Shown here: positions 1 to 64,000 of the stretch, in pieces
How positions within the stretch are numbered: position 1 is the first letter of the stretch
How the letters are laid out: each line of letters starts with the position of its first letter
Assembly: GCA_017512985.1 (NCBI GenBank)
Contig: JAFWEJ010000008.1
Coordinates: forward strand, 62,001 to 126,000
DNA length: 64,000 bases
Direction of reading: 5' to 3'
Source: Clostridia bacterium
Lineage (GTDB): Bacteria > Bacillota > Clostridia > Christensenellales > Aristaeellaceae
The notes under the pieces: model-generated
Database searches by the model: none
The model's input: only the letters and a program-made list of their open reading frames with translations
What the model was told of the DNA's origin: nothing
Made by a program: the position numbers and the translations under genes

Positions 1-2735
1 AGCAGGGTCTCCCCGGCGTCAGGATTGAACTTGACGGCGAGAAGAACGGCCTGCACTATGAAACCGTGTCTGATAAGAACGGCAACTGGTACATTGACCG
101 CGTCGCGCCTGCCGCCTACAAACTGACGGCGCATGCACCGGACGGCATGATGTTCACACGGGTTCCCAAGAAGAACGGCAGGAAAACCATCATCGCCAGG
201 GACGGAGTTTCCTCTGCTTCCCACAGGGTCGACCTGAATGACGCCAGCAGCAAAAACAACCTGTATATCGGATTTACATGGGCAGGCCGGATTTCCGGCA
301 TCTGTTTCCTGGACGCCAACTACAACGGCCTGTATGACGAGGGAGAACTGCCCATGCCCGGCGTGAAGATCAACGCCATTAAGCAGGCAAAGGACGAAAG
401 TGTGGCAACGGTCTATTCCGGTGAAGACGGAAGGTACGTTATTACCGGACTGCGGGCAAATACCTACAGGATACGCGCGGTCCTGCCGGAAGACGGGAGC
501 GATTTCACCAAAGTTGTCAGCAATCCGCTGGGCAATCATTTCCAGGCACGGCCCGGCAGGAGGGAAAACTTCTGGAAGGACTTTACGCTGCAGGCCTCCG
601 AACAGCGGGAAGTGAACGTCGGCGTGATCTACCCGGCCAGCGTGAGCGGTACGGTGTACAAGGACGACGATTTCTCCGGAACGCTGAACGGCAGGGAAAA
701 CATTGTTTCCGGGTATCTGGTCAAACTGTATGATGAGAACGGCACCCTGGTAACGATGGATAAGACGAGCGTAAAGGGCAAATATGAACTGACGGATGTA
801 CCGCCGGGAAATTATTACCTTAGCGTGACCGCACTGAAAAACTATGCCTTTACAAAACAGGGCGAAGGAAATGTGATCCTGAACCGGACGAACGGGGAAG
901 GCTATTCCGAAATGTTCCATCTTGACCTGAAGGAAAACCGGAAGGGAATGGACATCGGCATGATCCTGCCCGGAACAGTCCGGGGATCCGTCTTCGCGGA
1001 TAAAAACGACAACGGAATCCGGGATAACGGCGAGGAAGGCCTTCCCGGAACGAAGGTCCGCCTGATGGGCGAGGAAGGCGAAGCATTCGCTGCGGAAATC
1101 GGCGCAGACGGCACCTATCTGTTTGACGCAGTGATGCCCGGGACCTATTACCTGGAATATGACCTGCCGGAAAACGCTGTGTTCGCACGCGTGGCTGACG
1201 GCGGCAATACCATATCCGGCGACGGAAAAGGACAGAGCGCTTCGTTTGAGATGTCTTCCGGCATTGAACGGACGGGCCCAGTGTGCGGCGCCCTGACGCT
1301 CGGCAGGATTGACGGCTGCGTCTACCAGGACCATGACGGCAACGGTATCCGGACGGATGACGAGGAAGCCATTGCCGGGCTGACGATTACGCTGACACCT
1401 TCCCGTGACGTACTGGAGGAAATCACCGTTACGGCCGGAGAAGACGGCGTGTTTGCCCTTCCCGCACTGCGGCCGGATGAATACACACTGACAGTTGCCT
1501 GCCCGGACCAGTATGTGCTGAGCCGCACAGACAACCTGAAACTGCCGCTAAGCGCCGGCAAAGAAACACAGAGCGTGACACTTTCCGTTGCCATGGGAGC
1601 CGTATGGAACGATCAGCAAATCGGTACGGTTATCCCGGCTGCCTTAAGCGGACAGCTCTGGCTTGACGAGAACAACAACGGCCTGTTTGACGCAGATGAA
1701 AGTATGCCTGCAGGATATGAGATTACAGTAACAGACAACCGGACCGGCAGGGTCTTTGATACGCTCCGTACAGATGAGAACGGGCGTTACGCGACTTCCG
1801 GAATGATTCCCGGCAGCTTTACCCTTTCTTTCCCGCTGGACGGGCAGACCATTGCCCCCAAACCGGGCAACAGCGATTTCCGGGAAGAAAACGGAAAACT
1901 GGTCCTGCCGGGAATTGAACTGGTTGAAAATGAACACAGGGAAGGATTGATGCTGGGCATAGTCCGTTACACGTCCATCGGCGGCAAAGTCTGGATGGAC
2001 CGCGGCGGGACAGTGCAGGCGCTGTCCGGCGCTGAGATCACCCTGAAGGACGGAGACGGGAATACGCTCCAGGTTCTTGCCTCATCGGCAGACGGCGGAT
2101 ACAGATTTGAAAAGTTGATGCCGGGCACTTACCGGCTTGAAGCAGCAATGCCGGAAGGCTGTGTGATTATTGAACCGGGAGATCCGCGCCTGAACGGTGA
2201 AATGATCTCTGTGATGAGCGAGACGCTCAACCGGACCGGTTCCTCCGACCTGATTGAACTGAAGATGGCGCAGGACCGGACCCGAATGGATATCGGCTGC
2301 GTACTGCCCGGCCGCGCCGGCGACTTCTGCTGGCTGGACCTGGACGGAGACGGCCTGCAGGGAATGGATGAACCCGGTATTCCGAATGTGAAGATCGTAC
2401 TGCAGCGTGACGGGGAAACCGTGGCGGAAACGGTTACAGACCAGTACGGTTTCTACCGGTTCAACGACCTGTATCCGGCGGTGTATACGCTGCAGGTCAC
2501 TCCGCCGGAAGAAGTGAAACCGACGGTTCACCGGACAGATATTCCGCTGATCGCTTCTGTTCTGGAAGATGCGGATGAGGCGGTTTGCGTTTCGGCTGAA
2601 TTCACGGTGGAAAGCGATAAAGGCAACTACAACGCCGATATCGGTTTTGTCTGCCGCCGGAACGGTATCATGCCGGCCGGCGTCGGAGAAGGAAAGACCC
2701 AGATCTGGAAGGCCGCTCCGGTTTCAGAAGACTGA
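1..2735 (+). CDS. Surface protein with SdrD B-like repeats (5' end outside window)
   Basis: The reading frame is open from base 3 with no stop, so the gene starts upstream. It is built of at least seven full repeats of about 110-120 residues plus the tail of an eighth. Each begins with a G-x-V-(Y/F/W)-x-D-x-(D/N)-x-(N/D)-G pattern followed by an acidic stretch and P-G-(V/T)-K-(I/V), as in SdrD B-like/prealbumin-like domains of wall proteins. Examples start near bases 285, 640, 975, 1305, 1645, 1975 and 2315. The family usually forms calcium-binding extracellular stalks. The C-terminus (ending PVSED) has no LPxTG motif and no membrane anchor, so attachment is unclear. An ideal terminator follows 15 bases after the stop. 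The domain type is clear but the function is not. Confidence 0.85.
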   Translation, partial: QGLPGVRIELDGEKNGLHYETVSDKNGNWYIDRVAPAAYKLTAHAPDGMMFTRVPKKNGRKTIIARDGVSSASHRVDLNDASSKNNLYIGFTWAGRISGICFLDANYNGLYDEGELPMPGVKINAIKQAKDESVATVYSGEDGRYVITGLRANTYRIRAVLPEDGSDFTKVVSNPLGNHFQARPGRRENFWKDFTLQASEQREVNVGVIYPASVSGTVYKDDDFSGTLNGRENIVSGYLVKLYDENGTLVTMDKTSVKGKYELTDVPPGNYYLSVTALKNYAFTKQGEGNVILNRTNGEGYSEMFHLDLKENRKGMDIGMILPGTVRGSVFADKNDNGIRDNGEEGLPGTKVRLMGEEGEAFAAEIGADGTYLFDAVMPGTYYLEYDLPENAVFARVADGGNTISGDGKGQSASFEMSSGIERTGPVCGALTLGRIDGCVYQDHDGNGIRTDDEEAIAGLTITLTPSRDVLEEITVTAGEDGVFALPALRPDEYTLTVACPDQYVLSRTDNLKLPLSAGKETQSVTLSVAMGAVWNDQQIGTVIPAALSGQLWLDENNNGLFDADESMPAGYEITVTDNRTGRVFDTLRTDENGRYATSGMIPGSFTLSFPLDGQTIAPKPGNSDFREENGKLVLPGIELVENEHREGLMLGIVRYTSIGGKVWMDRGGTVQALSGAEITLKDGDGNTLQVLASSADGGYRFEKLMPGTYRLEAAMPEGCVIIEPGDPRLNGEMISVMSETLNRTGSSDLIELKMAQDRTRMDIGCVLPGRAGDFCWLDLDGDGLQGMDEPGIPNVKIVLQRDGETVAETVTDQYGFYRFNDLYPAVYTLQVTPPEEVKPTVHRTDIPLIASVLEDADEAVCVSAEFTVESDKGNYNADIGFVCRRNGIMPAGVGEGKTQIWKAAPVSED

Positions 2736-2749
2736 CACATCGGCACACT

Positions 2750-2778
2750 CCGGCCGCTCATACGAGCGGCCGGTTTTT
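2750..2778 (+). terminator. Rho-independent terminator
   Basis: A perfect 10-bp stem (CCGGCCGCTC / GAGCGGCCGG) with a 4-base loop is followed by five T. It ends the B-repeat gene. Confidence 0.9.
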
Positions 2779-2880
2779 CATCAAAAAAACTTGCAAAAGC
2801 ATTACAAAAATATTACAATATTCATGATATGCCGAAACAAAGAAATACGGCATACAATGATCAATGCCGAGGTGGTTCGG

Positions 2881-4677
2881 ATGAAACGAGCGCTGTCTTT
2901 CCTGCTGGTTTTTGGATTCCTCTTTTCCGTATGCGCATTTGCAGAAACGGACGACACGTCCACGCCTGACCAGCCGCAGCCGGAAGAGGCAAACGAAGCC
3001 GCAGATGCGCTGCCTGACGAAGACGAAGGGGACGACTCCAATCCGCTGCCTGTGGATATCATGGAGGAAGAAGACCTTGACGCGGACGTGCAGGATATAC
3101 AGGAGAAGGTGCTCCATTACGGAGACACCGGCGACGACGTGACCGCTTTGCAGACCCGCCTGAAAGAACTGAAATACTTTACCGGTGACGTAACCGGGAA
3201 ATTCAGGGAACGTACGCAGAAGGCAGTGGAGACATTCCAGGAGGATTACGGCCTGGACGTGACCGGCGTTGCAGACCTGCGTACACTGTCGATCCTGTTT
3301 TCGCTGTCACACCGTTTGCTCCGCCACGGTTCTTACGGCGATGATGTGAAGGAACTGCAGAAGCAACTTTCAAATCTCGGGTATTATACAAAAAAGATTG
3401 ACGGAAACTACCTGAAATCCACCAAGAAAGCTGTTGAAGAGCTTCAGAAAAAGAACGGCCTGGAAGTAACCGGTATTGCCGACGCGGAACTGCAGGATAT
3501 GATCCTGGAGGGCAGGGTCCTGAGCAAAAGCGATTCCCCGAATGTTACCAGTACGCCCGCGCCGAATTATTCCAATTTCCTTGTTGATGAGAATGAGGGA
3601 GGCGTCCGCGTTGCAGACGAGCCGATCCCGTTTACCAAGAGACTGAAGAACGGTTCCTCCGGGAAACTGGTTAAGCAGGTGCAGGAACGCCTGGCGGAAC
3701 TCGGATACTATGAAGGCCCGCTGAGCGGAAGCTACCAGAAATATACCATCCGCGCCGTGAAAAAGTTCCAGACGCAGAACGGCATGGACGACACCGGTGT
3801 GGTGGATGAGACTACCTGGAACCTGATTTTCAACGACGTGCATATTGTGCTTCCGGACGCAACACCCAAGCCGACCGATCCGCCGCCCTTCCACATTGTG
3901 GTGGACGTTGCGAACCAGGTTACTTCTGTCTACGGACGGGATGAAAAGGGCGAATACACTGTGGTGGTGCGGCAGATGCTCTGCTCCACAGGCATGAAAG
4001 CCACGCCGAGCGACGTGGGAGACTGGGTACTGAACGGACGCCACGCGAGCTGGTGTATCTTCCCCAAGTGGGGAAACAGCTACGCACGGTACTGGACGCA
4101 GATTAACGGAAGCATTGCATTCCATTCCCCGATCTATACGGCAGTCAGCAATTCCGCCATGAAAATCAGCAGTTACAAAAAGCTTGGCCAGCGAGCGAGC
4201 CACGGATGCATCCGCCTGGCCGTATGGGACGCCAAATGGATTCACGACAATGTCGGCAAAGGCACGGTGGTCTCCATTGTGGAAGGCATGGAAGCAGATC
4301 CGGAACTGCGGGACGCGCTGAAGCTGCCTCCGCTGGATACCCAGTACTGCACACCGATCAGCACGCCTGTACCGACGGCAGAACCGGAATACAGCATTGA
4401 CAATCCGCCCGACCTCGGCAGGCGGAGACTGACTGAAAAGAGCGAGAGCCATGAAGTGTACTGGGTACAGCGGACGCTGAAGGACCTGGGTTACTACGAT
4501 ACCAAGTGCACAGGAAAGATGCTCAAAAAGACCGTTAAGGCAGTCAAGGCATTCCACAGGGATCACGGCCTCGGCTCCGGCGGGGATGTGACGGAAAAGA
4601 CGATCCAGGCGCTGGTGGAAGCGGTCAAAAATTCCCGGAAGAAGGAACCTGAAGCAGTACCGACTCCGGCACCGTAA
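2881..4677 (+). CDS. L,D-transpeptidase with peptidoglycan-binding repeats
   Basis: The 598-residue exported protein has a signal peptide at residues 1-21 (MKRALSFLLVFGF...CAFA), an acidic linker, PG_binding_1 repeats at about 78-140, 147-210 and 255-320, a YkuD catalytic domain at about 338-470 with the SHGCIRL motif (Cys443 nucleophile), and a fourth PG_binding_1 at about 520-585. YkuD enzymes make 3-3 cross-links in peptidoglycan or attach proteins to it. TP-rich linkers separate the modules. I chose ATG 2881 because it gives a signal peptide and has GAGGTGG upstream; the frame is open to 2569 but that stretch runs through a terminator. It sits alone between two terminators. Confidence 0.9.
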   Translation: MKRALSFLLVFGFLFSVCAFAETDDTSTPDQPQPEEANEAADALPDEDEGDDSNPLPVDIMEEEDLDADVQDIQEKVLHYGDTGDDVTALQTRLKELKYFTGDVTGKFRERTQKAVETFQEDYGLDVTGVADLRTLSILFSLSHRLLRHGSYGDDVKELQKQLSNLGYYTKKIDGNYLKSTKKAVEELQKKNGLEVTGIADAELQDMILEGRVLSKSDSPNVTSTPAPNYSNFLVDENEGGVRVADEPIPFTKRLKNGSSGKLVKQVQERLAELGYYEGPLSGSYQKYTIRAVKKFQTQNGMDDTGVVDETTWNLIFNDVHIVLPDATPKPTDPPPFHIVVDVANQVTSVYGRDEKGEYTVVVRQMLCSTGMKATPSDVGDWVLNGRHASWCIFPKWGNSYARYWTQINGSIAFHSPIYTAVSNSAMKISSYKKLGQRASHGCIRLAVWDAKWIHDNVGKGTVVSIVEGMEADPELRDALKLPPLDTQYCTPISTPVPTAEPEYSIDNPPDLGRRRLTEKSESHEVYWVQRTLKDLGYYDTKCTGKMLKKTVKAVKAFHRDHGLGSGGDVTEKTIQALVEAVKNSRKKEPEAVPTPAP

Positions 4678-4684
4678 AACAAAA

Positions 4685-4713
4685 CGGAATCCCTAAAACG
4701 GGATTCCGTTTTT
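4685..4713 (+). terminator. Rho-independent terminator between convergent genes
   Basis: A 9-bp perfect stem (CGGAATCCC / GGGATTCCG) with a 6-base loop is followed by TTTTT. On the other strand the stem is followed by TTTT as well, so it may serve both converging genes. Confidence 0.85.
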
Positions 4714-4733
4714 CAGTATTCAAAACAAAAGGA

Positions 4734-5717
4734 TTATCTGAGAGCTTCCCAGACCAGGAGAGCATTGGAGTGTCCGGCGAGGGCCGCCTTTTCATACCAG
4801 CGGAGCGCTTCTTCAAGGCTGGCTTCGACACCCTGGCCGCTCTGGTAAGCATAACCGAGCGCATACATGCTGCGCGCATTTCCAAGCTCAGCGGCTTTCC
4901 TGTACCATTCGATCCCTTTTGCGGGATCCTGCGGGGCCAGCGTTCCGTTCATGTACACATAACCCACATAATCACAGGCAAGCGCGCTTCCCAGAGAAGC
5001 TGCCTTTTCATAGTATTCCATTGCTTTTGCAGGATCAGCGTCCATGCCTTTGCCGTGAAGGCAGAGGTAAGCGATGCTCATCCAGGCGTCTGCATCCCCG
5101 AGTTCCGCGGCCTTAAGATAGTAATCACGGGCAAGTTCATAATCCCGCTGCACGCCTGTGCCTTCCTCGTAGAAGGAACCGAGATACCAGAACGCTTCCG
5201 CACTGCCCATTTCGGAGGCTTTCCTGTAGTATTCAAACGCGAGCGTATAATTCTGCTCGAGCGTGATTCCGGCATCATAAAGCCGCGCGAGATAGACATA
5301 GGCGGGGGCATAACCGGATTCGCCGGCAGTGCGGAGACAGGACACGGTCTTCTGGGCGTCCTGCGGGAGGCCAAGCCCTTTTTCATAATACCGGGCCAGG
5401 CGGGTCAGATTGACAGCGTCTCCTTCAGCGGCCAGGTAATGCACAGCGGGAAGGGCAAACAGCATACGGGAATCTTCCGCCTGCTGTGTGAGCGACGCCT
5501 TTTTTTCCTTTCCGCAGTTTGAACAGACGCCGGAAAGGTTCCGGGTGCCGCAATCCACGCAGGCCCATACTCCGCGGGGCTCGTTACAGGTCACGCAGGC
5601 GTTGCCGGATGATTCCATTCCGCACTTCAGGCAGACCCAGGTATCCTCCACAACATCCGCCTGCGCAGCGGTACCGAGCAGCAGCAGAATGCAGAACAGG
5701 CAAAACGCTTTTTTCAT
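4734..5717 (-). CDS. Secreted zinc-ribbon and Sel1-repeat protein
   Basis: The 327-residue protein starts with a signal peptide (MKKAFCLFCILLLLGTAAQA). Two short zinc ribbons of the CxxC...CxxC type follow at about residues 27-75, then at least five Sel1 tetratricopeptide-like repeats at about 105-325 (recurring A-x2-Y-Y-x-K-A-A-x2-G and G-x-G-V patterns). Sel1 repeats are protein-interaction solenoids. Zinc ribbons combined with an export signal are odd, because such ribbons are usually cytosolic, so the protein may fold outside under reducing conditions or bind metal there. It converges on the L,D-transpeptidase gene and is 87 bases from the 3' end of potD. No enzymatic role is visible. Confidence 0.75.
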   Translation of the reverse strand: MKKAFCLFCILLLLGTAAQADVVEDTWVCLKCGMESSGNACVTCNEPRGVWACVDCGTRNLSGVCSNCGKEKKASLTQQAEDSRMLFALPAVHYLAAEGDAVNLTRLARYYEKGLGLPQDAQKTVSCLRTAGESGYAPAYVYLARLYDAGITLEQNYTLAFEYYRKASEMGSAEAFWYLGSFYEEGTGVQRDYELARDYYLKAAELGDADAWMSIAYLCLHGKGMDADPAKAMEYYEKAASLGSALACDYVGYVYMNGTLAPQDPAKGIEWYRKAAELGNARSMYALGYAYQSGQGVEASLEEALRWYEKAALAGHSNALLVWEALR

Positions 5718-5804
5718 GACATACTTTCCTCAGGCTTAAGGTTCCGGGAGCAGCCCCGGATTTTCTGAACGCGGGGGAGTTTTCGGTTCAGCCGGCCATT
5801 CGCA

Positions 5805-6854
5805 TTATTCGTGCAGTTTGACTTTGATCCACAGTTCAGAAAGTTCTTTGCGAACGGTTTCACTGGCATCATGGAACAATTCGTCTTTTTCATATCCCGC
5901 ACGCGGCACATACGCTTCATTTCCTTCATATGTCCCGCCTTCACCGGACAGTTCCTCCAGGACCGCTGCGTTGGAAGACGCGTAACCGACTTCTTCAGAG
6001 ATCCGCAGGGCGTTGTCATATTCAAGGATGTAGTTGATAAATTTGTTTGCCAGTTCGGGGTTTTTGGCGTCGGCGGGGATGACCATGCTGTCAACGGCAA
6101 TATTGGTGCCCTGGTAAGGCGTGCAGTAAGCCATATCCTCATTCTCGGACAGGATATAGGCGGCGTCGCCGCTGTAAACCATGGCAAGCCATTTTTCACC
6201 GTTGGCCATCGCGTCGATCACTTCATCTGTCACATAGGACGGATGCACAGCCTTGTCCACATCCCGCAGCCAGTTGAAGGCGGCCTGGATCTCCTCTTCA
6301 CTGTCGGTGTTCATGGAGCAGCCCAGTGCTTTGAAGGCAACCATGAAGGAGTCGCGTTCGGAATCATACATATAGACGTGGCCGTCCAGCGAGGCGTCCA
6401 GGAAGATCTCCCATCCTTTTTCCTCCACCTTTGCAGGATCCACTTTTGTTTTGTCGTAGACAATGCCTACGGTCTGCCACAGATAGGGGACACACCAGTC
6501 GTTTTCCGGATCAAAAGCCTGATGCTTTACACCGTCCGCCAGTACATCCAGGTTCGTCACAACGGATTTGTCGATCTTCTGCAGGCGGTTTTCCTTCAGC
6601 AGGCGCTCGATCATATAGTCACTGGGGATCATGATATCATAGGAGTTCGCCTTCTGTTTGATATACAGGTCCTCGTTGGAGGAGAAGTTGGTGTAGTTCA
6701 CATGGGCATTGAACTCTTTTTCAAAGTCATAGATTACCTGCATGTCAATGTATTCGCCCCAGTTATACACGTTCAGCACGTTATCGGCGGCGAAACCGGT
6801 CATCGGCAGAACAGCAAAGCACAGGAGCAGCAGGGCGGCAATCAGTTTTTTCAT
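5805..6854 (-). CDS. potD: Spermidine/putrescine ABC transporter substrate-binding protein PotD
   Basis: This 349-residue periplasmic-type binding protein has a signal peptide (MKKLIAALLLLCFAVLPMTGFA) followed by the family's LNVYNWGEYID start. Later polyamine-family landmarks include DIMIPSDYMIERL, the FxPENDWCVPYLWQTVGI stretch and MVIPADAKNPELANKFINYIL. There is no lipobox Cys, so its retention at the membrane is not obvious. It is the last gene of the potABCD operon, two bases after potC. It delivers polyamines to PotBC. Confidence 0.93.
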   Translation of the reverse strand: MKKLIAALLLLCFAVLPMTGFAADNVLNVYNWGEYIDMQVIYDFEKEFNAHVNYTNFSSNEDLYIKQKANSYDIMIPSDYMIERLLKENRLQKIDKSVVTNLDVLADGVKHQAFDPENDWCVPYLWQTVGIVYDKTKVDPAKVEEKGWEIFLDASLDGHVYMYDSERDSFMVAFKALGCSMNTDSEEEIQAAFNWLRDVDKAVHPSYVTDEVIDAMANGEKWLAMVYSGDAAYILSENEDMAYCTPYQGTNIAVDSMVIPADAKNPELANKFINYILEYDNALRISEEVGYASSNAAVLEELSGEGGTYEGNEAYVPRAGYEKDELFHDASETVRKELSELWIKVKLHE

Positions 6855-6856
6855 GG

Positions 6857-7669
6857 TCAGGGTTCCTCCTTCTGGGTTTTTTTATCTTTGATCCGGGGAA
6901 TCAGATTCACCGTGATCAGGATCAGGGTTACCACCACAACGATCAGGGTGGACATGGCATTGACGCTGGGATTATAGCGCTTCATGGAATAAACGTACAT
7001 GGAGATGTTGTTGATTCCCACGCCCGCGGTAAAGAAGGAAATAACAAAGTCATCGAAAGACATTGAGAAAGCGATCAGCGCGCCGGAGAGGATCGCGGGA
7101 TAGATCTGGGGGATAATGACTTTGGTCAGGGCCTGCCAGGGTGTGGCGCCCAGATCCAGGGCGGCTTCGGCGACATTGTCATCCAGCTGGCGCAGTTTCG
7201 GCATGATCGTCAGGATCACATAGGGAATACAGAACGATATATGGCTGAGGATCAGCGTCGTAAGGCTCAGCTGGAATTTGACGGAAATGAACAGGAGCAT
7301 CAGGCCGATGGCTGTGACGATATCCGGATTCATGACTGGCAGGTTGTTGACTTCCAGTACGACGTTGCGGACTATACGCTTTGCTTTGGAAAGGCCGATT
7401 GCGGCAATGGTGCCGACCACCGTGGACACCGCGGTGGCGATCACGGCAACCAGGACCGTGTTCCAGATGCTCTGGAGCATTGTACGGTCCTGGAACATGT
7501 TCTCATACCAGCGAAAAGAGAAACCCGTGAAATTGGTCAGGGATTTTGATTCGTTGAAGGAAAACAGTACGACATAGCCGATCGGCAGGTAAATGAACAG
7601 CAGGATGACGACCAGATACCAGGAGGAGAGGCGCTGGCCGAGCGTTTTTTTCTTTTTCAGTTTCCGCAT
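6857..7669 (-). CDS. potC: Spermidine/putrescine ABC transporter permease PotC
   Basis: This 270-residue membrane permease has about six membrane segments and the binding-protein-dependent transport EAA loop near EAALDLGATPWQALTKVIIPQI. The N-terminal run of lysines (MRKLKKKK) is cytosolic. It pairs with PotB to form the polyamine channel driven by PotA. It lies four bases after potB and ends two bases before potD, so the genes are co-transcribed. Its length is typical for the family. Confidence 0.93.
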   Translation of the reverse strand: MRKLKKKKTLGQRLSSWYLVVILLFIYLPIGYVVLFSFNESKSLTNFTGFSFRWYENMFQDRTMLQSIWNTVLVAVIATAVSTVVGTIAAIGLSKAKRIVRNVVLEVNNLPVMNPDIVTAIGLMLLFISVKFQLSLTTLILSHISFCIPYVILTIMPKLRQLDDNVAEAALDLGATPWQALTKVIIPQIYPAILSGALIAFSMSFDDFVISFFTAGVGINNISMYVYSMKRYNPSVNAMSTLIVVVVTLILITVNLIPRIKDKKTQKEEP

Positions 7670-7673
7670 GCCG

Positions 7674-8456
7674 TCATTCCTCCTCTCCGTTGCGGTCCAG
7701 TTTCTTGGTTGCCCACATGGAGGCGATGATGATCAGCGCCATAATCAGGGAGATCGCGCTGCCGAAGTTCCAGTCCCCGGCGGTCAGGAAATAAATCTCG
7801 ATCAGGTTACCGATGAGCACATAATCGCCGCCGCCCAGCAGTTTCGGGATGACGAAACTGGAGACTGCCGGCAGGAAAACCAGCGTGATTCCGGAGATGA
7901 TGCCGGGAATGCTCAGGGGCAGGGTGACCTTCAGGAACGTCTTCAGTTTATTGGCTCCCAGGTCGTGGGCGGCGATCAGCAGATTTCCGTCCATTTTGCT
8001 GATGGCGGAATGGATCTGGATGATCATATATGGAAGGAAATCATATACCATGCCGATGAACACGCGGGTCTCGCTGGCAAAGTCAAAATTCAGCAGGATA
8101 CCACGCCAGGCATAGGTTTTCAGCAGCATGTTGATCCACATCGGCAGGGTCAGCAGCAGCGTCATCAGCGTCTGCTTCCTTTCCGGCAAGCCGGCAATGA
8201 ACAGCGCCGCCGGATAGCCGATCAGAAGGCAGAAAACCGTGGTCAGCAGCGCGATTCGCAGGCTTGTGAGCAGTACCCGCATGAACGTCGGATCGCTGAG
8301 GAACTTGCCGAAGTTATCGAGCGTAAACTCAAAAGCAAGCGTGGAATCCCCCGTGGTACGCGTAACGGCATACAGGAAGATCATCAGCATGGGCGCCACG
8401 ATGAAGATCCCGATCCAGAGGATATAGGGATAACTCATCCGGAAGAAGGATTTCAT
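7674..8456 (-). CDS. potB: Spermidine/putrescine ABC transporter permease PotB
   Basis: This 260-residue permease has six predicted membrane helices and the EAA-type cytoplasmic loop ([21 protein letters not shown]) that docks with the ATPase. The motif [18 protein letters not shown] is typical of PotB-type polyamine permeases. Its start codon overlaps the stop of potA by four bases (ATGA type), which indicates translational coupling. Confidence 0.93.
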
Positions 8457-10033
8457 ACGCTGCCTTCCTCCTTGTGCATCACGTGGATATCGTCCGGCCC
8501 GAAGAGCAGGCCGACCTTATCGCCGACTTCATGATGGGACGTGGTTTCCACTTTGTATTCGCGGCCCTGGGTGGCGAAGGTGATATCGTAGGAACCTTCC
8601 CTGATATCCGCCGGATCAAAGTCGAACTTGACGTCCGTAATATCGATTGAGGAGTCATCCTGAAGATTCCAGGCTTCTGCGCTGGCCCAGGTCTTCAGGT
8701 CTGTGGAGATGGCCATGGATTCCTGGATCTCATCCGGAGTGATGAAGAAATCCAGGGCGCTGATACCGATGTTATGACGGGCGTCTTCGACGTATTCCGG
8801 CTGGACGACATACACCTTGACAGTCACCTCGGTCTTCTTATCCGTACCGAAGGTGATGGAATAGACGCCGGGTTTGTTTTCAATATTGTGGCTGACGTGC
8901 GTCAGGGAGATGTCCCGGTTTTCTTCATCCCAGGCCTGGGCGTTGGCGATGGAGATAAAGTCCTGGTCGGTCATTTCCTTGTTTTCCAGGTCGTCGAAGT
9001 CGACGTAGAAGTCGTTGGCGCTGATCTTTTCGCCCGCGTCTTCGTTGACGATATCGTGCTGGGTGACCACGTGCATTTTGACGGTCTTGCTGGTACCGGT
9101 CTTGGTCTCCACCATGAGCTCATAGTGGACGCCCTTGAACAGGACGCTTTTGACTTCGCCGCGCAGGACGCCTTCACGGGGCTTCACGACTTTGAAATCC
9201 TCCGGGCGGATCAGCACATCCACCGGCTCGTTGGGCTTGAAACCGAAGTCCACGCACTCGAAGGTCTTGTCATCGAACCGGACTTTATAGTCGGCGAGCA
9301 TCACGCCGTCCATGATGTTGCTCTCGCCGATAAAACGGGCGACATAGGTGTTGACCGGCTCGTTGTAAATTTCCAGCGGGGTGCCGATCTGTTCGATGGC
9401 GCCGGCGTTCATGACCACGATCTTGTCGCTCATGGTCAGGGCTTCTTCCTGGTCATGGGTAACAAAGATGAAGGTGATGCCGACTTCCTGCTGGATGCGC
9501 TTCAGTTCGCGCTGCATTTCCTTGCGCAGCTTCAGGTCCAGGGCGCCGAGCGGTTCGTCCAGCAGCAGGACGTTCGGCTCGTTCACCAGCGCGCGGGCGA
9601 TTGCCACACGCTGCTGCTGGCCGCCGGAAAGTTTGGTGACGTTGCGCTTTTCGTATCCTTCCAGGTTAACCAGGGAGAGCATACGGTTGACTTTCTGGGT
9701 GATGATGTCGTTGCCCAGCTTTTTGATGCGCAGGCCGAAGGCAATATTTTCGAATACATTCAGATGGGGGAAAAGGGCGTAACGCTGGAACACGGTGTTG
9801 ATCTCCCGCTTGTAGGCGGGGACGTTATCGATGCACTGGCCGTCAAAGATGACGGTGCCTTCATCCTGTTCCAGGAAGCCGCCGAGAATACGCAGGAGCG
9901 TTGTTTTACCGCAGCCGGAAGGTCCGAGCAGCGTCACAAACTCATTTTCATAAATGTTCAGATTGACTCCCTTGAGTACGATCTGACCGTCAAAATTTTT
10001 AACGATGTTCCTGAACTCGATCAGCTTGCGCAT
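8453..10033 (-). CDS. potA: PotA-type ATPase with duplicated insertion in the TOBE domain
   Basis: The 526-residue polyamine transporter ATPase has Walker A GPSGCGKT (37-44), signature LSGGQQQR (135-142), Walker B LLLDEP (156-161) and the switch His193. The usual PotA is about 350-380 residues. Here a TOBE_2 domain begins near 270-310, is interrupted by about 160 residues, and resumes near 495-520 ([16 protein letters not shown]). The insert consists of two related copies (about 336-411 and 422-497) sharing IS-A-x-DF, a central A-x-AW, and (Y)-x-ITF-x-T; they resemble small Ig-like beta domains. I chose ATG 10033 because AAGGAGA lies at proper spacing; an upstream in-frame ATG at 10075 has no ribosome site. 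The cytosolic location makes Ig-like modules unusual; they could sense a ligand or the regulatory state. Confidence 0.9.
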
Positions 10034-10081
10034 AGGCTTTGGTCTCCTTACATCCGAATCGTCATAAAAATACAATTTACA

Positions 10082-10109
10082 TCATACACCAAACCGCAAA
10101 ACATTCAAT
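10082..10109 (-). promoter_or_regulatory. Candidate promoter of potABCD
   Basis: Reading the minus strand, TTGAAT is followed by 16 bases and TATGAT, about 50 bases before the potA start codon. Confidence 0.4.
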
Positions 10110-10176
10110 AGATTGGAAGAAGAAAATACAATAAAAGGCAATCAGGATGCGGCGGAAAGCACAAGCCTGCTTTCAA

Positions 10177-10199
10177 TCAGGCGTGTTGTATGCTACAAT
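10177..10199 (+). promoter_or_regulatory. Candidate promoter of the large secreted protein gene
   Basis: TACAAT at 10194-10199 resembles a -10 box with a weak TTCAAT-like -35 sixteen bases upstream. It lies 67 bases before the start codon in the divergent potA intergenic region. Confidence 0.3.
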
Positions 10200-10265
10200 A
10201 AACCAAACGAACCACCGTCTCATTCCTGACGCTGTCTGCAGGAATCTGTTCAGGAGGATTTCTTT

Positions 10266-13200
10266 ATGGACAAAAAACGAAAGATCCGGCTTGCCGTATT
10301 CCTCACAGCAGCTCTCACGGCGTTTTTCGCGTTTGGCGCAGCTTCCGCAATGGAAATTGAACTGGCGGAATACCACGCTCCTTCCGGGATGATTACCGAT
10401 CCGGAAGAAGGCGGAAACACCGATGAAACGGATGTCAACACGGGGGAGATTCCGAGCTTTACGGCGGAAATACCGGAACAGACCGACTACAGCAGCCTCT
10501 GGATCGGAGAATGGATCCTGCAGGACGATCCCGAGACCCTGCTGATCATTACGCCCGGTGAAGAAGGCGGACTGCACATGGAAGCTTATTTCAACCGGAT
10601 GACAGGCATTGTGGCCGAGATCGCGCTCAATGATGACGACGCACTGCGCTTTGTGGACAATGACTACAGCTTTTTAGGAGGCCTGCACAGGGAGAGGGAG
10701 GGCGAGATCCGCCTGGCTGTCTACGGCGGCTACGACATGGGCCCTGACAGCGTGTTTCAGGATTTTTTCCTGACGCAGGATTTTATCTTTACCAAAGACG
10801 GGAAACGAAAAGGGGAAGAAGCCGGGGAAAAACTGCGCAGAATGAACCGGAACAGCTGCACGGCAGTTTCCCGGCAGGATGAACAATACAAAAGGTCGGA
10901 CGTCTATTATTTTACCGAAGAGGGGCTGATCAACAGCTGGGAACACATTGAGTATGACGATGCCGGCCGCCGCAGTATACGGCGTAACGGCAGCAATGCC
11001 GAGGTGAATGTGTACGACCTGTCCGGCCGGCTTCTGAAATGCGCGAAGTACGAAAGCGGAGTTATCCGGAACATTGAACTGTATACCTATAACGCAGACG
11101 GAAAAAAGACCGTCAAACACGAAAAAAGGTATAGTGACAAAGAACTGTCCCATTCCTATGAGTTTTATGAGTATGACGCGTCCGGACGCCAGACGGCCAC
11201 ACGACGCATATCCGAAAAGGGCGCGGCGTCGACAGAGGAAAGGTATGCGTATTCCGAAGACGGATCCCGGGTTGTAAGAACCTACTACAATTACGGCGAA
11301 CATAACGATGAGCTGGCTTCGGAAGCCTGGTACGACAGCAGTAACCGGGAAACCAGGATGATTATTTATGTGGACGGGGAGGAGTATTACCGGACAGATC
11401 AGGAATACACCACGGAAGAAAACGGGCAGGAAGTCATCAGGACCACAACCCGGTCCGGCGGTCAGGTGATCAATACGGTAAAGGAAACGGAACTGAGCGG
11501 GGACGGAAAGATATCCATTCAGACGGAACGCTATCCGGACAACGGCAGCGTGATTGTCCGGAAGGATTACAGAAACGACGGGAAACGGACCGTCTATTCC
11601 TATGAGAGAGCTGAATACCACGGCGGAATTATTGATCCGCTGATCAGCCTGGAAGACGATGAATATGAATACGATTCTTCGGGTACCTTCCAGATCTCAT
11701 ACCGGGACTACCGGTATAATTACATGGAAACAGAAAAGGTCAGAGAAACGGAGCGGTATTCCTTTACGCTGTATGACGGCGACAAGGGAACCCGGCTCGG
11801 GATCAGCCCTTTGCCCCGGAAAGGAAACGGGGAAATCCATTCGCTGTCCCTGGATGATTTCCAGTACGCAATCCGGGAAATGAGCCGGGAAGACGTTGTT
11901 TCCGTATTCCATGCACACCAGACCGGCGAATGTATTTATGATTCTGCCGACAGGATTGAAGTGTGCGGTTATACCGGCGCGCTGCGCTTCATATTTGAAG
12001 GGAGAAGCTCCAACCGGCTGCAGAGCGTATGGTGGGTCTGCGACGACAGCCAGGAGGCGGCTGCCCGAATGAAGGAAGCGCTTCGTAATGAAGGAGCTGA
12101 CTGGCATGCCCGCAGCGGCGGGGAGACACCGAATGCAATCGGTTTGTATGGAGAATCCGTATACATTCAGGACGGCCATATCGCAATCACATACGGAACG
12201 CAGGGAGACCAGCCGCTTGTCTGGTTCTGCTGCAGTTATACCTGGTCAGTGGCCGAGGAAGGCCCCTTCCTGCCCTGGGAGTATGATGAGTTCGGATATG
12301 ACGACTATGAATTCCATTATGAACCTGTCTATATACCTACGGACGAACAGACGGAACCCCCCGTGATTACCGAAGAACCCGCTGCGGAACCCGAACCTGA
12401 ACCGGAGCCTGAACCGGAACCTGAACCGGAACCTGCCGGCATGATGGAGGAAGAAGCCGAAATGTGGACGGGCTTCTGGATGACAGGCGGTGAAGACAAG
12501 GGAGAAATGGCTGTTACTTCAGGCAGCGACGGGACGCTGCATATGAAAGTCTTTTTCCTGAGGACGTTCGATCTTGAAGCGGACCTGAAACGGACGGACA
12601 GCAGCCGCTGCTCATTTGAAACAGCGTACGGGCATTATACAGGCACGCTGACCCGGAATGAGGACGGGACATTGCTCTTTGCCATAACCGGCGGCATGTC
12701 GATGGAGGACGATGAGAACGAGCTGTACTATTTCTTCAGGGATCAGGAGTATGCTTTCAGAAAAGCAGATTATTCCGAACTGTGGTATGAACTGCCGGCG
12801 GAGGAACCGGAAGACGACGCGGACTGGGAAGGCGAGTGGAACGCGGGAGAGGGAGATCTGACTTCCCGGCTGCAGATCATCCGCGGAGCACAGGGCAGCT
12901 GCGTTCTTCAGCTTTCTTTCAGTACAGGTTTTGTTATAACCGGTCCGCTGGAACAGACAGACAGCAGGACAATGGATTTTTACACGGACAGTTTTTCTGC
13001 CATGCTGACGCTGAACCGGAAAAAACACGCTATCCTGATGTCTGAGATCGGTTCCACATCGGACGATGTATACCGCTGGCTGGACGATGCCGGCTCTGTG
13101 ATCGAATACCGGGGAACACAGGCCGGTTCCGGAAATCCCGGCAGCGAAACCGCGCAGCCCCCGGATTCCGTACCGGACGCAGCTGCGGAACAGCCGAAGG

Positions 13201-13742
13201 ATCCCGCCGGGAATGAAGCCAACCTGGTCCCGATCCCGGGAAATCCGGACTTTATGCAGGTGCAAGCTGCACAGGCCGGCGCCACCAGCTATATCGTCGG
13301 CAAGGATCCGGACGCCTATACTCCATACCGTATGATTGACGGAGACGAAAATACAGCCTTTCAGTTTTCCACAAAGACGACAAAGCTGGGGAAGGAGTAT
13401 CTGTACTTCGAATTTGACTGCCCGTCCGTTATGGATGAACTGTGGATCAAGAACGGTTTCTGGAAAAAAACAGACGGGAAGGACCAGTATGTGCGTAACT
13501 GCCGGGTGAAGAAAATGACTGTGGAGTTCCGTTATGCCGGCGATACCGGTTACCGGGATCCGGTCGCGGTATCCCTGGCGGACGACAAACGGCGGACGGA
13601 CTGGGCGAAGGCCGGCCTCGGGCACAGAACGGACGTAACAGGGATCCGGATCCGGATTGACAAGATATACAAAGGATCCAAGTATCCGAACGACGTCTGC
13701 ATTTCCGAAATCATGTTTGTAAAGCGCGCAGACGGCGAATAG
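10266..13742 (+). CDS. Large secreted protein with YD-type repeats and C-terminal discoidin/NADase-type glycan-binding domain
   Basis: The 1158-residue protein has a signal peptide (MDKKRKIRLAVFLTAALTAFFAFGAASA) and AGGAGG before the start. Residues about 215-410 contain repeats such as YEYDASGRQTA and YTYNADGKKTV, the pattern of RHS/YD-type or YwqK-like beta repeats. A Pro-Glu repeat linker (alternating PE for about 16 residues, near 708-725) separates it from a second half that repeats a WTGFWM/WEGEWN-type beta domain twice; the N-terminal LWIGEWIL near 79 looks like a third copy. The last ~145 residues contain MIDGDENTAFQFSTK and YLYFEFDCP, resembling F5/8 type C or the NADase-type glycan-binding domain. 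No catalytic motif is seen. Binding to wall or host glycans is an inference. Confidence 0.7.
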   Translation: MDKKRKIRLAVFLTAALTAFFAFGAASAMEIELAEYHAPSGMITDPEEGGNTDETDVNTGEIPSFTAEIPEQTDYSSLWIGEWILQDDPETLLIITPGEEGGLHMEAYFNRMTGIVAEIALNDDDALRFVDNDYSFLGGLHREREGEIRLAVYGGYDMGPDSVFQDFFLTQDFIFTKDGKRKGEEAGEKLRRMNRNSCTAVSRQDEQYKRSDVYYFTEEGLINSWEHIEYDDAGRRSIRRNGSNAEVNVYDLSGRLLKCAKYESGVIRNIELYTYNADGKKTVKHEKRYSDKELSHSYEFYEYDASGRQTATRRISEKGAASTEERYAYSEDGSRVVRTYYNYGEHNDELASEAWYDSSNRETRMIIYVDGEEYYRTDQEYTTEENGQEVIRTTTRSGGQVINTVKETELSGDGKISIQTERYPDNGSVIVRKDYRNDGKRTVYSYERAEYHGGIIDPLISLEDDEYEYDSSGTFQISYRDYRYNYMETEKVRETERYSFTLYDGDKGTRLGISPLPRKGNGEIHSLSLDDFQYAIREMSREDVVSVFHAHQTGECIYDSADRIEVCGYTGALRFIFEGRSSNRLQSVWWVCDDSQEAAARMKEALRNEGADWHARSGGETPNAIGLYGESVYIQDGHIAITYGTQGDQPLVWFCCSYTWSVAEEGPFLPWEYDEFGYDDYEFHYEPVYIPTDEQTEPPVITEEPAAEPEPEPEPEPEPEPEPAGMMEEEAEMWTGFWMTGGEDKGEMAVTSGSDGTLHMKVFFLRTFDLEADLKRTDSSRCSFETAYGHYTGTLTRNEDGTLLFAITGGMSMEDDENELYYFFRDQEYAFRKADYSELWYELPAEEPEDDADWEGEWNAGEGDLTSRLQIIRGAQGSCVLQLSFSTGFVITGPLEQTDSRTMDFYTDSFSAMLTLNRKKHAILMSEIGSTSDDVYRWLDDAGSVIEYRGTQAGSGNPGSETAQPPDSVPDAAAEQPKDPAGNEANLVPIPGNPDFMQVQAAQAGATSYIVGKDPDAYTPYRMIDGDENTAFQFSTKTTKLGKEYLYFEFDCPSVMDELWIKNGFWKKTDGKDQYVRNCRVKKMTVEFRYAGDTGYRDPVAVSLADDKRRTDWAKAGLGHRTDVTGIRIRIDKIYKGSKYPNDVCISEIMFVKRADGE

Positions 13743-13765
13743 GTGTTTCTTTCCCGGACGGAATC

Positions 13766-13774
13766 TGGTATACT
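13766..13774 (+). promoter_or_regulatory. Candidate extended -10 promoter of glgA
   Basis: TGG directly precedes TATACT, an extended -10 arrangement 72 bases before the glgA start. No good -35 is seen. Confidence 0.35.
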
Positions 13775-13845
13775 TACAGAAAGAAAACCGGCGTGTTCCT
13801 GCCGGGCTGAAAAGCAAGACAAAAGACACAGGAGGAGTGGCTACC

Positions 13846-15312
13846 ATGGCAAAAAACGCAAAGCGTAAAATAGCCTTTGTCGGATCGGAATGCTATCCGT
13901 TCGTAAAGACAGGCGGTCTGGGCGACGTAATGTACGCGCTGCCCCGGGCCCTGGTGAGCGAAGGATGCGAAGTGCGCGTCATCCTTCCGCTGTATGCCTG
14001 TATTCCCCAGAAATATAAAGACCAGCTGGAATACAAAGGTTCATTCATGATGGACCAGACGCAGGAAGGCCGGACTTTCTTTGTGGGCATCATGGAGATG
14101 AAGATGGACGGCGTGACCTACGACTTTGTCGAGAACCGCGAGTTCTTTGACTGGGGCAATCCGTATACGGGACTGTGGGAAGACATTCCGAAGTACTGCT
14201 TTTTCTCCAAGGCATCGCTGGCGATCCTGAACTACCTGAAGTGGGCGCCGGACGTGATACACTGCCACGACTGGCAGGCCTCCCTGGTGCCCCTGTACAA
14301 GCGTACCAAGTTCTGGGATACGCCGGTCGGCGCCGCGAAGACGGTCCTGACGATCCATAACCTCCGGTTCCAGGGCATCTGCGGCATCCAGCACCTGAAA
14401 TACTGGTCCGGCCTGCGGGACGACCTGTTTGATTATCCGGTGCTGAAGTGGAATGAGGACGAAGCAAACATGTTCAAGGGCGGCCTGGCTTTCGCGGACA
14501 TGATCACCACGGTCAGCGAGACCTATGCCCAGGAAATCCAGACCGGCGCTTACGGCGAAGGACTGGACGCGCACCTGCGCTATCACAGTCCGCGGCTGCA
14601 CGGCATTGTGAACGGCATTGACGTGGAACAGTGGGATCCGGCGGCGGACAGGCTGCTGGCGGCGCAATACAACGCGGACAACGCTGTTGAGCAGAAAAAG
14701 ATCAATAAAGGCGCGCTGCAGGAAAAACTCGGCCTGGAGCAGGACGGGCACAAGATGGTGCTGGGCCTGATCTCCCGGCTGACGGACCAGAAGGGCCTGG
14801 ACCTGGTGGACGCGATCTTCCCGCGGCTGATTGACGGCAATACGCAGGTGGTTATCCTTGGCACAGGCGACCCGCGGTATGAGAATGCTTTCCGCTATTT
14901 CGAGGGAGAATACAAGGGCAGTGTATGCGCCTACATCAGCTACAACGAGACGCTGGCGCACCTGATTTATGCCGGCGCTGACGCTTTCCTGGTGCCGAGC
15001 CTGTTTGAGCCCTGCGGCCTGACCCAGCTGATCGCGATGCGCTACGGCACCGTTCCGGTCGTCCGGGAAACAGGCGGCCTGAAGGACACGGTGGCGCCTT
15101 TCCGCCGCGACTGCAACGAAGGCAACGGCTTTACCTTTGACCGGTACGACGCAGGCCTGCTGCTTGACGCGGTGAACAACGCCAAGACTGTGTATTTCAC
15201 CGAGCGCCAGGCATGGGATGAAATGGTGAAGCGGAATATGAACAAGGACGTTTCCTGGGAAAGCAGCGCCGCGAAGTACCTGGCGCTGTATGACGAATTA
15301 ATTCAGAAATAA
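13846..15312 (+). CDS. glgA: Glycogen synthase (ADP-glucose)
   Basis: This 488-residue GT5 glycosyltransferase extends alpha-1,4-glucan from ADP-glucose. The N-terminal KTGGLGDV motif (residues 21-28) binds the sugar nucleotide. The C-terminal half carries the family stretches GLISRLTDQKGLDL, PSLFEPCGLTQLIAMRYG and VRETGGLKDTV. GGAGGAG at 13831-13837 sits eight bases before ATG 13846, so this start is preferred over the in-frame GTG at 13837, which overlaps that ribosome site. No other glg gene is adjacent, so it stands alone here. Confidence 0.95.
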   Translation: MAKNAKRKIAFVGSECYPFVKTGGLGDVMYALPRALVSEGCEVRVILPLYACIPQKYKDQLEYKGSFMMDQTQEGRTFFVGIMEMKMDGVTYDFVENREFFDWGNPYTGLWEDIPKYCFFSKASLAILNYLKWAPDVIHCHDWQASLVPLYKRTKFWDTPVGAAKTVLTIHNLRFQGICGIQHLKYWSGLRDDLFDYPVLKWNEDEANMFKGGLAFADMITTVSETYAQEIQTGAYGEGLDAHLRYHSPRLHGIVNGIDVEQWDPAADRLLAAQYNADNAVEQKKINKGALQEKLGLEQDGHKMVLGLISRLTDQKGLDLVDAIFPRLIDGNTQVVILGTGDPRYENAFRYFEGEYKGSVCAYISYNETLAHLIYAGADAFLVPSLFEPCGLTQLIAMRYGTVPVVRETGGLKDTVAPFRRDCNEGNGFTFDRYDAGLLLDAVNNAKTVYFTERQAWDEMVKRNMNKDVSWESSAAKYLALYDELIQK

Positions 15313-15316
15313 AAAT

Positions 15317-15420
15317 TCTGCGATCGCCGTTACCAAAGCTGCTTCGCACCTTTGACGGCTGTGGCATGGGAGCCATGAGCCGTGCTGAAGCACGGATGGC
15401 TCCTCAACAATATATAATTA
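15317..15420 (+). repeat. Dispersed two-hairpin element, copy A
   Basis: The element begins with TGCGATCGCCGT. A first hairpin spans 15327-15358 (32 nt; CCGT..AAAG pairs with CTTTGACGG). A 10-base linker CTGTGGCATG follows, then a second hairpin 15369-15403 (GGAGCCAT / ATGGCTCC with an inner GCCGTGCT / AGCACGG stem), and an AT-rich tail CAACAATATATAATTA. Related copies lie at 30184 and 54295. It fills the glgA-rnz gap. Confidence 0.75.
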
Positions 15421-15492
15421 CGATCACTGTCCCGGAACACAAAGGACAGTGCGAAGCACGGCCTGAATCAAACAAAAGGAAGGGGGAAGACA

Positions 15493-16434
15493 ATGCTGGA
15501 GTTCTGTACGCTCGGGACAGGCGGAACGCTGCCGATCCCGGAGCGGGCGCTGTCTTCCCTTTATGTACGGGTGAGCGGCAGGAGCATGCTGATCGACTGC
15601 GGCGAAGGCACACAAGTCGGCATCCGGAAACTTGGATGGGGATTCCGCTGCCTGGACGGGATGCTCCTGACCCACTATCATGGAGACCACTGCACCGGGC
15701 TTGCAGGCCTGCTGCTGAGCCTGGAAAAAGCGGGAAGGGACGAACCGTTTCACATCTGGGGTCCGAAGGGCCTGAAGCGTGTGGTGGAAGGGCTGTGCGT
15801 TATCGTGCCGCCCCTTTCCTTTGCCGTGATGCTGCACGAGCTGCCTGCAGAAGGCGGAGAATTTGAACTGATCGGCCTGAAGATCCGCGCTTTCCCGGTG
15901 GACCACGGCGGGATCCCGTGCTTCGGGTACCGGATGGAGCTGCCGCGGGGGGCGGTCTTTGATCCGGACAAGGCAAAGGCGCTCGGCGTACCGATGCAGG
16001 ACTGGAAACGGCTGCAGCAGGGGGAGACGGTACGGACCGGAAATGTGAAGGTCCGTCCGGCGGACGTGACCGGCGCGGAGCGGAAAGGAATCACCCTGGT
16101 GTTCTCCACAGACACCCGCCCGTGCGAAACACTGGATAAATACTGTGCCGGCGCTGACCTTCTTATTCTGGAAGGGATGTACGGTACGGAAGACAAGACG
16201 CCCCAGGCGCTGAAAAACCACCATATGCTTTTTGCCGAGGCAGCGGAGACTGCCCGGAAAGCGGAGGCCGGAGGCCTGCTGCTGACCCATTTCAGCACAA
16301 GCATGGAGGACCCGGAAGAATACCTGCCGGCAGCCAGGGAAGTTTTTGAGAGCACCTGGGTTGCGAAAGACGGCGAAGCCGTTACAATGAGATATCCGGA
16401 AAAAGAGGAAAAAGCATGGACCAGTTTGTGCTGA
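15493..16434 (+). CDS. rnz: Ribonuclease Z
   Basis: The 313-residue metallo-beta-lactamase-fold nuclease matures tRNA 3' ends. The zinc motif is [12 protein letters not shown] (HxHxDH, residues near 58-63), with further ligands in [20 protein letters not shown] and LLTHFST. Length is standard for the short form. GGAAGGGGGAAG precedes the ATG. Its last 19 bases overlap the start of uvrB, so the two are probably co-translated. Confidence 0.92.
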
Positions 16435-18437
16435 AGGCTCCCTACGCCCCTTCCGGGGATCAGCCCCAGGCAATCGAAGCGCTGGCGGAGGGCGTTAAGC
16501 AGGGACTGAAGGACCAGATCCTGCTGGGTGTGACCGGCAGCGGGAAGACGTTCACAATGGCATCGGTCATAGAGAAGGTACAGAAGCCCACCCTTGTCAT
16601 CGCCCACAACAAAACGCTCGCTGCGCAGCTGTGCAGCGAGCTGAAAGCATTTTTCCCGGACAGCCGGGTGGAATACTTTGTCAGTTATTATGATTATTAC
16701 CAGCCGGAAGCCTATATTGCTTCCTCGGACACCTATATCGAAAAGGACGCGTCGATCAACGACGAAATTGACCGGCTCCGCCACTCCGCCACGGCCGCCC
16801 TGCGGGAACGCCGGGATGTGATCATCGTCGCCTCGGTCAGCTGCATCTATTCCATGGGTGATCCGAGCGAATATGAAGGCCAGATGCTTTCGCTCCGGCC
16901 GGGCATGACATACAGCCGGACCAAACTGATCCGCGACCTGATCGATATCCAGTATGAGCGTAACGACACGGAGTTTGAGCGGGGGACCTTCCGGGTGCGC
17001 GGCGACGTGATTGAGATCATTCCGGCGGGGGAGAACCAGAAAGCCCTGCGGGTGGAACTGTTCGGGGACGAGATTGAACGGATTTCCGTGATCGAAGCGG
17101 TCAGCGGGCACGCGCTGGCTACGCTGGAGCACGCGGCGCTTTTCCCCGCGACGCATTACGCCACCGATCCGACCCATATGGAAGAGCACATCGGCGAAAT
17201 TGAACAGGACCTCAAAAAGCGCATTGAAGAGTTCGAGAGCGCGGGCAAGCTGCTGGAAGCACAGCGAATCGCCCAGCGTACCCGGTACGATATTGAGATG
17301 ATGCGTGAAATCGGCTACTGCCAGGGGATCGAAAACTATTCCCGGTATTTTGACGGCCGAAAACCCGGGGACGCGCCCTATACATTGCTGGATTATTTCA
17401 CCGGGGATTTCCTGGTGATGATCGACGAGAGCCATGTGACAGTGCCTCAGATCCGCGCAATGTACAACGGAGACCGGGCACGGAAGAACACGCTGGTGGA
17501 ATACGGGTTCCGCCTGCCGTCCGCCTATGACAACCGCCCGCTCCTCTTTGAGGAGTTTGAGAAACGGATCGGGCAGACCATCTTTGTTTCCGCGACGCCG
17601 GGCCCGTATGAAAGGGAGCGGGCGCAGCAGGTGGTGGAGCAGATCATCCGGCCGACGGGCCTGCTGGATCCGGAGGTGATCCTGCGTCCTGCAACGGGAC
17701 AGATCGACGACCTGGTCGGAGAAATCAGGAAGGTTACAGAGAAGGGCGAGCGGGTGCTGGTGACTACGCTGACCAAACGCATGGCGGAAAGCCTGACCGA
17801 TTACCTGAAAGAACTGGATATCAAGGTCCGTTACCTGCACAGCGACATCCAGACAATTGAACGGATGGAACTGCTGCGGGATCTGCGCCTGGGCGAGTTC
17901 GACGTCCTGGTTGGCATCAACCTGCTGCGGGAAGGCCTTGACCTACCGGAGGTGGCACTGGTCGCCATCCTGGACGCGGACAAGGAAGGCTTCCTGCGGA
18001 GCGAAACCTCCCTTGTTCAGACGATCGGCCGCGCAGCGCGGAACGTCGACGGCCGCGTGATCCTTTACGGCGACCAGCTGACGGAAAGCATGGCCAGGGC
18101 CATGTCGGAGACAAACCGGCGCCGCGCGCTGCAGGAAGAATACAACCGGGTGAACGGCATCACGCCGGAGAGCGTACGCAACGCGATCCGCAGCGTATTG
18201 GAAATTACGCGCCGGGTGGAGGAAACGGCCCCTGCCGCGTTGAATGAAGAAGAACGTGCCGCGCTCATGCGCCAGATTGAGGACGAAATGATCAGCGCGG
18301 CAAAGGAGCTGGAGTTCGAGCGGGCCGCAAAGCTGCGTGACAGGCTGCTGGAGCTGCGGGGTGAAGCGCCGATGAAGGACGATACCCAGAGCCGCCGGCA
18401 CAGACGAAGGGAGAGAACCAGGAAGAGTGAGCACTGA
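16416..18437 (+). CDS. uvrB: Excinuclease ABC subunit B
   Basis: This 673-residue helicase-fold subunit performs damage verification in nucleotide excision repair. Walker A is [12 protein letters not shown] (near residue 40), the beta-hairpin region is [11 protein letters not shown], the DEAD-like box is [11 protein letters not shown], and motif VI is [11 protein letters not shown]-terminal UVR domain ([19 protein letters not shown]) near 622-657 binds UvrC. The start overlaps the end of rnz. A short membrane ORF overlaps its 3' end, so a longer operon continues downstream. Confidence 0.97.
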
Positions 18438-18585
18438 GCGAAAGAAGCGCAGGGCATGCAAATGGCTGATCCCGTTGCTGCTGGCGCTGCCGTTCCTGGC
18501 AGCGGTCGCTTTTGCTGCAATCCGTTTCGGCCCGCGGCTGATTGAGATCATCAATGTTGCGATCAAGGGGGCGGTGCTCTCATGA
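18427..18585 (+). CDS. Small single-pass membrane protein
   Basis: This 52-residue ORF begins with GTG inside the last codons of uvrB and ends in an ATGA overlap with the next gene. It starts [18 protein letters not shown], so a basic N-terminus precedes one hydrophobic helix (about residues 13-31) and a short amphipathic tail. The tight overlaps at both ends and the clear membrane pattern support a real gene translated by coupling. No family is recognised. Confidence 0.6.
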
Positions 18586-19436
18586 AAAAGGCCATCGCCG
18601 CCCTGCTGGCTTTCCTGCTGACGGGCGCCCTGATTCTTTTCAGCGTGACATTCCTTCTGCAGCAGATTATTCAGCCTGCCATGGATGAAGACGGGGCGCA
18701 GGTGAGCAGCTCCGTGATCCGCGAAGAACAGCAGCTGGCGCGGGACCGGATAACAAAACTGGCCGGGCTGTACGGATTTGAAGCCGAACCGGTGACCGCC
18801 CTGATCACGGAAGATACCCTGCGCGACCTGCACAGCCAGGCTTCCCTGTGGTGGAGCACGCTCCTGAAGGACGGAAAAATCGGCGAAGAGCTCCGATGGG
18901 ATACGGACGGACTGGCAGAGACACTGGCAGAAGACGCGCTTCTGAACCGGACTGAAGATGAGGAACGGAGCGAACACCTGAAGCTGTCCGCAGCCGAAGA
19001 AGTGACCAACAGTATTGTCCATATGGTGCTGCCTATGCGGCCGCAGACGATCCGGCTGGGCCTGCAGGAAATTGAAAAGCGGGTGGATCTGCCGAATGTG
19101 ATCCGGTTTTTCCTGGGCGTCCCGTGGGCCGCGTTTGCACTGTGCGCACTGCTGGCCGGCCTGATCGCGCTGCTCGAAAGCGGAAGATTTACAGGCGCAG
19201 CGCGGTATATCGGATACGCGCTGGGCGCGGCTGCGCTGACGATTGTCGCCCTGATGCTCCTGTATATGAACGCCGGAATCCTTCCCATGATCCGGGAAGC
19301 TTCCGCGGGGCTGACGATTCAGTACCGGGACGTGGTATCCGGAACAATGACCAGGGCCGGAATCCTTGCCGCGGTGATGGCGGCCGGCTGCATCCTGTGC
19401 CTGGCTGAACACCGCAGAAACGGAAAGACGGTATGA
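18582..19436 (+). CDS. Membrane protein of unknown function
   Basis: The 284-residue protein has one N-terminal membrane helix (about 5-27), an extracytoplasmic domain of roughly 150 residues, and three C-terminal helices (about 182-203, 212-232, 255-275). No enzymatic motif is seen. It overlaps the small membrane ORF upstream (ATGA) and the metallophosphoesterase downstream (ATGA), so all three are probably made together from the uvrB transcript. Confidence 0.6.
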   Translation: MKKAIAALLAFLLTGALILFSVTFLLQQIIQPAMDEDGAQVSSSVIREEQQLARDRITKLAGLYGFEAEPVTALITEDTLRDLHSQASLWWSTLLKDGKIGEELRWDTDGLAETLAEDALLNRTEDEERSEHLKLSAAEEVTNSIVHMVLPMRPQTIRLGLQEIEKRVDLPNVIRFFLGVPWAAFALCALLAGLIALLESGRFTGAARYIGYALGAAALTIVALMLLYMNAGILPMIREASAGLTIQYRDVVSGTMTRAGILAAVMAAGCILCLAEHRRNGKTV

Positions 19437-20182
19437 AGCGGATTACGACAGAATACACCTTCCGTACGGACAGGATCGACAGGCCGCTCAGGCTTGCCGT
19501 CGCGTCCGACCTGCATAGCGGCAGTTTCGACGACCTGCTGGAGGAATTCAGCCGCTGCGACGCTGTCATGATCCCGGGGGACCTGGTGGACAGGCACCGG
19601 AAAAACAATGAAAACGCGCTGCGCTTCCTGGAGACCGTACCGGAAATTGTCCCAGTATTCTATTCCGTCGGAAACCATGAACGGAAGTACAGATACCGGG
19701 AAGAATATATGCGGAAGGCTGCCGGGAGCAAAGCGACGCTGCTGGACAATGAGAGCACGGATTTTCACGGCGTCCGGATCGGGGGGCTGTCCAGCACCAG
19801 GACGAAGGTGCCGGACATGGAATTCCTGGAAAGGTTTGAGCAGGAAGACGGCTACCGGCTGCTGCTGTGCCACCATCCGGAAATGTACCGGGATTATGTG
19901 GCCGGCCGTAATATCGACCTGACGCTGTGCGGACATGCCCACGGAGGGCAGATGCAGTTCTTCGGCCGCGGGCTTTACGCTCCGGGGCAGGGACTGTTTC
20001 CGAAACTGACCCACGGACTGCATGACGGAGGGAAAATGCTGATCTCCCGGGGAATGACCAACGGCGCAAAACCGCGGGTTCCCCGATTCAATAACCCCTG
20101 CGAACTGATCATACTGAACCTGGAAAGAGAGGACGGACAAGATGGAACAGGAAGACCTGAAGCTGCTGATGGACTGGTTTGA
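19433..20182 (+). CDS. Calcineurin-like metallophosphoesterase
   Basis: The 249-residue protein shows all five metallophosphoesterase motifs: ASDLHSG (D-x-H), MIPGDLVD (GD), GNHE (near residue 82), LCHHPEMY (H) and CGHAHGGQ (GHxH). Members of this membrane-linked branch often cleave phosphodiesters or UDP-sugar-lipid bonds; the substrate here is unknown. It overlaps the membrane gene upstream and a 52-residue ORF downstream. Confidence 0.88.
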   Translation: MKRITTEYTFRTDRIDRPLRLAVASDLHSGSFDDLLEEFSRCDAVMIPGDLVDRHRKNNENALRFLETVPEIVPVFYSVGNHERKYRYREEYMRKAAGSKATLLDNESTDFHGVRIGGLSSTRTKVPDMEFLERFEQEDGYRLLLCHHPEMYRDYVAGRNIDLTLCGHAHGGQMQFFGRGLYAPGQGLFPKLTHGLHDGGKMLISRGMTNGAKPRVPRFNNPCELIILNLEREDGQDGTGRPEAADGLV

Positions 20183-20300
20183 GGAACATAAGGACGACAA
20201 ACTGAACTTCATCGCGAAGGAAGCAATCAAACTTGAAGTGAAACGGGCTAATACGGTCGGCGATCTGCTGAAGACCGCCCTTAACCTGCTGAAGAAATAA
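20142..20300 (+). CDS. Small hypothetical protein
   Basis: This 52-residue ORF starts at ATG 20142 with GAGAGGA upstream, in a frame different from the phosphoesterase, whose last 41 bases it overlaps. It begins MEQEDLKLLMDWFEEHKDDK and ends LLKTALNLLKK. It is amphipathic and helical, without a membrane segment. The good ribosome site and charged amphipathic pattern favour a real gene. Function unknown. Confidence 0.55.
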   Translation: MEQEDLKLLMDWFEEHKDDKLNFIAKEAIKLEVKRANTVGDLLKTALNLLKK

Positions 20301-20335
20301 AAACAGCGTCTGTACCGCGCCTGCAGGTCCAAACG

Positions 20336-20364
20336 TTGACAATCCATGGCGAACAAGGTATAAT
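20336..20364 (+). promoter_or_regulatory. Consensus sigma-A promoter of greA-lysS
   Basis: TTGACA (20336-20341), a 17-base spacer and TATAAT (20359-20364) match the consensus exactly. Confidence 0.9.
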
Positions 20365-20387
20365 GCCATTCATCTTCAGAAGATCCT

Positions 20388-20424
20388 GAAACACCTTGTA
20401 CCGGGAGCGGAAGCAGGGTGTTTC
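20388..20424 (+). promoter_or_regulatory. Leader hairpin upstream of greA
   Basis: GAAACACC (20388-20395) pairs perfectly with GGTGTTTC (20417-20424) across a 21-base loop, just downstream of the promoter and ten bases before the greA Shine-Dalgarno. There is no T tract, so it is not a classic terminator. It may stabilise or regulate the leader. Confidence 0.4.
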
Positions 20425-20450
20425 TTATGTATGAAAGGAGTCCCCGGAAA

Positions 20451-20927
20451 ATGGCAGAAGGAACAATCCTGACCGAGAGCGGTCTGAAGAAACTGGAAGA
20501 AGAACTGGATTATCTGGTGTCTGTACGCCGCAATGAGATCAGCGAGCAGATCGCTGTGGCCCGCGGCTTCGGCGACCTGAGTGAAAACGCCGAGTATGAC
20601 GAGGCAAAGAAGGAACAGGCCAAGGTGGAAGAACAGATCACCCGCCTGCAGCAGACAATCCGCACCGCCACCGTTGTCGCGGACGACGACATCACCACGG
20701 AAAAGGTATCCATTGGCACCATCGTCAAGGTGAAAGACCTGGACGACGGAGAGACCTATGAATACGCGATCGTTGGCGCAAACGAAGCGGATCCCATGGA
20801 GAACAAGATCTCCAACGAGAGCCCCGTCGGCGCCGGCCTGATCGGCATGAAGAAGAACCAGACCGCGACCATCGCGATCCCCGCGGGCACGATTCGCTAC
20901 AAGATCCTGTCCATCAAGAAGAACTGA
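20451..20927 (+). CDS. greA: Transcription elongation factor GreA
   Basis: This 158-residue protein rescues backtracked RNA polymerase. The coiled-coil tip has GDLSENAEYDEAKKEQ, with the acidic residues that coordinate metal, followed by the C-terminal FKBP-like domain (VGAGLIGMKKNQTATI). ATG 20451 is chosen because AAAGGAG lies ten bases upstream and the length matches the family exactly; the frame is open farther upstream. It shares a transcript with lysS. Confidence 0.96.
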   Translation: MAEGTILTESGLKKLEEELDYLVSVRRNEISEQIAVARGFGDLSENAEYDEAKKEQAKVEEQITRLQQTIRTATVVADDDITTEKVSIGTIVKVKDLDDGETYEYAIVGANEADPMENKISNESPVGAGLIGMKKNQTATIAIPAGTIRYKILSIKKN

Positions 20928-20960
20928 TATCCCAACGATACAGAGAAGGAAGATACCGCT

Positions 20961-22451
20961 ATGGCAGACATGGAAGTCCAGAACCTGAACGAGCTGCTTC
21001 AGATCCGCAGGGACAAGCTTAAGGAACTGCAGGAAGCAGGCAGGGACCCCTTTGTCATCACCAAGTATGACGTGACGCATCACAGCAGTGATGTGAAGGA
21101 CAACTACGACGAGATGGAAGGCAAGGAAGTTTCCATCGCCGGCCGCCTGATGTCCAAACGCGTTATGGGAAAGGCTTCCTTCTGCAATGTGCAGGACCTG
21201 AAGGGCAGCATCCAGTGCTACGTTGCCCGCGACGCGATCGGCGAGGAGCCCTATAAGGACTTCAAAAAGATGGATATCGGCGATATCATCGGCCTGAAGG
21301 GTACCGTTTTCAAGACGAAGACGGGCGAGATCTCCATCCATGCCTCCGAGTTGATCCTGCTGAGCAAGAGCCTGCAGATCCTGCCGGAGAAGTACCACGG
21401 CCTGACCAATACCGACCTGCGGTACCGCCAGCGCTATGTTGACCTGATCATGAACCCGGAAGTGAAGGATACTTTCATCAAGCGCTCAAAGATCATCAGC
21501 ACCATCCGCCGCTACCTGGACGCTCAGGGTTTCATGGAAGTGGAAACACCCATGCTGGTTTCCAATGCCGGCGGCGCTGCCGCTCGTCCTTTTGAGACAC
21601 ATTTCAACGCCCTGGACGAGGATTTCAAGCTTCGCATTTCCCTGGAACTGTACCTGAAGCGCCTGATTGTGGGCGGCCTGGAGCGGGTGTATGAGATCGG
21701 CCGCGTCTTCCGGAACGAAGGTCTGGATACCCGGCACAACCCGGAGTTCACCCTGATGGAACTCTATCAGGCCTATACCGATTACCACGGCATGATGGAC
21801 CTGACTGAGAATATGTACCGCTATGTGGCGCAGGAAGTGCTCGGAACGACGAAGATTGTCTATAACGGCATCGAGATGGACCTGGGCAAGCCCTTCGCGC
21901 GGATTACCATGGTGGACGCCGTGAAGCAGTATGCCGGCGTGGACTTCAACGAGATCCACACGCTGGAGGAAGCCCGGGCTGCCGCGAAGGAGCATCATGT
22001 CGAATACGAAGAACGGCATGGCAAGGGCGATATCCTGAACCTGTTCTTCGAGGAGTTCTGCGAGGAGCACATGGTCCAGCCGACCTTTGTCATGGATCAT
22101 CCGATTGAGATTTCCCCGCTGACCAAGATGAAGCCCGGACATCCGGACTATGTGGAACGGTTCGAGTTCTTTATGAACGGCTGGGAAATGGCCAATGCCT
22201 ATTCCGAACTGAACGACCCGATTGACCAGCGCCGCCGTTTCGCTATGCAGGAGGAACAGTTTGCCGCCGGCGACGAGGAAGCGAACCACACGGATGAAGA
22301 CTTCCTGAACGCCCTGGAGATCGGCATGCCGCCCACCGGCGGTATCGGCTTCGGCATTGACCGCATGTGCATGCTGCTGACAGATTCCGCCGCCATCCGA
22401 GACGTACTGCTGTTCCCGACGATGAAGCCGGTTGAGACCGGAAACCCTTGA
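20961..22451 (+). CDS. lysS: Lysyl-tRNA synthetase, class II (3' end re-supplied by an integrated element)
   Basis: The 496-residue enzyme has an N-terminal OB fold for anticodon binding (about 58-150), motif 1 region ([22 protein letters not shown]), motif 2 ([11 protein letters not shown]) and motif 3 ([14 protein letters not shown]). It ends [15 protein letters not shown] second in-frame copy of the end, LIPTMKPMASGDVEK followed by a stop, lies 16 kb downstream (38357-38404), so the last eight or so codons here probably came with the integrated element. The enzyme should be fully active because only the extreme C-terminus changes. Confidence 0.96.
22414..22430 (+). other. attL core in lysS
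   Basis: TCCCGACGATGAA is identical to 38361-38373; the next four bases differ only at the first (GCCG against ACCG). It lies in the same codon frame at both ends. Confidence 0.8.
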
Positions 22452-22494
22452 AAAATAAGGATTTCAATGCTCTCAGAAAGGCCAAAAAAAGCAG

Positions 22495-22517
22495 TTTGAT
22501 GCAAATTTGATGCAAAT
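22495..22517 (+). repeat. Left arm-type integrase sites
   Basis: Two overlapping TTTGATGCAAAT motifs repeat with an 11-base period, close to one helical turn. They match the motifs around the right end of the element. Confidence 0.65.
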
Positions 22518-22547
22518 GGACAGATGCAGCTTTAACGGACAAGGATT

Positions 22548-22582
22548 GACCAACTTCAGAATCTGAAGTTGGTCATTTTTTT
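22548..22582 (+). terminator. Terminator after lysS (element-borne)
   Basis: GACCAACTTC pairs with GAAGTTGGTC around AGAATCT and is followed by ATTTTTTT. It now ends the greA-lysS transcript. Confidence 0.88.
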
Positions 22583-22643
22583 GCGCTTCATTTTTGTCAT
22601 ATCTGGTATTATGGAGCTGATGGATATTCCTAAGAGATGATTG

Positions 22644-22910
22644 TTATTCTGTACGGAATCCTCGTTCATCCGGCTCTGGGTACAGGGGCGTGATGTCCAT
22701 GTTCTGAATCCAGACATATCGTCCTGACTCGATGGACTGGATGACTTTGTCGATTGCTTCCTCTGTTCCCTGTATCTCCATGGTGACGGTTCCGTCCCAG
22801 TCATTCCGGCACCATCCCGTACAGCCATACAGGTTTGCTGCCTGCCGGGCTCGCCAGCGGAAGCCGACTCCCTGAACCTGACCGCTGAAGACAATATGCT
22901 TACGGATCAT
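22644..22910 (-). CDS. Acylphosphatase
   Basis: This 88-residue protein has the full acylphosphatase fold signature: GQVQGVGFRWRARQAA contains the phosphate loop with the catalytic Arg, and GCTGWCRNDWDGTVTMEIQG contains the catalytic Asn. The family hydrolyses carboxyl-phosphate bonds such as acetyl-phosphate or carbamoyl-phosphate. It is the last gene of a minus-strand group at the left end of the element, overlapping the upstream ORF by four bases. Its cargo role is unknown. Confidence 0.9.
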   Translation of the reverse strand: MIRKHIVFSGQVQGVGFRWRARQAANLYGCTGWCRNDWDGTVTMEIQGTEEAIDKVIQSIESGRYVWIQNMDITPLYPEPDERGFRTE

Positions 22911-23077
22911 TCCGGTTTATCCATTCCCATCTTTTCCGTCAGGTCACCCAGGGATTTATCGTATTGTGCCTGGGAGATCGCTCCGCGCTCCAGAAACAGG
23001 TCCAGGGTGTGCTTCTGGTCCAGATAGAGTTTCTTCAGCTGCTCCTCATGGGTCAGCGGCTTCTCAGTATCGTTCAT
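22907..23077 (-). CDS. Small charged protein
   Basis: This 56-residue ORF starts MNDTEKPLTHEEQLKKLYLD and ends EKMGMDKPE. It overlaps the start of the acylphosphatase (ATGA) and the end of the upstream gene by four bases, a typical coupled arrangement. It contains GAISQAQYDKSLGDL, a short helical 'SHOCT-like' pattern (a hydrophobic helix, G-x-I-(S/T)-x-x-(Q/E)-(Y/F)-x-x). Function unknown. Confidence 0.6.
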   Translation of the reverse strand: MNDTEKPLTHEEQLKKLYLDQKHTLDLFLERGAISQAQYDKSLGDLTEKMGMDKPE

Positions 23078-23295
23078 AGTTTTCTTTCATCCTCGTGTTC
23101 AACGGTATAGATGACATATTTCCCGGCCTGATCCCTGTCCCATGCTTTGGCTGCTGCCTGATAATCCACACTGCCGTCAATCATGGGCGGAGTATGGGAC
23201 TTTTTGCTGCTGCGGACGGGGTTGTATGGTTTATGCTCTTCTCTTCTGAATTCATCCATCGCTGCCTGGTAGTCGATGGGATTGTTATCTTTCAT
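23074..23295 (-). CDS. Small hypothetical protein with DYQAA repeat
   Basis: This 73-residue hydrophilic protein contains DYQAA twice (residues 8-12 and 44-48), each in a D-x-x-R/W-D context, so it may derive from an internal duplication. It is the first gene of a three-gene overlapping group with the small charged protein and the acylphosphatase. No family is recognised. Confidence 0.5.
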   Translation of the reverse strand: MKDNNPIDYQAAMDEFRREEHKPYNPVRSSKKSHTPPMIDGSVDYQAAAKAWDRDQAGKYVIYTVEHEDERKL

Positions 23296-23342
23296 TTAGG
23301 TTCGCCTCCGGGTTGCTATTGTATAATCGGAAGGGCAAAAAC

Positions 23343-24668
23343 TCAATAGGAGAGTGTCAGATCCGCTTCGTTGAACCAGACTGTCACGCCGCCGAAGCCG
23401 TATTTCCATTCTTTATAGACAACGGCGCCGATCGGATTGTTGGTTTTGTCCGGGCTGGATCCGGATACTTTTGTTTTCATCGGCAGCAGTACCAGCGTGC
23501 CGTCCTCCAGCTTTGTCTTCTCGTTGCCTTTGGTCACGGGATAGTAGTTGCTTACCTGCCAGAAGGTTGCGATGCAGTATCCCTCTTCCCAGGCAGAGTT
23601 CAGGCTCTTCTCCCAGTAAGGCTCAGTGACGAAATTAACCACATCGATCCAGCAGTCCTCTCCGGTGTCCATCCGGATCACATGCAGGTAGCCTTTATAT
23701 TGCTTATAGGATTTCTTTTCCAGTTTCTGGCCGATTACGACTACTTGAGTCTTGTGGGCAATGGTGCCGGCTTCCTGCCAGAACTGTCTGTCCGGCTGAA
23801 AAACCGTTATCTGCCAGGGTGTCTGTGTGAAGGTGCCGTTCTTTTCAAACTGGAATTCGTCATAGACGGAGGCATAGCCCAGCACGCCGATATAGTCCGG
23901 CTCGCTGCTGCTGTAGCTGGATTGCCCGCGGCTGTCCTTCCAGGAAGCCTTTTCCACTTCGGGGGCATAAGCGGTGGCGGGAACTTCCTGTCCTTTGGAG
24001 TTTGCCAGAGTGTACCGGACGGTGATGCCGGCCTTCTGTGAAGTGGTCAGCGTGTCCGGGTCCGGCGTCTCGCCGGCTTCCGCCATAGCCGTATAGTATT
24101 TGTTTACTGCCTCCTGTGCGGCGGCTACGTCCGGTTCCGGCGTGGCTGTCGGGGCAGGGGTGTTCGTGGGGCCGGATTTAGCCGTGGTCTTGGCCGTTGT
24201 GGTCACTTTCGTTGTATTGGTTGTCCGGGTGGTGGTTGTATTCTTCTTCGTACCGCTCCTGTTACCAAACAGCAGCGCCAGTACGATAAAGACAAGGATG
24301 ATTGTACCGCAGCCGCAGCCTTTGCCTTTCTTTTTCGCCTGCCGGGCCTGTGTGGGCGTGTAGGAAGCCCGGGAAGGCGCCTCTTCATACACGTGCTTAT
24401 GGACGACTGTCTGCTCCACCTTCTGCACTATAGGCTTTCTGGACGGCGTATAGCCGCAGTTGGGGCAGGCGTTGGTGAAATATGCGCTGCCGCAGTCCGG
24501 GCAGATCTTTTTCTTCTGTCCGGCTTTTACGCCGCAGTTCGGGCAGAAGCTGCTGTCGAACAGTGTGCCGCAGTTCTCGCATACATGCAGGAAGACAGCG
24601 GACCCGCAGCTCGGGCAGTGCTGTACGGTGTTCTCGACTTGGGTGTTGCAGAATTTACAGGCCTTCAT
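23343..24668 (-). CDS. Zinc-ribbon membrane protein with extracytoplasmic domain
   Basis: The 441-residue protein starts with four successive zinc ribbons (CKFCNTQ..CPSC, CENCG..CPNCG, CPDCG..CPNCG) within about 75 residues. A basic stretch and one membrane helix (GTIILVFIVLALLFG, near 120-135) follow, then a Thr/Pro-rich linker rich in TT and TP, and a beta-rich domain of about 250 residues. The topology suggests cytosolic ribbons and an external domain, as in many Clostridial zinc-ribbon/TM proteins. GGAAAGGAG precedes the start. Role unknown; it may sense or decorate the envelope. Confidence 0.65.
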   Translation of the reverse strand: MKACKFCNTQVENTVQHCPSCGSAVFLHVCENCGTLFDSSFCPNCGVKAGQKKKICPDCGSAYFTNACPNCGYTPSRKPIVQKVEQTVVHKHVYEEAPSRASYTPTQARQAKKKGKGCGCGTIILVFIVLALLFGNRSGTKKNTTTTRTTNTTKVTTTAKTTAKSGPTNTPAPTATPEPDVAAAQEAVNKYYTAMAEAGETPDPDTLTTSQKAGITVRYTLANSKGQEVPATAYAPEVEKASWKDSRGQSSYSSSEPDYIGVLGYASVYDEFQFEKNGTFTQTPWQITVFQPDRQFWQEAGTIAHKTQVVVIGQKLEKKSYKQYKGYLHVIRMDTGEDCWIDVVNFVTEPYWEKSLNSAWEEGYCIATFWQVSNYYPVTKGNEKTKLEDGTLVLLPMKTKVSGSSPDKTNNPIGAVVYKEWKYGFGGVTVWFNEADLTLSY

Positions 24669-24784
24669 GGGTCTCGCTCCTTTCCGTAGAAATTACAAAG
24701 GTTTCCTCAGGATGAGTGTACCGGGAAAGCAGCAGTGAATACAGGACCGGGTTGGAAGAATAGGGCAGGGTATTTCGTTTTTCG

Positions 24785-25000
24785 TCAGTCGTGTGAACCT
24801 TTGCCTGATTCAAGTATGGTTTTTTCATATCCGACAAGGACGCTTTCGCCTGTGTCAACTATCCGTTCCAGAATGATGACCATGTCCTCCATGCAAAGAT
24901 GACCGGGGCGTCCAATATAATCTACAGCTTTGCCCCATCTTTGCTTATAGAGTTCACATAATTCGTCGAGGCGTTTCAGTACTTCCGGATCAAAGCTCAT
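24785..25000 (-). CDS. Small hypothetical protein
   Basis: This 71-residue protein begins MSFDPEVLKRLDELCELYKQ and contains GRPGHLCMEDMVIILERIVDTGES. It overlaps the end of the upstream gene by 11 bases and is probably expressed with it. No family is recognised. The pairing of a small acidic protein with a larger partner could be an immunity-type arrangement, but nothing in the sequence proves it. Confidence 0.45.
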   Translation of the reverse strand: MSFDPEVLKRLDELCELYKQRWGKAVDYIGRPGHLCMEDMVIILERIVDTGESVLVGYEKTILESGKGSHD

Positions 25001-25685
25001 TGCTGCCTGCCTTTTTTATTTCCTGCACTGTGATTCTGCTGCAGGTAAAGCGGTAATATCCGATATCAAAAAATAATAAATCTTTGTTGTGATAGCAGGG
25101 ATAGCAGCAGAATTCCGAGATCCATGAGGTGACAGGATCGCCTTCCGCCTGGAATTCAATAATGCCTTCAAAGAGAAGGGTCACCTGGATATCGTTGTAC
25201 TGCAGGGTCAGCCTGGCTGTTTCTCCGGTCTGCTCAAATCGGATGGGTTTGCTGTCATGGAATCCGAAATCATTCAGCTTTTCATATCCGGATATCCATT
25301 TCATCTGTTCTTCGCAGTCCCGGTCCCGGCTTTCAAACTGATAGGCCATTGTTTCGCTGTAGTATTGATTCATTTCCAGCTCTTTGTCTGTCGGTATCAG
25401 GCTGGCGGAAACTGCGGCGCTGTATGCTTCCGCGGCCGGTTTCACGAATTTGTGATACCGGTCGAAGTCTGAATAGGGAAACCGGCTTTCTGCGTTCATC
25501 ATGGACAGAATCCGGGCGTAAAGCAGCGGTTCTTTGGTCTCGCATTGCTCTGCCTGGTGATAGGCGTTCCACAGGTGATACCAGCCTTCTTCCTGCTTCC
25601 GTCTCCAGCCGTCCTTACCGTCTTCCCGGAGGCAGGCTCTGGCCTGATCATATTCGGTTTTGATGGCTTCCCATTCTTTGTTCAT
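24990..25685 (-). CDS. Hypothetical protein, possibly DUF4085-like
   Basis: The 231-residue cytosolic protein starts MNKEWEAIKTEYDQARACLR. The C-terminal half has LNDFGFHDSKPIRFE followed by beta strands (ARLTLQYNDIQVTLLFEGI), a 'FHDS' pattern seen in DUF4085 and several immunity-like families. I chose ATG 25685 because AAAGGA is spaced well before it; the frame is open 36 codons farther upstream without a ribosome site. It is coupled to the 71-residue gene. Confidence 0.5.
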   Translation of the reverse strand: MNKEWEAIKTEYDQARACLREDGKDGWRRKQEEGWYHLWNAYHQAEQCETKEPLLYARILSMMNAESRFPYSDFDRYHKFVKPAAEAYSAAVSASLIPTDKELEMNQYYSETMAYQFESRDRDCEEQMKWISGYEKLNDFGFHDSKPIRFEQTGETARLTLQYNDIQVTLLFEGIIEFQAEGDPVTSWISEFCCYPCYHNKDLLFFDIGYYRFTCSRITVQEIKKAGSNEL

Positions 25686-25743
25686 GGTTGTTTTTCCTTT
25701 GTCGGAGTTAAGGCCTCTGATTGTCTTTAGCGGCCGGTCCGGC

Positions 25744-27462
25744 TTATTTCTTCTCAAACAAAACATCAAATTCTTCATCTGAGAACAGCACAAACTGGTC
25801 TCCGCTGAACGTCAGTTCACCGGTTTTCCCGGGAAACAGCATCACTGGCTTCTGATCTTTCGCGGTTTTGAATTCTTCAGATCCTTCTATTGTCTGTCTG
25901 ACATTCTCATACAGGGTGATTTTGATTGCGTTGTCCGGATTCCGGTTTGTCACGGTGTACGTTCCGGCAGGCAGGAAGTATCCGGTGAAGGTGTTTTCAG
26001 AATCCTTCCCGGCGTTCAGGGTGAGCTCTTTCCCGTAAGGGCTTTCTTCTCCGGCCCTGATCGGGATGGAAGACGCGTCCGGCAGGGGTTCGTCTGCTCC
26101 GGTTCCTTCGTTGGCAGCGGCGCCTGCCACCGGCAGCGCGTTGGGGGAGTTCTCTTCATCCCACTCGCAGATAAATCCGTTGATATAGTAATAAGTATTG
26201 CTCTCGTCATCCCAGGTGCCTCGGCTCATGGTCCAGTTGTTCTGGTCGGCGTATTCGCTGGCTGCAATCCGTGCGCAACTTTCCGGCTGATTCCTGTCCG
26301 GATTGCCGTCCATCCATTTGGTATAGGAAATGGCCTCCTTCGTCACCCAGGTGGAGAATGCCTTGCTCTTGCCTGTTGTCAGGCCGATCCAGTAGGACTG
26401 CTGCTTCTCTGCCTTTGCCAGGTATCTTTCCAGGAATTTCTGCTCATTCTCTCCGGTGATCGTGGCCAGATGCCCGCCGAGTTTCTCGCAGAAGGCTTCC
26501 GCTTCATCCCAGGATCGTCCGCTGTAGAATATCTGATAAGTATGTCCGCCGTAGCTTTCCGCTTCCAGCCGGCCGATGGTTTCTTCGTTTTCAACCGTCA
26601 CGGCTGTCTGGGCAATAAAGACGGTATAGGTGCTCTTTCCGGTCACTTTTTTGCCGTTGTGCTTCGTGACGATCTCAATCGTCTCAGATCCGGGCTTAAG
26701 CGGCCGGAGCCAGCCTTCTTTGGATCCTTCGCAGACCAGTCCGTTCTTGAAGGTGACCGTAGTGTCCTCGGTTTCGGAATGTGACCATCTGCCGATCTGT
26801 ATATAGGAGCCGTAGGAACTGGCCCGGGTCTGGAAATTCACCTGTACTTCCCCCGGGACGAGGATCAGCACATCGTGCTCCTTCACCTGCAGGGATATGG
26901 TGATTTTCTGCCTGGAGTCGTCCGTTGCCGCGCCGATGATATTGCATTTACCGACTGCAACAGCGCTGATTTCGCCGTTCTCGTCCACATTGGCGATCTT
27001 GTCGTTGGAGGAAGTCCAGGCCAGCTTCTTCATCGTCGCGTCTTCCGGCGTGATGGTAATCTCCGGCTTCCATGTAGTTCCCGGGGCTATGACCAGTTTG
27101 GTATCGGTTGAAGTGATTTTCTTTATCGGCTGCACCACCGTGATTTCCAGGCTGGCGGCAGCTCCGCTGTCATCGGTTGCCTTGGCAGTGATTGTCGCTG
27201 TTCCGGGAGCGATGCCCTTCACTTTGCCGTTCTGGACGGTTGCGATTGCTTCGTCCGACGATGACCATTCAAGCTTCTTTGCCGTGGCATTCTTCGGCGC
27301 GATGGCCGCTTTTACGTTCAGCGTCTTTCCGACAGAGACCACGGCGCTGCTCTGGTCCAGCGTGATGCTTTCCACCGGAACAGGATCAGCAGCTGCGGCG
27401 GGGAAGACGCAGCAAACGGAGAGAATCAGCGTAAGGAGTATAAGGAAACAGGTTTTTTTCAT
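25744..27462 (-). CDS. Secreted protein with Big_2 Ig-like domains and a C-type lectin domain
   Basis: The 572-residue protein has a signal peptide (MKKTCFLILLTLILSVCCVFPAAAA), two bacterial Ig-like group 2 domains at about 27-108 and 110-190 (LEWSSSDEAIATVQNGKVKGIAPGTATI and LAWTSSNDKIANVDENGEISAVAVG type), a third beta domain, and a C-type lectin domain at about 310-440 with SYWIGL, CARIAA and the final FICEWDE. A C-terminal beta region follows. AAGGAGG precedes ATG 27462. C-type lectin folds in bacteria often bind proteins and may be hypervariable, but no diversity-generating reverse transcriptase is seen here. Adhesion cargo of the element is an inference. Confidence 0.78.
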   Translation of the reverse strand: MKKTCFLILLTLILSVCCVFPAAAADPVPVESITLDQSSAVVSVGKTLNVKAAIAPKNATAKKLEWSSSDEAIATVQNGKVKGIAPGTATITAKATDDSGAAASLEITVVQPIKKITSTDTKLVIAPGTTWKPEITITPEDATMKKLAWTSSNDKIANVDENGEISAVAVGKCNIIGAATDDSRQKITISLQVKEHDVLILVPGEVQVNFQTRASSYGSYIQIGRWSHSETEDTTVTFKNGLVCEGSKEGWLRPLKPGSETIEIVTKHNGKKVTGKSTYTVFIAQTAVTVENEETIGRLEAESYGGHTYQIFYSGRSWDEAEAFCEKLGGHLATITGENEQKFLERYLAKAEKQQSYWIGLTTGKSKAFSTWVTKEAISYTKWMDGNPDRNQPESCARIAASEYADQNNWTMSRGTWDDESNTYYYINGFICEWDEENSPNALPVAGAAANEGTGADEPLPDASSIPIRAGEESPYGKELTLNAGKDSENTFTGYFLPAGTYTVTNRNPDNAIKITLYENVRQTIEGSEEFKTAKDQKPVMLFPGKTGELTFSGDQFVLFSDEEFDVLFEKK

Positions 27463-27551
27463 ATGGAAGGCCTCCTTCAGCAGGTTGGTAAGTATACAGT
27501 TCCTTTTCCCATATTCCATCCTACAGGGAAAGATGTAGGTTTTTTCTTACA

Positions 27552-28532
27552 TCAGTTTCCCAGCGCGTCATCGATCGCTGTCTGCAGCCGCATGGCGTAC
27601 TGCTCGCATACCTGCTCCGGCGCGATGACCGTCATCTCCCCGGCAAACTGGAACAGCCAGCCGTAGAAGGTGGGGGACAGGTGGACGGTCACAATCACAT
27701 CCAGGCTGTTTTCATCCCGCCGGGGAATCTCCAGGTTTGTCCCGAACTGATCCACGATCATGTTCATGAGGCTTGGCCGACAGCGGAGAGTGACCTTTTC
27801 TTCCGGTCCGTCGAACATGCTGAAGATCTTGTCGCTGTGGTCTTCCAGGCGCAGGTCATCCGGAATGGGATGCCTTTTCTTTCGGCTCAGCTTCGGAAGC
27901 TCCATCCGGTCAATGCGGAAATTGGCGACGCCGCCATGTTTTTCGCTCCAGCCCACAAGATAATATCTGTCTTTCTTCCAGATGGTCGCGTAGGGCGAGA
28001 CTTCGTAGGTGAATCCGTTGTGCTTCGGGACGCGGCGGAGCTGTGTGTCGTATGCGTCGTGCCGGAATGTGATGCGCCGGTCTGAGTCTATGGCTTCCTG
28101 TATGGTCTGAACCGTATACAGGAGCTGCTCATTGGGCGCCTTTACATGCTGCGCTGTCAGAATGCTGGGGCGCAGCTTTTTTCTTTCGGAAGGTCCTGCC
28201 ATCTGCCTCAGCTTTTCGATCAGCATGCCGGTTTTTTCACTGCTCAGGAACTGGCCGGCGCTGACTGCGTCAGTCAGGATCTGCAGCTCCGGCAGGGACC
28301 AGTCACGGCCCAGGAACTTGTAATAGGTGCCGACGCCGTTGACCTCATTCACGTCGATATCGTATCCGTACTTCCGCAGGGCGGCGATATCGTCCCGGAG
28401 CGTGGGCATGGAGACGCTCTCACCGATTTCACGGAACATCTGCCTCAGCTCGGTGTTGCTGGTGGGCGTTTCCTCGTCCGTATTGTCCTTCAGGTACTGA
28501 AGAAGAATAAGAAGCCTGTCTTTGGTATCCAT
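27552..28532 (-). CDS. WYL-domain transcriptional regulator
   Basis: The 326-residue protein has an N-terminal winged helix-turn-helix (about 1-60, MDTKDRLLILLQYL...MPTLRDDIAALRKYGYDI), a WYL domain near 130-210 (VSPYATIWKKDRYYLVGWSE, HGGVANFRIDRM) and a WCX-type C-terminal domain. WYL proteins sense nucleic acid or other ligands and control DNA-damage or defence genes. ATG 28532 has CAGGAG upstream; the frame is open to 28826 but that part is an intergenic region. The promoter lies at 28567-28595. Confidence 0.85.
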   Translation of the reverse strand: MDTKDRLLILLQYLKDNTDEETPTSNTELRQMFREIGESVSMPTLRDDIAALRKYGYDIDVNEVNGVGTYYKFLGRDWSLPELQILTDAVSAGQFLSSEKTGMLIEKLRQMAGPSERKKLRPSILTAQHVKAPNEQLLYTVQTIQEAIDSDRRITFRHDAYDTQLRRVPKHNGFTYEVSPYATIWKKDRYYLVGWSEKHGGVANFRIDRMELPKLSRKKRHPIPDDLRLEDHSDKIFSMFDGPEEKVTLRCRPSLMNMIVDQFGTNLEIPRRDENSLDVIVTVHLSPTFYGWLFQFAGEMTVIAPEQVCEQYAMRLQTAIDDALGN

Positions 28533-28566
28533 ATGCGGTTTGCTCCTGTATGCTTTGATCGCTGTT

Positions 28567-28595
28567 ATCTTAACATACCGGGTAATGTCTGTCCA
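28567..28595 (-). promoter_or_regulatory. Candidate promoter of the WYL regulator
   Basis: On the minus strand TGGACA (28595-28590) is followed by 17 bases and TAAGAT (28572-28567). Confidence 0.45.
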
Positions 28596-28678
28596 CTTTG
28601 TGCCCGTAAATATACTTGCGAGGTCGGAATGTTCCCCTTGCAATCCCGTCCGGGGCAAAATAGAATGATCATGCAGAA

Positions 28679-28697
28679 AGCACAAAAATATTGTGCT
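28679..28697. promoter_or_regulatory. Palindromic operator-like site
   Basis: AGCACAA, five bases, TTGTGCT: a perfect 7-bp inverted repeat in the WYL/zinc-ribbon divergent intergenic region. The same motif is in the promoter of the Y-family polymerase operon (49282-49300). Confidence 0.5.
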
Positions 28698-28882
28698 AAT
28701 GAAGCAGAGCTGCCAATCAGAAAAAAGCCAATTTCTGGCTGGCAACTCCCGGAGCCTGTGCCGGACAAGGCCCGGGCCCGCTTTTCCACAACCCCTGTGC
28801 AAAGCCTTTTCCATTCGTCGGAGCAAGGAATTTCAAGGCTTCCGGGGCGCAAAAATTCACCTGTGGATTACCGGATTTCCCA

Positions 28883-28911
28883 TTCAAAACGACCGGATGG
28901 GGTGGTATAGT
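28883..28911 (+). promoter_or_regulatory. Candidate promoter of the zinc-ribbon gene cluster
   Basis: TTCAAA, 17 bases, TATAGT, 30 bases before ATG 28941. Confidence 0.4.
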
Positions 28912-28940
28912 AGCCTTCCCTCATCCCAGGGAGAAAGCGT

Positions 28941-29219
28941 ATGAAAAGAAAACTGTATGCTGCTTGTCCCCGATGCGGGATGCGGGCGGAGATCACGAAA
29001 ACAGTCTGGGACTGGGATCATGATCAGAACATTGCCCTGATCAAGTGCAGATGTACGGGGAAACCGCTGGGGATTCCGTATTCCGAAAGCCGGGTGATGA
29101 AGGTTGATCTGGTCAACCCGTACATGCATGAGGAGAACAATCATTTTGATCTGCTGCTTCCGCCGGGCTGGACGGAGGATATGTGGAATAAGCTCCACGC
29201 GTTCCTGACAAAGTGGTAA
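28941..29219 (+). CDS. Small zinc-ribbon protein
   Basis: This 92-residue protein begins MKRKLYAACPRCGMRAEITK and has a second pair of Cys in IKCRCTGKP, giving a C-x2-C...C-x-C knuckle. It ends with a tryptophan-rich helix. GGGAGAAAG precedes the start. It is the first of three consecutive small zinc-ribbon genes on the plus strand of the element. Such phage or plasmid proteins commonly bind nucleic acid, but its role is unknown. Confidence 0.55.
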   Translation: MKRKLYAACPRCGMRAEITKTVWDWDHDQNIALIKCRCTGKPLGIPYSESRVMKVDLVNPYMHEENNHFDLLLPPGWTEDMWNKLHAFLTKW

Positions 29220-29246
29220 GTGCGCAGAAGAAGGGAAAGAAGAAAT

Positions 29247-29513
29247 ATGTCAAAAGAGCCGGAAATCTTCTGTCCGCAGTGCGGAGCAAAGGCTTTCGTG
29301 GTCATCTGGTTTTCAGATGAACCGGGCACGGGCCTGGGCAGCGCCAACTGCTCCCGCTGCGGCGGCATAGACTTCAGGGTCAGGTATAACCGGGTCGTGG
29401 AATCGGTTCTTGCGGATCCCGCTGAGTTCGAGGAGTGTGATGAGGATCTGCTGAGCCGGGAGGAATATGACCGGGAACTGATGGAGTATATGCTGGAACA
29501 GAACCTGATCTGA
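29247..29513 (+). CDS. Small zinc-ribbon protein
   Basis: This 88-residue protein has CPQCGAKAFVV and CSRCGGIDF, a standard C-x2-C...C-x2-C ribbon, followed by an acidic C-terminal helix (EECDEDLLSREEYDREL). ATG 29247 is preferred over GTG 29220 because a purine-rich AAGGGAAAGAAG stretch precedes it. It follows the previous gene by 27 bases and is likely co-transcribed. Confidence 0.55.
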   Translation: MSKEPEIFCPQCGAKAFVVIWFSDEPGTGLGSANCSRCGGIDFRVRYNRVVESVLADPAEFEECDEDLLSREEYDRELMEYMLEQNLI

Positions 29514-29653
29514 TGTTGCTGCTTCCTCATCTGAGCTGGTCGCCGGGCTGGTGATGATGAGTTATAAATCTTGTCTGTCGGCGATGCCCCCGCCCGACGA
29601 CAGGAACGAGATCCCGGCGAATATACGGACCGCATGAACAGGAGGAACAGACC

Positions 29654-29878
29654 ATGACCGATGAGAACGACGCTGACTACACGAAGAACGATTCCTCTGT
29701 ACTTGAACCGATGCACTGCAGCCATTGCGGCACGCTGCTGGGGTATTTCGCCCCCGGATCCCTGGCAGAGATGCGGTGCGCTAACTGCAAGAACGACTAC
29801 AATGTTTCCCTCCGGGAAGAAGGGCCCACGCTGAGACTGAAAAGGTCCAGGAAAACGAATACTGCAAAGGGTAAATGA
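29654..29878 (+). CDS. Com-like small zinc-finger protein
   Basis: The 74-residue protein has MHCSHCGTLLGYFAPGSLAE followed by MRCANCKNDYNVS. The spacing of the two Cys pairs and the LL-x-G pattern resemble the Com family of phage Mu-like translational activators. The C-terminus is basic. AGGAGGAACAG precedes the start. The Com link is by pattern only. Confidence 0.5.
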   Translation: MTDENDADYTKNDSSVLEPMHCSHCGTLLGYFAPGSLAEMRCANCKNDYNVSLREEGPTLRLKRSRKTNTAKGK

Positions 29879-30019
29879 TGCCCTGGCCGGAAGGCCGGAG
29901 ATCATATACCGGGAACTGTGTGAAGCAGGCTGGAGCCGCCGGATGATGCGGCAGGAGCCGCCCGCTGTTCCCGAAGTTCTGACCCATATGAGCTGAAGCC
30001 GGCCACGAAGCACGGCAGG

Positions 30020-30078
30020 AGCCGGGCAGAAGCATTTCTGAACGTATAGCTGTTCAGGATGTTTCTGCCCGGCTTTTT
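30020..30078 (+). terminator. Rho-independent terminator with long stem
   Basis: AGCCGGGCAGAA pairs perfectly with TTCTGCCCGGCT, with an inner CTGAAC / GTTCAG hairpin, followed by TTTTTG. Confidence 0.88.
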
Positions 30079-30183
30079 GTTTATAAAAATCAACGACATA
30101 CGCCCGAGAGCTAGCGAGTGGGCGATGAACGCGGCACAGATCCAGGTGAAAAACTGATTTCACTTTGGCCTGTGGGGTTCACC

Positions 30184-30280
30184 GCTGTGATCGCCGTACC
30201 CAAAATCGCCCTGCGGTTTTGACGGCTGTAACATGGGAACTGTTACCCAAGTCAGAGATTTGGACAGTTCCGCATCATTC
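30184..30280 (+). repeat. Dispersed two-hairpin element, copy B
   Basis: It begins GCTGTGATCGCCGT. Hairpin 1 spans 30194-30225 (32 nt; CCGT..AAAA pairs with TTTTGACGG). The 10-base linker is CTGTAACATG. Hairpin 2 spans 30236-30271 (GGAACTGT / ACAGTTCC with inner CCAA / TTGG). Copies A (15317) and C (54295) share the layout. Confidence 0.75.
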
Positions 30281-30345
30281 AGCGTGCTCTCTTCATTGCG
30301 TTCATCGTTCGTGCGCAGCTTTCCCGCGGCGGGAAAGGAAACGCA

Positions 30346-30807
30346 ATGAAAAAGGGTGTTCGCTGCAATGAAACAAGGAATGATTCCCGGGAGGGACGGG
30401 ATAGGATCCGGTATGAATTCCTGTCGGATGATGGGATCACACCGTCTTCCTGCACGGTACAGCTCGGGGACATCGATACCGTGACCGGGGAAGCGGTCAC
30501 AGATGTGACGATCTTCCGGGAGTATTACCGCCTGAAGGATCACCAGGTAAGGAAGAACCTGAAGGCAGAGCGGCCGGAGTATACGGAAGATGAGATTTCC
30601 AGGAGAAAGGAAGCCCGGGAAGCGTTCGCGGAGGAGTTCCGCAGGCGCTGGGGATACGCGCCGTCCCGGGATGATCTGCTGTATCTCATGGAGGAGCAGG
30701 AACGCTGGAACCTGTCCGTCAGCGTTCTGGTGAATGAGGAAGGGAAACTGATAACATTTTATACTCCGGAAGGAAAAGAATATTGCAGAATAACAAATCA
30801 GGAATAA
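30346..30807 (+). CDS. Hypothetical element protein
   Basis: The 153-residue protein is hydrophilic and highly charged. A basic-acidic helix region (DEISRRKEAREAFAEEFRRR) is followed by WGYAPSRDDLLYLMEEQERWN and a short beta tail. AAAGGA lies seven bases before the ATG. Terminators lie both upstream and downstream, so it is an independent unit. No family is recognised; it may be regulatory. Confidence 0.55.
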   Translation: MKKGVRCNETRNDSREGRDRIRYEFLSDDGITPSSCTVQLGDIDTVTGEAVTDVTIFREYYRLKDHQVRKNLKAERPEYTEDEISRRKEAREAFAEEFRRRWGYAPSRDDLLYLMEEQERWNLSVSVLVNEEGKLITFYTPEGKEYCRITNQE

Positions 30808-30835
30808 TGATACAGGTTAAGTAAGGTCGTTCATC

Positions 30836-30862
30836 AGGCTGGCCATTATGGTCGGCCTTTTT
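30836..30862 (+). terminator. Rho-independent terminator
   Basis: AGGCTGGCC pairs with GGTCGGCCT (two G-U pairs) around ATTAT and is followed by TTTT. Confidence 0.75.
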
Positions 30863-30915
30863 GATATAAAACGCGGTGCCGGGGGTTGTGGCATCGCGTG
30901 AAAAGGGGGAGAAGT

Positions 30916-31008
30916 ATGAAGGATAAAGTCTATCTTGATCATTCCCGCCGGTCCGGCGGTAATGTTGCTGCTAGTCGGGAGACGGCGGCCGCTCGCTCCC
31001 TTTTATGA
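30916..31008 (+). CDS. Possible 30-residue peptide
   Basis: ATG 30916 has a very strong ribosome site (AAAGGGGGAGA) at ideal spacing and opens a 30-codon frame beginning MKDKVYLDHSRRSGGNVAAS and ending ARSLL. The peptide is basic, without a membrane helix. It could be a real small protein, a leader peptide or the truncated start of a lost gene. The ~170 bases that follow hold nothing recognisable. Confidence 0.35.
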   Translation: MKDKVYLDHSRRSGGNVAASRETAAARSLL

Positions 31009-31179
31009 GTATAGGATAATCCGGGTCTGTGATTCCTGCGTGAAGCCGGGATGAAAGTGTTGGTTTCATCAATCGTCGCTGCCGCTCTGCCTTCGCTGCG
31101 CTCGTCAATCGCGGGCTCCTGTAGCTGTGGGTGGCGTTTTCCGCTTTGACTGCGCCTGCGGCTTGTCAGTCGCGGACGC

Positions 31180-31395
31180 TCACTCCCAGCAGGTGATCGG
31201 TTCGGCGCTGAGCAGGTCGTTGAGCCTGACGCCGAACAGGCGGGCTATATCCGGGAGCAGCTCTTCTTCCGGAACCTTATAGCCGTTCTCCCAGTTGGAG
31301 ACGGTGCCGTGCATAAGGCTGAGGAATTCATCGCAGCAGGTCCGGGTAATGCCTTTCTTTTCCCTGAGGATCCTGATCTTGGTTCCGAGACTCAT
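31180..31395 (-). CDS. XRE-family repressor-like regulator
   Basis: The 71-residue protein is one Cro/CI-type helix-turn-helix (GTKIRILREKKGITRTCCDEFL...TVSNWENGYKVPEEELLPDIARLFGV). GAAAGGAGA lies well placed before ATG 31395. It is divergent from the phage-like recombination genes and faces an 11-bp inverted repeat at 31448-31479, a likely operator. It probably controls the element's excision/replication genes, as in phages and ICEs; that is inferred from position. Confidence 0.82.
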   Translation of the reverse strand: MSLGTKIRILREKKGITRTCCDEFLSLMHGTVSNWENGYKVPEEELLPDIARLFGVRLNDLLSAEPITCWE

Positions 31396-31447
31396 GGGAT
31401 CGTCTCCTTTCTTCTCTTGGGATGACTGAAGTATAAAGCGGGAACCT

Positions 31448-31479
31448 TAAACGAACCTTTAAGAAAGCAGGTTCGTTTA
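31448..31479. promoter_or_regulatory. Inverted repeat, probable XRE operator
   Basis: TAAACGAACCT and AGGTTCGTTTA form a perfect 11-bp inverted repeat with a 10-base spacer. A further GAACCTTAA half-site lies just upstream (31442-31450). A T-rich run follows on the plus strand, so it could also act as a terminator. Confidence 0.55.
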
Positions 31480-31503
31480 TTTTTTTATTTTTTTTGCGGC
31501 CGG

Positions 31504-31536
31504 GGGTAAATTCCGACTTTTTTTCCGCACTTACCC
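31504..31536 (+). promoter_or_regulatory. Repeated leader hairpin, copy 1
   Basis: GGGTAA pairs with TTACCC in a 33-base unit containing a T7 run and CCGCAC. A second 33-base copy precedes xis (36523-36555), and the two share TTTTTTCCGCACTTACCCA. It lies in the leader of the recombination genes. Confidence 0.55.
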
Positions 31537-31574
31537 ACTGCAAGGAAGCTGTCCTGCGGAAGGGAGGAACGGAT

Positions 31575-31784
31575 ATGAAGCTCAGACACAGGGTCCGGGT
31601 CAATGTGTGCGGGCCGGGCGGCGGCAAGGAAGCTGTGCTGGAGACGGCGCAGGGAAATATTCGCAGCCGGCTGCTGCGCAGGCTTGTGGGGGACCGGTAC
31701 GCAGTATTGGTGCTCACGCCGGTCGGCATGCATGTGGATTCGGTCGAGATTCATGAGTCCCGTGAACCGGGATCAGACGAATAA
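31575..31784 (+). CDS. Small hypothetical protein
   Basis: This 69-residue protein begins MKLRHRVRVNVCGPGGGKEA and continues with a basic beta/helix pattern (IRSRLLRRLVGDRYAVLVL). GGGAGGAACGG precedes ATG 31575; the frame is open upstream through the leader hairpin. It is the first gene of the phage-like block and lies 17 bases before the next. Function unknown. Confidence 0.55.
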   Translation: MKLRHRVRVNVCGPGGGKEAVLETAQGNIRSRLLRRLVGDRYAVLVLTPVGMHVDSVEIHESREPGSDE

Positions 31785-31801
31785 GAAAGGAAAGACTGGT
31801 T

Positions 31802-32248
31802 ATGGATAAAATGGAAGGTTTGCGCGCGGGGGTCGTTGAGATGCGGTCTGTGGCGCAGAGGCTGAACCAGTGGGCGGACGATCTGGAAGCATCGTTTCGG
31901 GGAAAGGATGGAGAGCCGGCAGGCGATGCCGCCGGAATTACCGCCGGTGAAGCTGAGGTGCCCGCTGCGGCAGAAGTACCTGCTGCCGGACCGTGTACCG
32001 CTGAAAAGAAAAAAAGAGCTGCGAAGCCTGCCGGCTTTGAACAGGCAGCAGCTCCGGAAAAGGGAAAGACGCTTACGCTCCCGGAGGTACGGGCGGTACT
32101 TGCGGAAAAGTGCGCGGCGGGCTTCGGCACACAGGTGAAGGGCCTGATCGAATCGTACGGCGCCTCCACCCTGAAGGAAGTACCGGCTGACCGGTATGAG
32201 GAACTGCTGGAAGCAGTGAAGGGCCTGGGTGATGCGGATGCCGGATAA
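31802..32248 (+). CDS. Phage-associated protein upstream of DUF2800
   Basis: The 148-residue protein has an N-terminal helix (MDKMEGLRAGVVEMRSVAQR), a long Ala/Glu/Pro-rich linker and a conserved C-terminal helical domain (LTLPEVRAVLAEKCAAGFG then QVKGLIESYG). In Clostridial prophages a protein of this form often precedes DUF2800; databases sometimes label it 'rRNA biogenesis protein rrp5', a misnomer. It overlaps the next gene by 17 bases. Confidence 0.6.
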   Translation: MDKMEGLRAGVVEMRSVAQRLNQWADDLEASFRGKDGEPAGDAAGITAGEAEVPAAAEVPAAGPCTAEKKKRAAKPAGFEQAAAPEKGKTLTLPEVRAVLAEKCAAGFGTQVKGLIESYGASTLKEVPADRYEELLEAVKGLGDADAG

Positions 32249-33389
32249 ACACGCATTCCTGTCGCCGTCGTCTTCGGAACGCTGGTTCCATTGCACAAGG
32301 TCGGCCTGGCTCTGTGAGCAGTTTCCGGATCTGGGCAGCGTATTCGCCGCGGAAGGTACGGAGGCACACCGGTTGTGTGAGTTCCTGCTGCACCGCCTGC
32401 TGGAGGTGCCGGATGTGGATCCCCGGCCCGGCATGAAGTACTACACGCAGGAGATGGAAGAGGCGGCCCAGGGTTATGTCCAGTTCATTCATGAACGGCT
32501 CGAAAGGTGGAAGGCCGCAGGGCAGTCACCGGAAGTGTTTGTGGAGCAAAGGGTGGACCTGCGGATGTTTATCCCGGAGAGCATGGGCACTTCGGACTGC
32601 GTGATCATCACGGACCATGATATCGAGATCATCGATTTTAAGTACGGAATGCATCGTGTGCCAGCTTCTTCGCTGCAGCTCCGGATCTACGCCTTAGGCG
32701 CGTGTGAACTGTTCGGTAGGCTGTATGAGGATATCGGCCGGGTGCATATGGTGATCTACCAGCCCCGCCTGGGTTCCGTGGATGAAGCGGAAATGGACAT
32801 GGATGAGCTTTACCACTGGGCGGATGAGGAATTGAAGCCCCGGGCGGAACTGGCCTTCGCCGGACAGGGAGATTATTCCGTCGGCGAGTGGTGCCGGAAC
32901 TGCCGGGCCAGAAGAACCTGCCGGGAGCTGGCGGCGCATCAGCTGGAAATCGCCAGGTATGAGTTTACGGAACCGCCGCTGCTCTCGGATGAGGAGATTG
33001 CGGACGTGCTCAGCCGGGTGGATGATCTGGTCTCCTGGGCAACCGGGGTGAAGGAGTATGCCCTGCAGGCGGCACTGGACGGACGCCGCTTTGAGGGCTG
33101 GAAACTGGTTGAAGGAAAGTCTGTCCGGAAGTTTACGGATGATGCCTGTGTGGCGGCCCGCGTGGAAGCCGCCGGTATCGATCCTTACGAGCGGAAAATG
33201 CTGGGACTGACCGCGCTGGAGAAAAAGCTGGGGAAGAAGGATTTTCAGAACCTGCTGGCCGATCTGGTGGTCCGGTCCCAGGGGAAACCGACCCTGGTGC
33301 CTGTTTCGGATAAACGGGTGGAAATGAATCTGGCGAGCGTGGAATTCACCGCCGAGAATGATATGAAAGAGGTAAATGAAAATGAGTAA
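32232..33389 (+). CDS. DUF2800 PD-(D/E)XK nuclease (Cas4/RecB-like)
   Basis: The 385-residue protein begins near MRMPDKHAFLSPSSSERWFHC and contains GTEAHRLCEFLL (the H of motif I), DCVIITDHDIEIIDFKYG (D...E-x-K nuclease core: IIDFKYG) and a C-terminal Cys cluster CRNCRARRTC that, with the N-terminal Cys, could hold a 4Fe-4S centre. DUF2800 proteins are phage recombination exonucleases of the Cas4/RecB fold. The exact start (GTG 32229, ATG 32232 or 32238) is uncertain. It overlaps the preceding gene and the DUF2815 gene. Confidence 0.82.
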   Translation: MRMPDKHAFLSPSSSERWFHCTRSAWLCEQFPDLGSVFAAEGTEAHRLCEFLLHRLLEVPDVDPRPGMKYYTQEMEEAAQGYVQFIHERLERWKAAGQSPEVFVEQRVDLRMFIPESMGTSDCVIITDHDIEIIDFKYGMHRVPASSLQLRIYALGACELFGRLYEDIGRVHMVIYQPRLGSVDEAEMDMDELYHWADEELKPRAELAFAGQGDYSVGEWCRNCRARRTCRELAAHQLEIARYEFTEPPLLSDEEIADVLSRVDDLVSWATGVKEYALQAALDGRRFEGWKLVEGKSVRKFTDDACVAARVEAAGIDPYERKMLGLTALEKKLGKKDFQNLLADLVVRSQGKPTLVPVSDKRVEMNLASVEFTAENDMKEVNENE

Positions 33390-33954
33390 GAATTCTGTTA
33401 ATCCTTGCAAAGTGATCACCGGGAAGGATACCCGGCTGAGCTATGAACATGTCTGGGAGCCTGCCTCCATCAACGGCGGGACGCCGAGGTATTCCGTGTG
33501 CTGTATGATTCCGAAGTCCGATTCCGTGACGGTGGACAAGGTGCGCAAAGCCATCGAGGCCGCGTATCACGAGGGCGAGGGCAAGCTCAAGGGCAGCGGC
33601 AAGACAGTGCCGCCCATGAGCGCCATCAAGAACCCGCTGCGGGACGGCGACCTGGATCGTCCGGATGATCCGGCTTTCGCCGGCATGTGGTTCGTGAACG
33701 CGAACACCGATCGGGCGCCGGGCGTCGTGGACCTGGGCTGCAATCCGATTATCGACCGCAGCGAAGTGTACTCCGGCTGCTACTGCCGGGTATCCCTGAC
33801 CTTCTATGCTTTCAACAGCAACGGGAACCGCGGCATCGCCTGCGGGCTCAACAACCTGCAGAAGGTGAAGGACGGCGAGCATCTGGGCGGCCGTGTCAGC
33901 GCTGAAGTGGAATTCGCCGGCCTGGACGACGACGATGAGGACTTCCTGGCATGA
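33382..33954 (+). CDS. DUF2815, predicted phage single-strand DNA-binding protein
   Basis: This 190-residue protein carries typical DUF2815 segments: LSYEHVWEPASINGGTPRYSV, AIKNPLRDGD and GVVDLGCNPIIDRSEVYSGC, then an Asp/Glu-rich C-terminus (DDDDEDF) like SSB tails. The family sits beside DUF2800 and phage DNA polymerase and is predicted to bind ssDNA. AGAGG spacing favours ATG 33382 over 33376. The DNA polymerase gene expected next is missing; an HNH endonuclease gene takes its place. Confidence 0.8.
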   Translation: MSKNSVNPCKVITGKDTRLSYEHVWEPASINGGTPRYSVCCMIPKSDSVTVDKVRKAIEAAYHEGEGKLKGSGKTVPPMSAIKNPLRDGDLDRPDDPAFAGMWFVNANTDRAPGVVDLGCNPIIDRSEVYSGCYCRVSLTFYAFNSNGNRGIACGLNNLQKVKDGEHLGGRVSAEVEFAGLDDDDEDFLA

Positions 33955-34523
33955 AAAAAATGAATTCGGGGGATGGCGGTTCTTCCGCCATCCCTGTCTC
34001 CACAGAACTCTGGCGGGATATACCCGGGTATGAAGGGTATTATCAGGTTTCTACCCTGGGTCGGGTCCGATCGCTGCCGCGGGTCATTCCCGTGTATGAC
34101 AGTATCCGGCGGGTCTCGTACGCGAGGCCCTGCCCGGGAAAGATCCTGAGCCCGGCGGTATGCGACAGGGCCGGCCATGTGTCCGTGAATCTGGGGAAAC
34201 GGGTACGGGGAATTCCGGTCCACCGGCTGGTGATGCGCACTTTCCACGGCGATCCGCCTCCCGGTATGGAGGCGATGCACCTGAACGGGAACCCTACGGA
34301 TAACCGGCTTGAGAATCTGCAGTACGGCACCCATTCCCGGAACATGATCGATATGTACCGAATCGGGAAGGGCCCGCTGAAACTGACCCCTGAGGAAGTC
34401 CGGCAGATCCGTTTCGGGCTGGCCTGCGGCTGGTCCCTGCGGGAACTGGCATGGGCTTACAGGGTATCTCCGGCCTGCATCTGGGATGTGAAAAAGGGGA
34501 GGCGGTACGCATGGGTCGCATGA
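33951..34523 (+). CDS. NUMOD4-HNH homing-type endonuclease
   Basis: The 190-residue protein has a NUMOD4 motif (ELWRDIPGYEGYYQVSTLGRV), an HNH_3 core (VHRLVMRTFHGDPPPGMEAM, HLNGNPTDNRLENL) and a C-terminal helix-turn-helix (LTPEEVRQIRFGLACGWSLR, ELAWAYRVSPACIWDVKKG). Such freestanding homing endonucleases are common in phage early regions. It overlaps the DUF2815 stop (ATGA). The phage replication block ends just after it, so it may mark a recombination junction. Confidence 0.85.
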   Translation: MKKMNSGDGGSSAIPVSTELWRDIPGYEGYYQVSTLGRVRSLPRVIPVYDSIRRVSYARPCPGKILSPAVCDRAGHVSVNLGKRVRGIPVHRLVMRTFHGDPPPGMEAMHLNGNPTDNRLENLQYGTHSRNMIDMYRIGKGPLKLTPEEVRQIRFGLACGWSLRELAWAYRVSPACIWDVKKGRRYAWVA

Positions 34524-34560
34524 AGATGATCCGACTCGTGTAAAACTTCTGGTCAAGGAT

Positions 34561-35835
34561 ATGAACGGGGGCAACATGGTGGCAGTTGACGTTGTCAACG
34601 GAGATATCCTTCCCAGCTTTAAAAGGGATGAGGCAATTGAATTGCAGATGATTGCCTTTGCGGAGCACGCGGATTTTTATGCTGATGAATCTGCTTATGC
34701 GGATACGATTGAACCCGGTCCAAATGGCAGAAAAACAATGATCGGAGAGAATACGCTGTTTCCGGTTGGGCTGTTTTCTGATGATGAGGATGTCAAAGAT
34801 GTTGTGCAGATTCATGGTACCATCAAAAGCATGGCTCTGGGGAAAAACAACATCGAAGGTGAGGAGGTTTCTGCCAATATTCGCTGCCATGTGGACACGC
34901 AGCTGGGAGAGATTGTAATCATTCTTCCGCTGGATGATATCGATGAAGTCAGAAGCAATGAAAACATGCGCGAAGGCAAGGTCATTAACTGCCTTGCCCG
35001 GTTATCCGGAGATGCGGCGATAAATGCCTATGAGGACGGGCTCGTCAGAGATGCAGACAATAATCTGAAATTAGTTGCGTATACGCTTGAAGACGGGGAT
35101 CCGGAACGCCTGCGTTGTGTACTAGCGAATAATTTCACTTATCATTCTGACAGTTCCGGAAAAGATATCAGTGACGCAGATGAATATATTCAGTTCGCAA
35201 AATATGTAAATTCCAAAGCAAAGCCTACTCATACGGATTATGCGACCATCACTGAAATCACTGAAGGAGAGGAAGAATTAAAATATCCGGTCGGGACTCG
35301 CTGCGCTCTTATTCAATATGAAGGAGAAGAAGGATATGACGCCATCATTTTTGTGGATACAGATGATGAAGGAAATATCAGCCGGATTCTCCTGAGCAGG
35401 GAAGGCCGGTATCGTTTCACGGTTGACAATCCTTATCCGGAGAAGGAAGACTTTGATCTTGCTGAGATGATTGCTAAAGCGACATATAAATCTTCGATTA
35501 TCGGCAGGTCTCATTTCCATGATCTGATTGATAATGAATTGGATGAAGAGGGAATCGATCAGTATATCGCAGAACACCAAGATGATCTGGAAGCAGACGT
35601 CGCTGATCTTTCCATCAAAGAGATTGAAGAAGAAGTTTTTGCAGAAGCGTTTTTGCGCGGTGTCCGGAAGAGCCGGATTAAGGATTATAAGGATGAAAAT
35701 ATAAGGGCTCTTGGACGGCAATTCCATAAAGACGCAACATTGTTCAAATCCGAAGAGGAACAGAAGAACACATTCCATGACGCTTTAGTGCTTGTTGTTG
35801 CAATTGGCCGGCTGTACAAGGGGCGGGCTGACTGA
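34561..35835 (+). CDS. Low-GC protein of unknown function, possibly 5'-truncated
   Basis: The 424-residue acidic protein has no recognised domain. It contains beta-rich middle parts (VQIHGTIKSMALG, GEIVIILPLDDIDEV, YPVGTRCALIQYEGEEG) and a helical, acidic C-terminus ending VLVVAIGRLYKGRAD. Its GC content is visibly lower than that of the phage-like genes before it, so it is probably a separate acquisition. No proper ribosome site precedes ATG 34561, and the frame is open and plausible for 23 codons upstream (ending VKLLVKD), so the true 5' end may be lost. A terminator follows. An abortive-infection or other defence role is possible but not shown. Confidence 0.55.
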   Translation: MNGGNMVAVDVVNGDILPSFKRDEAIELQMIAFAEHADFYADESAYADTIEPGPNGRKTMIGENTLFPVGLFSDDEDVKDVVQIHGTIKSMALGKNNIEGEEVSANIRCHVDTQLGEIVIILPLDDIDEVRSNENMREGKVINCLARLSGDAAINAYEDGLVRDADNNLKLVAYTLEDGDPERLRCVLANNFTYHSDSSGKDISDADEYIQFAKYVNSKAKPTHTDYATITEITEGEEELKYPVGTRCALIQYEGEEGYDAIIFVDTDDEGNISRILLSREGRYRFTVDNPYPEKEDFDLAEMIAKATYKSSIIGRSHFHDLIDNELDEEGIDQYIAEHQDDLEADVADLSIKEIEEEVFAEAFLRGVRKSRIKDYKDENIRALGRQFHKDATLFKSEEEQKNTFHDALVLVVAIGRLYKGRAD

Positions 35836-35854
35836 TCCGATTGATTCTGTTTTG

Positions 35855-35880
35855 TCCTCCGAGTGTTCGGAGGATTTTCT
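35855..35880 (+). terminator. Rho-independent terminator
   Basis: TCCTCCGA / TCGGAGGA with a 4-base loop is followed by TTTTCTCTTTT. Confidence 0.82.
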
Positions 35881-35960
35881 CTTTTGTTCTCATTATGATA
35901 GAATGACTGTGTTTCCAGCTGATTGGTATTTGCTGAAAAGATTATCAAGGGAATGTACTG

Positions 35961-36455
35961 ATGACTGAAATGATCACATACCGCCTGATCGGAACGGGTG
36001 TCTGGGGCTATGAGTTCTTTGACGCGGAGCGAAGCCAGATTGGCTTCGTCAGGAATGGTATGTCCAGATCTGATCCGGTTCGTATTGAGGGGGAAGGCAT
36101 CAGCTGGTTCAGTCTCTTCGGCCTGGACAATACAATTGTTCCCGGGACCAGCCGAAAGGTAAAGGACAGTAAGAGCGGACAGGAAATATACCGGATTGTT
36201 TTCTGGCAGCCGGGATTGTATGAGGTCCGGCCGGCGGCAGGGGATTCCGTTCAGGTGGAGATCCGGGAAGGCGCTTATCTTTTCGGTCCGCCGCAGATGC
36301 CGGCTACGGCGCTGACACAGCGGATCAGCGAAGCTGAATGGATTCCGACAAAAGGGCTGGAGATTGAACCGTATTTCCATACTACGCTCTATGAGGATGT
36401 CAGTCCGGCTTATCTGATGATGGTTCTTTCCTTTCCGGCACTCAGGTTCTATTGA
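35961..36455 (+). CDS. Hypothetical beta-rich protein
   Basis: The 164-residue cytosolic protein begins MTEMITYRLIGTGVWGYEFF and alternates beta strands with the pattern GFVRNGM, VRIEGEGISWFSLFG, IYRIVFWQPGLYEV and VQVEIREGAYLFG. This resembles the tubby/LURP-one-like barrel, but the match is by eye. GAAAAGATTATCAAGGGAATG lies before it; AAGGGA is the likely ribosome site. Cargo of unknown role. Confidence 0.5.
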   Translation: MTEMITYRLIGTGVWGYEFFDAERSQIGFVRNGMSRSDPVRIEGEGISWFSLFGLDNTIVPGTSRKVKDSKSGQEIYRIVFWQPGLYEVRPAAGDSVQVEIREGAYLFGPPQMPATALTQRISEAEWIPTKGLEIEPYFHTTLYEDVSPAYLMMVLSFPALRFY

Positions 36456-36522
36456 TTTGTGGTTTGGTTTTCAGGTGTTGCTTCAGGCAGCATCTTTTTT
36501 TGTGCTTTTTTGTCGGCATAGG

Positions 36523-36555
36523 GGGTAAAAAATGCGATTTTTTCCGCACTTACCC
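36523..36555 (+). promoter_or_regulatory. Repeated leader hairpin, copy 2 (upstream of xis)
   Basis: The 33-base unit has GGGTAA / TTACCC ends, an inner TGCG / CGCA stem and the shared TTTTTTCCGCACTTACCCA. It lies about 50 bases before the xis start. Copy 1 precedes the recombination operon. Confidence 0.55.
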
Positions 36556-36607
36556 ATTGGAGAGAGGGCCCGCTTTCCTAAAGAGATGTGAAGGAGCGAT
36601 CTTTGCA

Positions 36608-36835
36608 ATGGATGAAAACAGGGAAGTCAGAAGCCGGAAAGGGGATATCCCGGTCTGGGAAAAGTATCTGCTGAGCACGGAGGAGGCCAGTGATTATTTT
36701 CATATCGGGATTAACAAACTGCGTCGGATTATATCACTGAATCCGACTGCTGAATGGATCCTCTGGAACGGTTCGCATGCCTATGTCAAAAGGCGGATTT
36801 TTGAGCATTTTATTGATGGCATAAATGACATCTGA
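36608..36835 (+). CDS. xis: Excisionase, Tn916 Xis family
   Basis: This 75-residue protein contains DIPVWEKYLLSTEEASDYFH and IGINKLRRI, then WILWNGSHAYVKRRIFEHFI: the winged-helix pattern of Tn916 Xis, which bends DNA to favour excision. ATG 36608 has GAAGGAG upstream; the frame is open back to 36452 through the leader hairpin. It is 65 bases before int, the classic order. Confidence 0.88.
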   Translation: MDENREVRSRKGDIPVWEKYLLSTEEASDYFHIGINKLRRIISLNPTAEWILWNGSHAYVKRRIFEHFIDGINDI

Positions 36836-36857
36836 GCTTTATTTTTCAAGGGGTGTA

Positions 36858-36866
36858 TGGTATAAT
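36858..36866 (+). promoter_or_regulatory. Extended -10 promoter of int
   Basis: TGG immediately followed by TATAAT, 35 bases before the integrase start. The -35 is weak. Confidence 0.5.
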
Positions 36867-36900
36867 GAATATGTCCGTTAGAGTTGCTGCAGGAGGCAGC

Positions 36901-38157
36901 ATGCAACGAAAAGACGACAAAGGAAGACTATTAAGAAGTAACGAGTACGTCAGAGGCGATGGGAGGTATGCATATCAGTATTTCGATCTGAAAGGCAACC
37001 GTAAACGGGTTTATTCCTGGCGTTTAGTGGAAACCGATCCTGTTCCTAAAGGGAAGGCGTGGTGCGAAAGCTTGCGTACGATGGAGAAGGCGATCCTGAA
37101 GGATCAGCTGGACGGCATCGAAACAAAAAGCAAGCTGACGCTCAATGACCGATGGGATGCCTATATCTCGGACAAACCGGAACTGAAGCAGTCCACGAGA
37201 ACGAATTACAAGTATATGTACGATAAGTACATCCGGGACGATATCGGAAAGATGTCAATCAAGTCCATTACGTACAGTGATTGTAAGAGGTTCTTCAACA
37301 AGCTGATTCATGAGAAAGGGTTTAAGCCGAGAAGCGTGGAGATTATCAACACGCTGCTTCATCCCGTATTCAGGATTGCGGTCAGGGACAATCTGATCCG
37401 CACCAATCCGACCGACGGCATTATCGCTGAACTGAAAAGGAGCAATGATTGGGTTATGGAAAAGAGACATGCTTTAACGAAAACACAGCAGCAGGCTTTT
37501 GTGAACTACGTCAGGAATCATAAGGTTTACGCTCACTGGGATCCATTGATCACTTGCCTTCTCGGTACGGGCTGCCGCATCGGGGAGATGCTCGGGCTGC
37601 GCTGGGAGGATGTGTTCTGGAAGGAAGGATTCATTTCCATCAATCACAGCCTCATCTACCGGTTGCAGGATGACGGCACCGTCAAGTTCAGGGTCACCAC
37701 GACGAAGACAAAGAACAGTAACCGGGAGATCCCGATGTTCGACTCCGTCATCCGGGCTCTGAAGACCGAGTATAAGCGCCAGAGTGAGGAAGGGTTCTGT
37801 CTGGATGAAATCGAGGGTTACTCAGGATTCATCTGGATGAACAGGGAAGGACATGTCCTTTGCCCTCATAATCTGAACCGTGCGCTGGAAAGGATCATCA
37901 GGGACTATAATGATGAGGAAAAGGTAAGGGCGAAAAAGGAACGGCGCAAGCCGATGCCGCTTCCGCACTTTACGGCTCATCATCTCCGTCACACGTTTTG
38001 TACAAGAATCTGTGAAAACGAGACGGACCTGAAGCTGATCCAGGAGATCATGGGTCATGCGGATATCACGACCACGATGGACGTGTATAACGAATCGAAC
38101 CTGGAACGTAAAAAGGAACGGTTTGCCAAGCTTGAAAAGATCGCGAACGTGTTCTGA
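36901..38157 (+). CDS. int: Tyrosine recombinase, Tn916 Int family
   Basis: The 418-residue integrase has an N-terminal arm-binding domain of Tn916 type (RKDDKGRLLRSNEYVRGDGR, YSWRL), a SAM-like core-binding domain (about 75-165), and a catalytic domain with Arg in GTGCRIGEMLGLRWEDV, Lys in the TTKTKNSNREIP turn, HHLRHTF (H-x-x-R) and MGHADITTTMDVY (His and the Tyr nucleophile). ATG 36901 has AGGAGG just upstream. It catalyses insertion of the element at the lysS 3' end and, with Xis, its excision. Confidence 0.95.
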   Translation: MQRKDDKGRLLRSNEYVRGDGRYAYQYFDLKGNRKRVYSWRLVETDPVPKGKAWCESLRTMEKAILKDQLDGIETKSKLTLNDRWDAYISDKPELKQSTRTNYKYMYDKYIRDDIGKMSIKSITYSDCKRFFNKLIHEKGFKPRSVEIINTLLHPVFRIAVRDNLIRTNPTDGIIAELKRSNDWVMEKRHALTKTQQQAFVNYVRNHKVYAHWDPLITCLLGTGCRIGEMLGLRWEDVFWKEGFISINHSLIYRLQDDGTVKFRVTTTKTKNSNREIPMFDSVIRALKTEYKRQSEEGFCLDEIEGYSGFIWMNREGHVLCPHNLNRALERIIRDYNDEEKVRAKKERRKPMPLPHFTAHHLRHTFCTRICENETDLKLIQEIMGHADITTTMDVYNESNLERKKERFAKLEKIANVF

Positions 38158-38160
38158 AAC

Positions 38161-38300
38161 CGTGATGCATTTTTTTGATGCAAATTCCTCCCGGGCGTGA
38201 TGCAAATTTTGATGCAAATGACCGTGGGAGCGTGATGCAAATTTTGATGCAAATGACCGTGGGGTTACGTGGCTAAATGCATCAAAAAGTGCATCAAACC
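38161..38300. repeat. Right-end arm-type integrase sites with 35-bp tandem repeat
   Basis: GATGCAAAT or GATGCA occurs repeatedly. A 35-bp unit (starting GCGTGATGCAAATTTTGATG) is present twice at 38195-38229 and 38230-38264. TGCATCAAA appears in the opposite orientation twice at about 38277-38298. This matches clustered Int arm sites near attR. Confidence 0.7.
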
Positions 38301-38356
38301 TCGAAAAGATTTATGAAAAAGTGAGGAAAATCAACGGTTCCAGGGCACGAAAAATA

Positions 38357-38404
38357 CTGATCCCGACGATGAAACCGATGGCGTCTGGAGACGTTGAGAA
38401 ATAA
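38357..38404 (+). pseudogene. lysS: Displaced lysS 3' end with attR core
   Basis: CTGATCCCGACGATGAAACC continues in frame as LIPTMKPMASGDVEK and a TAA stop. It parallels [14 protein letters not shown] at the current lysS end. It is the original chromosomal lysS tail pushed away by integration; the core at 38361-38377 is attR. Confidence 0.8.
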
Positions 38405-38481
38405 GGCACCAAAAATCGGAAATTCTCAATTTGATGTAAATTTGATGTATTTTGAAGAAAAAGCAACACTGTAGACAAAAT

Positions 38482-38508
38482 TCCGGCCTCAAAAAAGGCC
38501 GGATTTTT
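38482..38508 (+). terminator. Original lysS terminator
   Basis: TCCGGCC / GGCCGGA with an 8-base loop is followed by TTTTT. It lies 78 bases after the displaced lysS stop. Confidence 0.85.
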
Positions 38509-38550
38509 CTATAATCCTTGATATTATTGGGGTTTTAGTGCCTGTTTCGT

Positions 38551-38583
38551 GATGTGCTTCTCGGGTTTACAATGAAGCACATC
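38551..38583. other. Perfect 10-bp inverted repeat
   Basis: GATGTGCTTC / GAAGCACATC with a 13-base spacer and no T tract. It could be an operator or the base of an RNA hairpin. Confidence 0.45.
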
Positions 38584-38795
38584 ATCGGCTGTGTCCTTTG
38601 GTACTGCCGGCCTATCACCTGAAAAAGCCGACTGACGCCATGAAACAAATGCTTGCCGGTATTGCAGTCAGATTCCTGGAATAACGGTATGCATATTCCC
38701 GCTTTCCGGCAGGGCTTATGTCAAAAGCCGGACGGCAGAGACAGTTCTTTCAGTTCCATGTCTGCCAAAAAACATCTTCCTGACAGCAGTCATTG

Positions 38796-38832
38796 AAAAC
38801 ACTCCCGGTTTCCGGATTGGAGACCGGGAGTG
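38796..38832 (-). terminator. Terminator for the SH3-like secreted protein gene
   Basis: On the minus strand CACTCCCGGT / ACCGGGAGTG is followed by TTTTC, about 100 bases after the stop of the gene at 38935. Confidence 0.65.
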
Positions 38833-38934
38833 CTGTATTCGGTATATCATCCTTGCTTATCTTTTTCCGGGTGCCGTGAGAAGATAACAGGAAGACCGGG
38901 ATGTAAAGATATCTTTTATCGATAAATAATCGGA

Positions 38935-39372
38935 TTACCTGCCGGGGAACAGGAGAATTCGTTTTGCCGATACAAATCCGACATATCCATCAGAACGTGT
39001 GACATAATACCATTCATAGCCATTGCAATAACATTTGAAATTCACGTATACAGTTTCGTTTCTCGTGAGTTTTGCGATGATAGTCGGATGCATGGTATTC
39101 TGATCACCATGTTGGTCTATATATACAATTGATTCTGTTGTTGGGTATGACCGCAGGTTCGCTCCCCCTGTGCAAAGCAAACCAAGGCAATTAACATCTG
39201 TGCCGTACCATTGATCACGCACATATTGCTGATCCTGCACTATCGCTTTCGGGAAATGGATATCAAGCACTTCGGGATGCCATTGCAATGGAGATGAGCT
39301 TTCAGCAACTGCGATATTTAGTGCAAGCATAAGCACCGCGAGGACGGTTAATAATGCAACTGTTTTTTTCAT
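38935..39372 (-). CDS. Small secreted SH3-like protein
   Basis: The 145-residue protein has a signal peptide (MKKTVALLTVLAVLMLALNIAVA) and a bacterial SH3-like part (GANLRSYPTTES, then YEWYYVTRSDGYVGFVSAKR). SH3b domains bind cell wall or peptides. GGAGG precedes ATG 39372 and a good promoter lies upstream. It is clearly AT-richer than its surroundings and lies just beyond the element's right end, so it may be another insertion. Confidence 0.72.
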   Translation of the reverse strand: MKKTVALLTVLAVLMLALNIAVAESSSPLQWHPEVLDIHFPKAIVQDQQYVRDQWYGTDVNCLGLLCTGGANLRSYPTTESIVYIDQHGDQNTMHPTIIAKLTRNETVYVNFKCYCNGYEWYYVTRSDGYVGFVSAKRILLFPGR

Positions 39373-39422
39373 GGATAATTACCTCCAAACAATATATATT
39401 TTTACTTTTAATGTTTAATGAT

Positions 39423-39451
39423 ATATTAGCAACAATCCATTCTTGTGTCAA
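39423..39451 (-). promoter_or_regulatory. Promoter of the SH3-like protein gene
   Basis: On the minus strand TTGACA (39451-39446), 17 bases, TAATAT (39428-39423). Confidence 0.65.
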
Positions 39452-39669
39452 TGTAGTTATACAGTTAAATATATATGTAAATACGATATGTAATTAATTC
39501 ATGCTTTTTGTAATGACAAAACGATTTGCGAATACCCGGATCTGCCTTGCTGATAAACTGCGTTGACAGCCTGCCGGCTTCATCAGATTATGCTGACGGC
39601 ATTTGAAACCTTTCTGACGGTACAACAGAGAGAAATGAACGGCATACGGGACGAAGCCGGTAAACCACA

Positions 39670-39698
39670 TTGTTCTCCGGCTTCCAACGTGCTATAAT
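39670..39698 (+). promoter_or_regulatory. Promoter of the NlpC/P60-like gene
   Basis: TTGTTC, 17 bases, TATAAT. Confidence 0.6.
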
Positions 39699-39835
39699 CC
39701 AATGGCGGTCAGGGGAATTCCTGATTACTGTTCCGGATGAGGGACGAGAAACAGATACGGACGCAATGCAAGCCGGAAGAAAACCCGGAAGGATTTAACC
39801 GACAATCAAAAAACTCTGCAGTGTAAAGGAATCAG

Positions 39836-40723
39836 ATGATGAAGAAGGCCCTGACTGTGATCCTGGCGCTCCTGCTGCTGTTCGCGGGCGCCGCGGCGGA
39901 AGAAAAAGACGCGCGGATCAGCGCCTGCCCGGTGCTGAATCATGCTTTTACCGTGCTGGAAAAAGGGAATCCTTTTACTGAAAGGTACAACCGGATCACA
40001 GGGGAGAACGTACAGGCACGGATGGAACAGGGCGCGCCGTATTTCTGGGGAGCGCAGCAGGGCCATCTGTTTGCAAAGGAACCGGAATATGTGGTCCTGA
40101 AGGCTTGGCAGGACAGCCCCGCCTATTACAAGGCCGGGGTCAAATACATTTACGGGTTTGACTGCGTGGGATTTGTCAAGTGGGTCTGGAAGGAGACATA
40201 CGGCGGGGAAATGCCTTCCAGGGCTTTTATGTTTGGCAATACGGATCACCAGATCAGGAACACCGCCTCGGGAGCCGGCCCGCTGTGGGATGGCGCGGCT
40301 GAGACGCTTGTTCCGGGAGACCTGCTGCTGATCGATCACAGCGACGGCGGACATCACATGGCCATTTACGCCGGAACGCTCAGGATGTACGGTTATACCG
40401 CGGAGGAAGTGCCGGAGCTGGCGGAGGAAATGGATACGCCGCTGGTGATCCACTGCACAACGAACGCACAGATTTCGGACCGCTTTGCCGTACTCATCAA
40501 AAACGGGCTGCCGAAGTATCGCTGCGCAACGGTGACGGACGGCGGCGTATGTGTTTCCCTGATTGTTCCGGACTGTGAAAAGGTGCCCGGACTGGTGCAT
40601 CAGCAGAATCAGGATACCCGCTATTACACCCTACCGGACGGCACCTGGCTGACCGTCCTGTCCTCCGACGACGTGACGGAATACTGCTGGTACCGGCCCG
40701 CGCCGGAACCTGTTCAGGAATAA
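39836..40723 (+). CDS. Secreted NlpC/P60-like cysteine peptidase/amidase
   Basis: The 295-residue protein has a signal peptide (MMKKALTVILALLLLFAGAAA). The catalytic Cys lies in YGFDCVGFVKWVW (Cys110) and the His in GDLLLIDHSDGGHHMAIYAG (His173 or 174), as in NlpC/P60 enzymes that cut peptidoglycan stem peptides. AAAGGA fits either ATG 39836 or 39839. A cystatin-like secreted protein gene follows 73 bases after its stop, separated by a weak terminator-like stem. Confidence 0.8.
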   Translation: MMKKALTVILALLLLFAGAAAEEKDARISACPVLNHAFTVLEKGNPFTERYNRITGENVQARMEQGAPYFWGAQQGHLFAKEPEYVVLKAWQDSPAYYKAGVKYIYGFDCVGFVKWVWKETYGGEMPSRAFMFGNTDHQIRNTASGAGPLWDGAAETLVPGDLLLIDHSDGGHHMAIYAGTLRMYGYTAEEVPELAEEMDTPLVIHCTTNAQISDRFAVLIKNGLPKYRCATVTDGGVCVSLIVPDCEKVPGLVHQQNQDTRYYTLPDGTWLTVLSSDDVTEYCWYRPAPEPVQE

Positions 40724-40796
40724 GAATCCTGTTTTTCTTTTTCAACAGGCTGTTTTATGGTATGATAAACGCAGCAAATCACAGGAGGATCTGAAC

Positions 40797-41189
40797 ATGA
40801 AAAAGACCGTAAGTTTACTGATGACCCTGGTCCTGGCTCTGACACTGTGCGTTTCCGCTTCAGCGGAGATGCTGACCGGCGGCTGGGCAGGAGCTGCGCT
40901 CGAAGACGCGGTGCCGGTTCCGGAAGAAGCCAGGGCAGCGTTTGACAAGGCAATGGAAAAGGACCCGCTGATGGGAGCGGAATACACTCCGGTCGCGCTG
41001 CTGGCCACACAGATCGTTGCGGGAACCAACTACTGCATTCTGTGCCAGGTGACGCCTGTTGAGCCCGATCCCGTGCCGACCTGGGCGCTGGTTTATATCT
41101 ATGCCGACCTTGAGGGGAACGCGGAACGACTGAATGTTTATGAACTGTATATCGACAAGCATGTATATCCGCCGGAAACCCAAGAATAA
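40797..41189 (+). CDS. Secreted cystatin-like protein
   Basis: The 130-residue protein has a signal peptide (MKKTVSLLMTLVLALTLCVSASA). The mature part has GGW (28-30), then a helix (PEEARAAFDKAM), then QIVAGTNYCILCQV (from residue 72), which matches the cystatin Q-x-V-x-G loop QVVAG plus its NY strand, and PTW (94-96) in place of the second PW loop. Cystatins inhibit papain-fold cysteine peptidases. The upstream neighbour is a papain-fold NlpC/P60 enzyme, so an enzyme-inhibitor pair is possible. AGGAGG precedes the start. Confidence 0.7.
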   Translation: MKKTVSLLMTLVLALTLCVSASAEMLTGGWAGAALEDAVPVPEEARAAFDKAMEKDPLMGAEYTPVALLATQIVAGTNYCILCQVTPVEPDPVPTWALVYIYADLEGNAERLNVYELYIDKHVYPPETQE

Positions 41190-41211
41190 AAAGTGACAAG
41201 GAGAAGCTGCC

Positions 41212-41553
41212 ATGCCGTTTATCGACACAAAAGTGACCGTGAAAGTCACACCTGAAAAGAAGGAGATTATCAAACAGGAACTTGGCAGGCGGATTTCCGC
41301 ACTGAACAAGACCGAGACCTACCTGATGGTTGGCATTGAGGACGGATATGACCTCTGGTTTGGCGGGAAAAAGCTGGACAAAGGGGCGTATGTGGCAGTG
41401 AGCCTGCTCGGAGACGCTCCAAAGGAATGCTATGAAAAGATGACGGAGCAGGTCTGCGAACTGATGGCGGAGCAGTTGGATATTCCGGGAAACGCTGTCT
41501 ATGTCACTTATCATCCCGTGAAGGATTGGGGATGGAACGGCAGCAACTTCTGA
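41212..41553 (+). CDS. MIF/tautomerase superfamily protein
   Basis: This 113-residue protein starts MPFIDTKVTVKVTPEKKEII, giving the catalytic N-terminal Pro after Met removal. It has YLMVGIEDGYDLWFGGKKLD (substrate and trimer contacts), a typical L-G-D-A-P-x2-C-Y turn, and VYVTYHPVKDWGWNGSNF at the end, all as in macrophage migration inhibitory factor. The family are phenylpyruvate tautomerases. It follows the cystatin-like gene by 22 bases and may share its transcript. Confidence 0.85.
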   Translation: MPFIDTKVTVKVTPEKKEIIKQELGRRISALNKTETYLMVGIEDGYDLWFGGKKLDKGAYVAVSLLGDAPKECYEKMTEQVCELMAEQLDIPGNAVYVTYHPVKDWGWNGSNF

Positions 41554-41579
41554 CTGAAGCGCCATACGAATACCGCGGG

Positions 41580-41620
41580 GAAACGGCCGAACGATTAAGC
41601 GGCCGTTTCTTTTGTCTTTT
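41580..41620 (+). terminator. Rho-independent terminator
   Basis: GAAACGGCCG / CGGCCGTTTC, 10-base loop, then TTTTGTCTTTTG. Confidence 0.9.
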
Positions 41621-41645
41621 GTTGTGAACAGGGCGCGGCAGAGAA

Positions 41646-41674
41646 TTGACAGGGTTTTGTTTTCCGATTAACAT
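41646..41674 (+). promoter_or_regulatory. Candidate promoter of the FNT gene
   Basis: TTGACA, 17 bases, TAACAT, 35 bases before the start. Confidence 0.5.
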
Positions 41675-41708
41675 GAAGAAAGCAAAGAAAAGCAGGAGGA
41701 AACGGGCA

Positions 41709-42293
41709 ATGAAGACCTCTCTGGCACGGTCCGCCGCAGCGGGCATTCTGATCTGTATGGGATGCATCGTCAACCTCAAGGCGGGCGGGGGCATTCCCGG
41801 CGCAGTACTGTTCAGCGCCGGGCTCTGGTTTGTGGTGAATTTTGACGCAGAACTGTTTACCGGACGGGTCACCCGGCCGGATTATGATCCCCTGCAGAAG
41901 GTGATCATGCTTCTAATGAATGTGATTGGCGCGGGCGTATGCGGCATACTGGCTTCCATCTGCCTGCCGGAAATCCGGGAAGGTGCGGAGAAGATTGCCG
42001 CGGCGTACCAGGATCCGCTGAAGGTGATCTGGCAGAGCGTGATGTGCGGCATCTGCATGTACCTGGCGACCACACCGCCGAAGAACAGGGATATCAGCCG
42101 GCTGCCTTTCGTCATTTACGGAGTGGCGCTGTTCATTTTGTCCGGCTATGCACACTCGATCGCGCTGGCCGGTTATGCCGCGATTGCGCAGGGGATCGCG
42201 TGGTGGGTGATTCCGCTGGCGGCTGCAGGGAACGCGGCAGGAAGCTATCTGATCAAGTTCCTGCTGACATTCCAACAGCAGAAAAAGGAATGA
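41709..42293 (+). CDS. Formate/nitrite transporter family channel
   Basis: The 194-residue membrane protein has six hydrophobic segments. LWFVVNFDAELFTG matches the FNT '(F)G-x-EL-(F)TG' segment, SGYAHSIALAGYAAI matches the G-F-x-H-S region with the central pore His, and AAAGNAAGSYL matches the GN-x-x-G end. AGGAGG precedes ATG 41709; the frame is open 21 codons upstream. Members pass formate, nitrite or hydrosulfide. The protein is shorter than the usual 260-280 residues, mostly at the ends. Substrate unknown. Confidence 0.8.
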   Translation: MKTSLARSAAAGILICMGCIVNLKAGGGIPGAVLFSAGLWFVVNFDAELFTGRVTRPDYDPLQKVIMLLMNVIGAGVCGILASICLPEIREGAEKIAAAYQDPLKVIWQSVMCGICMYLATTPPKNRDISRLPFVIYGVALFILSGYAHSIALAGYAAIAQGIAWWVIPLAAAGNAAGSYLIKFLLTFQQQKKE

Positions 42294-42386
42294 TGAAAGA
42301 ACCGCTGGCTCTTTCTCCGGGCGCTTCAAATTCCCGGACCTTCGGACCGAAGATTTTTATGTATATGAAAAAAGCGGGGACAGGCA

Positions 42387-44159
42387 ATGAGTGAAGAAGC
42401 AGTCGCGAAGCGGAGCCGGAAAGAGACGGCCGGCCTGCTGAAACGGTTCGTTTCATATTACAAACCGCATAAGAAACTGTTCGCCATGGACATGACGGCC
42501 GCGCTGTTCGTGTCAGCCATCGGCGTGGTATACCCGATTATCACGCGGACCATGCTGAACACGCTGATCCCGGAGCGGAATTACCGGATGATTGTGATTC
42601 TTGGACTGACGCTGCTGGCACTGTATTTTGCCAAGATGTGCCTGAACTACTTCATCCAGTACGAGGGCCACATGATGGGCGTATATATGCAGGCGCGGAT
42701 GCGGACGGACCTTTTTGCCCACCTGGAGACGCTGCCTTACAGCTTTTATGACAGCCACGAAACCGGCAAGATCATGACCCGGATGACGAACGACCTGTTT
42801 GAGGTGGTTGAACTGGCACATCACGGTCCGGAGAACATTATTATCTCTGTACTGAGTATTGTGATCTCGTTTACCTACCTCAGTACGATTGATATCCGGC
42901 TGACCCTGATCATCTTTGCCTGCGTACCTTTCCTGCTGCTGATTTCCTACAGCCTGCGCAAAAAGATGCGCAAGGCGTTCCGGGATTCGCGCACCGCAAT
43001 TGCGGAAATCAACGCCAGCATGGAAAGTTCCATATCCGGCATCCGGGTCACAAAGGCCTTCACGAACGCGGAGAAAGAAAAGGAAAAGTTCGAGGTCGGG
43101 AACGGCAAGTTCCAGAAAGCCCGGAAGGCTGCTTACAGCGCGATGGGCCGGTTCTTTTCGGGCAATACGTTTGTAACGGACGTATTCAACGTCGTTGTCC
43201 TGATCGCCGGCGGGTTCTTCCTGTATAACGGACAGATCCGGTTCGGCGATTATTCCGCATTCATTGTTTCCGTGAATATGTTCATTGCTCCTGTGATGAC
43301 CCTGATCAACTTCATGGAGCAGTTTGAAAACGGTATTACGGGTTTTGAACGTTTCTGCGAAATCATGGACGCAAAACCGGAAACGGACAGCCCGGACGCG
43401 CAGGACGCCGGACAGCTCGAGGGCCGCATTGAGTTCAGGGACGTCAGCTATGCCTATGATGAGGACAAAAATGTGCTGCGGCATGTCAACCTGGTCATTG
43501 AAAAGGGAAAGACCTACGCGCTGGTAGGGCCTTCCGGGGGCGGCAAGACGACGATCTGCCATCTGGTTCCGCATTTCTACGACGTGGAAAGCGGAGAAAT
43601 CCTGCTGGACGGAAAGGAGATCCACGGCCTGACGCTGGAAAGCGTGCGGCGGAATATCGGTATTGTGCAGCAGGATATTTACCTGTTCAACGACAGCATG
43701 AAGGAAAACATCCGCTACGGCAAGCTGGACGCCACGGATGAGGAGATTGAGCTGGCCGCAAAGCGCGCCAATATACACGACTATATTATGTCACTGCCCA
43801 ACGGCTATGATACGAATATCGGCGAACGGGGCGTGCGGCTGTCCGGCGGCCAGAAGCAAAGGCTGTCCATTGCCCGGGTCTTCCTTAAAAACCCGCCGAT
43901 CCTGATCCTGGATGAGGCTACGAGCGCACTGGACAATACGACGGAGATCCTGATTCAGCAGGCACTGGACGAGCTGTGCAAGGGCAGGACCACGCTGGTG
44001 GTCGCACACAGGCTGAGCACAATCAAGAACGCGGATGAGATCGCCGTGGTATCTGACGGGCAGATTACCGAACACGGGACACACGAAGAACTGATGGCAA
44101 AACGCGGAATGTATTACGATCTGTATCAGCTGCAGTTCAGGGCAAACTCCGGGGAGTGA
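42387..44159 (+). CDS. ABC exporter, fused permease and ATPase (MsbA/multidrug type)
   Basis: The 590-residue half-transporter has six membrane helices (about 35-315) and a C-terminal ATPase with Walker A GPSGGGKTT, signature LSGGQKQR, Walker B ILILDEATSALD and the switch His in VAHRLST. It would form a homodimer that exports lipids, drugs or peptides. The ribosome site is weak (GGGGACAGG). A small membrane protein gene follows seven bases after its stop. Confidence 0.92.
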   Translation: MSEEAVAKRSRKETAGLLKRFVSYYKPHKKLFAMDMTAALFVSAIGVVYPIITRTMLNTLIPERNYRMIVILGLTLLALYFAKMCLNYFIQYEGHMMGVYMQARMRTDLFAHLETLPYSFYDSHETGKIMTRMTNDLFEVVELAHHGPENIIISVLSIVISFTYLSTIDIRLTLIIFACVPFLLLISYSLRKKMRKAFRDSRTAIAEINASMESSISGIRVTKAFTNAEKEKEKFEVGNGKFQKARKAAYSAMGRFFSGNTFVTDVFNVVVLIAGGFFLYNGQIRFGDYSAFIVSVNMFIAPVMTLINFMEQFENGITGFERFCEIMDAKPETDSPDAQDAGQLEGRIEFRDVSYAYDEDKNVLRHVNLVIEKGKTYALVGPSGGGKTTICHLVPHFYDVESGEILLDGKEIHGLTLESVRRNIGIVQQDIYLFNDSMKENIRYGKLDATDEEIELAAKRANIHDYIMSLPNGYDTNIGERGVRLSGGQKQRLSIARVFLKNPPILILDEATSALDNTTEILIQQALDELCKGRTTLVVAHRLSTIKNADEIAVVSDGQITEHGTHEELMAKRGMYYDLYQLQFRANSGE

Positions 44160-44166
44160 AAACACA

Positions 44167-44727
44167 ATGGAATTCAGGGAACAGTATCCGAACCGTGTGA
44201 CAATGGGTGAGGACGGTATTTACCGCTGGTCGGCGGACGTGGACCTGAGCAGGGATCATTATGTGCAGAACCTGACGATAAAGATCATGCTCTTTATATG
44301 CGCGGGAATATGCCTGATGACGCTGATCTTCGCGATTATGACGGGCGACGTGTCCATGGCCTGGATTCCGGTCCTGTGCTGCGGCGCCGTGATGGTGATT
44401 ACAATGCTGGTGCTCCGGCTCTTCAGGAGCGGCGTAAAAGACCGGTACACCATGGGATATGAGATGACCGGGGAGGGAATCCGCCTGGTCCGGGACCCTG
44501 CCACGGCCAGAATGATGAAGAGAGCGGCAGCGTTCGCCCGGGGCGGCGCCGGAACGGTACAGCCCGGAGAAACTGAGTTCAGGAGCGTGCGAAGCATGCG
44601 CGAGGTGCCGGAAACCCATATGATCTGCCTGAACACAACGGTCAGCGCGCTTCAGATCTGGGTTCCTGAGGAGGATTATGACGTGGTATGCAATTATATA
44701 AGGCAGCATGCGGACAGAGTATACTGA
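44167..44727 (+). CDS. Two-helix membrane protein
   Basis: The 186-residue protein has a charged N-terminus, two membrane helices (about 40-60 and 65-85) and a cytosolic beta domain, a layout like YcxB-type proteins. It follows the ABC exporter by seven bases and is probably co-transcribed. No enzymatic motif. Confidence 0.6.
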   Translation: MEFREQYPNRVTMGEDGIYRWSADVDLSRDHYVQNLTIKIMLFICAGICLMTLIFAIMTGDVSMAWIPVLCCGAVMVITMLVLRLFRSGVKDRYTMGYEMTGEGIRLVRDPATARMMKRAAAFARGGAGTVQPGETEFRSVRSMREVPETHMICLNTTVSALQIWVPEEDYDVVCNYIRQHADRVY

Positions 44728-44837
44728 GCTGCGGCTGAAACAAAGGAATGCGAACTGAAGACACGGAGAAGACAGATTTAACCTGATAACAGCAGTGATC
44801 TGACAAATGCCAAAAAATGTTATAAACGCCGAAAGGA

Positions 44838-44867
44838 TTGAAAAAACAGCTTCATATGTGGTAATAT
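44838..44867 (+). promoter_or_regulatory. Candidate promoter of the diguanylate cyclase gene
   Basis: TTGAAA, 18 bases, TAATAT, 33 bases before ATG 44900. Confidence 0.45.
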
Positions 44868-44899
44868 ATTCATACAGATAAAAAAGGCAAGGGAGCCTC

Positions 44900-46828
44900 A
44901 TGGAACGGAAAAAGATCGCAGTCTTCATTTCTGCGCTGTATGAAGACATGGTCCGCGAAACCGTTGAAGGCCTGCTGAAAGCCGCCGGGAGCGAAAACGT
45001 AAAGCTCATCTTTTTTACCAGTTTCGCGGACAACCATACAAGCCAGAACTATGACCGATATCAGGATTATGATACCGGCGATTTTGTCGTGTACCTGCTT
45101 CCGGATATGAAGGAATACGACGCGCTGATCTCTTTCGATACCTATATGACGGGTTCTTTTATCGAACCGATCAACCGGCTGAAGAAAGCGGTCGGCTGCC
45201 CGGTGATTACCCTTGGCACGGTCAAGGAAGGAACCTACAGCGTCGTCAATGCCCAGGGCATCTCTTACGCTGAACTGATCAAGCACCTTGTTGACGTTCA
45301 CAGCTGCAGGGATCTTGTCCATGTCAGCGGACCGCGGGAACGCACCTTCTGTATAGAACGGATTGAAATCTTCCAGGATACCCTGAACGAATACGGCATC
45401 CCCTGTGGCGAGGACCGTATCTATTACGGTACGCTGCGGCCTGAATGCGGCGAAGATATGGTGCAGCAGATCATCGCGGATTATGCGGCAAAGGGAGAAA
45501 AGAAGCTGCCGGACGCCATCGTCTGCGTGAACGACTATACCGCGATCGGTGTGATCCGCGCCCTGGAAAGCCGGGGCTTCAAAGTGCCCACGGACGTGAT
45601 TGTGACCGGATACGATGACATCCTGCGCGCGCAGTTCAACGAACCGTCCATTACCACCTCCGCCCAGCCGTTCTTCCGCGTCGGGCAGACCGGTATGGAA
45701 ACACTGATCAAGGTGCTGAACGGTGAGACCGCGGAAGCGGTGACTGCCGTTCCCGGCGTGCTGTGCCGCCGCCAGTCCTGCGGATGTGAACCCCTGGATA
45801 CCTATCGGAAGGATATGATCCGCGAGAAATATATCCGGACGGTGAGCAATCTGGAGAGCCTGGCGCTTTCGAACACAAACCTGATCCTCGGCGGCGCGGT
45901 CGGCGATACCGTTGAGGAAATTTATAACGAGATTGAAGAAGGCTGCCTGCGGGAAACCGGATTCAAAGACGCGGTGCTGTGCCTGATTGACGGATGGGAA
46001 CAACGGAAGCTGATCCAGCACCGCTATACGCTGAAGGAGGAAACCTTCAACGTCGTTTGCGGCAGCTGGCAGGGGAAGTCCGTAAAGCGGCAGCGGCTGC
46101 GCAGAGGACAGCTGCTTCCGGATGAAATGATGGACGATGATACACCGTATTATATCTTCCCGGTTCACCATCTGCAGTATTTCCTTGGATACTTTATTGT
46201 CAATCCGGAACTGAAGGAAATGGAACAGCTCCATATCAAGAGCTGGCTGGTGTCCATCAGCACCGTGCTGGTAAACTGGTTCTTCCGGAACCAACTGAAG
46301 GATACTGTGGACGAGCTGGAAGTGCTGTACCAGACAGATATGCTGACCGGGCTGTATAACCGCCGTGGGTATTACCGCTTCTTTGAAAGCTATTACGAAG
46401 AATGCCGCGCCGCGGGAACGGAACTGGCGGTCTTCCTGATCGATATGAACGGGATGAAGAGGATCAACGACCGTTACGGTCACGCGGAGGGAGATTTCTG
46501 CCTGTGCACAATCGCGGAAGCCATGCAGAAGAGTGCCCGGCAGGAAGAAATCTGCATCCGTACCGGCGGCGACGAATTTGTGGTACTGGCGAAGAACTAT
46601 GACCAGGCCAAAGAACAGCAGTTTATCCGCAATGTGAGGGAATACATTGCCCAGGCACTGCGCAGATCCGGGAAGAATTACCAGTTTTCAGTCAGTATCG
46701 GCTGCTACCGGAACGTTCCGGCACCGGGTGAAACGGTATCCATCCAGAGCGAAGCAGAACAGTACCTGAGAAACGCCGACCAGGCCATGTATGAGGAAAA
46801 GCAGGCAAGCAGCGAGCGGAGAGAGTGA
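44900..46828 (+). CDS. Diguanylate cyclase with LacI-type periplasmic-binding sensor domain
   Basis: The 642-residue protein lacks a helix-turn-helix. It starts with a LacI/RbsB-type ligand-binding domain (about 1-290: KIAVFISALYEDMVRETVEG, DAIVCVNDYTAIGVIRALES, VIVTGYDDILRA, SITTSAQPFFRVGQTGMETL), then a linker domain, then GGDEF (about 475-635; DMLTGLYNRRGYYRF, GGDEF at 556-560). No membrane helix is seen, so it would sense a cytosolic ligand and make c-di-GMP. The inhibitory site is RQEE rather than RxxD, so product inhibition may be weak. Confidence 0.9.
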   Translation: MERKKIAVFISALYEDMVRETVEGLLKAAGSENVKLIFFTSFADNHTSQNYDRYQDYDTGDFVVYLLPDMKEYDALISFDTYMTGSFIEPINRLKKAVGCPVITLGTVKEGTYSVVNAQGISYAELIKHLVDVHSCRDLVHVSGPRERTFCIERIEIFQDTLNEYGIPCGEDRIYYGTLRPECGEDMVQQIIADYAAKGEKKLPDAIVCVNDYTAIGVIRALESRGFKVPTDVIVTGYDDILRAQFNEPSITTSAQPFFRVGQTGMETLIKVLNGETAEAVTAVPGVLCRRQSCGCEPLDTYRKDMIREKYIRTVSNLESLALSNTNLILGGAVGDTVEEIYNEIEEGCLRETGFKDAVLCLIDGWEQRKLIQHRYTLKEETFNVVCGSWQGKSVKRQRLRRGQLLPDEMMDDDTPYYIFPVHHLQYFLGYFIVNPELKEMEQLHIKSWLVSISTVLVNWFFRNQLKDTVDELEVLYQTDMLTGLYNRRGYYRFFESYYEECRAAGTELAVFLIDMNGMKRINDRYGHAEGDFCLCTIAEAMQKSARQEEICIRTGGDEFVVLAKNYDQAKEQQFIRNVREYIAQALRRSGKNYQFSVSIGCYRNVPAPGETVSIQSEAEQYLRNADQAMYEEKQASSERRE

Positions 46829-46844
46829 TTCATCCGGAATGATC

Positions 46845-46880
46845 AGAAGGTCCTGACTGAGAAATCAGTCAGGATCTTCT
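46845..46880. terminator. Shared hairpin between convergent genes
   Basis: AGAAGxTCCTGACTGA pairs with TCAGTCAGGAxCTTCT around GAAA. No T tract follows. The 3' arm overlaps the stop codon of the minus-strand gene at 46865. Confidence 0.6.
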
Positions 46881-47335
46881 ATATTGGGGCCGGAAAGGTC
46901 CAGAATGCGGTCTGTATCGACGGCAGTCTCACGGGGCGGGGTTTCATCCGTAAGGAGAAGGAGCATTTTTGCGACGGGATCCAGCCGCTTTGCCCGGCCG
47001 GATACGGTTTCATAGCGGCCGCCGGCTTTATGCGGATCCGGTATGAAAACCAGGGCGGACACATCCGGCCGCTGCCCGGCTGAAAGCAGTTCGGAGAGGC
47101 GGCGGAAGATCCGGTCAAGCCGATCCAGGTCCGATTCGCCCGGGGTGATCTGCCGGTCTGTCAGGCGCGCTTCCTCATCCACCATTTCATCATAGCCTAC
47201 CAGCGCCGCAAAAGGCGCAAACTGGGCCGCACGGTCGTGCAGGCTCATGTGCCTGCGCTTTGCGGACTGATGATGGGGAAGATCGATGATATCGCTATAG
47301 ACTTCCCGGGCGGCGGGAGTTTTCGGATCTGACAT
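46865..47335 (-). CDS. YolD-like protein of the Y-polymerase cassette
   Basis: This 156-residue protein contains HMSLHDRAAQFAPFAALVGY and DEMVDEEARLT, the hallmark of the YolD-like family that accompanies UmuC/DinB-type polymerases in Bacillota. The rest is charged. It lies 35 bases after the polymerase gene in the same operon. A regulatory or polymerase-binding role is inferred from the association. Confidence 0.75.
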   Translation of the reverse strand: MSDPKTPAAREVYSDIIDLPHHQSAKRRHMSLHDRAAQFAPFAALVGYDEMVDEEARLTDRQITPGESDLDRLDRIFRRLSELLSAGQRPDVSALVFIPDPHKAGGRYETVSGRAKRLDPVAKMLLLLTDETPPRETAVDTDRILDLSGPNIEDPD

Positions 47336-47370
47336 AGGGACTCCTTATCAAAATTCATAATGAATGGGCG

Positions 47371-48957
47371 CTATGCCCGGTGGCCGCCGACCTGGCCGTT
47401 GCGCTGGATGGTGGTGCCGCTTTCGTCGAGATTCATGCCCTTCAGCATGGCGTTTTTTCCGAAACGTTCCCGGATATTGAGGGCGGCTTCCTGCAGGCGC
47501 TTTTCCCGGGCGTCCTCGGCGTCTTCCTTCTCTTTCTGCAAGGCCAGTTTTTCATAGTCTGTGAACAGATCCAACTGAAGCGGGCTTTCCTGCGGGATGT
47601 CCTTTTCCCGGATCAGCCCGGCCGCGACAACATAGATCCGGCGGATCAGCAGGTCCGGGGCAACGATCCGGTCATACAGCTCCATGACCGCGTCCCCGAT
47701 GCGCCGGGTGCTGCTGGTCCAGCGATCCAGGCTGCCGGTGCCGTGCGCATGCTTCGGGACTACCCGGCCGTAGAAATCCACGGCGAGTTCGCCGGTGTAG
47801 ATCCTGCCCGAGGAAGCGGACTGGAAGACAGTATCCTGCACGGTGAGGCCTTCGTGTTTTATTTTCAGGCTTTCCCGGTCATAGCAGACGGTAAGCTCAA
47901 GCTTCCGGGTGACCAGCTTTTTCCGGACAAGGTCAAGCGTCAGCAGGTCCGTCATCTCCCGGACGATCAGGCGGCCGTTTTTTGCGTCACAGGCTTCGGA
48001 AAGCACCTGGCCGCTGCTGAGACTGTTGGATTCCGGACGGTATGACCTGATCTCTGAAATGACGGTCGGTTCCCATCCCCAGGCATGGTCGATCAGCAAT
48101 TCAGCGCCGACGCCGAAAGCCTTGTAGAGCAGATCTTCGCTCTCCAGGCTCATCCTGGCGATATCACCCATGGTATGGCAGCCAAGTTTTTCCAGCCGCC
48201 GGGCGATTCCATGGCCGACGCGCCAGAAGTCTGTCAGCGGCTGATGGCACCAGAGGAGTTCCCGATAACGGATTTCATCCAGTTCCGCGATCCGGACGCC
48301 GTCCTGATCCGCCGGAACATGCTTGGCCACGATATCCATGGCAACCTTGGCCAGGTACATATTGGTGCCGACGCCGGCGGTCGCGGTGATGCCGGTGTTA
48401 TAGAGCACGTCCCGGATCATGGTCATGGCCAGCTCCCGCGCGGTCATGCCATAGGTTTTGAGATAGCCGGTGACGTCCAGAAAACATTCATCTATGGAAT
48501 AGACGTGGATATCTTCGTCACTGATATATTTCATGTAGATGGAGAAGACTTTGGTGCTGACCTGTTCGTACAGTTTCATGCGGGGCGGCGCGACGATGTA
48601 TCCCAGCTCCAGGGAAGGATCCTCTGCCAGTTCGCGCGCATCCGTGGAGACGCCGGAAAAACAGTACGTCCCGTTTGGCCCGAGGGGCGCTTTTCCCAGG
48701 CGGATGGCATTGCGGAGCCGCTCCGCGTTGATGTCTTTTATCTTCCGGATCACATCAAAAAGGCGTATACGGCCGGGAATGCCGTATGCCTTGAGACTCG
48801 GCGTGACGGCAAGGCAGATGGTTTTTTCCGTCCGCGATGAGTCTGCCACGATCAGGTTGGCGGTTAGCGCGTCCAGATTCCGGACGGAGCATTCCACAGA
48901 GGCGTAGAAGCTTTTCAGATCGATGGCGACATAGGTGCGGTTCAATTCGTGATTCAT
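47371..48957 (-). CDS. Y-family DNA polymerase (UmuC/DinP type)
   Basis: The 528-residue translesion polymerase has the palm motif YVAIDLKSFYASVEC (first catalytic Asp), YSIDECFLDVTGY (the SIDE motif with Asp/Glu), the helix-hairpin-helix region (GHGIARRLEKLGCHTMGDIA) and the little-finger domain. It is longer than DinB (about 400) because of a C-terminal extension rich in charge. It would bypass DNA lesions, usually under SOS or damage control. The operon has two partner genes and a palindromic operator at 49282-49300. Confidence 0.93.
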   Translation of the reverse strand: MNHELNRTYVAIDLKSFYASVECSVRNLDALTANLIVADSSRTEKTICLAVTPSLKAYGIPGRIRLFDVIRKIKDINAERLRNAIRLGKAPLGPNGTYCFSGVSTDARELAEDPSLELGYIVAPPRMKLYEQVSTKVFSIYMKYISDEDIHVYSIDECFLDVTGYLKTYGMTARELAMTMIRDVLYNTGITATAGVGTNMYLAKVAMDIVAKHVPADQDGVRIAELDEIRYRELLWCHQPLTDFWRVGHGIARRLEKLGCHTMGDIARMSLESEDLLYKAFGVGAELLIDHAWGWEPTVISEIRSYRPESNSLSSGQVLSEACDAKNGRLIVREMTDLLTLDLVRKKLVTRKLELTVCYDRESLKIKHEGLTVQDTVFQSASSGRIYTGELAVDFYGRVVPKHAHGTGSLDRWTSSTRRIGDAVMELYDRIVAPDLLIRRIYVVAAGLIREKDIPQESPLQLDLFTDYEKLALQKEKEDAEDAREKRLQEAALNIRERFGKNAMLKGMNLDESGTTIQRNGQVGGHRA

Positions 48958-48959
48958 CT

Positions 48960-49226
48960 TTATGTCTCGACATACCAGCGGCCGAGGCGGCAGGCAAACT
49001 GCTCGCCGCTGCGTTCAAACCAGAGGCGTTTTTCTTTTCCGCGGATGACGACGATATAGCAGTCCAGCAGGTGATTGTCCCCGGAGGGGCGGAAGGAACG
49101 GATATCCTCTATCCGGAAGACGCGGCCGTCCGGCCAGGTGATGGCCCGGGGCTGCATATATCCGGTGGCGTCAAAATCTGATGAGACCTGAACGTAGATC
49201 CGGCCGGACACGAAAAACACCCCCAT
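48960..49226 (-). CDS. Small beta-rich partner protein of the Y-polymerase operon
   Basis: This 88-residue protein begins MGVFFVSGRIYVQVSSDFDA and is mostly beta strands (RVFRIEDIRSF, LDCYIVVIRGKEKRLWFE), ending RLGRWYVET. ATG 49226 is favoured, although the ribosome site is weak and the frame is open to 49286. Its stop is two bases before the polymerase start, so it is coupled. Similar small proteins precede Y-family polymerases in Clostridia; the function is unknown. Confidence 0.6.
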   Translation of the reverse strand: MGVFFVSGRIYVQVSSDFDATGYMQPRAITWPDGRVFRIEDIRSFRPSGDNHLLDCYIVVIRGKEKRLWFERSGEQFACRLGRWYVET

Positions 49227-49273
49227 CTGTTTCTGTACTTTACTGCATGGTAGCACAAAACGGATGGATTTGC

Positions 49274-49302
49274 AATATAAAAGCACAAAATAATTGTGAT
49301 AA
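49274..49302 (-). promoter_or_regulatory. Candidate promoter and operator of the Y-polymerase operon
   Basis: On the minus strand TTATCA (49302-49297), 17 bases, TATATT (49279-49274). The spacer and -35 hold AGCACAA, five bases, TTGTGAT (49282-49300). A further AGCACAA half-site lies at 49252-49258. The same palindrome occurs at 28679. Confidence 0.5.
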
Positions 49303-49304
49303 TT

Positions 49305-49955
49305 TCAGTACAGGAAGAAATAGATCCCGAACCAGTGGATGACAGCGCCGAAGAAAACAAAGAAATGCCAGAGGAAATGAGCGCCCTTCCGTTTGAGCGC
49401 AAAAGGAATAATTCCAACGGTATAGATGATGCCGCCGGCAAGGGTGAACAGGAAGAGCGGGAAATTTTCCCGGACCATTCGGGGCAGGAAAAACAAGCCG
49501 CACCAACCCAGCACGATAAACAGCACACTGTGAAGCGCCTTGGGCCTGCCTGGCCCGAAGACCGCCACGAAGACAATTCCTACGATAATCACGGCCCACT
49601 GCACACAGCAGAAGACAGTGCCCGGCGTGCCGCGCCAGAAGAGCAGCCACATCGGGGTGAAGGTGCCGCCGATCAGCAGATAAATGGAGATATAGTCGAA
49701 GCGCCGCCAGAGACGTTTGACTCCGGATCCCCAGCGGAAGGAATGATACAGGCAGCTCATCAGGAACATGATGACCAGGCAGATACCGTAAATCAGCGCA
49801 CAGCAGACGCCCAGGGAAGTATGGGTTTTCAGCAGCAGAAGCACAAGACCGGCAACGGCAAAAAGCGCGCCGACACCATGGGTGACGGCGTTGCCGATCT
49901 CTTCCAGAATGGAGCGCTTCGGCGGCTCGTTGAGGGTTCTTGATTGATTCTCCAT
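49305..49955 (-). CDS. Hemolysin III / PAQR family membrane protein
   Basis: The 216-residue protein has seven membrane helices and family motifs EEIGNAVTHGVGALFAVAG, SCLYHSF and RRFDYISIYLLIGGTFTP, and a C-terminal HFLWHFFVFFGAVIHWFGIY with the metal-binding His residues. Bacterial members (TrhA) affect membrane fluidity and energetics. ATG 49955 fits the family length; the frame is open farther upstream. Confidence 0.88.
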   Translation of the reverse strand: MENQSRTLNEPPKRSILEEIGNAVTHGVGALFAVAGLVLLLLKTHTSLGVCCALIYGICLVIMFLMSCLYHSFRWGSGVKRLWRRFDYISIYLLIGGTFTPMWLLFWRGTPGTVFCCVQWAVIIVGIVFVAVFGPGRPKALHSVLFIVLGWCGLFFLPRMVRENFPLFLFTLAGGIIYTVGIIPFALKRKGAHFLWHFFVFFGAVIHWFGIYFFLY

Positions 49956-50096
49956 ATCCCATTCATCCCCGGTCAGAAAGTCACAGAGAGAATACCACAA
50001 ACCAGCAGCACACCGCAACGCTGAAGGATGCCTGCCGGCCGGCGGTAAAATGAGAAAAAACACAGGAGAAACACTCCGGATGCACGGCTGTCCGGA

Positions 50097-50125
50097 TTGA
50101 AGAAGAAGCATGGCAGTGATAAAAT
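50097..50125 (+). promoter_or_regulatory. Candidate promoter of the Ig-like secreted protein gene
   Basis: TTGAAG, 17 bases, TAAAAT, 51 bases before ATG 50177. Confidence 0.5.
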
Positions 50126-50176
50126 AGAAAAAACAGGAAATTTTCATCTGTCAAAGACACAGAAGGAGAAAGGGCA

Positions 50177-52687
50177 ATGAAAAAACAAATCGCAGTATTT
50201 TTTCTCATATTATTCACAGCGATTACCCTGATCTGCGCCGGCGCAGCCGGGGATGAGAATGAAACGGCCTCATTCGGTGAATTCAGCGGAAACGGAACAG
50301 TAAACGCAGAGCTGGCCGGGCTTTCAGGAACGCCGTTTGTTTTCTTTGAAAAGCCGCTGTACGCCATGTCCACCCTGCCGGACGGACTGGTTACATTCAA
50401 CGCATTTGATTATGTTTTTCTTTGCCCGCCGGGTAAAAGAAGTGATATACAGGTACCGGATGCCGGCGAGCTGACGTTTCTTTCCGGTGATGAATCACTG
50501 AAGGACGCGCTTTGCTTTTCTCTGGCGGACCGGGTGAGCCTGGGAACAAGAAGCGCAGAAACAGCCCGGCCGGGAGAAGCTATGTTCCGTCTCCGGCTTC
50601 AGGCAGGAAAGCTGTATTATGAAGCGGAGGTTGTTTTCCGCATGCTCTCCTGGAACGAATACCCCCTGTTTGAGTTCAGAAACCCTGACAGGAGCGGGAC
50701 GGCGGAAAAGGGTGAAGGGCCGGAACTCACTGATTCTTTCGGGAATGTCGCGGAATTTTACCGTTCACCCGGAAACAACACACACCTTTACACAAAGGCA
50801 CAGATTGCAGCGCTGCTGATCAGCGACCACAGCGCAGAGGTGATGGGCAGGCTTCTGACGGACGAACAGATACAGGCTGCTGACGAATACAAATCGGGGG
50901 AAAGTCTGTATGAAATATCCGCAGACCGGGATGACAGCGGTACTGACTATTATCCCCAGGAGAACCTGTGGCACGGGGTAAACATTAATACGGACGAAGA
51001 ATGCTTTCAATTCAGGGAGGAAGGGGAATACCGGTTTTCATTATATGCCCAGGTCAGCAATGTTTACGGCAGCAGACAGTTTACCGTCCGTGTGCTCCCG
51101 TACAAACTGACAGGTCCTTCGACCCTGATGCCCGGCGAATCAGGAATATTCGCAGTTCGGGACAACAAACCGGAAACAGGAAGAACCTTTACCCTGAGCG
51201 CGGAAGGGGAAGGGATCACATTTGACCCGGAAACCGGAACGCTGACCGCGGCGGAAAACACGCCCGAAGGCACAGAATATACAGTCCGGGCTGTTCCGTC
51301 CGACGGCGGGGCGTCTGTTGCGGTGACGGGGAAGGTGACGACCGGCCTGATCACCGGGGAGACCTTCAGGACGGACAGGATGACAGAGGGCTTCAGTGTC
51401 CCGGTTCCCGCAGATGAAGGAAAATATACTGTCAACAGGCAGGACGATATGTATCTGTTCGTTGAGTCCCGGGACGACAGTCTGCCGGCGTATCTGTTTA
51501 TTGATTACAGGATCTATAATCCGCTGGACGAATTTGCCGAGGATGAAGAGACCGCAAAGAAAATGTACAGTAATTCCCACCATGACAGTTATGAAGAGTA
51601 TCAGGATGAAATTATACGGCTGGGAGAACACATTGCTGAAGGACAGACACTGAAAGCGTCGTCCGGTTCAGGAGACTTTTCATACGGTGAACTCCTGTAT
51701 GCGAGGAACAACCGCATCCTGCAGATCCGTGTATTCTCAGAACCGCAGAACGGAACCAGCTGGGAAGACCTGCCCAAAGTAACGATGGGAGACCTGCGGA
51801 AGCTGGCCGAAATGATAGAATATGATCCGGCGCAGGCATCAATCACGGCCGCGGACGGAGCGATCACCCTGGCAGCAAAAGAAGGGACGGATGTCCTGAC
51901 GGCCGGGAAGAAGCTTACGATGCAGGCGGTGTTCGCCAGCCCGGATAAGGTCAGTAAAAAGGCGAAAAACGATACTGTCGTGTGGTCTGTGGCTGATCCG
52001 GAGACCGGAAAAGAGCCGGAAGGCGTTACGATTAACGACAAAGGAGTCCTGAACGCCGGGAAACAGGTTGCGACAGTCCTGAAGGTGGAAGTGAAGGCAT
52101 CGTCTCCGATATTCCATACTTCGGCTGTTTTTCCGGTGACGATCATTCCCGCGGCAAAATCAATTGTTCCGGAACCGTCAGAGATCTTTTTCTATACCGG
52201 CACAGACAGCGACGTGACCGTAAAGGCAAAGATTGATCCGGATACAGTTCCTCCGATCGGAATTACCTGGACACCCGCCAAAAAGGGTATTGTGGAGATC
52301 GAACCCGATACGGAAAACGGAACGGCGGTGATTCGTCCCCTGGCAGCAGGCAAAACGACGATCCAGGTGAAGGAACCCGGCGGAAAGAACGGGAAACTGG
52401 CAGTCAGCGTCACGGCGCCTGTGGAAAGCATAGAGCTGGCGGTCAGCGGAAAGGCAGTGCCGGGCGGTACTGTCACCGTGAAGGAGACGCTGAGCCCGAA
52501 ACAGGCAGGGAACAAATATGTGGAGTGGTCCCTGGACGTCGGGGAGGATGTTGCCACGGTCAGCAAGGGCAGGGTAAAGATCGCGAAGACCGTGCCGGCC
52601 GGCACGGTAATTACCGTTACATGCACTGCCCTGGGCGCGCCGGAGCCTGTTGTGAGTACAATCCGGATAGAGGTTGCGGAGAAATAA
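50177..52687 (+). CDS. Large secreted protein with Ig-like domains
   Basis: The 836-residue protein has a signal peptide (MKKQIAVFFLILFTAITLICAGAAG), a first ~400-residue region with a cadherin-like or putative-Ig segment (ESGIFAVRDNKPETGRTFTL, LTAAENTPEGTEYTVRAV), a middle domain, and three C-terminal Big_2-like repeats from about 555 (DTVVWSVADPETGKEPEGVT, TWTPAKKGIVEIEP, VEWSLDVGEDVATVSKGRVK). GAAGGAGAAAGGG precedes the start. No sortase or membrane anchor. Likely surface-associated; function unknown. Confidence 0.68.
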   Translation: MKKQIAVFFLILFTAITLICAGAAGDENETASFGEFSGNGTVNAELAGLSGTPFVFFEKPLYAMSTLPDGLVTFNAFDYVFLCPPGKRSDIQVPDAGELTFLSGDESLKDALCFSLADRVSLGTRSAETARPGEAMFRLRLQAGKLYYEAEVVFRMLSWNEYPLFEFRNPDRSGTAEKGEGPELTDSFGNVAEFYRSPGNNTHLYTKAQIAALLISDHSAEVMGRLLTDEQIQAADEYKSGESLYEISADRDDSGTDYYPQENLWHGVNINTDEECFQFREEGEYRFSLYAQVSNVYGSRQFTVRVLPYKLTGPSTLMPGESGIFAVRDNKPETGRTFTLSAEGEGITFDPETGTLTAAENTPEGTEYTVRAVPSDGGASVAVTGKVTTGLITGETFRTDRMTEGFSVPVPADEGKYTVNRQDDMYLFVESRDDSLPAYLFIDYRIYNPLDEFAEDEETAKKMYSNSHHDSYEEYQDEIIRLGEHIAEGQTLKASSGSGDFSYGELLYARNNRILQIRVFSEPQNGTSWEDLPKVTMGDLRKLAEMIEYDPAQASITAADGAITLAAKEGTDVLTAGKKLTMQAVFASPDKVSKKAKNDTVVWSVADPETGKEPEGVTINDKGVLNAGKQVATVLKVEVKASSPIFHTSAVFPVTIIPAAKSIVPEPSEIFFYTGTDSDVTVKAKIDPDTVPPIGITWTPAKKGIVEIEPDTENGTAVIRPLAAGKTTIQVKEPGGKNGKLAVSVTAPVESIELAVSGKAVPGGTVTVKETLSPKQAGNKYVEWSLDVGEDVATVSKGRVKIAKTVPAGTVITVTCTALGAPEPVVSTIRIEVAEK

Positions 52688-52717
52688 AAAACACATGCGG
52701 TACGCGCTTATAAAAGG

Positions 52718-52747
52718 TCCCGCGGCGGAGATCCCGCCGCGGGATTT
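52718..52747 (+). terminator. GC-rich terminator
   Basis: CCCGCGGCGG / CCGCCGCGGG with a 5-base loop, followed by only ATTTATG, so termination may be moderate. Confidence 0.65.
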
Positions 52748-52772
52748 ATGCTGCTGAAACGGTTCAAAACAA

Positions 52773-52802
52773 TTGACAGGAAAGAGAATGATTTGATAAA
52801 AT
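52773..52802 (+). promoter_or_regulatory. Promoter of guaB
   Basis: TTGACA, 18 bases, TAAAAT, 34 bases before ATG 52836. Confidence 0.65.
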
Positions 52803-52811
52803 ATACGTTAA

Positions 52812-54293
<1,482 letters not shown>

Positions 54294-54294
54294 T

Positions 54295-54505
54295 TCTGTG
54301 ATCGCTGTCAACAAAGCACCTTTGGTGCTTTGACAGCTGTAACATGGCAACAGTATTCCGCAATCTCAATGGTCGCAACTCCACACTGTGGAACTTGCTC
54401 CCTTTCGATTGACCTCAGCTCTGACGAGACTTCTGCCACCGGCAGTCGTCAGAGCTTCGCCCAAATCGAAGATTTGGACAACTGCTCAACAATTCATAAT
54501 TATTT
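54295..54505 (+). repeat. Dispersed two-hairpin element, copy C (expanded)
   Basis: TCTGTGATCGCTGT, then hairpin 1 at 54305-54336 (32 nt; CTGT..AAAGCACC pairs with GGTGCTTTGACAG) and the linker CTGTAACATG match copies A and B. The second part is enlarged by about 100 bases with its own inverted repeats (CTCTGACGA / TCGTCAGAG, CCAAAT / ATTTGG). GATTTGGACA and the tail CTCAACAATTCATAATTA match copies B and A. It fills the guaB-acyltransferase gap. Confidence 0.7.
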
Positions 54506-54524
54506 CTGGATTGGGAGAGTGAAG

Positions 54525-55187
54525 ATGGGTACATTTTATAAGCTGGCGGGAGGCGTTGTACGACTCTTCAGCCACAGGATGAAAACAGAATGGGAAGTCC
54601 CCTTTGAGGACGGTCCCTGCGTATTTGTCGTGAACCATGCCGGATCCAGCGGCCCTGTGGATATGTGCGCCAAGTTCCCGCTGCGGGAGAAGATTCATCC
54701 CTGGGTCAACAGCGAGATGTTATCCGCCAGGGAAGTTCCTGCCTATGTCCGAAAAAGCTACTGGTGGAAGCCGGACAGCTTCTTCGCGCCGGTGCTGAAA
54801 GCGACCGTTCCGTATATTGCCGCAGCGCTGATGCCGCCGTTCCTGCGCAGCGCCCCGAATATCCCGGTGTACCGTGACCAGCGGATCATGCTGACCCTGC
54901 GCCAGAGCGTACGGGTTCTGCAGAAAGACCACTACCTGCTGATCTTTCCGGAGATTCCCGCTCCCGGAAAAAACAGCCACCGGCGGATCAATACCGGGTG
55001 GCTGCGTCTGGGCCAGCTGTGGTACAAGTCCAGCGGCAGGGCACTGAAAATGTATCCCGTCCATGTGGATTACAAGAACCATCTGTTTAAGGTTGCAGCT
55101 CCTGTCAGTTACGATCCGACGCGCCGGTTCAGTGAACAGGAGAAGGAACTGTCAGAGAAACTGACCAAGGGGCTGCGCGGGGAGTAA
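54525..55187 (+). CDS. PlsC-like phospholipid acyltransferase
   Basis: The 220-residue protein has the acyltransferase layout: VNHAGSSGPVDM in the position of the NHx4D motif (here His and Asp are farther apart than usual), a central VYRDQR segment like block III, and FPEIPAPGKNS in place of FPEGT. ATG 54525 has GGGAGAGTGA upstream; the frame is open to 54330 through repeat copy C. Transfer of acyl chains to a lysophospholipid is likely but the altered motifs leave doubt. Its last codons are duplicated in the repeat that follows. Confidence 0.7.
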   Translation: MGTFYKLAGGVVRLFSHRMKTEWEVPFEDGPCVFVVNHAGSSGPVDMCAKFPLREKIHPWVNSEMLSAREVPAYVRKSYWWKPDSFFAPVLKATVPYIAAALMPPFLRSAPNIPVYRDQRIMLTLRQSVRVLQKDHYLLIFPEIPAPGKNSHRRINTGWLRLGQLWYKSSGRALKMYPVHVDYKNHLFKVAAPVSYDPTRRFSEQEKELSEKLTKGLRGE

Positions 55188-55497
55188 GGGAAGCGGTGCC
55201 CCGGTGGGGCATATGCCGAAGGCAAAAGCGACCCGAGCGAGTCAGCCGAAACGAGCAATGCGAGCGCTCCAAGCGAGCAGTGCGTTGATTGAGGCTGCGG
55301 AGAGTAAGGGAAGCAGTGCCCCGGTGGGGCATTTGCCGAAGACAAAAGCGATAAGTAGTCCTGCCGTGCGCGGTGTGCGAGGCAGGAATTCCGCCCGCGG
55401 TGCGCGCGCGAATCCTTATGAAACGAGCAATGCGAGCGCTCCAAGCGGGCAGTGCATTGATTGAGGCTGCGGGGAGTAAGGGAAGCGGTGCTTTATT
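55181..55497 (+). repeat. Imperfect tandem repeat beginning at the acyltransferase stop
   Basis: GGAGTAAGGGAAGCGGTGC recurs at 55181, 55301 and 55473, giving two near-complete units of 120 and 172 bases plus a partial third. Each unit shares a GCCCCGGTGGGGC hairpin, GCCGAAGxCAAAAGCGA and ACGAGCAATGCGAGCGCTCC. The second carries an extra ~50 bases with CCTGCC / GGCAGG. The 5' end lies inside the last codons of the acyltransferase gene, and the last unit enters the end of the minus-strand gene. No gene lies within. Confidence 0.85.
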
Positions 55498-56152
55498 TTT
55501 CTGCAGCGGGAGACGGTTCCGCATCTGCCGGAACGATAATCATGTCCCTGCAGAGGATCCGCATGAACTTTGCCGCGTTTTCCTGGTTTCTTCCTGTGGC
55601 GACCAGACAGAGATAACCATCCTGCGCATATGCATATTTCATGAGACCGGGGAGCTTGTCCTGCGGGATACCGTAGAGATGAGTTTCGCCGGTTTCAGTC
55701 GTTCTGCGCCAGCCGTTCTGCAGATTGACTCCGGCACTGTCGAACAGGGATATCAGTTCCGGATCGTTCTCAAGCGGGAGCAGGACGCCCTCGAATGCGT
55801 AACTGATGAATTCTTCCCGCGGAAGGAGATAGAGATCGCCTTCGCCGGCGGCAAAATAGGTTGACAGCTGCATCGGCCCGTAAGCATTGTCAACAAGAAT
55901 CAGCCGCGGAAGGAGTTCCTCCATATCGGACATTTCTGTTTCCCGGACGTGATCCATATATTCCGTAAGCTTCTGATCATCCATATACCCATATACATAA
56001 AAGCCGATGGTTTTTTCCCTGGGCGAACGATAGGCGGAGACGGTATACAGAATATCCACCAGACCGATACCGATTGCGATGATCAGGAGATATATCCACC
56101 AACTGTAGGTGAAATGCTGTTTCAGCCTGACGGAAGTAAGCGGTGTTTTCAT
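55493..56152 (-). CDS. Membrane-anchored protein with solute-binding-like domain
   Basis: The 219-residue protein has an N-terminal membrane helix (about 15-37, WWIYLLIIAIGIGLVDILY) and an outside domain with GDLYLLPREEFISYAFEG and LYGIPQDKLPGLMKY, resembling pieces of extracellular solute-binding proteins. ATG 56152 has only a weak GGAACGA site; a TTG 15 bases earlier is possible. Its 3' end lies in the tandem repeat. Function unknown. Confidence 0.55.
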   Translation of the reverse strand: MKTPLTSVRLKQHFTYSWWIYLLIIAIGIGLVDILYTVSAYRSPREKTIGFYVYGYMDDQKLTEYMDHVRETEMSDMEELLPRLILVDNAYGPMQLSTYFAAGEGDLYLLPREEFISYAFEGVLLPLENDPELISLFDSAGVNLQNGWRRTTETGETHLYGIPQDKLPGLMKYAYAQDGYLCLVATGRNQENAAKFMRILCRDMIIVPADAEPSPAAEK

Positions 56153-56353
56153 AGGGATTCGTTCCAATCAATTCAGAATTATGTTTGGTCAGTCAACATT
56201 ATGAAGCATATCACGGAACAGGGCTAAAAACAAGGCAACCTATACGGAAAAGCAGGAAAACACAACCGGAAAAGAGAATTAATACAAACAGAACAAAAGC
56301 GGAAGCATCTCATTTGTACATTCTTTAATGATCAGGAAAGGAAGGGAGTTTTC

Positions 56354-57004
56354 ATGAAGTATCAGCCGATCATCACCGTAGGGAGACAGTACGGTTCCGG
56401 CGGCCGTTATGTAGCCAGGCTGCTGGCGGAGAAACTGAACATTCCTTTCTATGATAAGGAATTGCTGGCAGAGGCTTCCCGGGACAGCGGGATCTGCCAG
56501 GAACTGCTGGAAAGCTATGATGAAAAACAGGGAAAGAATCTGCTTTTTTCGCTGATCAGCGGCGCACAGACGCGGGGTGAAACGGGGACCATGTATATGG
56601 ATATGCCCCTCAATCACAAGATCTTTCTGGCACAGTTTGATACCATCCGCCGGATTGCGGACGAAGGGCCCTGCGTGATTGTTGGACGCTGCGCGGACTA
56701 TGTGCTGCGGGACCATGAGAATGTGATCAACGTTTTTGTCAAAGCAAAGACCGAGGACAGGATCCAGCGTGTGATCAGATACAACGGCGCAGACCCTGTG
56801 AAGGCGGAAGAAATCCTGCGCAAAGCCGACAAGCAGCGCGCAGCTTATTACAACTACTATGCCACAGGCACATGGGGCGACGTGAGCAATTATGATCTCT
56901 GCGTGGATACCGGCACACTGGGAATTGAAGGCTGCGTGGACCTGATCTGCAAGTGTGTGGAGATCAAACAGAAAATGACTGAGGAAGAAGAAAAAGAATG
57001 GTAA
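56354..57004 (+). CDS. Cytidylate kinase-like family protein
   Basis: The 216-residue protein starts MKYQPIITVGRQYGSGGRYV, with the P-loop-like GRQYGSGGR of the cytidylate-kinase-like family, followed by IPFYDKELL and CVIVGRCADYVLRD. The family is a predicted nucleotide kinase of unknown substrate, distinct from Cmk. GGAAAGGAAGGGAG precedes the start. It overlaps the next gene by seven bases. Confidence 0.85.
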   Translation: MKYQPIITVGRQYGSGGRYVARLLAEKLNIPFYDKELLAEASRDSGICQELLESYDEKQGKNLLFSLISGAQTRGETGTMYMDMPLNHKIFLAQFDTIRRIADEGPCVIVGRCADYVLRDHENVINVFVKAKTEDRIQRVIRYNGADPVKAEEILRKADKQRAAYYNYYATGTWGDVSNYDLCVDTGTLGIEGCVDLICKCVEIKQKMTEEEEKEW

Positions 57005-57750
57005 AACGGATATGCGCGCTGTTTCTGGCGCTGCTCCTGCTGACAGCCGGAAGCAGTCTCGCTGACTTGAAACTGGATGAAAGTACTCCAGCACTGAAAT
57101 CCCTGAAGACATACATGGAGAATGTGAATACATTCCTGGCTGAAAGCGGCGAACAGGAGATCAATCATATCTTTGACCAGCTGAAAACCATCGTGGAACT
57201 GGGGATCACTTCTTCGGAAGACGCTTATGAACCTGAAGGAGTGACAGTCAGCGTTTACCTGTACTACGGCAGTATCAACTACCTGCTGCTCCGGGTAAAC
57301 GACGCAAACCGTTTTCCGAAGGTTGCGGCGGCCTTCCGGCGGGCGCTGAACCCGCAGACGATGACGCAGGAGGAGGCGCTGAAAACGCCGGCGGAACGGG
57401 CAAAGAAAGCGGTAAAGAATCCCACTGACTCCTTTGTGGACAAAGTGGAAGACGAAAAGCTGAACGGGATCAGTTTCCGGGAATTTTATGCCTACTATCC
57501 AGACCAGTATCACGACGGAGTCAACTGGAGCCAGTTGCTGATCATTTTCCCGCAGGAGGGATTCTGGAACGAGGAGACGGGCATCATTGACAACGAGGCC
57601 CAGCCAAAGACAGAGGACCGTGAAAGCGATCAGGCAGAAGAATACGACGGATACTATTCCACGGATGGATATGAGCACCTGAGCATCAGCATGACCCCCA
57701 CGCCGGAACCGGATTCCGCCGCAGCGGAGTACGACGAATTCTTCAGATAG
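56998..57750 (+). CDS. Secreted hypothetical protein
   Basis: The 250-residue protein has a signal peptide ([22 protein letters not shown]), helices in the first half ([20 protein letters not shown]), and an acidic, Pro-rich C-terminus ([18 protein letters not shown]). It overlaps the cytidylate-kinase-like gene and is probably translated from it by coupling. No family is recognised. Confidence 0.55.
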
Positions 57751-57785
57751 TTGTTTCTGTGTTGTTTTTTACCGGTTTGCTTGTT

Positions 57786-57824
57786 TCTCCCCGGGTGAAG
57801 GGATACAATCTTCATCCGGGGAGA
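57786..57824 (+). promoter_or_regulatory. Strong hairpin in the icd leader
   Basis: TCTCCCCGG / CCGGGGAGA with inner TGAAG / CTTCA stems, ending 20 bases before the icd start. A TACAAT lies in the loop. No T tract follows. It could terminate the upstream transcript weakly or regulate icd. Confidence 0.4.
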
Positions 57825-57844
57825 ACTATTTACAGGAGAGTATT

Positions 57845-59050
57845 ATGAACAAGATTCAAATGAAAACGCCCCTGGTAGAGATGGACGGGGACGAGATGAC
57901 CCGGATCCTCTGGGCGGAAATCAAAAAAGAACTGCTGGAACCCTTTGTGGACCTGAAAACAGAGTATTATGACCTGGGACTGAAGCACCGGGACGAAACA
58001 AATGACCAGGTGACGGTGGACAGCGCAAACGCTACGCTGAAATACGGCGTCGCAGTGAAGTGCGCCACAATCACACCCAATGCCCAGCGGGTAGAAGAAT
58101 ACAGCCTGAAGGAAATGTGGAAGAGCCCGAATGGCACGATCCGCGCGATTCTGGACGGCACCGTGTTCCGCGCACCGATTCAGGTAAACGGCGTGCATCC
58201 GACGGTCAGGACCTGGAAAAAGCCCATCACGATTGCCCGCCATGCCTACGGCGACGTGTATAAAAACTCGGAGATCCGGATTCCCGGAGCCGGAAAAGCG
58301 GAGATTGTCTTTACCGGGGCGGACGGAAAAGAGATCCGGCAGACGATCTTTGATTTCAAAGGGCCCGGCGTGGTCCAGGGAATCCATAACCTGGACAAAT
58401 CCATAGAAAGTTTTGCCCACAGCTGTTTCCGCTATGCGCTGAGCATCAGGCAGGACCTGTGGTTCTCCACAAAGGACACAATCAGCAAAACATACGATCA
58501 CCGGTTCAAGGATATTTTTGCGGAGATTTATGAGCGGGATTACAAAGAAGCGTTTGAGAAGGCAGGCATCACTTATTTCTATACGCTGATTGACGACGCC
58601 GTGGCCCGCGTGGTCCGTTCTGAAGGCGGGTTTATCTGGGCGTGCAAGAACTATGACGGTGACGTGATGAGCGATATGCTGGCCACAGCATTCGGTTCGC
58701 TGGCGATGATGACTTCCGTGCTGGTCAGCCCGAACGGACAGTTTGAATATGAAGCAGCACACGGCACTGTGACCCGGCACTATTACCGTTACCTGAAGGG
58801 CGAGGAGACCAGTACCAATCCGGTGGCAACGATCTTTGCCTGGAGCGGCGCGCTGCAGAAGCGCGGGGAGATGGATAACCTGCCGGACCTGCAGGCTTTT
58901 GCCGACAGGCTGGAGAAGGCTACGCTGGATACCATCAACGACGGCATCATGACCAAGGACCTGGCCCTGCTCTGTGAAGGCGGCGCAAAGGCCGTGAACA
59001 GCAAGGAATTCCTTTCGGAGATCCGGAAACGGCTGGAAGGCAATTCATAA
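57845..59050 (+). CDS. icd: Isocitrate dehydrogenase (NADP+, eukaryotic-like class)
   Basis: This 401-residue TCA enzyme makes 2-oxoglutarate. Family landmarks are [53 protein letters not shown] and [13 protein letters not shown]. This is the homodimeric class II type, distinct from E. coli Icd. GGAGAG precedes the start. A probable small RNA gene follows. Confidence 0.96.
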
Positions 59051-59078
59051 TTCCGTATTCTCAGTTTGGCATTATCCG

Positions 59079-59105
59079 CGTTCCGATCATTGGAACGCGG
59101 TTTTG
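59079..59105 (+). terminator. Rho-independent terminator after icd
   Basis: CCGCGTTCC pairs with GGAACGCGG around GATCATT, followed by TTTTG. Confidence 0.8.
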
Positions 59106-59117
59106 CATGTGTTGTAC

Positions 59118-59146
59118 TTGACGATAAGTACTGCCTGGCATATAAT
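59118..59146 (+). promoter_or_regulatory. Strong promoter of the candidate ncRNA
   Basis: TTGACG, 17 bases, TATAAT. Confidence 0.8.
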
Positions 59147-59152
59147 AATGAC

Positions 59153-59370
59153 AGACATCCTGGGGTTCGCGACAGCTTTTCGGTTTTCCCCACATTTCAT
59201 AAAATGGAGCCCGGGTCCAGTGAACGATATGCCATGCCCCCGTTTTTAACGCCAGGGGACGGCAGAGGCGTTCGGCAGGGCACCAGCCTGCTTTACAGAG
59301 CGGGTGAAAAAACGAGGGCATCGGCTCCCCGGGGTTCGCATAAAGGGCTGTGAAAAATCACAGCCCTTTT
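59153..59370 (+). ncRNA. Candidate structured non-coding RNA, about 218 nt
   Basis: A near-consensus promoter and a clear terminator (GGGCTGTG / CACAGCCC then TTTT, 59345-59370) bracket a stretch without a plausible protein frame. Long-range pairs are visible: GGAGCC (near 59204) with GGCTCC (near 59319), and ATGCCC followed by CGTTTTT (59232-59249) with AAAAAACG followed by GGGCAT (59304-59318), enclosing two hairpins (AACGCC / GGCGTT and GCAGG / CCTGC). I do not recognise tmRNA, RNase P, SRP RNA or 6S RNA features. Family unknown. Confidence 0.6.
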
Positions 59371-59473
59371 CATATACAATTATGGCAGGTTTTCGCGTGA
59401 GGGATGATCTGTCTGTCTATTTGGTATATGTATTAAGACGTAATGATCGGGATTTGAACGGGATTAAATCAAG

Positions 59474-59493
59474 GCCGGCTCAGATGAGCCGGC
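59474..59493 (-). terminator. Terminator of the motor operon
   Basis: GCCGGCTC / GAGCCGGC with a 4-base loop, just past the stop of the minus-strand gene at 59498. The T-rich tail is weak on both strands. Confidence 0.65.
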
Positions 59494-59497
59494 TGTT

Positions 59498-59980
59498 TTA
59501 TCGCCCGAGAGTGAGCGATGTCGTAAGGGGAATACCCCAGAAATAATACGATACGGTGGCCTCACGGACGGAGTGCATGGTCCTGTCCGTGAGAATGGTT
59601 GATGACAGATCCATCTGCTGGCCGGAGGGCAGGTCGTGAACAGCTTCCTCACCGATCTGAAGCACATCGCCCTGCATAGGGGTGATCCGGACTTCAATCA
59701 CTTCCGCTTTCAGGAAGGTATGGTTGTCCAGGTGGACCGTATAGGTCAGGAACTGGTACTGGTCCGCGGAGCCCAGATCGCTGTTTGTAAAGCGGGTGCC
59801 GACAAATGCTGATGAGGCAACTCTTGACTTCAGCGTATTGAAATAGTCAACCTGTGTAATGCCGTCGGTGGCGATACAGGCCTCGAAGCGGATATCCAGG
59901 TTTGCGTTCAGGTAAAGATATCCCGCTCCGATAAATGCTGCCAGTACCAGGATGATCAATATGATTCCCAAGGGTTTCAT
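59498..59980 (-). CDS. Membrane-anchored protein downstream of the motor pair
   Basis: The 160-residue protein has one N-terminal membrane helix (about 5-25, LGIILIILVLAAFIGAGYLY) and an outside beta-rich domain (QFLTYTVHLDNHTFLKAEVI, VSYYFWGIPLTTSLTLGR). It lies 87 bases after the ZorB-like gene on the same strand and could be part of its operon. No family is recognised. Confidence 0.55.
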   Translation of the reverse strand: MKPLGIILIILVLAAFIGAGYLYLNANLDIRFEACIATDGITQVDYFNTLKSRVASSAFVGTRFTNSDLGSADQYQFLTYTVHLDNHTFLKAEVIEVRITPMQGDVLQIGEEAVHDLPSGQQMDLSSTILTDRTMHSVREATVSYYFWGIPLTTSLTLGR

Positions 59981-60067
59981 GCATACACCTCAGAATAAAA
60001 ATTCACAATTCATAATGAAATCAAACAGAATAATGCCCGCTGGGGAGATCGCGGCAGGACGGCAAAC

Positions 60068-61024
60068 TTACTCTCCATCGGAAAGGATGCGGTTCATCTC
60101 TTCGATCATTTCCGAATCCTTCAGGCTGAATTTGAATTCCACACGGCGGGAGGCGTCTTTATCCTCAATGCCGTTGACATAGACCGGATCGGATTCACTG
60201 CGGCCGGTCGCTGTCATAATCTCCTGCAGCTTGGCTTTCTGGGCGGAGGACAGGGACGGCATATTCAGGCAGTACAGCGCCACCTGCAGGGCGCGGTTCT
60301 GGCTCAGCTTCAGGTTGGACTCATAAGTGCCGCTGGTATCCGTATGGCCTTCGATGATGATCTCACCAAGGTAATCGGCATATTCGGGCCGCAGCAGCAC
60401 ATCCAGGTATACAGGGATAAAGCTGTCCAGGAAATCTTTGCCTTCCTGGCGGATTTCAGCATGCCCGGTTTCAAAGAGAACCGAGCTGTCCAGCTTGATA
60501 TCGCCGCTGTTCGGATCCACGGCCGCTTTCAGCTTTGCCGCGGTGAGTGTGTTGGACAGGTCCTGGATCATGGTGGACCTGATACCGATCAGTTTGTCGA
60601 TCCGTTCCGCCTGAATTGTCAGCAGGTCCTGCTGCTCCTGCAGCCTGATCGTGGCGGCTTCCAGATCAGCTTCCCTGGAGGAAAGAACGATCTGCAGGTC
60701 TGCGAGTTCCACTTCTTTTTCATCCAGCTTGGTTTTCATCTGGTCCAAGTCACCCTGGACGATTACCAGGCGGGCTTTTTCAGCGTCCAGCTCTTCATTG
60801 GCCAGCTGCAGGGCAATGGTCTTCTGATCCAGTACGATCTGCTGGTCGCTCAGTTCCTTCGTTTTAATTTCCAGCATGGAGAAATACTGATAAAGACTAT
60901 AGGTCAAGATCAGGACAAAGATGAGCAGCAGGGCGGCCATCATGTCCGAATAGCTGATCCAGCTGGCGCCGGTGCCGGAAGAACCCCGGCCGGCACGCCG
61001 GTTGTGGATGCGTTGGCGCGCCAT
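60068..61024 (-). CDS. ZorB/MotB-like protein with OmpA domain
   Basis: The 318-residue protein has a short cytosolic N-terminus, one membrane helix with SYSDMMAALLLIFVLIL (Asp27 at the ion-binding position of MotB/ZorB), a coiled-coil of about 100 residues (ELSDQQIVLDQKTIALQLAN...), and a C-terminal OmpA-type peptidoglycan-binding domain (IIIEGHTDTSGTYESNLKLS, SQNRALQVALYCL, DASRRVEFKF). It would form the anchored stator partner of the MotA-like protein three bases upstream. Confidence 0.88.
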   Translation of the reverse strand: MARQRIHNRRAGRGSSGTGASWISYSDMMAALLLIFVLILTYSLYQYFSMLEIKTKELSDQQIVLDQKTIALQLANEELDAEKARLVIVQGDLDQMKTKLDEKEVELADLQIVLSSREADLEAATIRLQEQQDLLTIQAERIDKLIGIRSTMIQDLSNTLTAAKLKAAVDPNSGDIKLDSSVLFETGHAEIRQEGKDFLDSFIPVYLDVLLRPEYADYLGEIIIEGHTDTSGTYESNLKLSQNRALQVALYCLNMPSLSSAQKAKLQEIMTATGRSESDPVYVNGIEDKDASRRVEFKFSLKDSEMIEEMNRILSDGE

Positions 61025-61026
61025 GG

Positions 61027-62316
61027 TCAGGCCTCCTCCGACAGACGGGCGAGGGTATCCGATACGGTCAGAACGTGATCATTCAATGTGGACATCAGGG
61101 AACGGATCTCTTCCAGCTTTTTGTCCGCGGCGGAATCGCCGGGGGCGGAGAGACCCTGCATCTTTTCAGTCAGGCCGGACAGAAGGGAAGACATATCCCT
61201 GCTTTCCTGCCGCATATCGCGGAGCAGTTCGGAAGCGTTCTTTTCAAAATTTTCATCCCGGTCCCGCACTTCGTCAATGCGGGTCATGTAGCTGTCAAAC
61301 TGATCCAGCGCATGGGATGTGATTTCCTGCAGGGAGCGTGCGTTGCGGACAATTCCTTCCGCAGCGGTGAGGTTTTCCCCGGTGGCCTGGGCCGCGCGGA
61401 TCTGGCTTTGTTCCAGGGCGCCCATGGTCTTTGAAAGGGAGGAAAACTGGTTTCCCAGGCTCCGGTCCATTTCGGACAGGAAGCGGCTGACGATATGATT
61501 GACACCCTCGATCTGGTTGCGGGTGGTTCCGACGATGAAACGATCCATGGATTCTGCCACGGGGGACATTGTCATGGAGATGGAGCGGCTTACACTGTCC
61601 GCCAGCCGGTCCACAAGAGCCTCATTGATGCCCTGGAGCATGAAGTTGCGGTCCTGGTTCTGGATGATCATCTGAACGTCGTTATCCAGAGGGCGGGACA
61701 TGGCCAGCTGGGTAAAGGAAGTTACAAAGTCATCGATTGCGCGATAGCTGGAGCCCTGGGAAATGCGGTTGAGCATATTGAAAATGAGGCTGCAGCTGAT
61801 GCCGGCCACAGAGGTGCCGAAGGCGAAACGCATACCGCTCAGCAGATCCGGGATTCCCTGAATCAGCTGGGTGGAATCGGCAAAGTTCAGGGAGGAAAGG
61901 CCGCGGGAAAGCCCCATAAAGGTGCCCAGGATACCAAGGGACGTCAGCAGGTTCGGAATCAGTTCGGCCAGTCCGGCGTTGCCCGGGCCGTGGGTTACGG
62001 TATCGTCATTGATATAGTCTTCCACATTGGTGGGCAGGCCGCGGCGGTCCAGCTGCTCCGCGTTCTGCAGGAAACGGAGCCAGCTGCCTTTCAGGCGGCG
62101 GCCGACGAAACGGGCTTCCTGCCAGACGGGCTTGTCGAGCTGCTTGCCGGCATTCTGCTGCAGGCGGACAATCGCCCGGCGAAGGGAAGCGGTGGTCCGC
62201 CACAGAGGGATCAGGCACTTGAACAGGCCGATCAGTGTGACAACCGCGATGGCACCGTATACAACATAATCGGCAAGATCCGGAAGGATCGCCGTAACTT
62301 TAGACAGATCGGGCAA
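61027..62316 (-). CDS. ZorA/MotA-like proton channel protein with long cytosolic tail
   Basis: The 429-residue protein starts with TTG (62316), preceded by GGGAGG at good spacing. It has an N-terminal membrane helix (about 15-35), then NLLTSLGILGTFMGLSRGL (about 122-140) and GMRFAFGTSVAGISCSLIFNML (about 161-182), the MotA/TolQ/ExbB core. A ~220-residue helical tail follows. ZorA of the Zorya anti-phage system has this architecture; here no ZorC, ZorD or ZorE is adjacent. It could power an unknown process or a new defence variant. Confidence 0.85.
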   Translation of the reverse strand: MPDLSKVTAILPDLADYVVYGAIAVVTLIGLFKCLIPLWRTTASLRRAIVRLQQNAGKQLDKPVWQEARFVGRRLKGSWLRFLQNAEQLDRRGLPTNVEDYINDDTVTHGPGNAGLAELIPNLLTSLGILGTFMGLSRGLSSLNFADSTQLIQGIPDLLSGMRFAFGTSVAGISCSLIFNMLNRISQGSSYRAIDDFVTSFTQLAMSRPLDNDVQMIIQNQDRNFMLQGINEALVDRLADSVSRSISMTMSPVAESMDRFIVGTTRNQIEGVNHIVSRFLSEMDRSLGNQFSSLSKTMGALEQSQIRAAQATGENLTAAEGIVRNARSLQEITSHALDQFDSYMTRIDEVRDRDENFEKNASELLRDMRQESRDMSSLLSGLTEKMQGLSAPGDSAADKKLEEIRSLMSTLNDHVLTVSDTLARLSEEA

Positions 62317-62393
62317 GGTGTTCGCCTCCCTTTGAAAAAGGATACAGTAATCATATCATATTTGACACAATAATGAAACGATTGATTAACAAA

Positions 62394-62419
62394 CAATGTT
62401 CCCCATAAGAGGAACATTG
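62394..62419 (-). terminator. Terminator of the DUF308-sirtuin transcript
   Basis: On the minus strand CAATGTTCC / GGAACATTG is followed by TTTGTT. Confidence 0.75.
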
Positions 62420-62449
62420 CTGAATGAAAAACAAATTATACCTACCTGT

Positions 62450-63166
62450 TTATGAGAGAGAGGAGAGGACCTCGCCGACCTTGTCGTGGATGACCAGGTC
62501 GCACTGTCCGTCCATGGGGGTGGCGTCACGGTTGATCAGAACCAGGTGCTTTCCGCGGAAATAGCGGACAAGTCCGGCAGCCGGATAAACGGTCAGGCTG
62601 GTGCCGGCAATGATCAGCAGATCGGCTTTTGCGATGGCATTGACCGCTCCGGAGATCACATCATTGTCCAGTCCTTCCTCATAAAGCACCACATCCGGTT
62701 TGATCCGCCCGCCGCAGGTGCACACCGGGATCTCATCCCTGCTGTCCCGGATATATTCCGGCGGATAGAATTTGCCGCATTTCATGCAGTAGTTCCGGTG
62801 TACGCTGCCATGGAGCTCGTAGACATTTTTGCTGCCCGCGGCCTGATGCAGTCCATCGATGTTCTGCGTCACGACGGCCAGCAGCTTTCCTTCCTTTTCC
62901 CATTCCGCAAGCTTCAGGTGCGCTTTGTTGGGCTTTGCGTCCAGGGGCAGCATCTTGTCCCGGTAAAACCGGAAGAAAGCTTCCGGCTTTTTCATGAAAA
63001 AAGTATGGGAAAGGATGGTCTCGGGCGGCCAGTCATACTTCTGGTTGTACAGGCCGTCTACGCTGCGGAAATCCGGGATGCCGCTCTCCGTGGACACGCC
63101 GGCGCCGCCGAAAAAGACGATACGTTCGCTCTCGTCCACCATGCGCTGCAGTTCTTCGTATGCCAT
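62450..63166 (-). CDS. cobB: NAD-dependent protein deacylase, sirtuin family
   Basis: The 238-residue enzyme has the NAD loop GGAGVSTESGIPDFRS, TQNIDGLHQAAGS, the catalytic His in YELHGSVHRNYC, a zinc site (CMKCG...CTCGG) and the acyl channel RIKPDVVLYEEGLD. It removes acetyl or other acyl groups from lysines. AAGGAGG precedes ATG 63166; the frame is open 37 codons upstream. It follows the DUF308 gene by 13 bases. Confidence 0.93.
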   Translation of the reverse strand: MAYEELQRMVDESERIVFFGGAGVSTESGIPDFRSVDGLYNQKYDWPPETILSHTFFMKKPEAFFRFYRDKMLPLDAKPNKAHLKLAEWEKEGKLLAVVTQNIDGLHQAAGSKNVYELHGSVHRNYCMKCGKFYPPEYIRDSRDEIPVCTCGGRIKPDVVLYEEGLDNDVISGAVNAIAKADLLIIAGTSLTVYPAAGLVRYFRGKHLVLINRDATPMDGQCDLVIHDKVGEVLSSLS

Positions 63167-63179
63167 CGGGCTGCCCTCC

Positions 63180-63872
63180 TTATGTTTCTGCTTCAGGCAG
63201 AGGCTCTTCGGGTGCCTGCTGTTCAGCCGAGTCCTGGTGCGGCTCGGGCGTACTCTCAGGCTTGTGCGGCGCCTCACTGCGTTTGCGAATCTTTCTTTTC
63301 AGCAGCAGGAATACCGTAATATCCAGCACCGCTTCGGACAGCAGCAGGATACCGATTACCAGTTTCTGTTTCTCCCCGAGGAAAGCGGGGTTCAGCAGGG
63401 AAATCACGCCGATTACAATGGAAAACGCCGCCAGGATCAGCAGGATCCACCATTTTTCCGCTCCAAGCGATTTGCGGTCAAAAGCGTACTGGATCTTCAG
63501 GAAACCGCCGAAAAGCAGCGCCAGTCCCCATGCGTACTGCAGGAGACTGCCAAGTGCTTCAGGATTGAAAGCAAGCATTCCTCCTGTGACCAGCAGGATC
63601 AGGCCGATCGCAAGCCTGGACTCAACGATGCGCACGATCGGTTCTGACCGGATATATTCAATCAGGAACCAGACGCCCAGGAAGATCAGGCAGGCGGCGA
63701 GCACATATCCGGTGATCATCAGCGCCAGGTCTTCCAGAAGGATCAGCAGAATCCCGCTGATCAGGCAGAAAAAGATCGGAAGAAGCATCGGCCGTCCGAT
63801 CCGTTCTTTTCCCGGGACGGTTTCCTGATTGCCGGAAACAGGTTCAGGTTCATTGCGTTTTTTCAGTTTCAT
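63180..63872 (-). CDS. DUF308 (HdeD-like) membrane protein
   Basis: The 230-residue protein has six membrane helices with the family pattern (LPIFFCLISGILLIL, ITGYVLAACLIFLGVWFLIEY, SRLAIGLILLVTGGMLAFNPE, IVIGVISLLNPAF) and a Pro/Glu-rich cytosolic C-terminus (PHKPESTPEPHQDSAEQQ). GGAGGAAAAG precedes the start. HdeD members are linked to acid stress in enterobacteria; the role in Clostridia is unknown. It leads the two-gene unit with the sirtuin. Confidence 0.82.
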   Translation of the reverse strand: MKLKKRNEPEPVSGNQETVPGKERIGRPMLLPIFFCLISGILLILLEDLALMITGYVLAACLIFLGVWFLIEYIRSEPIVRIVESRLAIGLILLVTGGMLAFNPEALGSLLQYAWGLALLFGGFLKIQYAFDRKSLGAEKWWILLILAAFSIVIGVISLLNPAFLGEKQKLVIGILLLSEAVLDITVFLLLKRKIRKRSEAPHKPESTPEPHQDSAEQQAPEEPLPEAET

Positions 63873-63967
63873 ATGTCTTTTCCTCCGTTTTCCATGTGTA
63901 TTTCATTTCAACAGCCGGATCCCTGATTCCTTCCTTGTTCTTCGCGTGTTCAGGCATCCCAAATCGG

Positions 63968-63996
63968 TTGACATACGGAGGTGCGCATGGTAATAT
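63968..63996 (+). promoter_or_regulatory. Consensus promoter reading out of the window
   Basis: TTGACA, 17 bases, TAATAT at the last bases of the window, so a plus-strand gene probably begins just beyond. Confidence 0.7.
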
Positions 63997-64000
63997 GCTT

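Follow-up and report, generated by a model that had tools for sequence, protein, structure and literature searches.

ICEs of Streptococcus integrate in the 3' end of lysS (PMC4701971), as do vanG-family ICEs of S. suis (PMC7168690), and the vanD genomic islands of Enterococcus sit in lysS (PMC8301612, PMC10765050). In this study, we analysed a 64-kb stretch of Clostridia DNA (the window), in which lysS carries an insertion of about 15.9 kb (22.43-38.38 kb). A preliminary description of this DNA had noted that the 3' ends of protein genes are known targets of site-specific tyrosine recombinases, and for lysS itself this has already been published for the Streptococcus ICEs and the Enterococcus vanD islands. 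Since this core at the end of lysS is an established target, the element is new but its kind is known. From sequence comparison, we propose that a Tn916-type Int/Xis element has very probably integrated into the 3' core of lysS and supplies the gene with a new ending, the displaced tail probably coming from an earlier element.

Core repeat and integrase module

The lysS gene (20961-22451, forward strand) encodes a LysRS of 496 aa, the body of which belongs to the host; lysS matches its own genome at 100% and the relative G017 at 97%. We found the core TCCCGACGATGAA-R-CCG twice on the forward strand and in the identical codon frame, within lysS at 22414-22430 (attL) and at 38361-38377 (attR), exactly as described before. 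The 18-bp versions of the two copies are TTCCCGACGATGAAGCCG at 22413-22430 and ATCCCGACGATGAAACCG at 38360-38377, and the core encodes FPTMK close to the LysRS C-terminus. A search of the window allowing up to 3 mismatches returned these two copies only; 100 shuffles gave a mean of 0.09 matches, and two matches in none of them. The 17-mer TCCCGACGATGAANCCG occurs exactly twice across the 2.63-Mb assembly. The right copy reads on, in the codon frame of lysS, as LIPTMKPMASGDVEK and a stop, and a terminator-like hairpin follows 3' of this tail (38482-38503, forward strand), which agrees with the earlier account. Another terminator-like hairpin (22547-22575, forward strand) now serves the lysS end.

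Direct repeats of the lysS-end core lie at both element borders, with an integrase at one of them. Xis (36452-36835; PF09035, 4.7e-19) and Int (36853-38157; PF02920, 3.2e-25; PF14659; PF00589, 1.7e-27) are both on the forward strand with uncertain start codons, and Int matched PDB 1bb8, 1b69 and 6en0 in the structure database. PF02920, PF00589 and PF09035 each scored above the cut-off, and the Tn916-type Int and Xis previously placed at the right end were recovered as an integrase module. Int and Xis presumably catalyse the integration.

Arm-type repeats are present at both element ends. The heptamers TGATGCA/TGCATCA occur 13 times in the window, with 10 copies at the two element ends. Of these, 2 lie within the left end, while the other 8 (38163-38296, forward strand) follow int and precede the right core, six of them as TGATGCA and two in the inverted form TGCATCA. 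The left arm doublet, TTTGATGCAAATTTGATGCAAA, lies at 22495-22516 on the forward strand. The N-terminal domain of Int probably binds the TGATGCA sites close to each core, and the arm repeats would then be the sites of Int. A doublet with an 11-bp period stands behind each core copy, TTTGATGCAAATTTGATGCA at 22495 and TTTGATGTAAATTTGATGTA at 38430, a detail missing from the preliminary description. The Int of the window and that of G031 share 93% identity outside the N-terminal domain and 81% inside it, and their arm repeats differ; against G066, identity is 86% both inside and outside. Since G066 shows no contrast and the arm calls across relatives are crude, with non-arm 8-mers picked in some, we do not claim an arm-specificity code for Int.

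Relatives and the origin of the lysS ending

G017 lacks the 16 kb and provides the allele without the element. Its lysS ends in KPVAAGDVEK and a stop and continues into a homologue of 38.36-38.58 kb of the window and then of 40.75-64 kb, which is the junction that the preliminary description had proposed to look for in an element-free relative; no Int relative was found in the 38.8 kb of G017 sequence examined. Constant presence of the block in relatives, named there as contrary evidence, was not observed: Int was found at E<=1e-60 in 4 of 45 genus genomes, the source genome included. At the right end, DNA similarity reaches as far as 38377 in G031 and 38376 in G066, the last core bases, and where right ends carry close relatives of Int (91%, 85%) the match ends at the same core. 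Arm repeats and int precede the right core in both genomes, in the order seen in the window. Downstream of the integrase, the lysS core was present in 12 of 14 family Int relatives (counted by eye) and, among integrases from named genomes, in 62 of the 80 best relatives; in controls on the same 80, it was upstream in 1 and the reversed pattern in 0. A site-specific element in the 3' end of lysS, equipped with Int and Xis of Tn916 type, is supported, as had been claimed.

The last residues of LysRS, VETGNP, and the stop (22431-22451, forward strand) come from the element. The sequence past the core is closest to the tandem left end of G016 (71/89). A natural VETGNP ending without the element, which the preliminary description had named as contrary evidence, was absent from the other lysS tails inspected, the nearest being IEAANP at a tandem left end in G016. 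Between species, the tails at element left ends resemble each other more closely than do the lysS genes bearing them. G034 and G066 share 88.0% identity in the 250 bp before the core and 95.9% in the next 250 bp; G010 and G016 share 67.8% over the whole lysS, 75% in its last 250 bp and 87% in the 90 bp past the core. These comparisons establish, at the sequence level, the site, the element-free allele, the junction and endings that travel with the left ends of elements, which bears out the earlier view of an element-encoded C-terminus. The likeness of G034 and G066 fades past about 500 bp, and the identity of G010 and G016 is 78% when measured over 150 bp.

In the proposed mechanism, the attachment site of the element would have recombined with the core inside the lysS 3' end, and the portion of lysS beyond the core would have been pushed to the far side of the element. 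The element would have brought the in-frame ending VETGNP with its stop, the arm-site doublet and the terminator; lysS would thereby remain an intact gene, and the new ending is presumably neutral. MASGDVEK would be the lysS ending just before the present insertion, most likely derived from an element that had occupied this site previously and is now a scar.

Cargo, mobility and the displaced tail

On the reverse strand, the element encodes an acylphosphatase-like protein (22644-22910; PF00708, 1.3e-19), a zinc-ribbon protein (23343-24668; PF12773, 3.3e-10), a protein with Big_2 and C-type lectin domains (25744-27519; PF02368, 3.6e-27; PF00059, 9.9e-16), a WYL-domain regulator (27552-28826; PF13280, 1.1e-11) and an HTH_3 regulator (31180-31395; PF01381, 4.4e-07). 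The forward strand encodes a DUF2800/phage exonuclease family protein (32229-33389; PF10926, 1.2e-127; phrog_69, 4e-118), an Enc34-type ssDNA-binding protein (33376-33954; PF10991, 2.3e-70; phrog_112), an HNH endonuclease with NUMOD4 (33951-34523; PF07463, PF13392) and a protein without assigned function (30346-30807), which had no match in Pfam or PHROGs and shares 36% identity over 95 aa with a gene at the left end of the G034 element. Pfam scanning of the 17 larger element proteins returned no relaxase, coupling protein or type IV secretion family, and no capsid, terminase, portal or tail protein was found in these 17 or in the 10 searched against PHROGs; we do not assign the element to either ICEs or phages. 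Membership of the Tn916 family, as assigned earlier, applies to Int and Xis alone, as no conjugation family was among the 17 proteins. No resistance family was found in the element proteins scanned. A tRNA target was rejected, since the window contains no tRNA or tmRNA, and so was a defence island, since PADLOC on 10 proteins gave only WYL, weak Cas4-like and homing-endonuclease matches.

It is quite possible that the block is immobile, a decayed prophage or satellite persisting as an island, given its phage-type DNA genes, the lack of capsid, terminase and conjugation matches in the 17 proteins, and a G031 DNA match to the window restricted to 35.96-38.38 kb. However, Int and Xis look intact, as do the two cores and the arm sites at either end, and the integrated element may still be able to excise, although neither an excised nor a circular form was seen in the one assembly of this genome.

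The displaced ending, MASGDVEK and a stop (38378-38404, forward strand), is homologous to the G017 ending. The preliminary description had it as the original lysS tail: it is the ending from before the insertion, but probably not that of the host, because an element-type arm doublet stands behind it, outside the element (TTTGATGTAAATTTGATGTA; 38430-38449, forward strand). An older element, since decayed, probably brought it as a replacement tail, with a homologous scar in G017; that element was presumably lost through deletion. The doublet equals the left doublet of the element with C -> T, and matches to the latter at <=3 mismatches are expected 0.01 times in the window. It stands at +67 past the core, which 1 of 300 shuffles reached. 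A doublet (>=8/10 matches) occurs at +67 to +101 in 23 of 65 core sites, a set that omits lysS genes with a deviating core such as L005-L008, and behind 5 of 17 right ends sorted by eye (the window, L038, L040, L071 and L074).

Alternatively, the right copy could be the untouched host ending, with the doublet behind it chance or host sequence, which we regard as unlikely. The right flank was compared with nine doublet-bearing left ends and only three beat all shuffles (the window left end, the G016 tandem end and G017), two of them partly through the doublet itself; most left ends aligned no better than shuffles. The doublet-free G006 (lysS 91%) has the similar ending LAVGDAEK and likewise beat all shuffles, and GDVEK/GDAEK may therefore belong to the host. 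Against this, the right doublet is a near-copy of the left one at a distance found at other left ends, and plain endings, among them the tail that G066 has in this position, carry no doublet. In the matching position G017 carries a doublet, TTTACATCAAATTTACATC, and after it part of the left-end gene of another element; the sense of this doublet, opposite to that in the window, counts against the older element. A widespread repeat was rejected as an explanation of the right flank: the 261 bp of flank had matches in 2 of 200 family genomes, the source genome and G091 (26 bases), matches from which G017 was missing (not drawn or missed) despite its direct match. Were lysS duplicated or rearranged independently of a site-specific recombinase, a stretch of this conserved gene could likewise end up as a short direct repeat, but this is hardly credible here, since arm repeats and int, and no lysS, precede the right core, equally in G031 and G066, and 62 of the 80 best relatives of the integrase have the lysS core as a neighbour.

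LysRS endings and comparison with known elements

Beyond the window, some elements appear to cut off the C-terminal tRNA-binding domain of LysRS proteins that have one, and a few appear to bring a replacement domain; the window contains no remnant of it (best E 2.2). Displaced domains occur in the isolates Blautia hansenii MSK.15.26 and [Clostridium] citroniae WAL-17108, in the latter on a single contig together with lysS. We found no report of a lysS element swapping or removing this domain in a literature search that covered subscription papers sparsely. Taken as a Clostridia-wide class, such elements would, with reasonable probability, rewrite the LysRS C-terminus at three scales: a few residues, as in the window, loss of the tRNA-binding domain, and its replacement by an element-borne copy. 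As site-specific integration is reversible in principle, LysRS would switch form each time such an element integrates or excises, and a displaced domain that stays behind would be the trace of an earlier insertion. In many Clostridia, the end of a universal and essential gene serves as a shared docking site, and the LysRS ending there can be a property of the mobile element rather than of the lineage, which bears on LysRS annotation, alignment and the dating of insertions. Should experiments bear out the losses and swaps of the domain, a reversible change of tRNA binding by a housekeeping synthetase, caused by a mobile element, becomes a testable question.

The Streptococcus lysS ICEs resemble the window element in their tyrosine integrase, the same gene end, 13- or 17-bp repeats and a little-changed protein end; they carry conjugation modules, whereas none was matched in the window element, the displaced ending of which is probably second-hand and relatives of which appear to alter a whole domain. 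The 13-bp repeat of the vanD islands, TTCCC[G/A/C]AC[A/G]ATGA, is compatible with the core of the window element and corresponds to it, but these islands span 113-143 kb and carry vanD, while the window element has 16 kb and no resistance family in the proteins scanned. The module resembles that of Tn916 in the arm-binding and catalytic domains of Int and in an Xis of the same Pfam families (PDB 1b69, 1bb8); Tn916 is of low specificity (PMC4701971), whereas the window element is site-specific in lysS.

Element ends and the allele without the element

We searched the whole assembly (17 contigs; the window is G000:C9:62001–126000) for the core repeat, TCCCGACGATGAA followed by one variable base and CCG. 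The results showed only the two copies described at the outset, at 22414–22430 within lysS and at 38361–38377. As claimed there, both share one codon frame (FPTMKP and IPTMKP), and Tn916-type Xis and Int precede the right core. A doublet of arm-type repeats with an 11-bp period follows each core. The window holds 13 TGATGCA/TGCATCA heptamers, with eight before the right core, two inside the left end and three elsewhere. The longest string common to both element ends was the arm motif in eight of nine elements compared; the ninth (genome G179) has TACGCCAA at both ends, as read by eye. By analogy with the family, Int would bind the core together with the arm sites of the left and right ends, and Xis would direct excision. 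Insertion leaves lysS intact because the element supplies an in-frame stop and a terminator.

The preliminary description predicted a relative in which lysS runs straight into the 38.4-kb sequence, and the related genome G017 has such an allele. Its lysS is 97% identical to that of the window, ends in KPVAAGDVEK* and is followed by a homologue of 38361–38583 (73%) and then, in order, by homologues of 40.75–64 kb. A search of the 38.8 kb retrieved beyond G017 lysS gave no relative of the integrase. Within the genus, Int was detected at E ≤ 1e-60 in 4/45 genomes, that of the window counted.

At the right junction, DNA similarity to the relatives G031 and G066 spans the core and ends at 38377 and 38376, respectively. 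Past the core, G031 reads KPLGDKNEAE* (51/81 aligned bases match the window, about background) and G066 has the plain ending KPLTDKNTEESKDEE*. About 2 kb beyond the G066 right end begin homologues of genes found from 41.7 kb on in the window. A left end of G066, on another contig, reads KPLSSENVEKSTVPADGE* with the doublet TTTAATGCAGAATTAATGCAGA, whose motif was found again beside the G066 int. Compared with window 36853–38296, G031 (locus L045) and G066 (L046) have similar Ints (91% and 85%) and quite unlike arm repeats: TTTACTGTAAA, TTAATGCAGA and TTTGATGCAAA.

Origin of the two lysS endings

Sequence comparison of left ends indicates that the lysS ending belongs to the element, in agreement with the element-encoded C-terminus proposed earlier, since left ends were more alike than the lysS genes they adjoin. 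G034 and G066 have the same left end; their lysS genes are 88.0% identical over the 250 bp ahead of the core, versus 95.9% over the 250 bp past it, and similarity fades past about 500 bp. For G010 and G016, lysS identity is 67.8% over the gene and 75% over its last 250 bp, versus 87% over 90 bp and 78% over 150 bp past the core. The window left end resembles the second, tandem left end of G016 (71/89 bases after the core). In that locus (L038:1–6230), lysS is followed by an element that has an integrase and GTGCGTC arms, and then by a left end with window-like TTTGATGCA arms. Separately, lysS sequence of about 100 bp or longer precedes the core at the right ends in L073 (G195) and L074 (G179), which suggests that a longer piece of lysS is present in these elements.

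The preliminary description also took the sequence at 38.4 kb for the original lysS tail. It is a displaced tail, but probably second-hand, left by an older element. A separate doublet lies behind the right core, at 38430 (+67 relative to the core), and differs from the left doublet of the element by a C-to-T change; its score was equalled in 1/300 shuffles, and a doublet (≥8/10 matches) occurs at +67 to +101 in 23/65 core sites. G017 has a scar homologous to that of the window, and behind it lies a fragment that shares 66% identity over 68 aa with the left-end gene in the G034 element; this points to repeated arrival and loss of elements at lysS. Three observations speak against a second-hand ending: G006 has a similar lysS ending without a doublet; alignment to the right flank exceeded all shuffles for only 3/9 doublet-bearing left ends and, among 16 others, for G006; and the G017 doublet (L033:94–190) runs opposite in sense to the homologous window scar (38361–38449). 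We consider the second-hand origin the more probable.

Apparent loss and exchange of the tRNA-binding domain in relatives

Outside the window, the LysRS of some relatives has a C-terminal tRNA-binding domain (PF01588), and at 13/62 right ends a displaced copy adjoins the element and shares the reading frame of the core. We examined the fate of the domain in these 13 genomes and in the family genomes G073 and G146 (n = 15). In nine, lysS stops 3–4 residues past FPTMK, and an arm doublet follows the stop in eight; the locus of the ninth (G340) ends within 50 bp. L202 (G073), L201 (G146) and L196 (G334), among others, combine short lysS and doublet with a domain displaced elsewhere. G339, also among the nine, has an additional, domain-bearing lysS on another contig, so its assembly may be mixed.

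Four genomes (G336, G338, G342 and G344) retain the domain in lysS, with another copy elsewhere beside core sequence. In all but G344 the arm doublet directly follows the lysS stop, which would place the adjoining domain inside the element; in L192 (G336), L190 (G338) and L191 (G342), each with a further copy beyond, the domain thus seems to be element-borne. Comparison of G338 (strain 1XD42-54) with G342 (Blautia hansenii) bore this out: lysS is 78% identical over the 1000 bp before the core, versus 89% for the domain and 96% for the 150 bp after the stop, and the displaced domains are 72% identical. The linkers just past the core differ, so later recombination may have occurred. The remaining two genomes were left unclassed (G343, contig end; G337, another ending). 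Two or more displaced copies are present in each of G335, G336, G337 and G344, the pattern expected if elements had stacked. The literature searches listed no paper in which an entire LysRS domain is replaced or removed.

Spread and relation to known lysS insertions

At E ≤ 1e-90, Int was found in 14/308 family genomes, and by eye a lysS core follows int shortly in 12; of the other two, one is cut off by the contig end at about 190 bp and the other lacks the core in about 500 bp. Among the best 80 relatives listed from named genomes, by record title mostly Clostridia, of gut and rumen, the core lies ≤700 bp downstream of int in 62; restricted to relatives with ≥400 bp of sequence, the count is 61/76. 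As controls in the same 80, the core was upstream in one and the reversed pattern in none.

The window element is short and has phage-type DNA genes (DUF2800 exonuclease, Enc34-type ssDNA-binding protein, HNH); no conjugation or structural phage family was found among the element proteins scanned. It also encodes, at 25744–27519, a likely surface protein that combines Big_2 and C-type lectin domains. The element is itself new and belongs to an already published kind of lysS 3'-end insertion. The portions seen of the sources describe this site for Streptococcus ICEs, with the LysRS end changed very little (PMC4701971), for vanG-family ICEs of S. suis, together with tandem accretion in general (PMC7168690), and for vanD islands, whose core is the one seen here (PMC8301612, PMC10765050).
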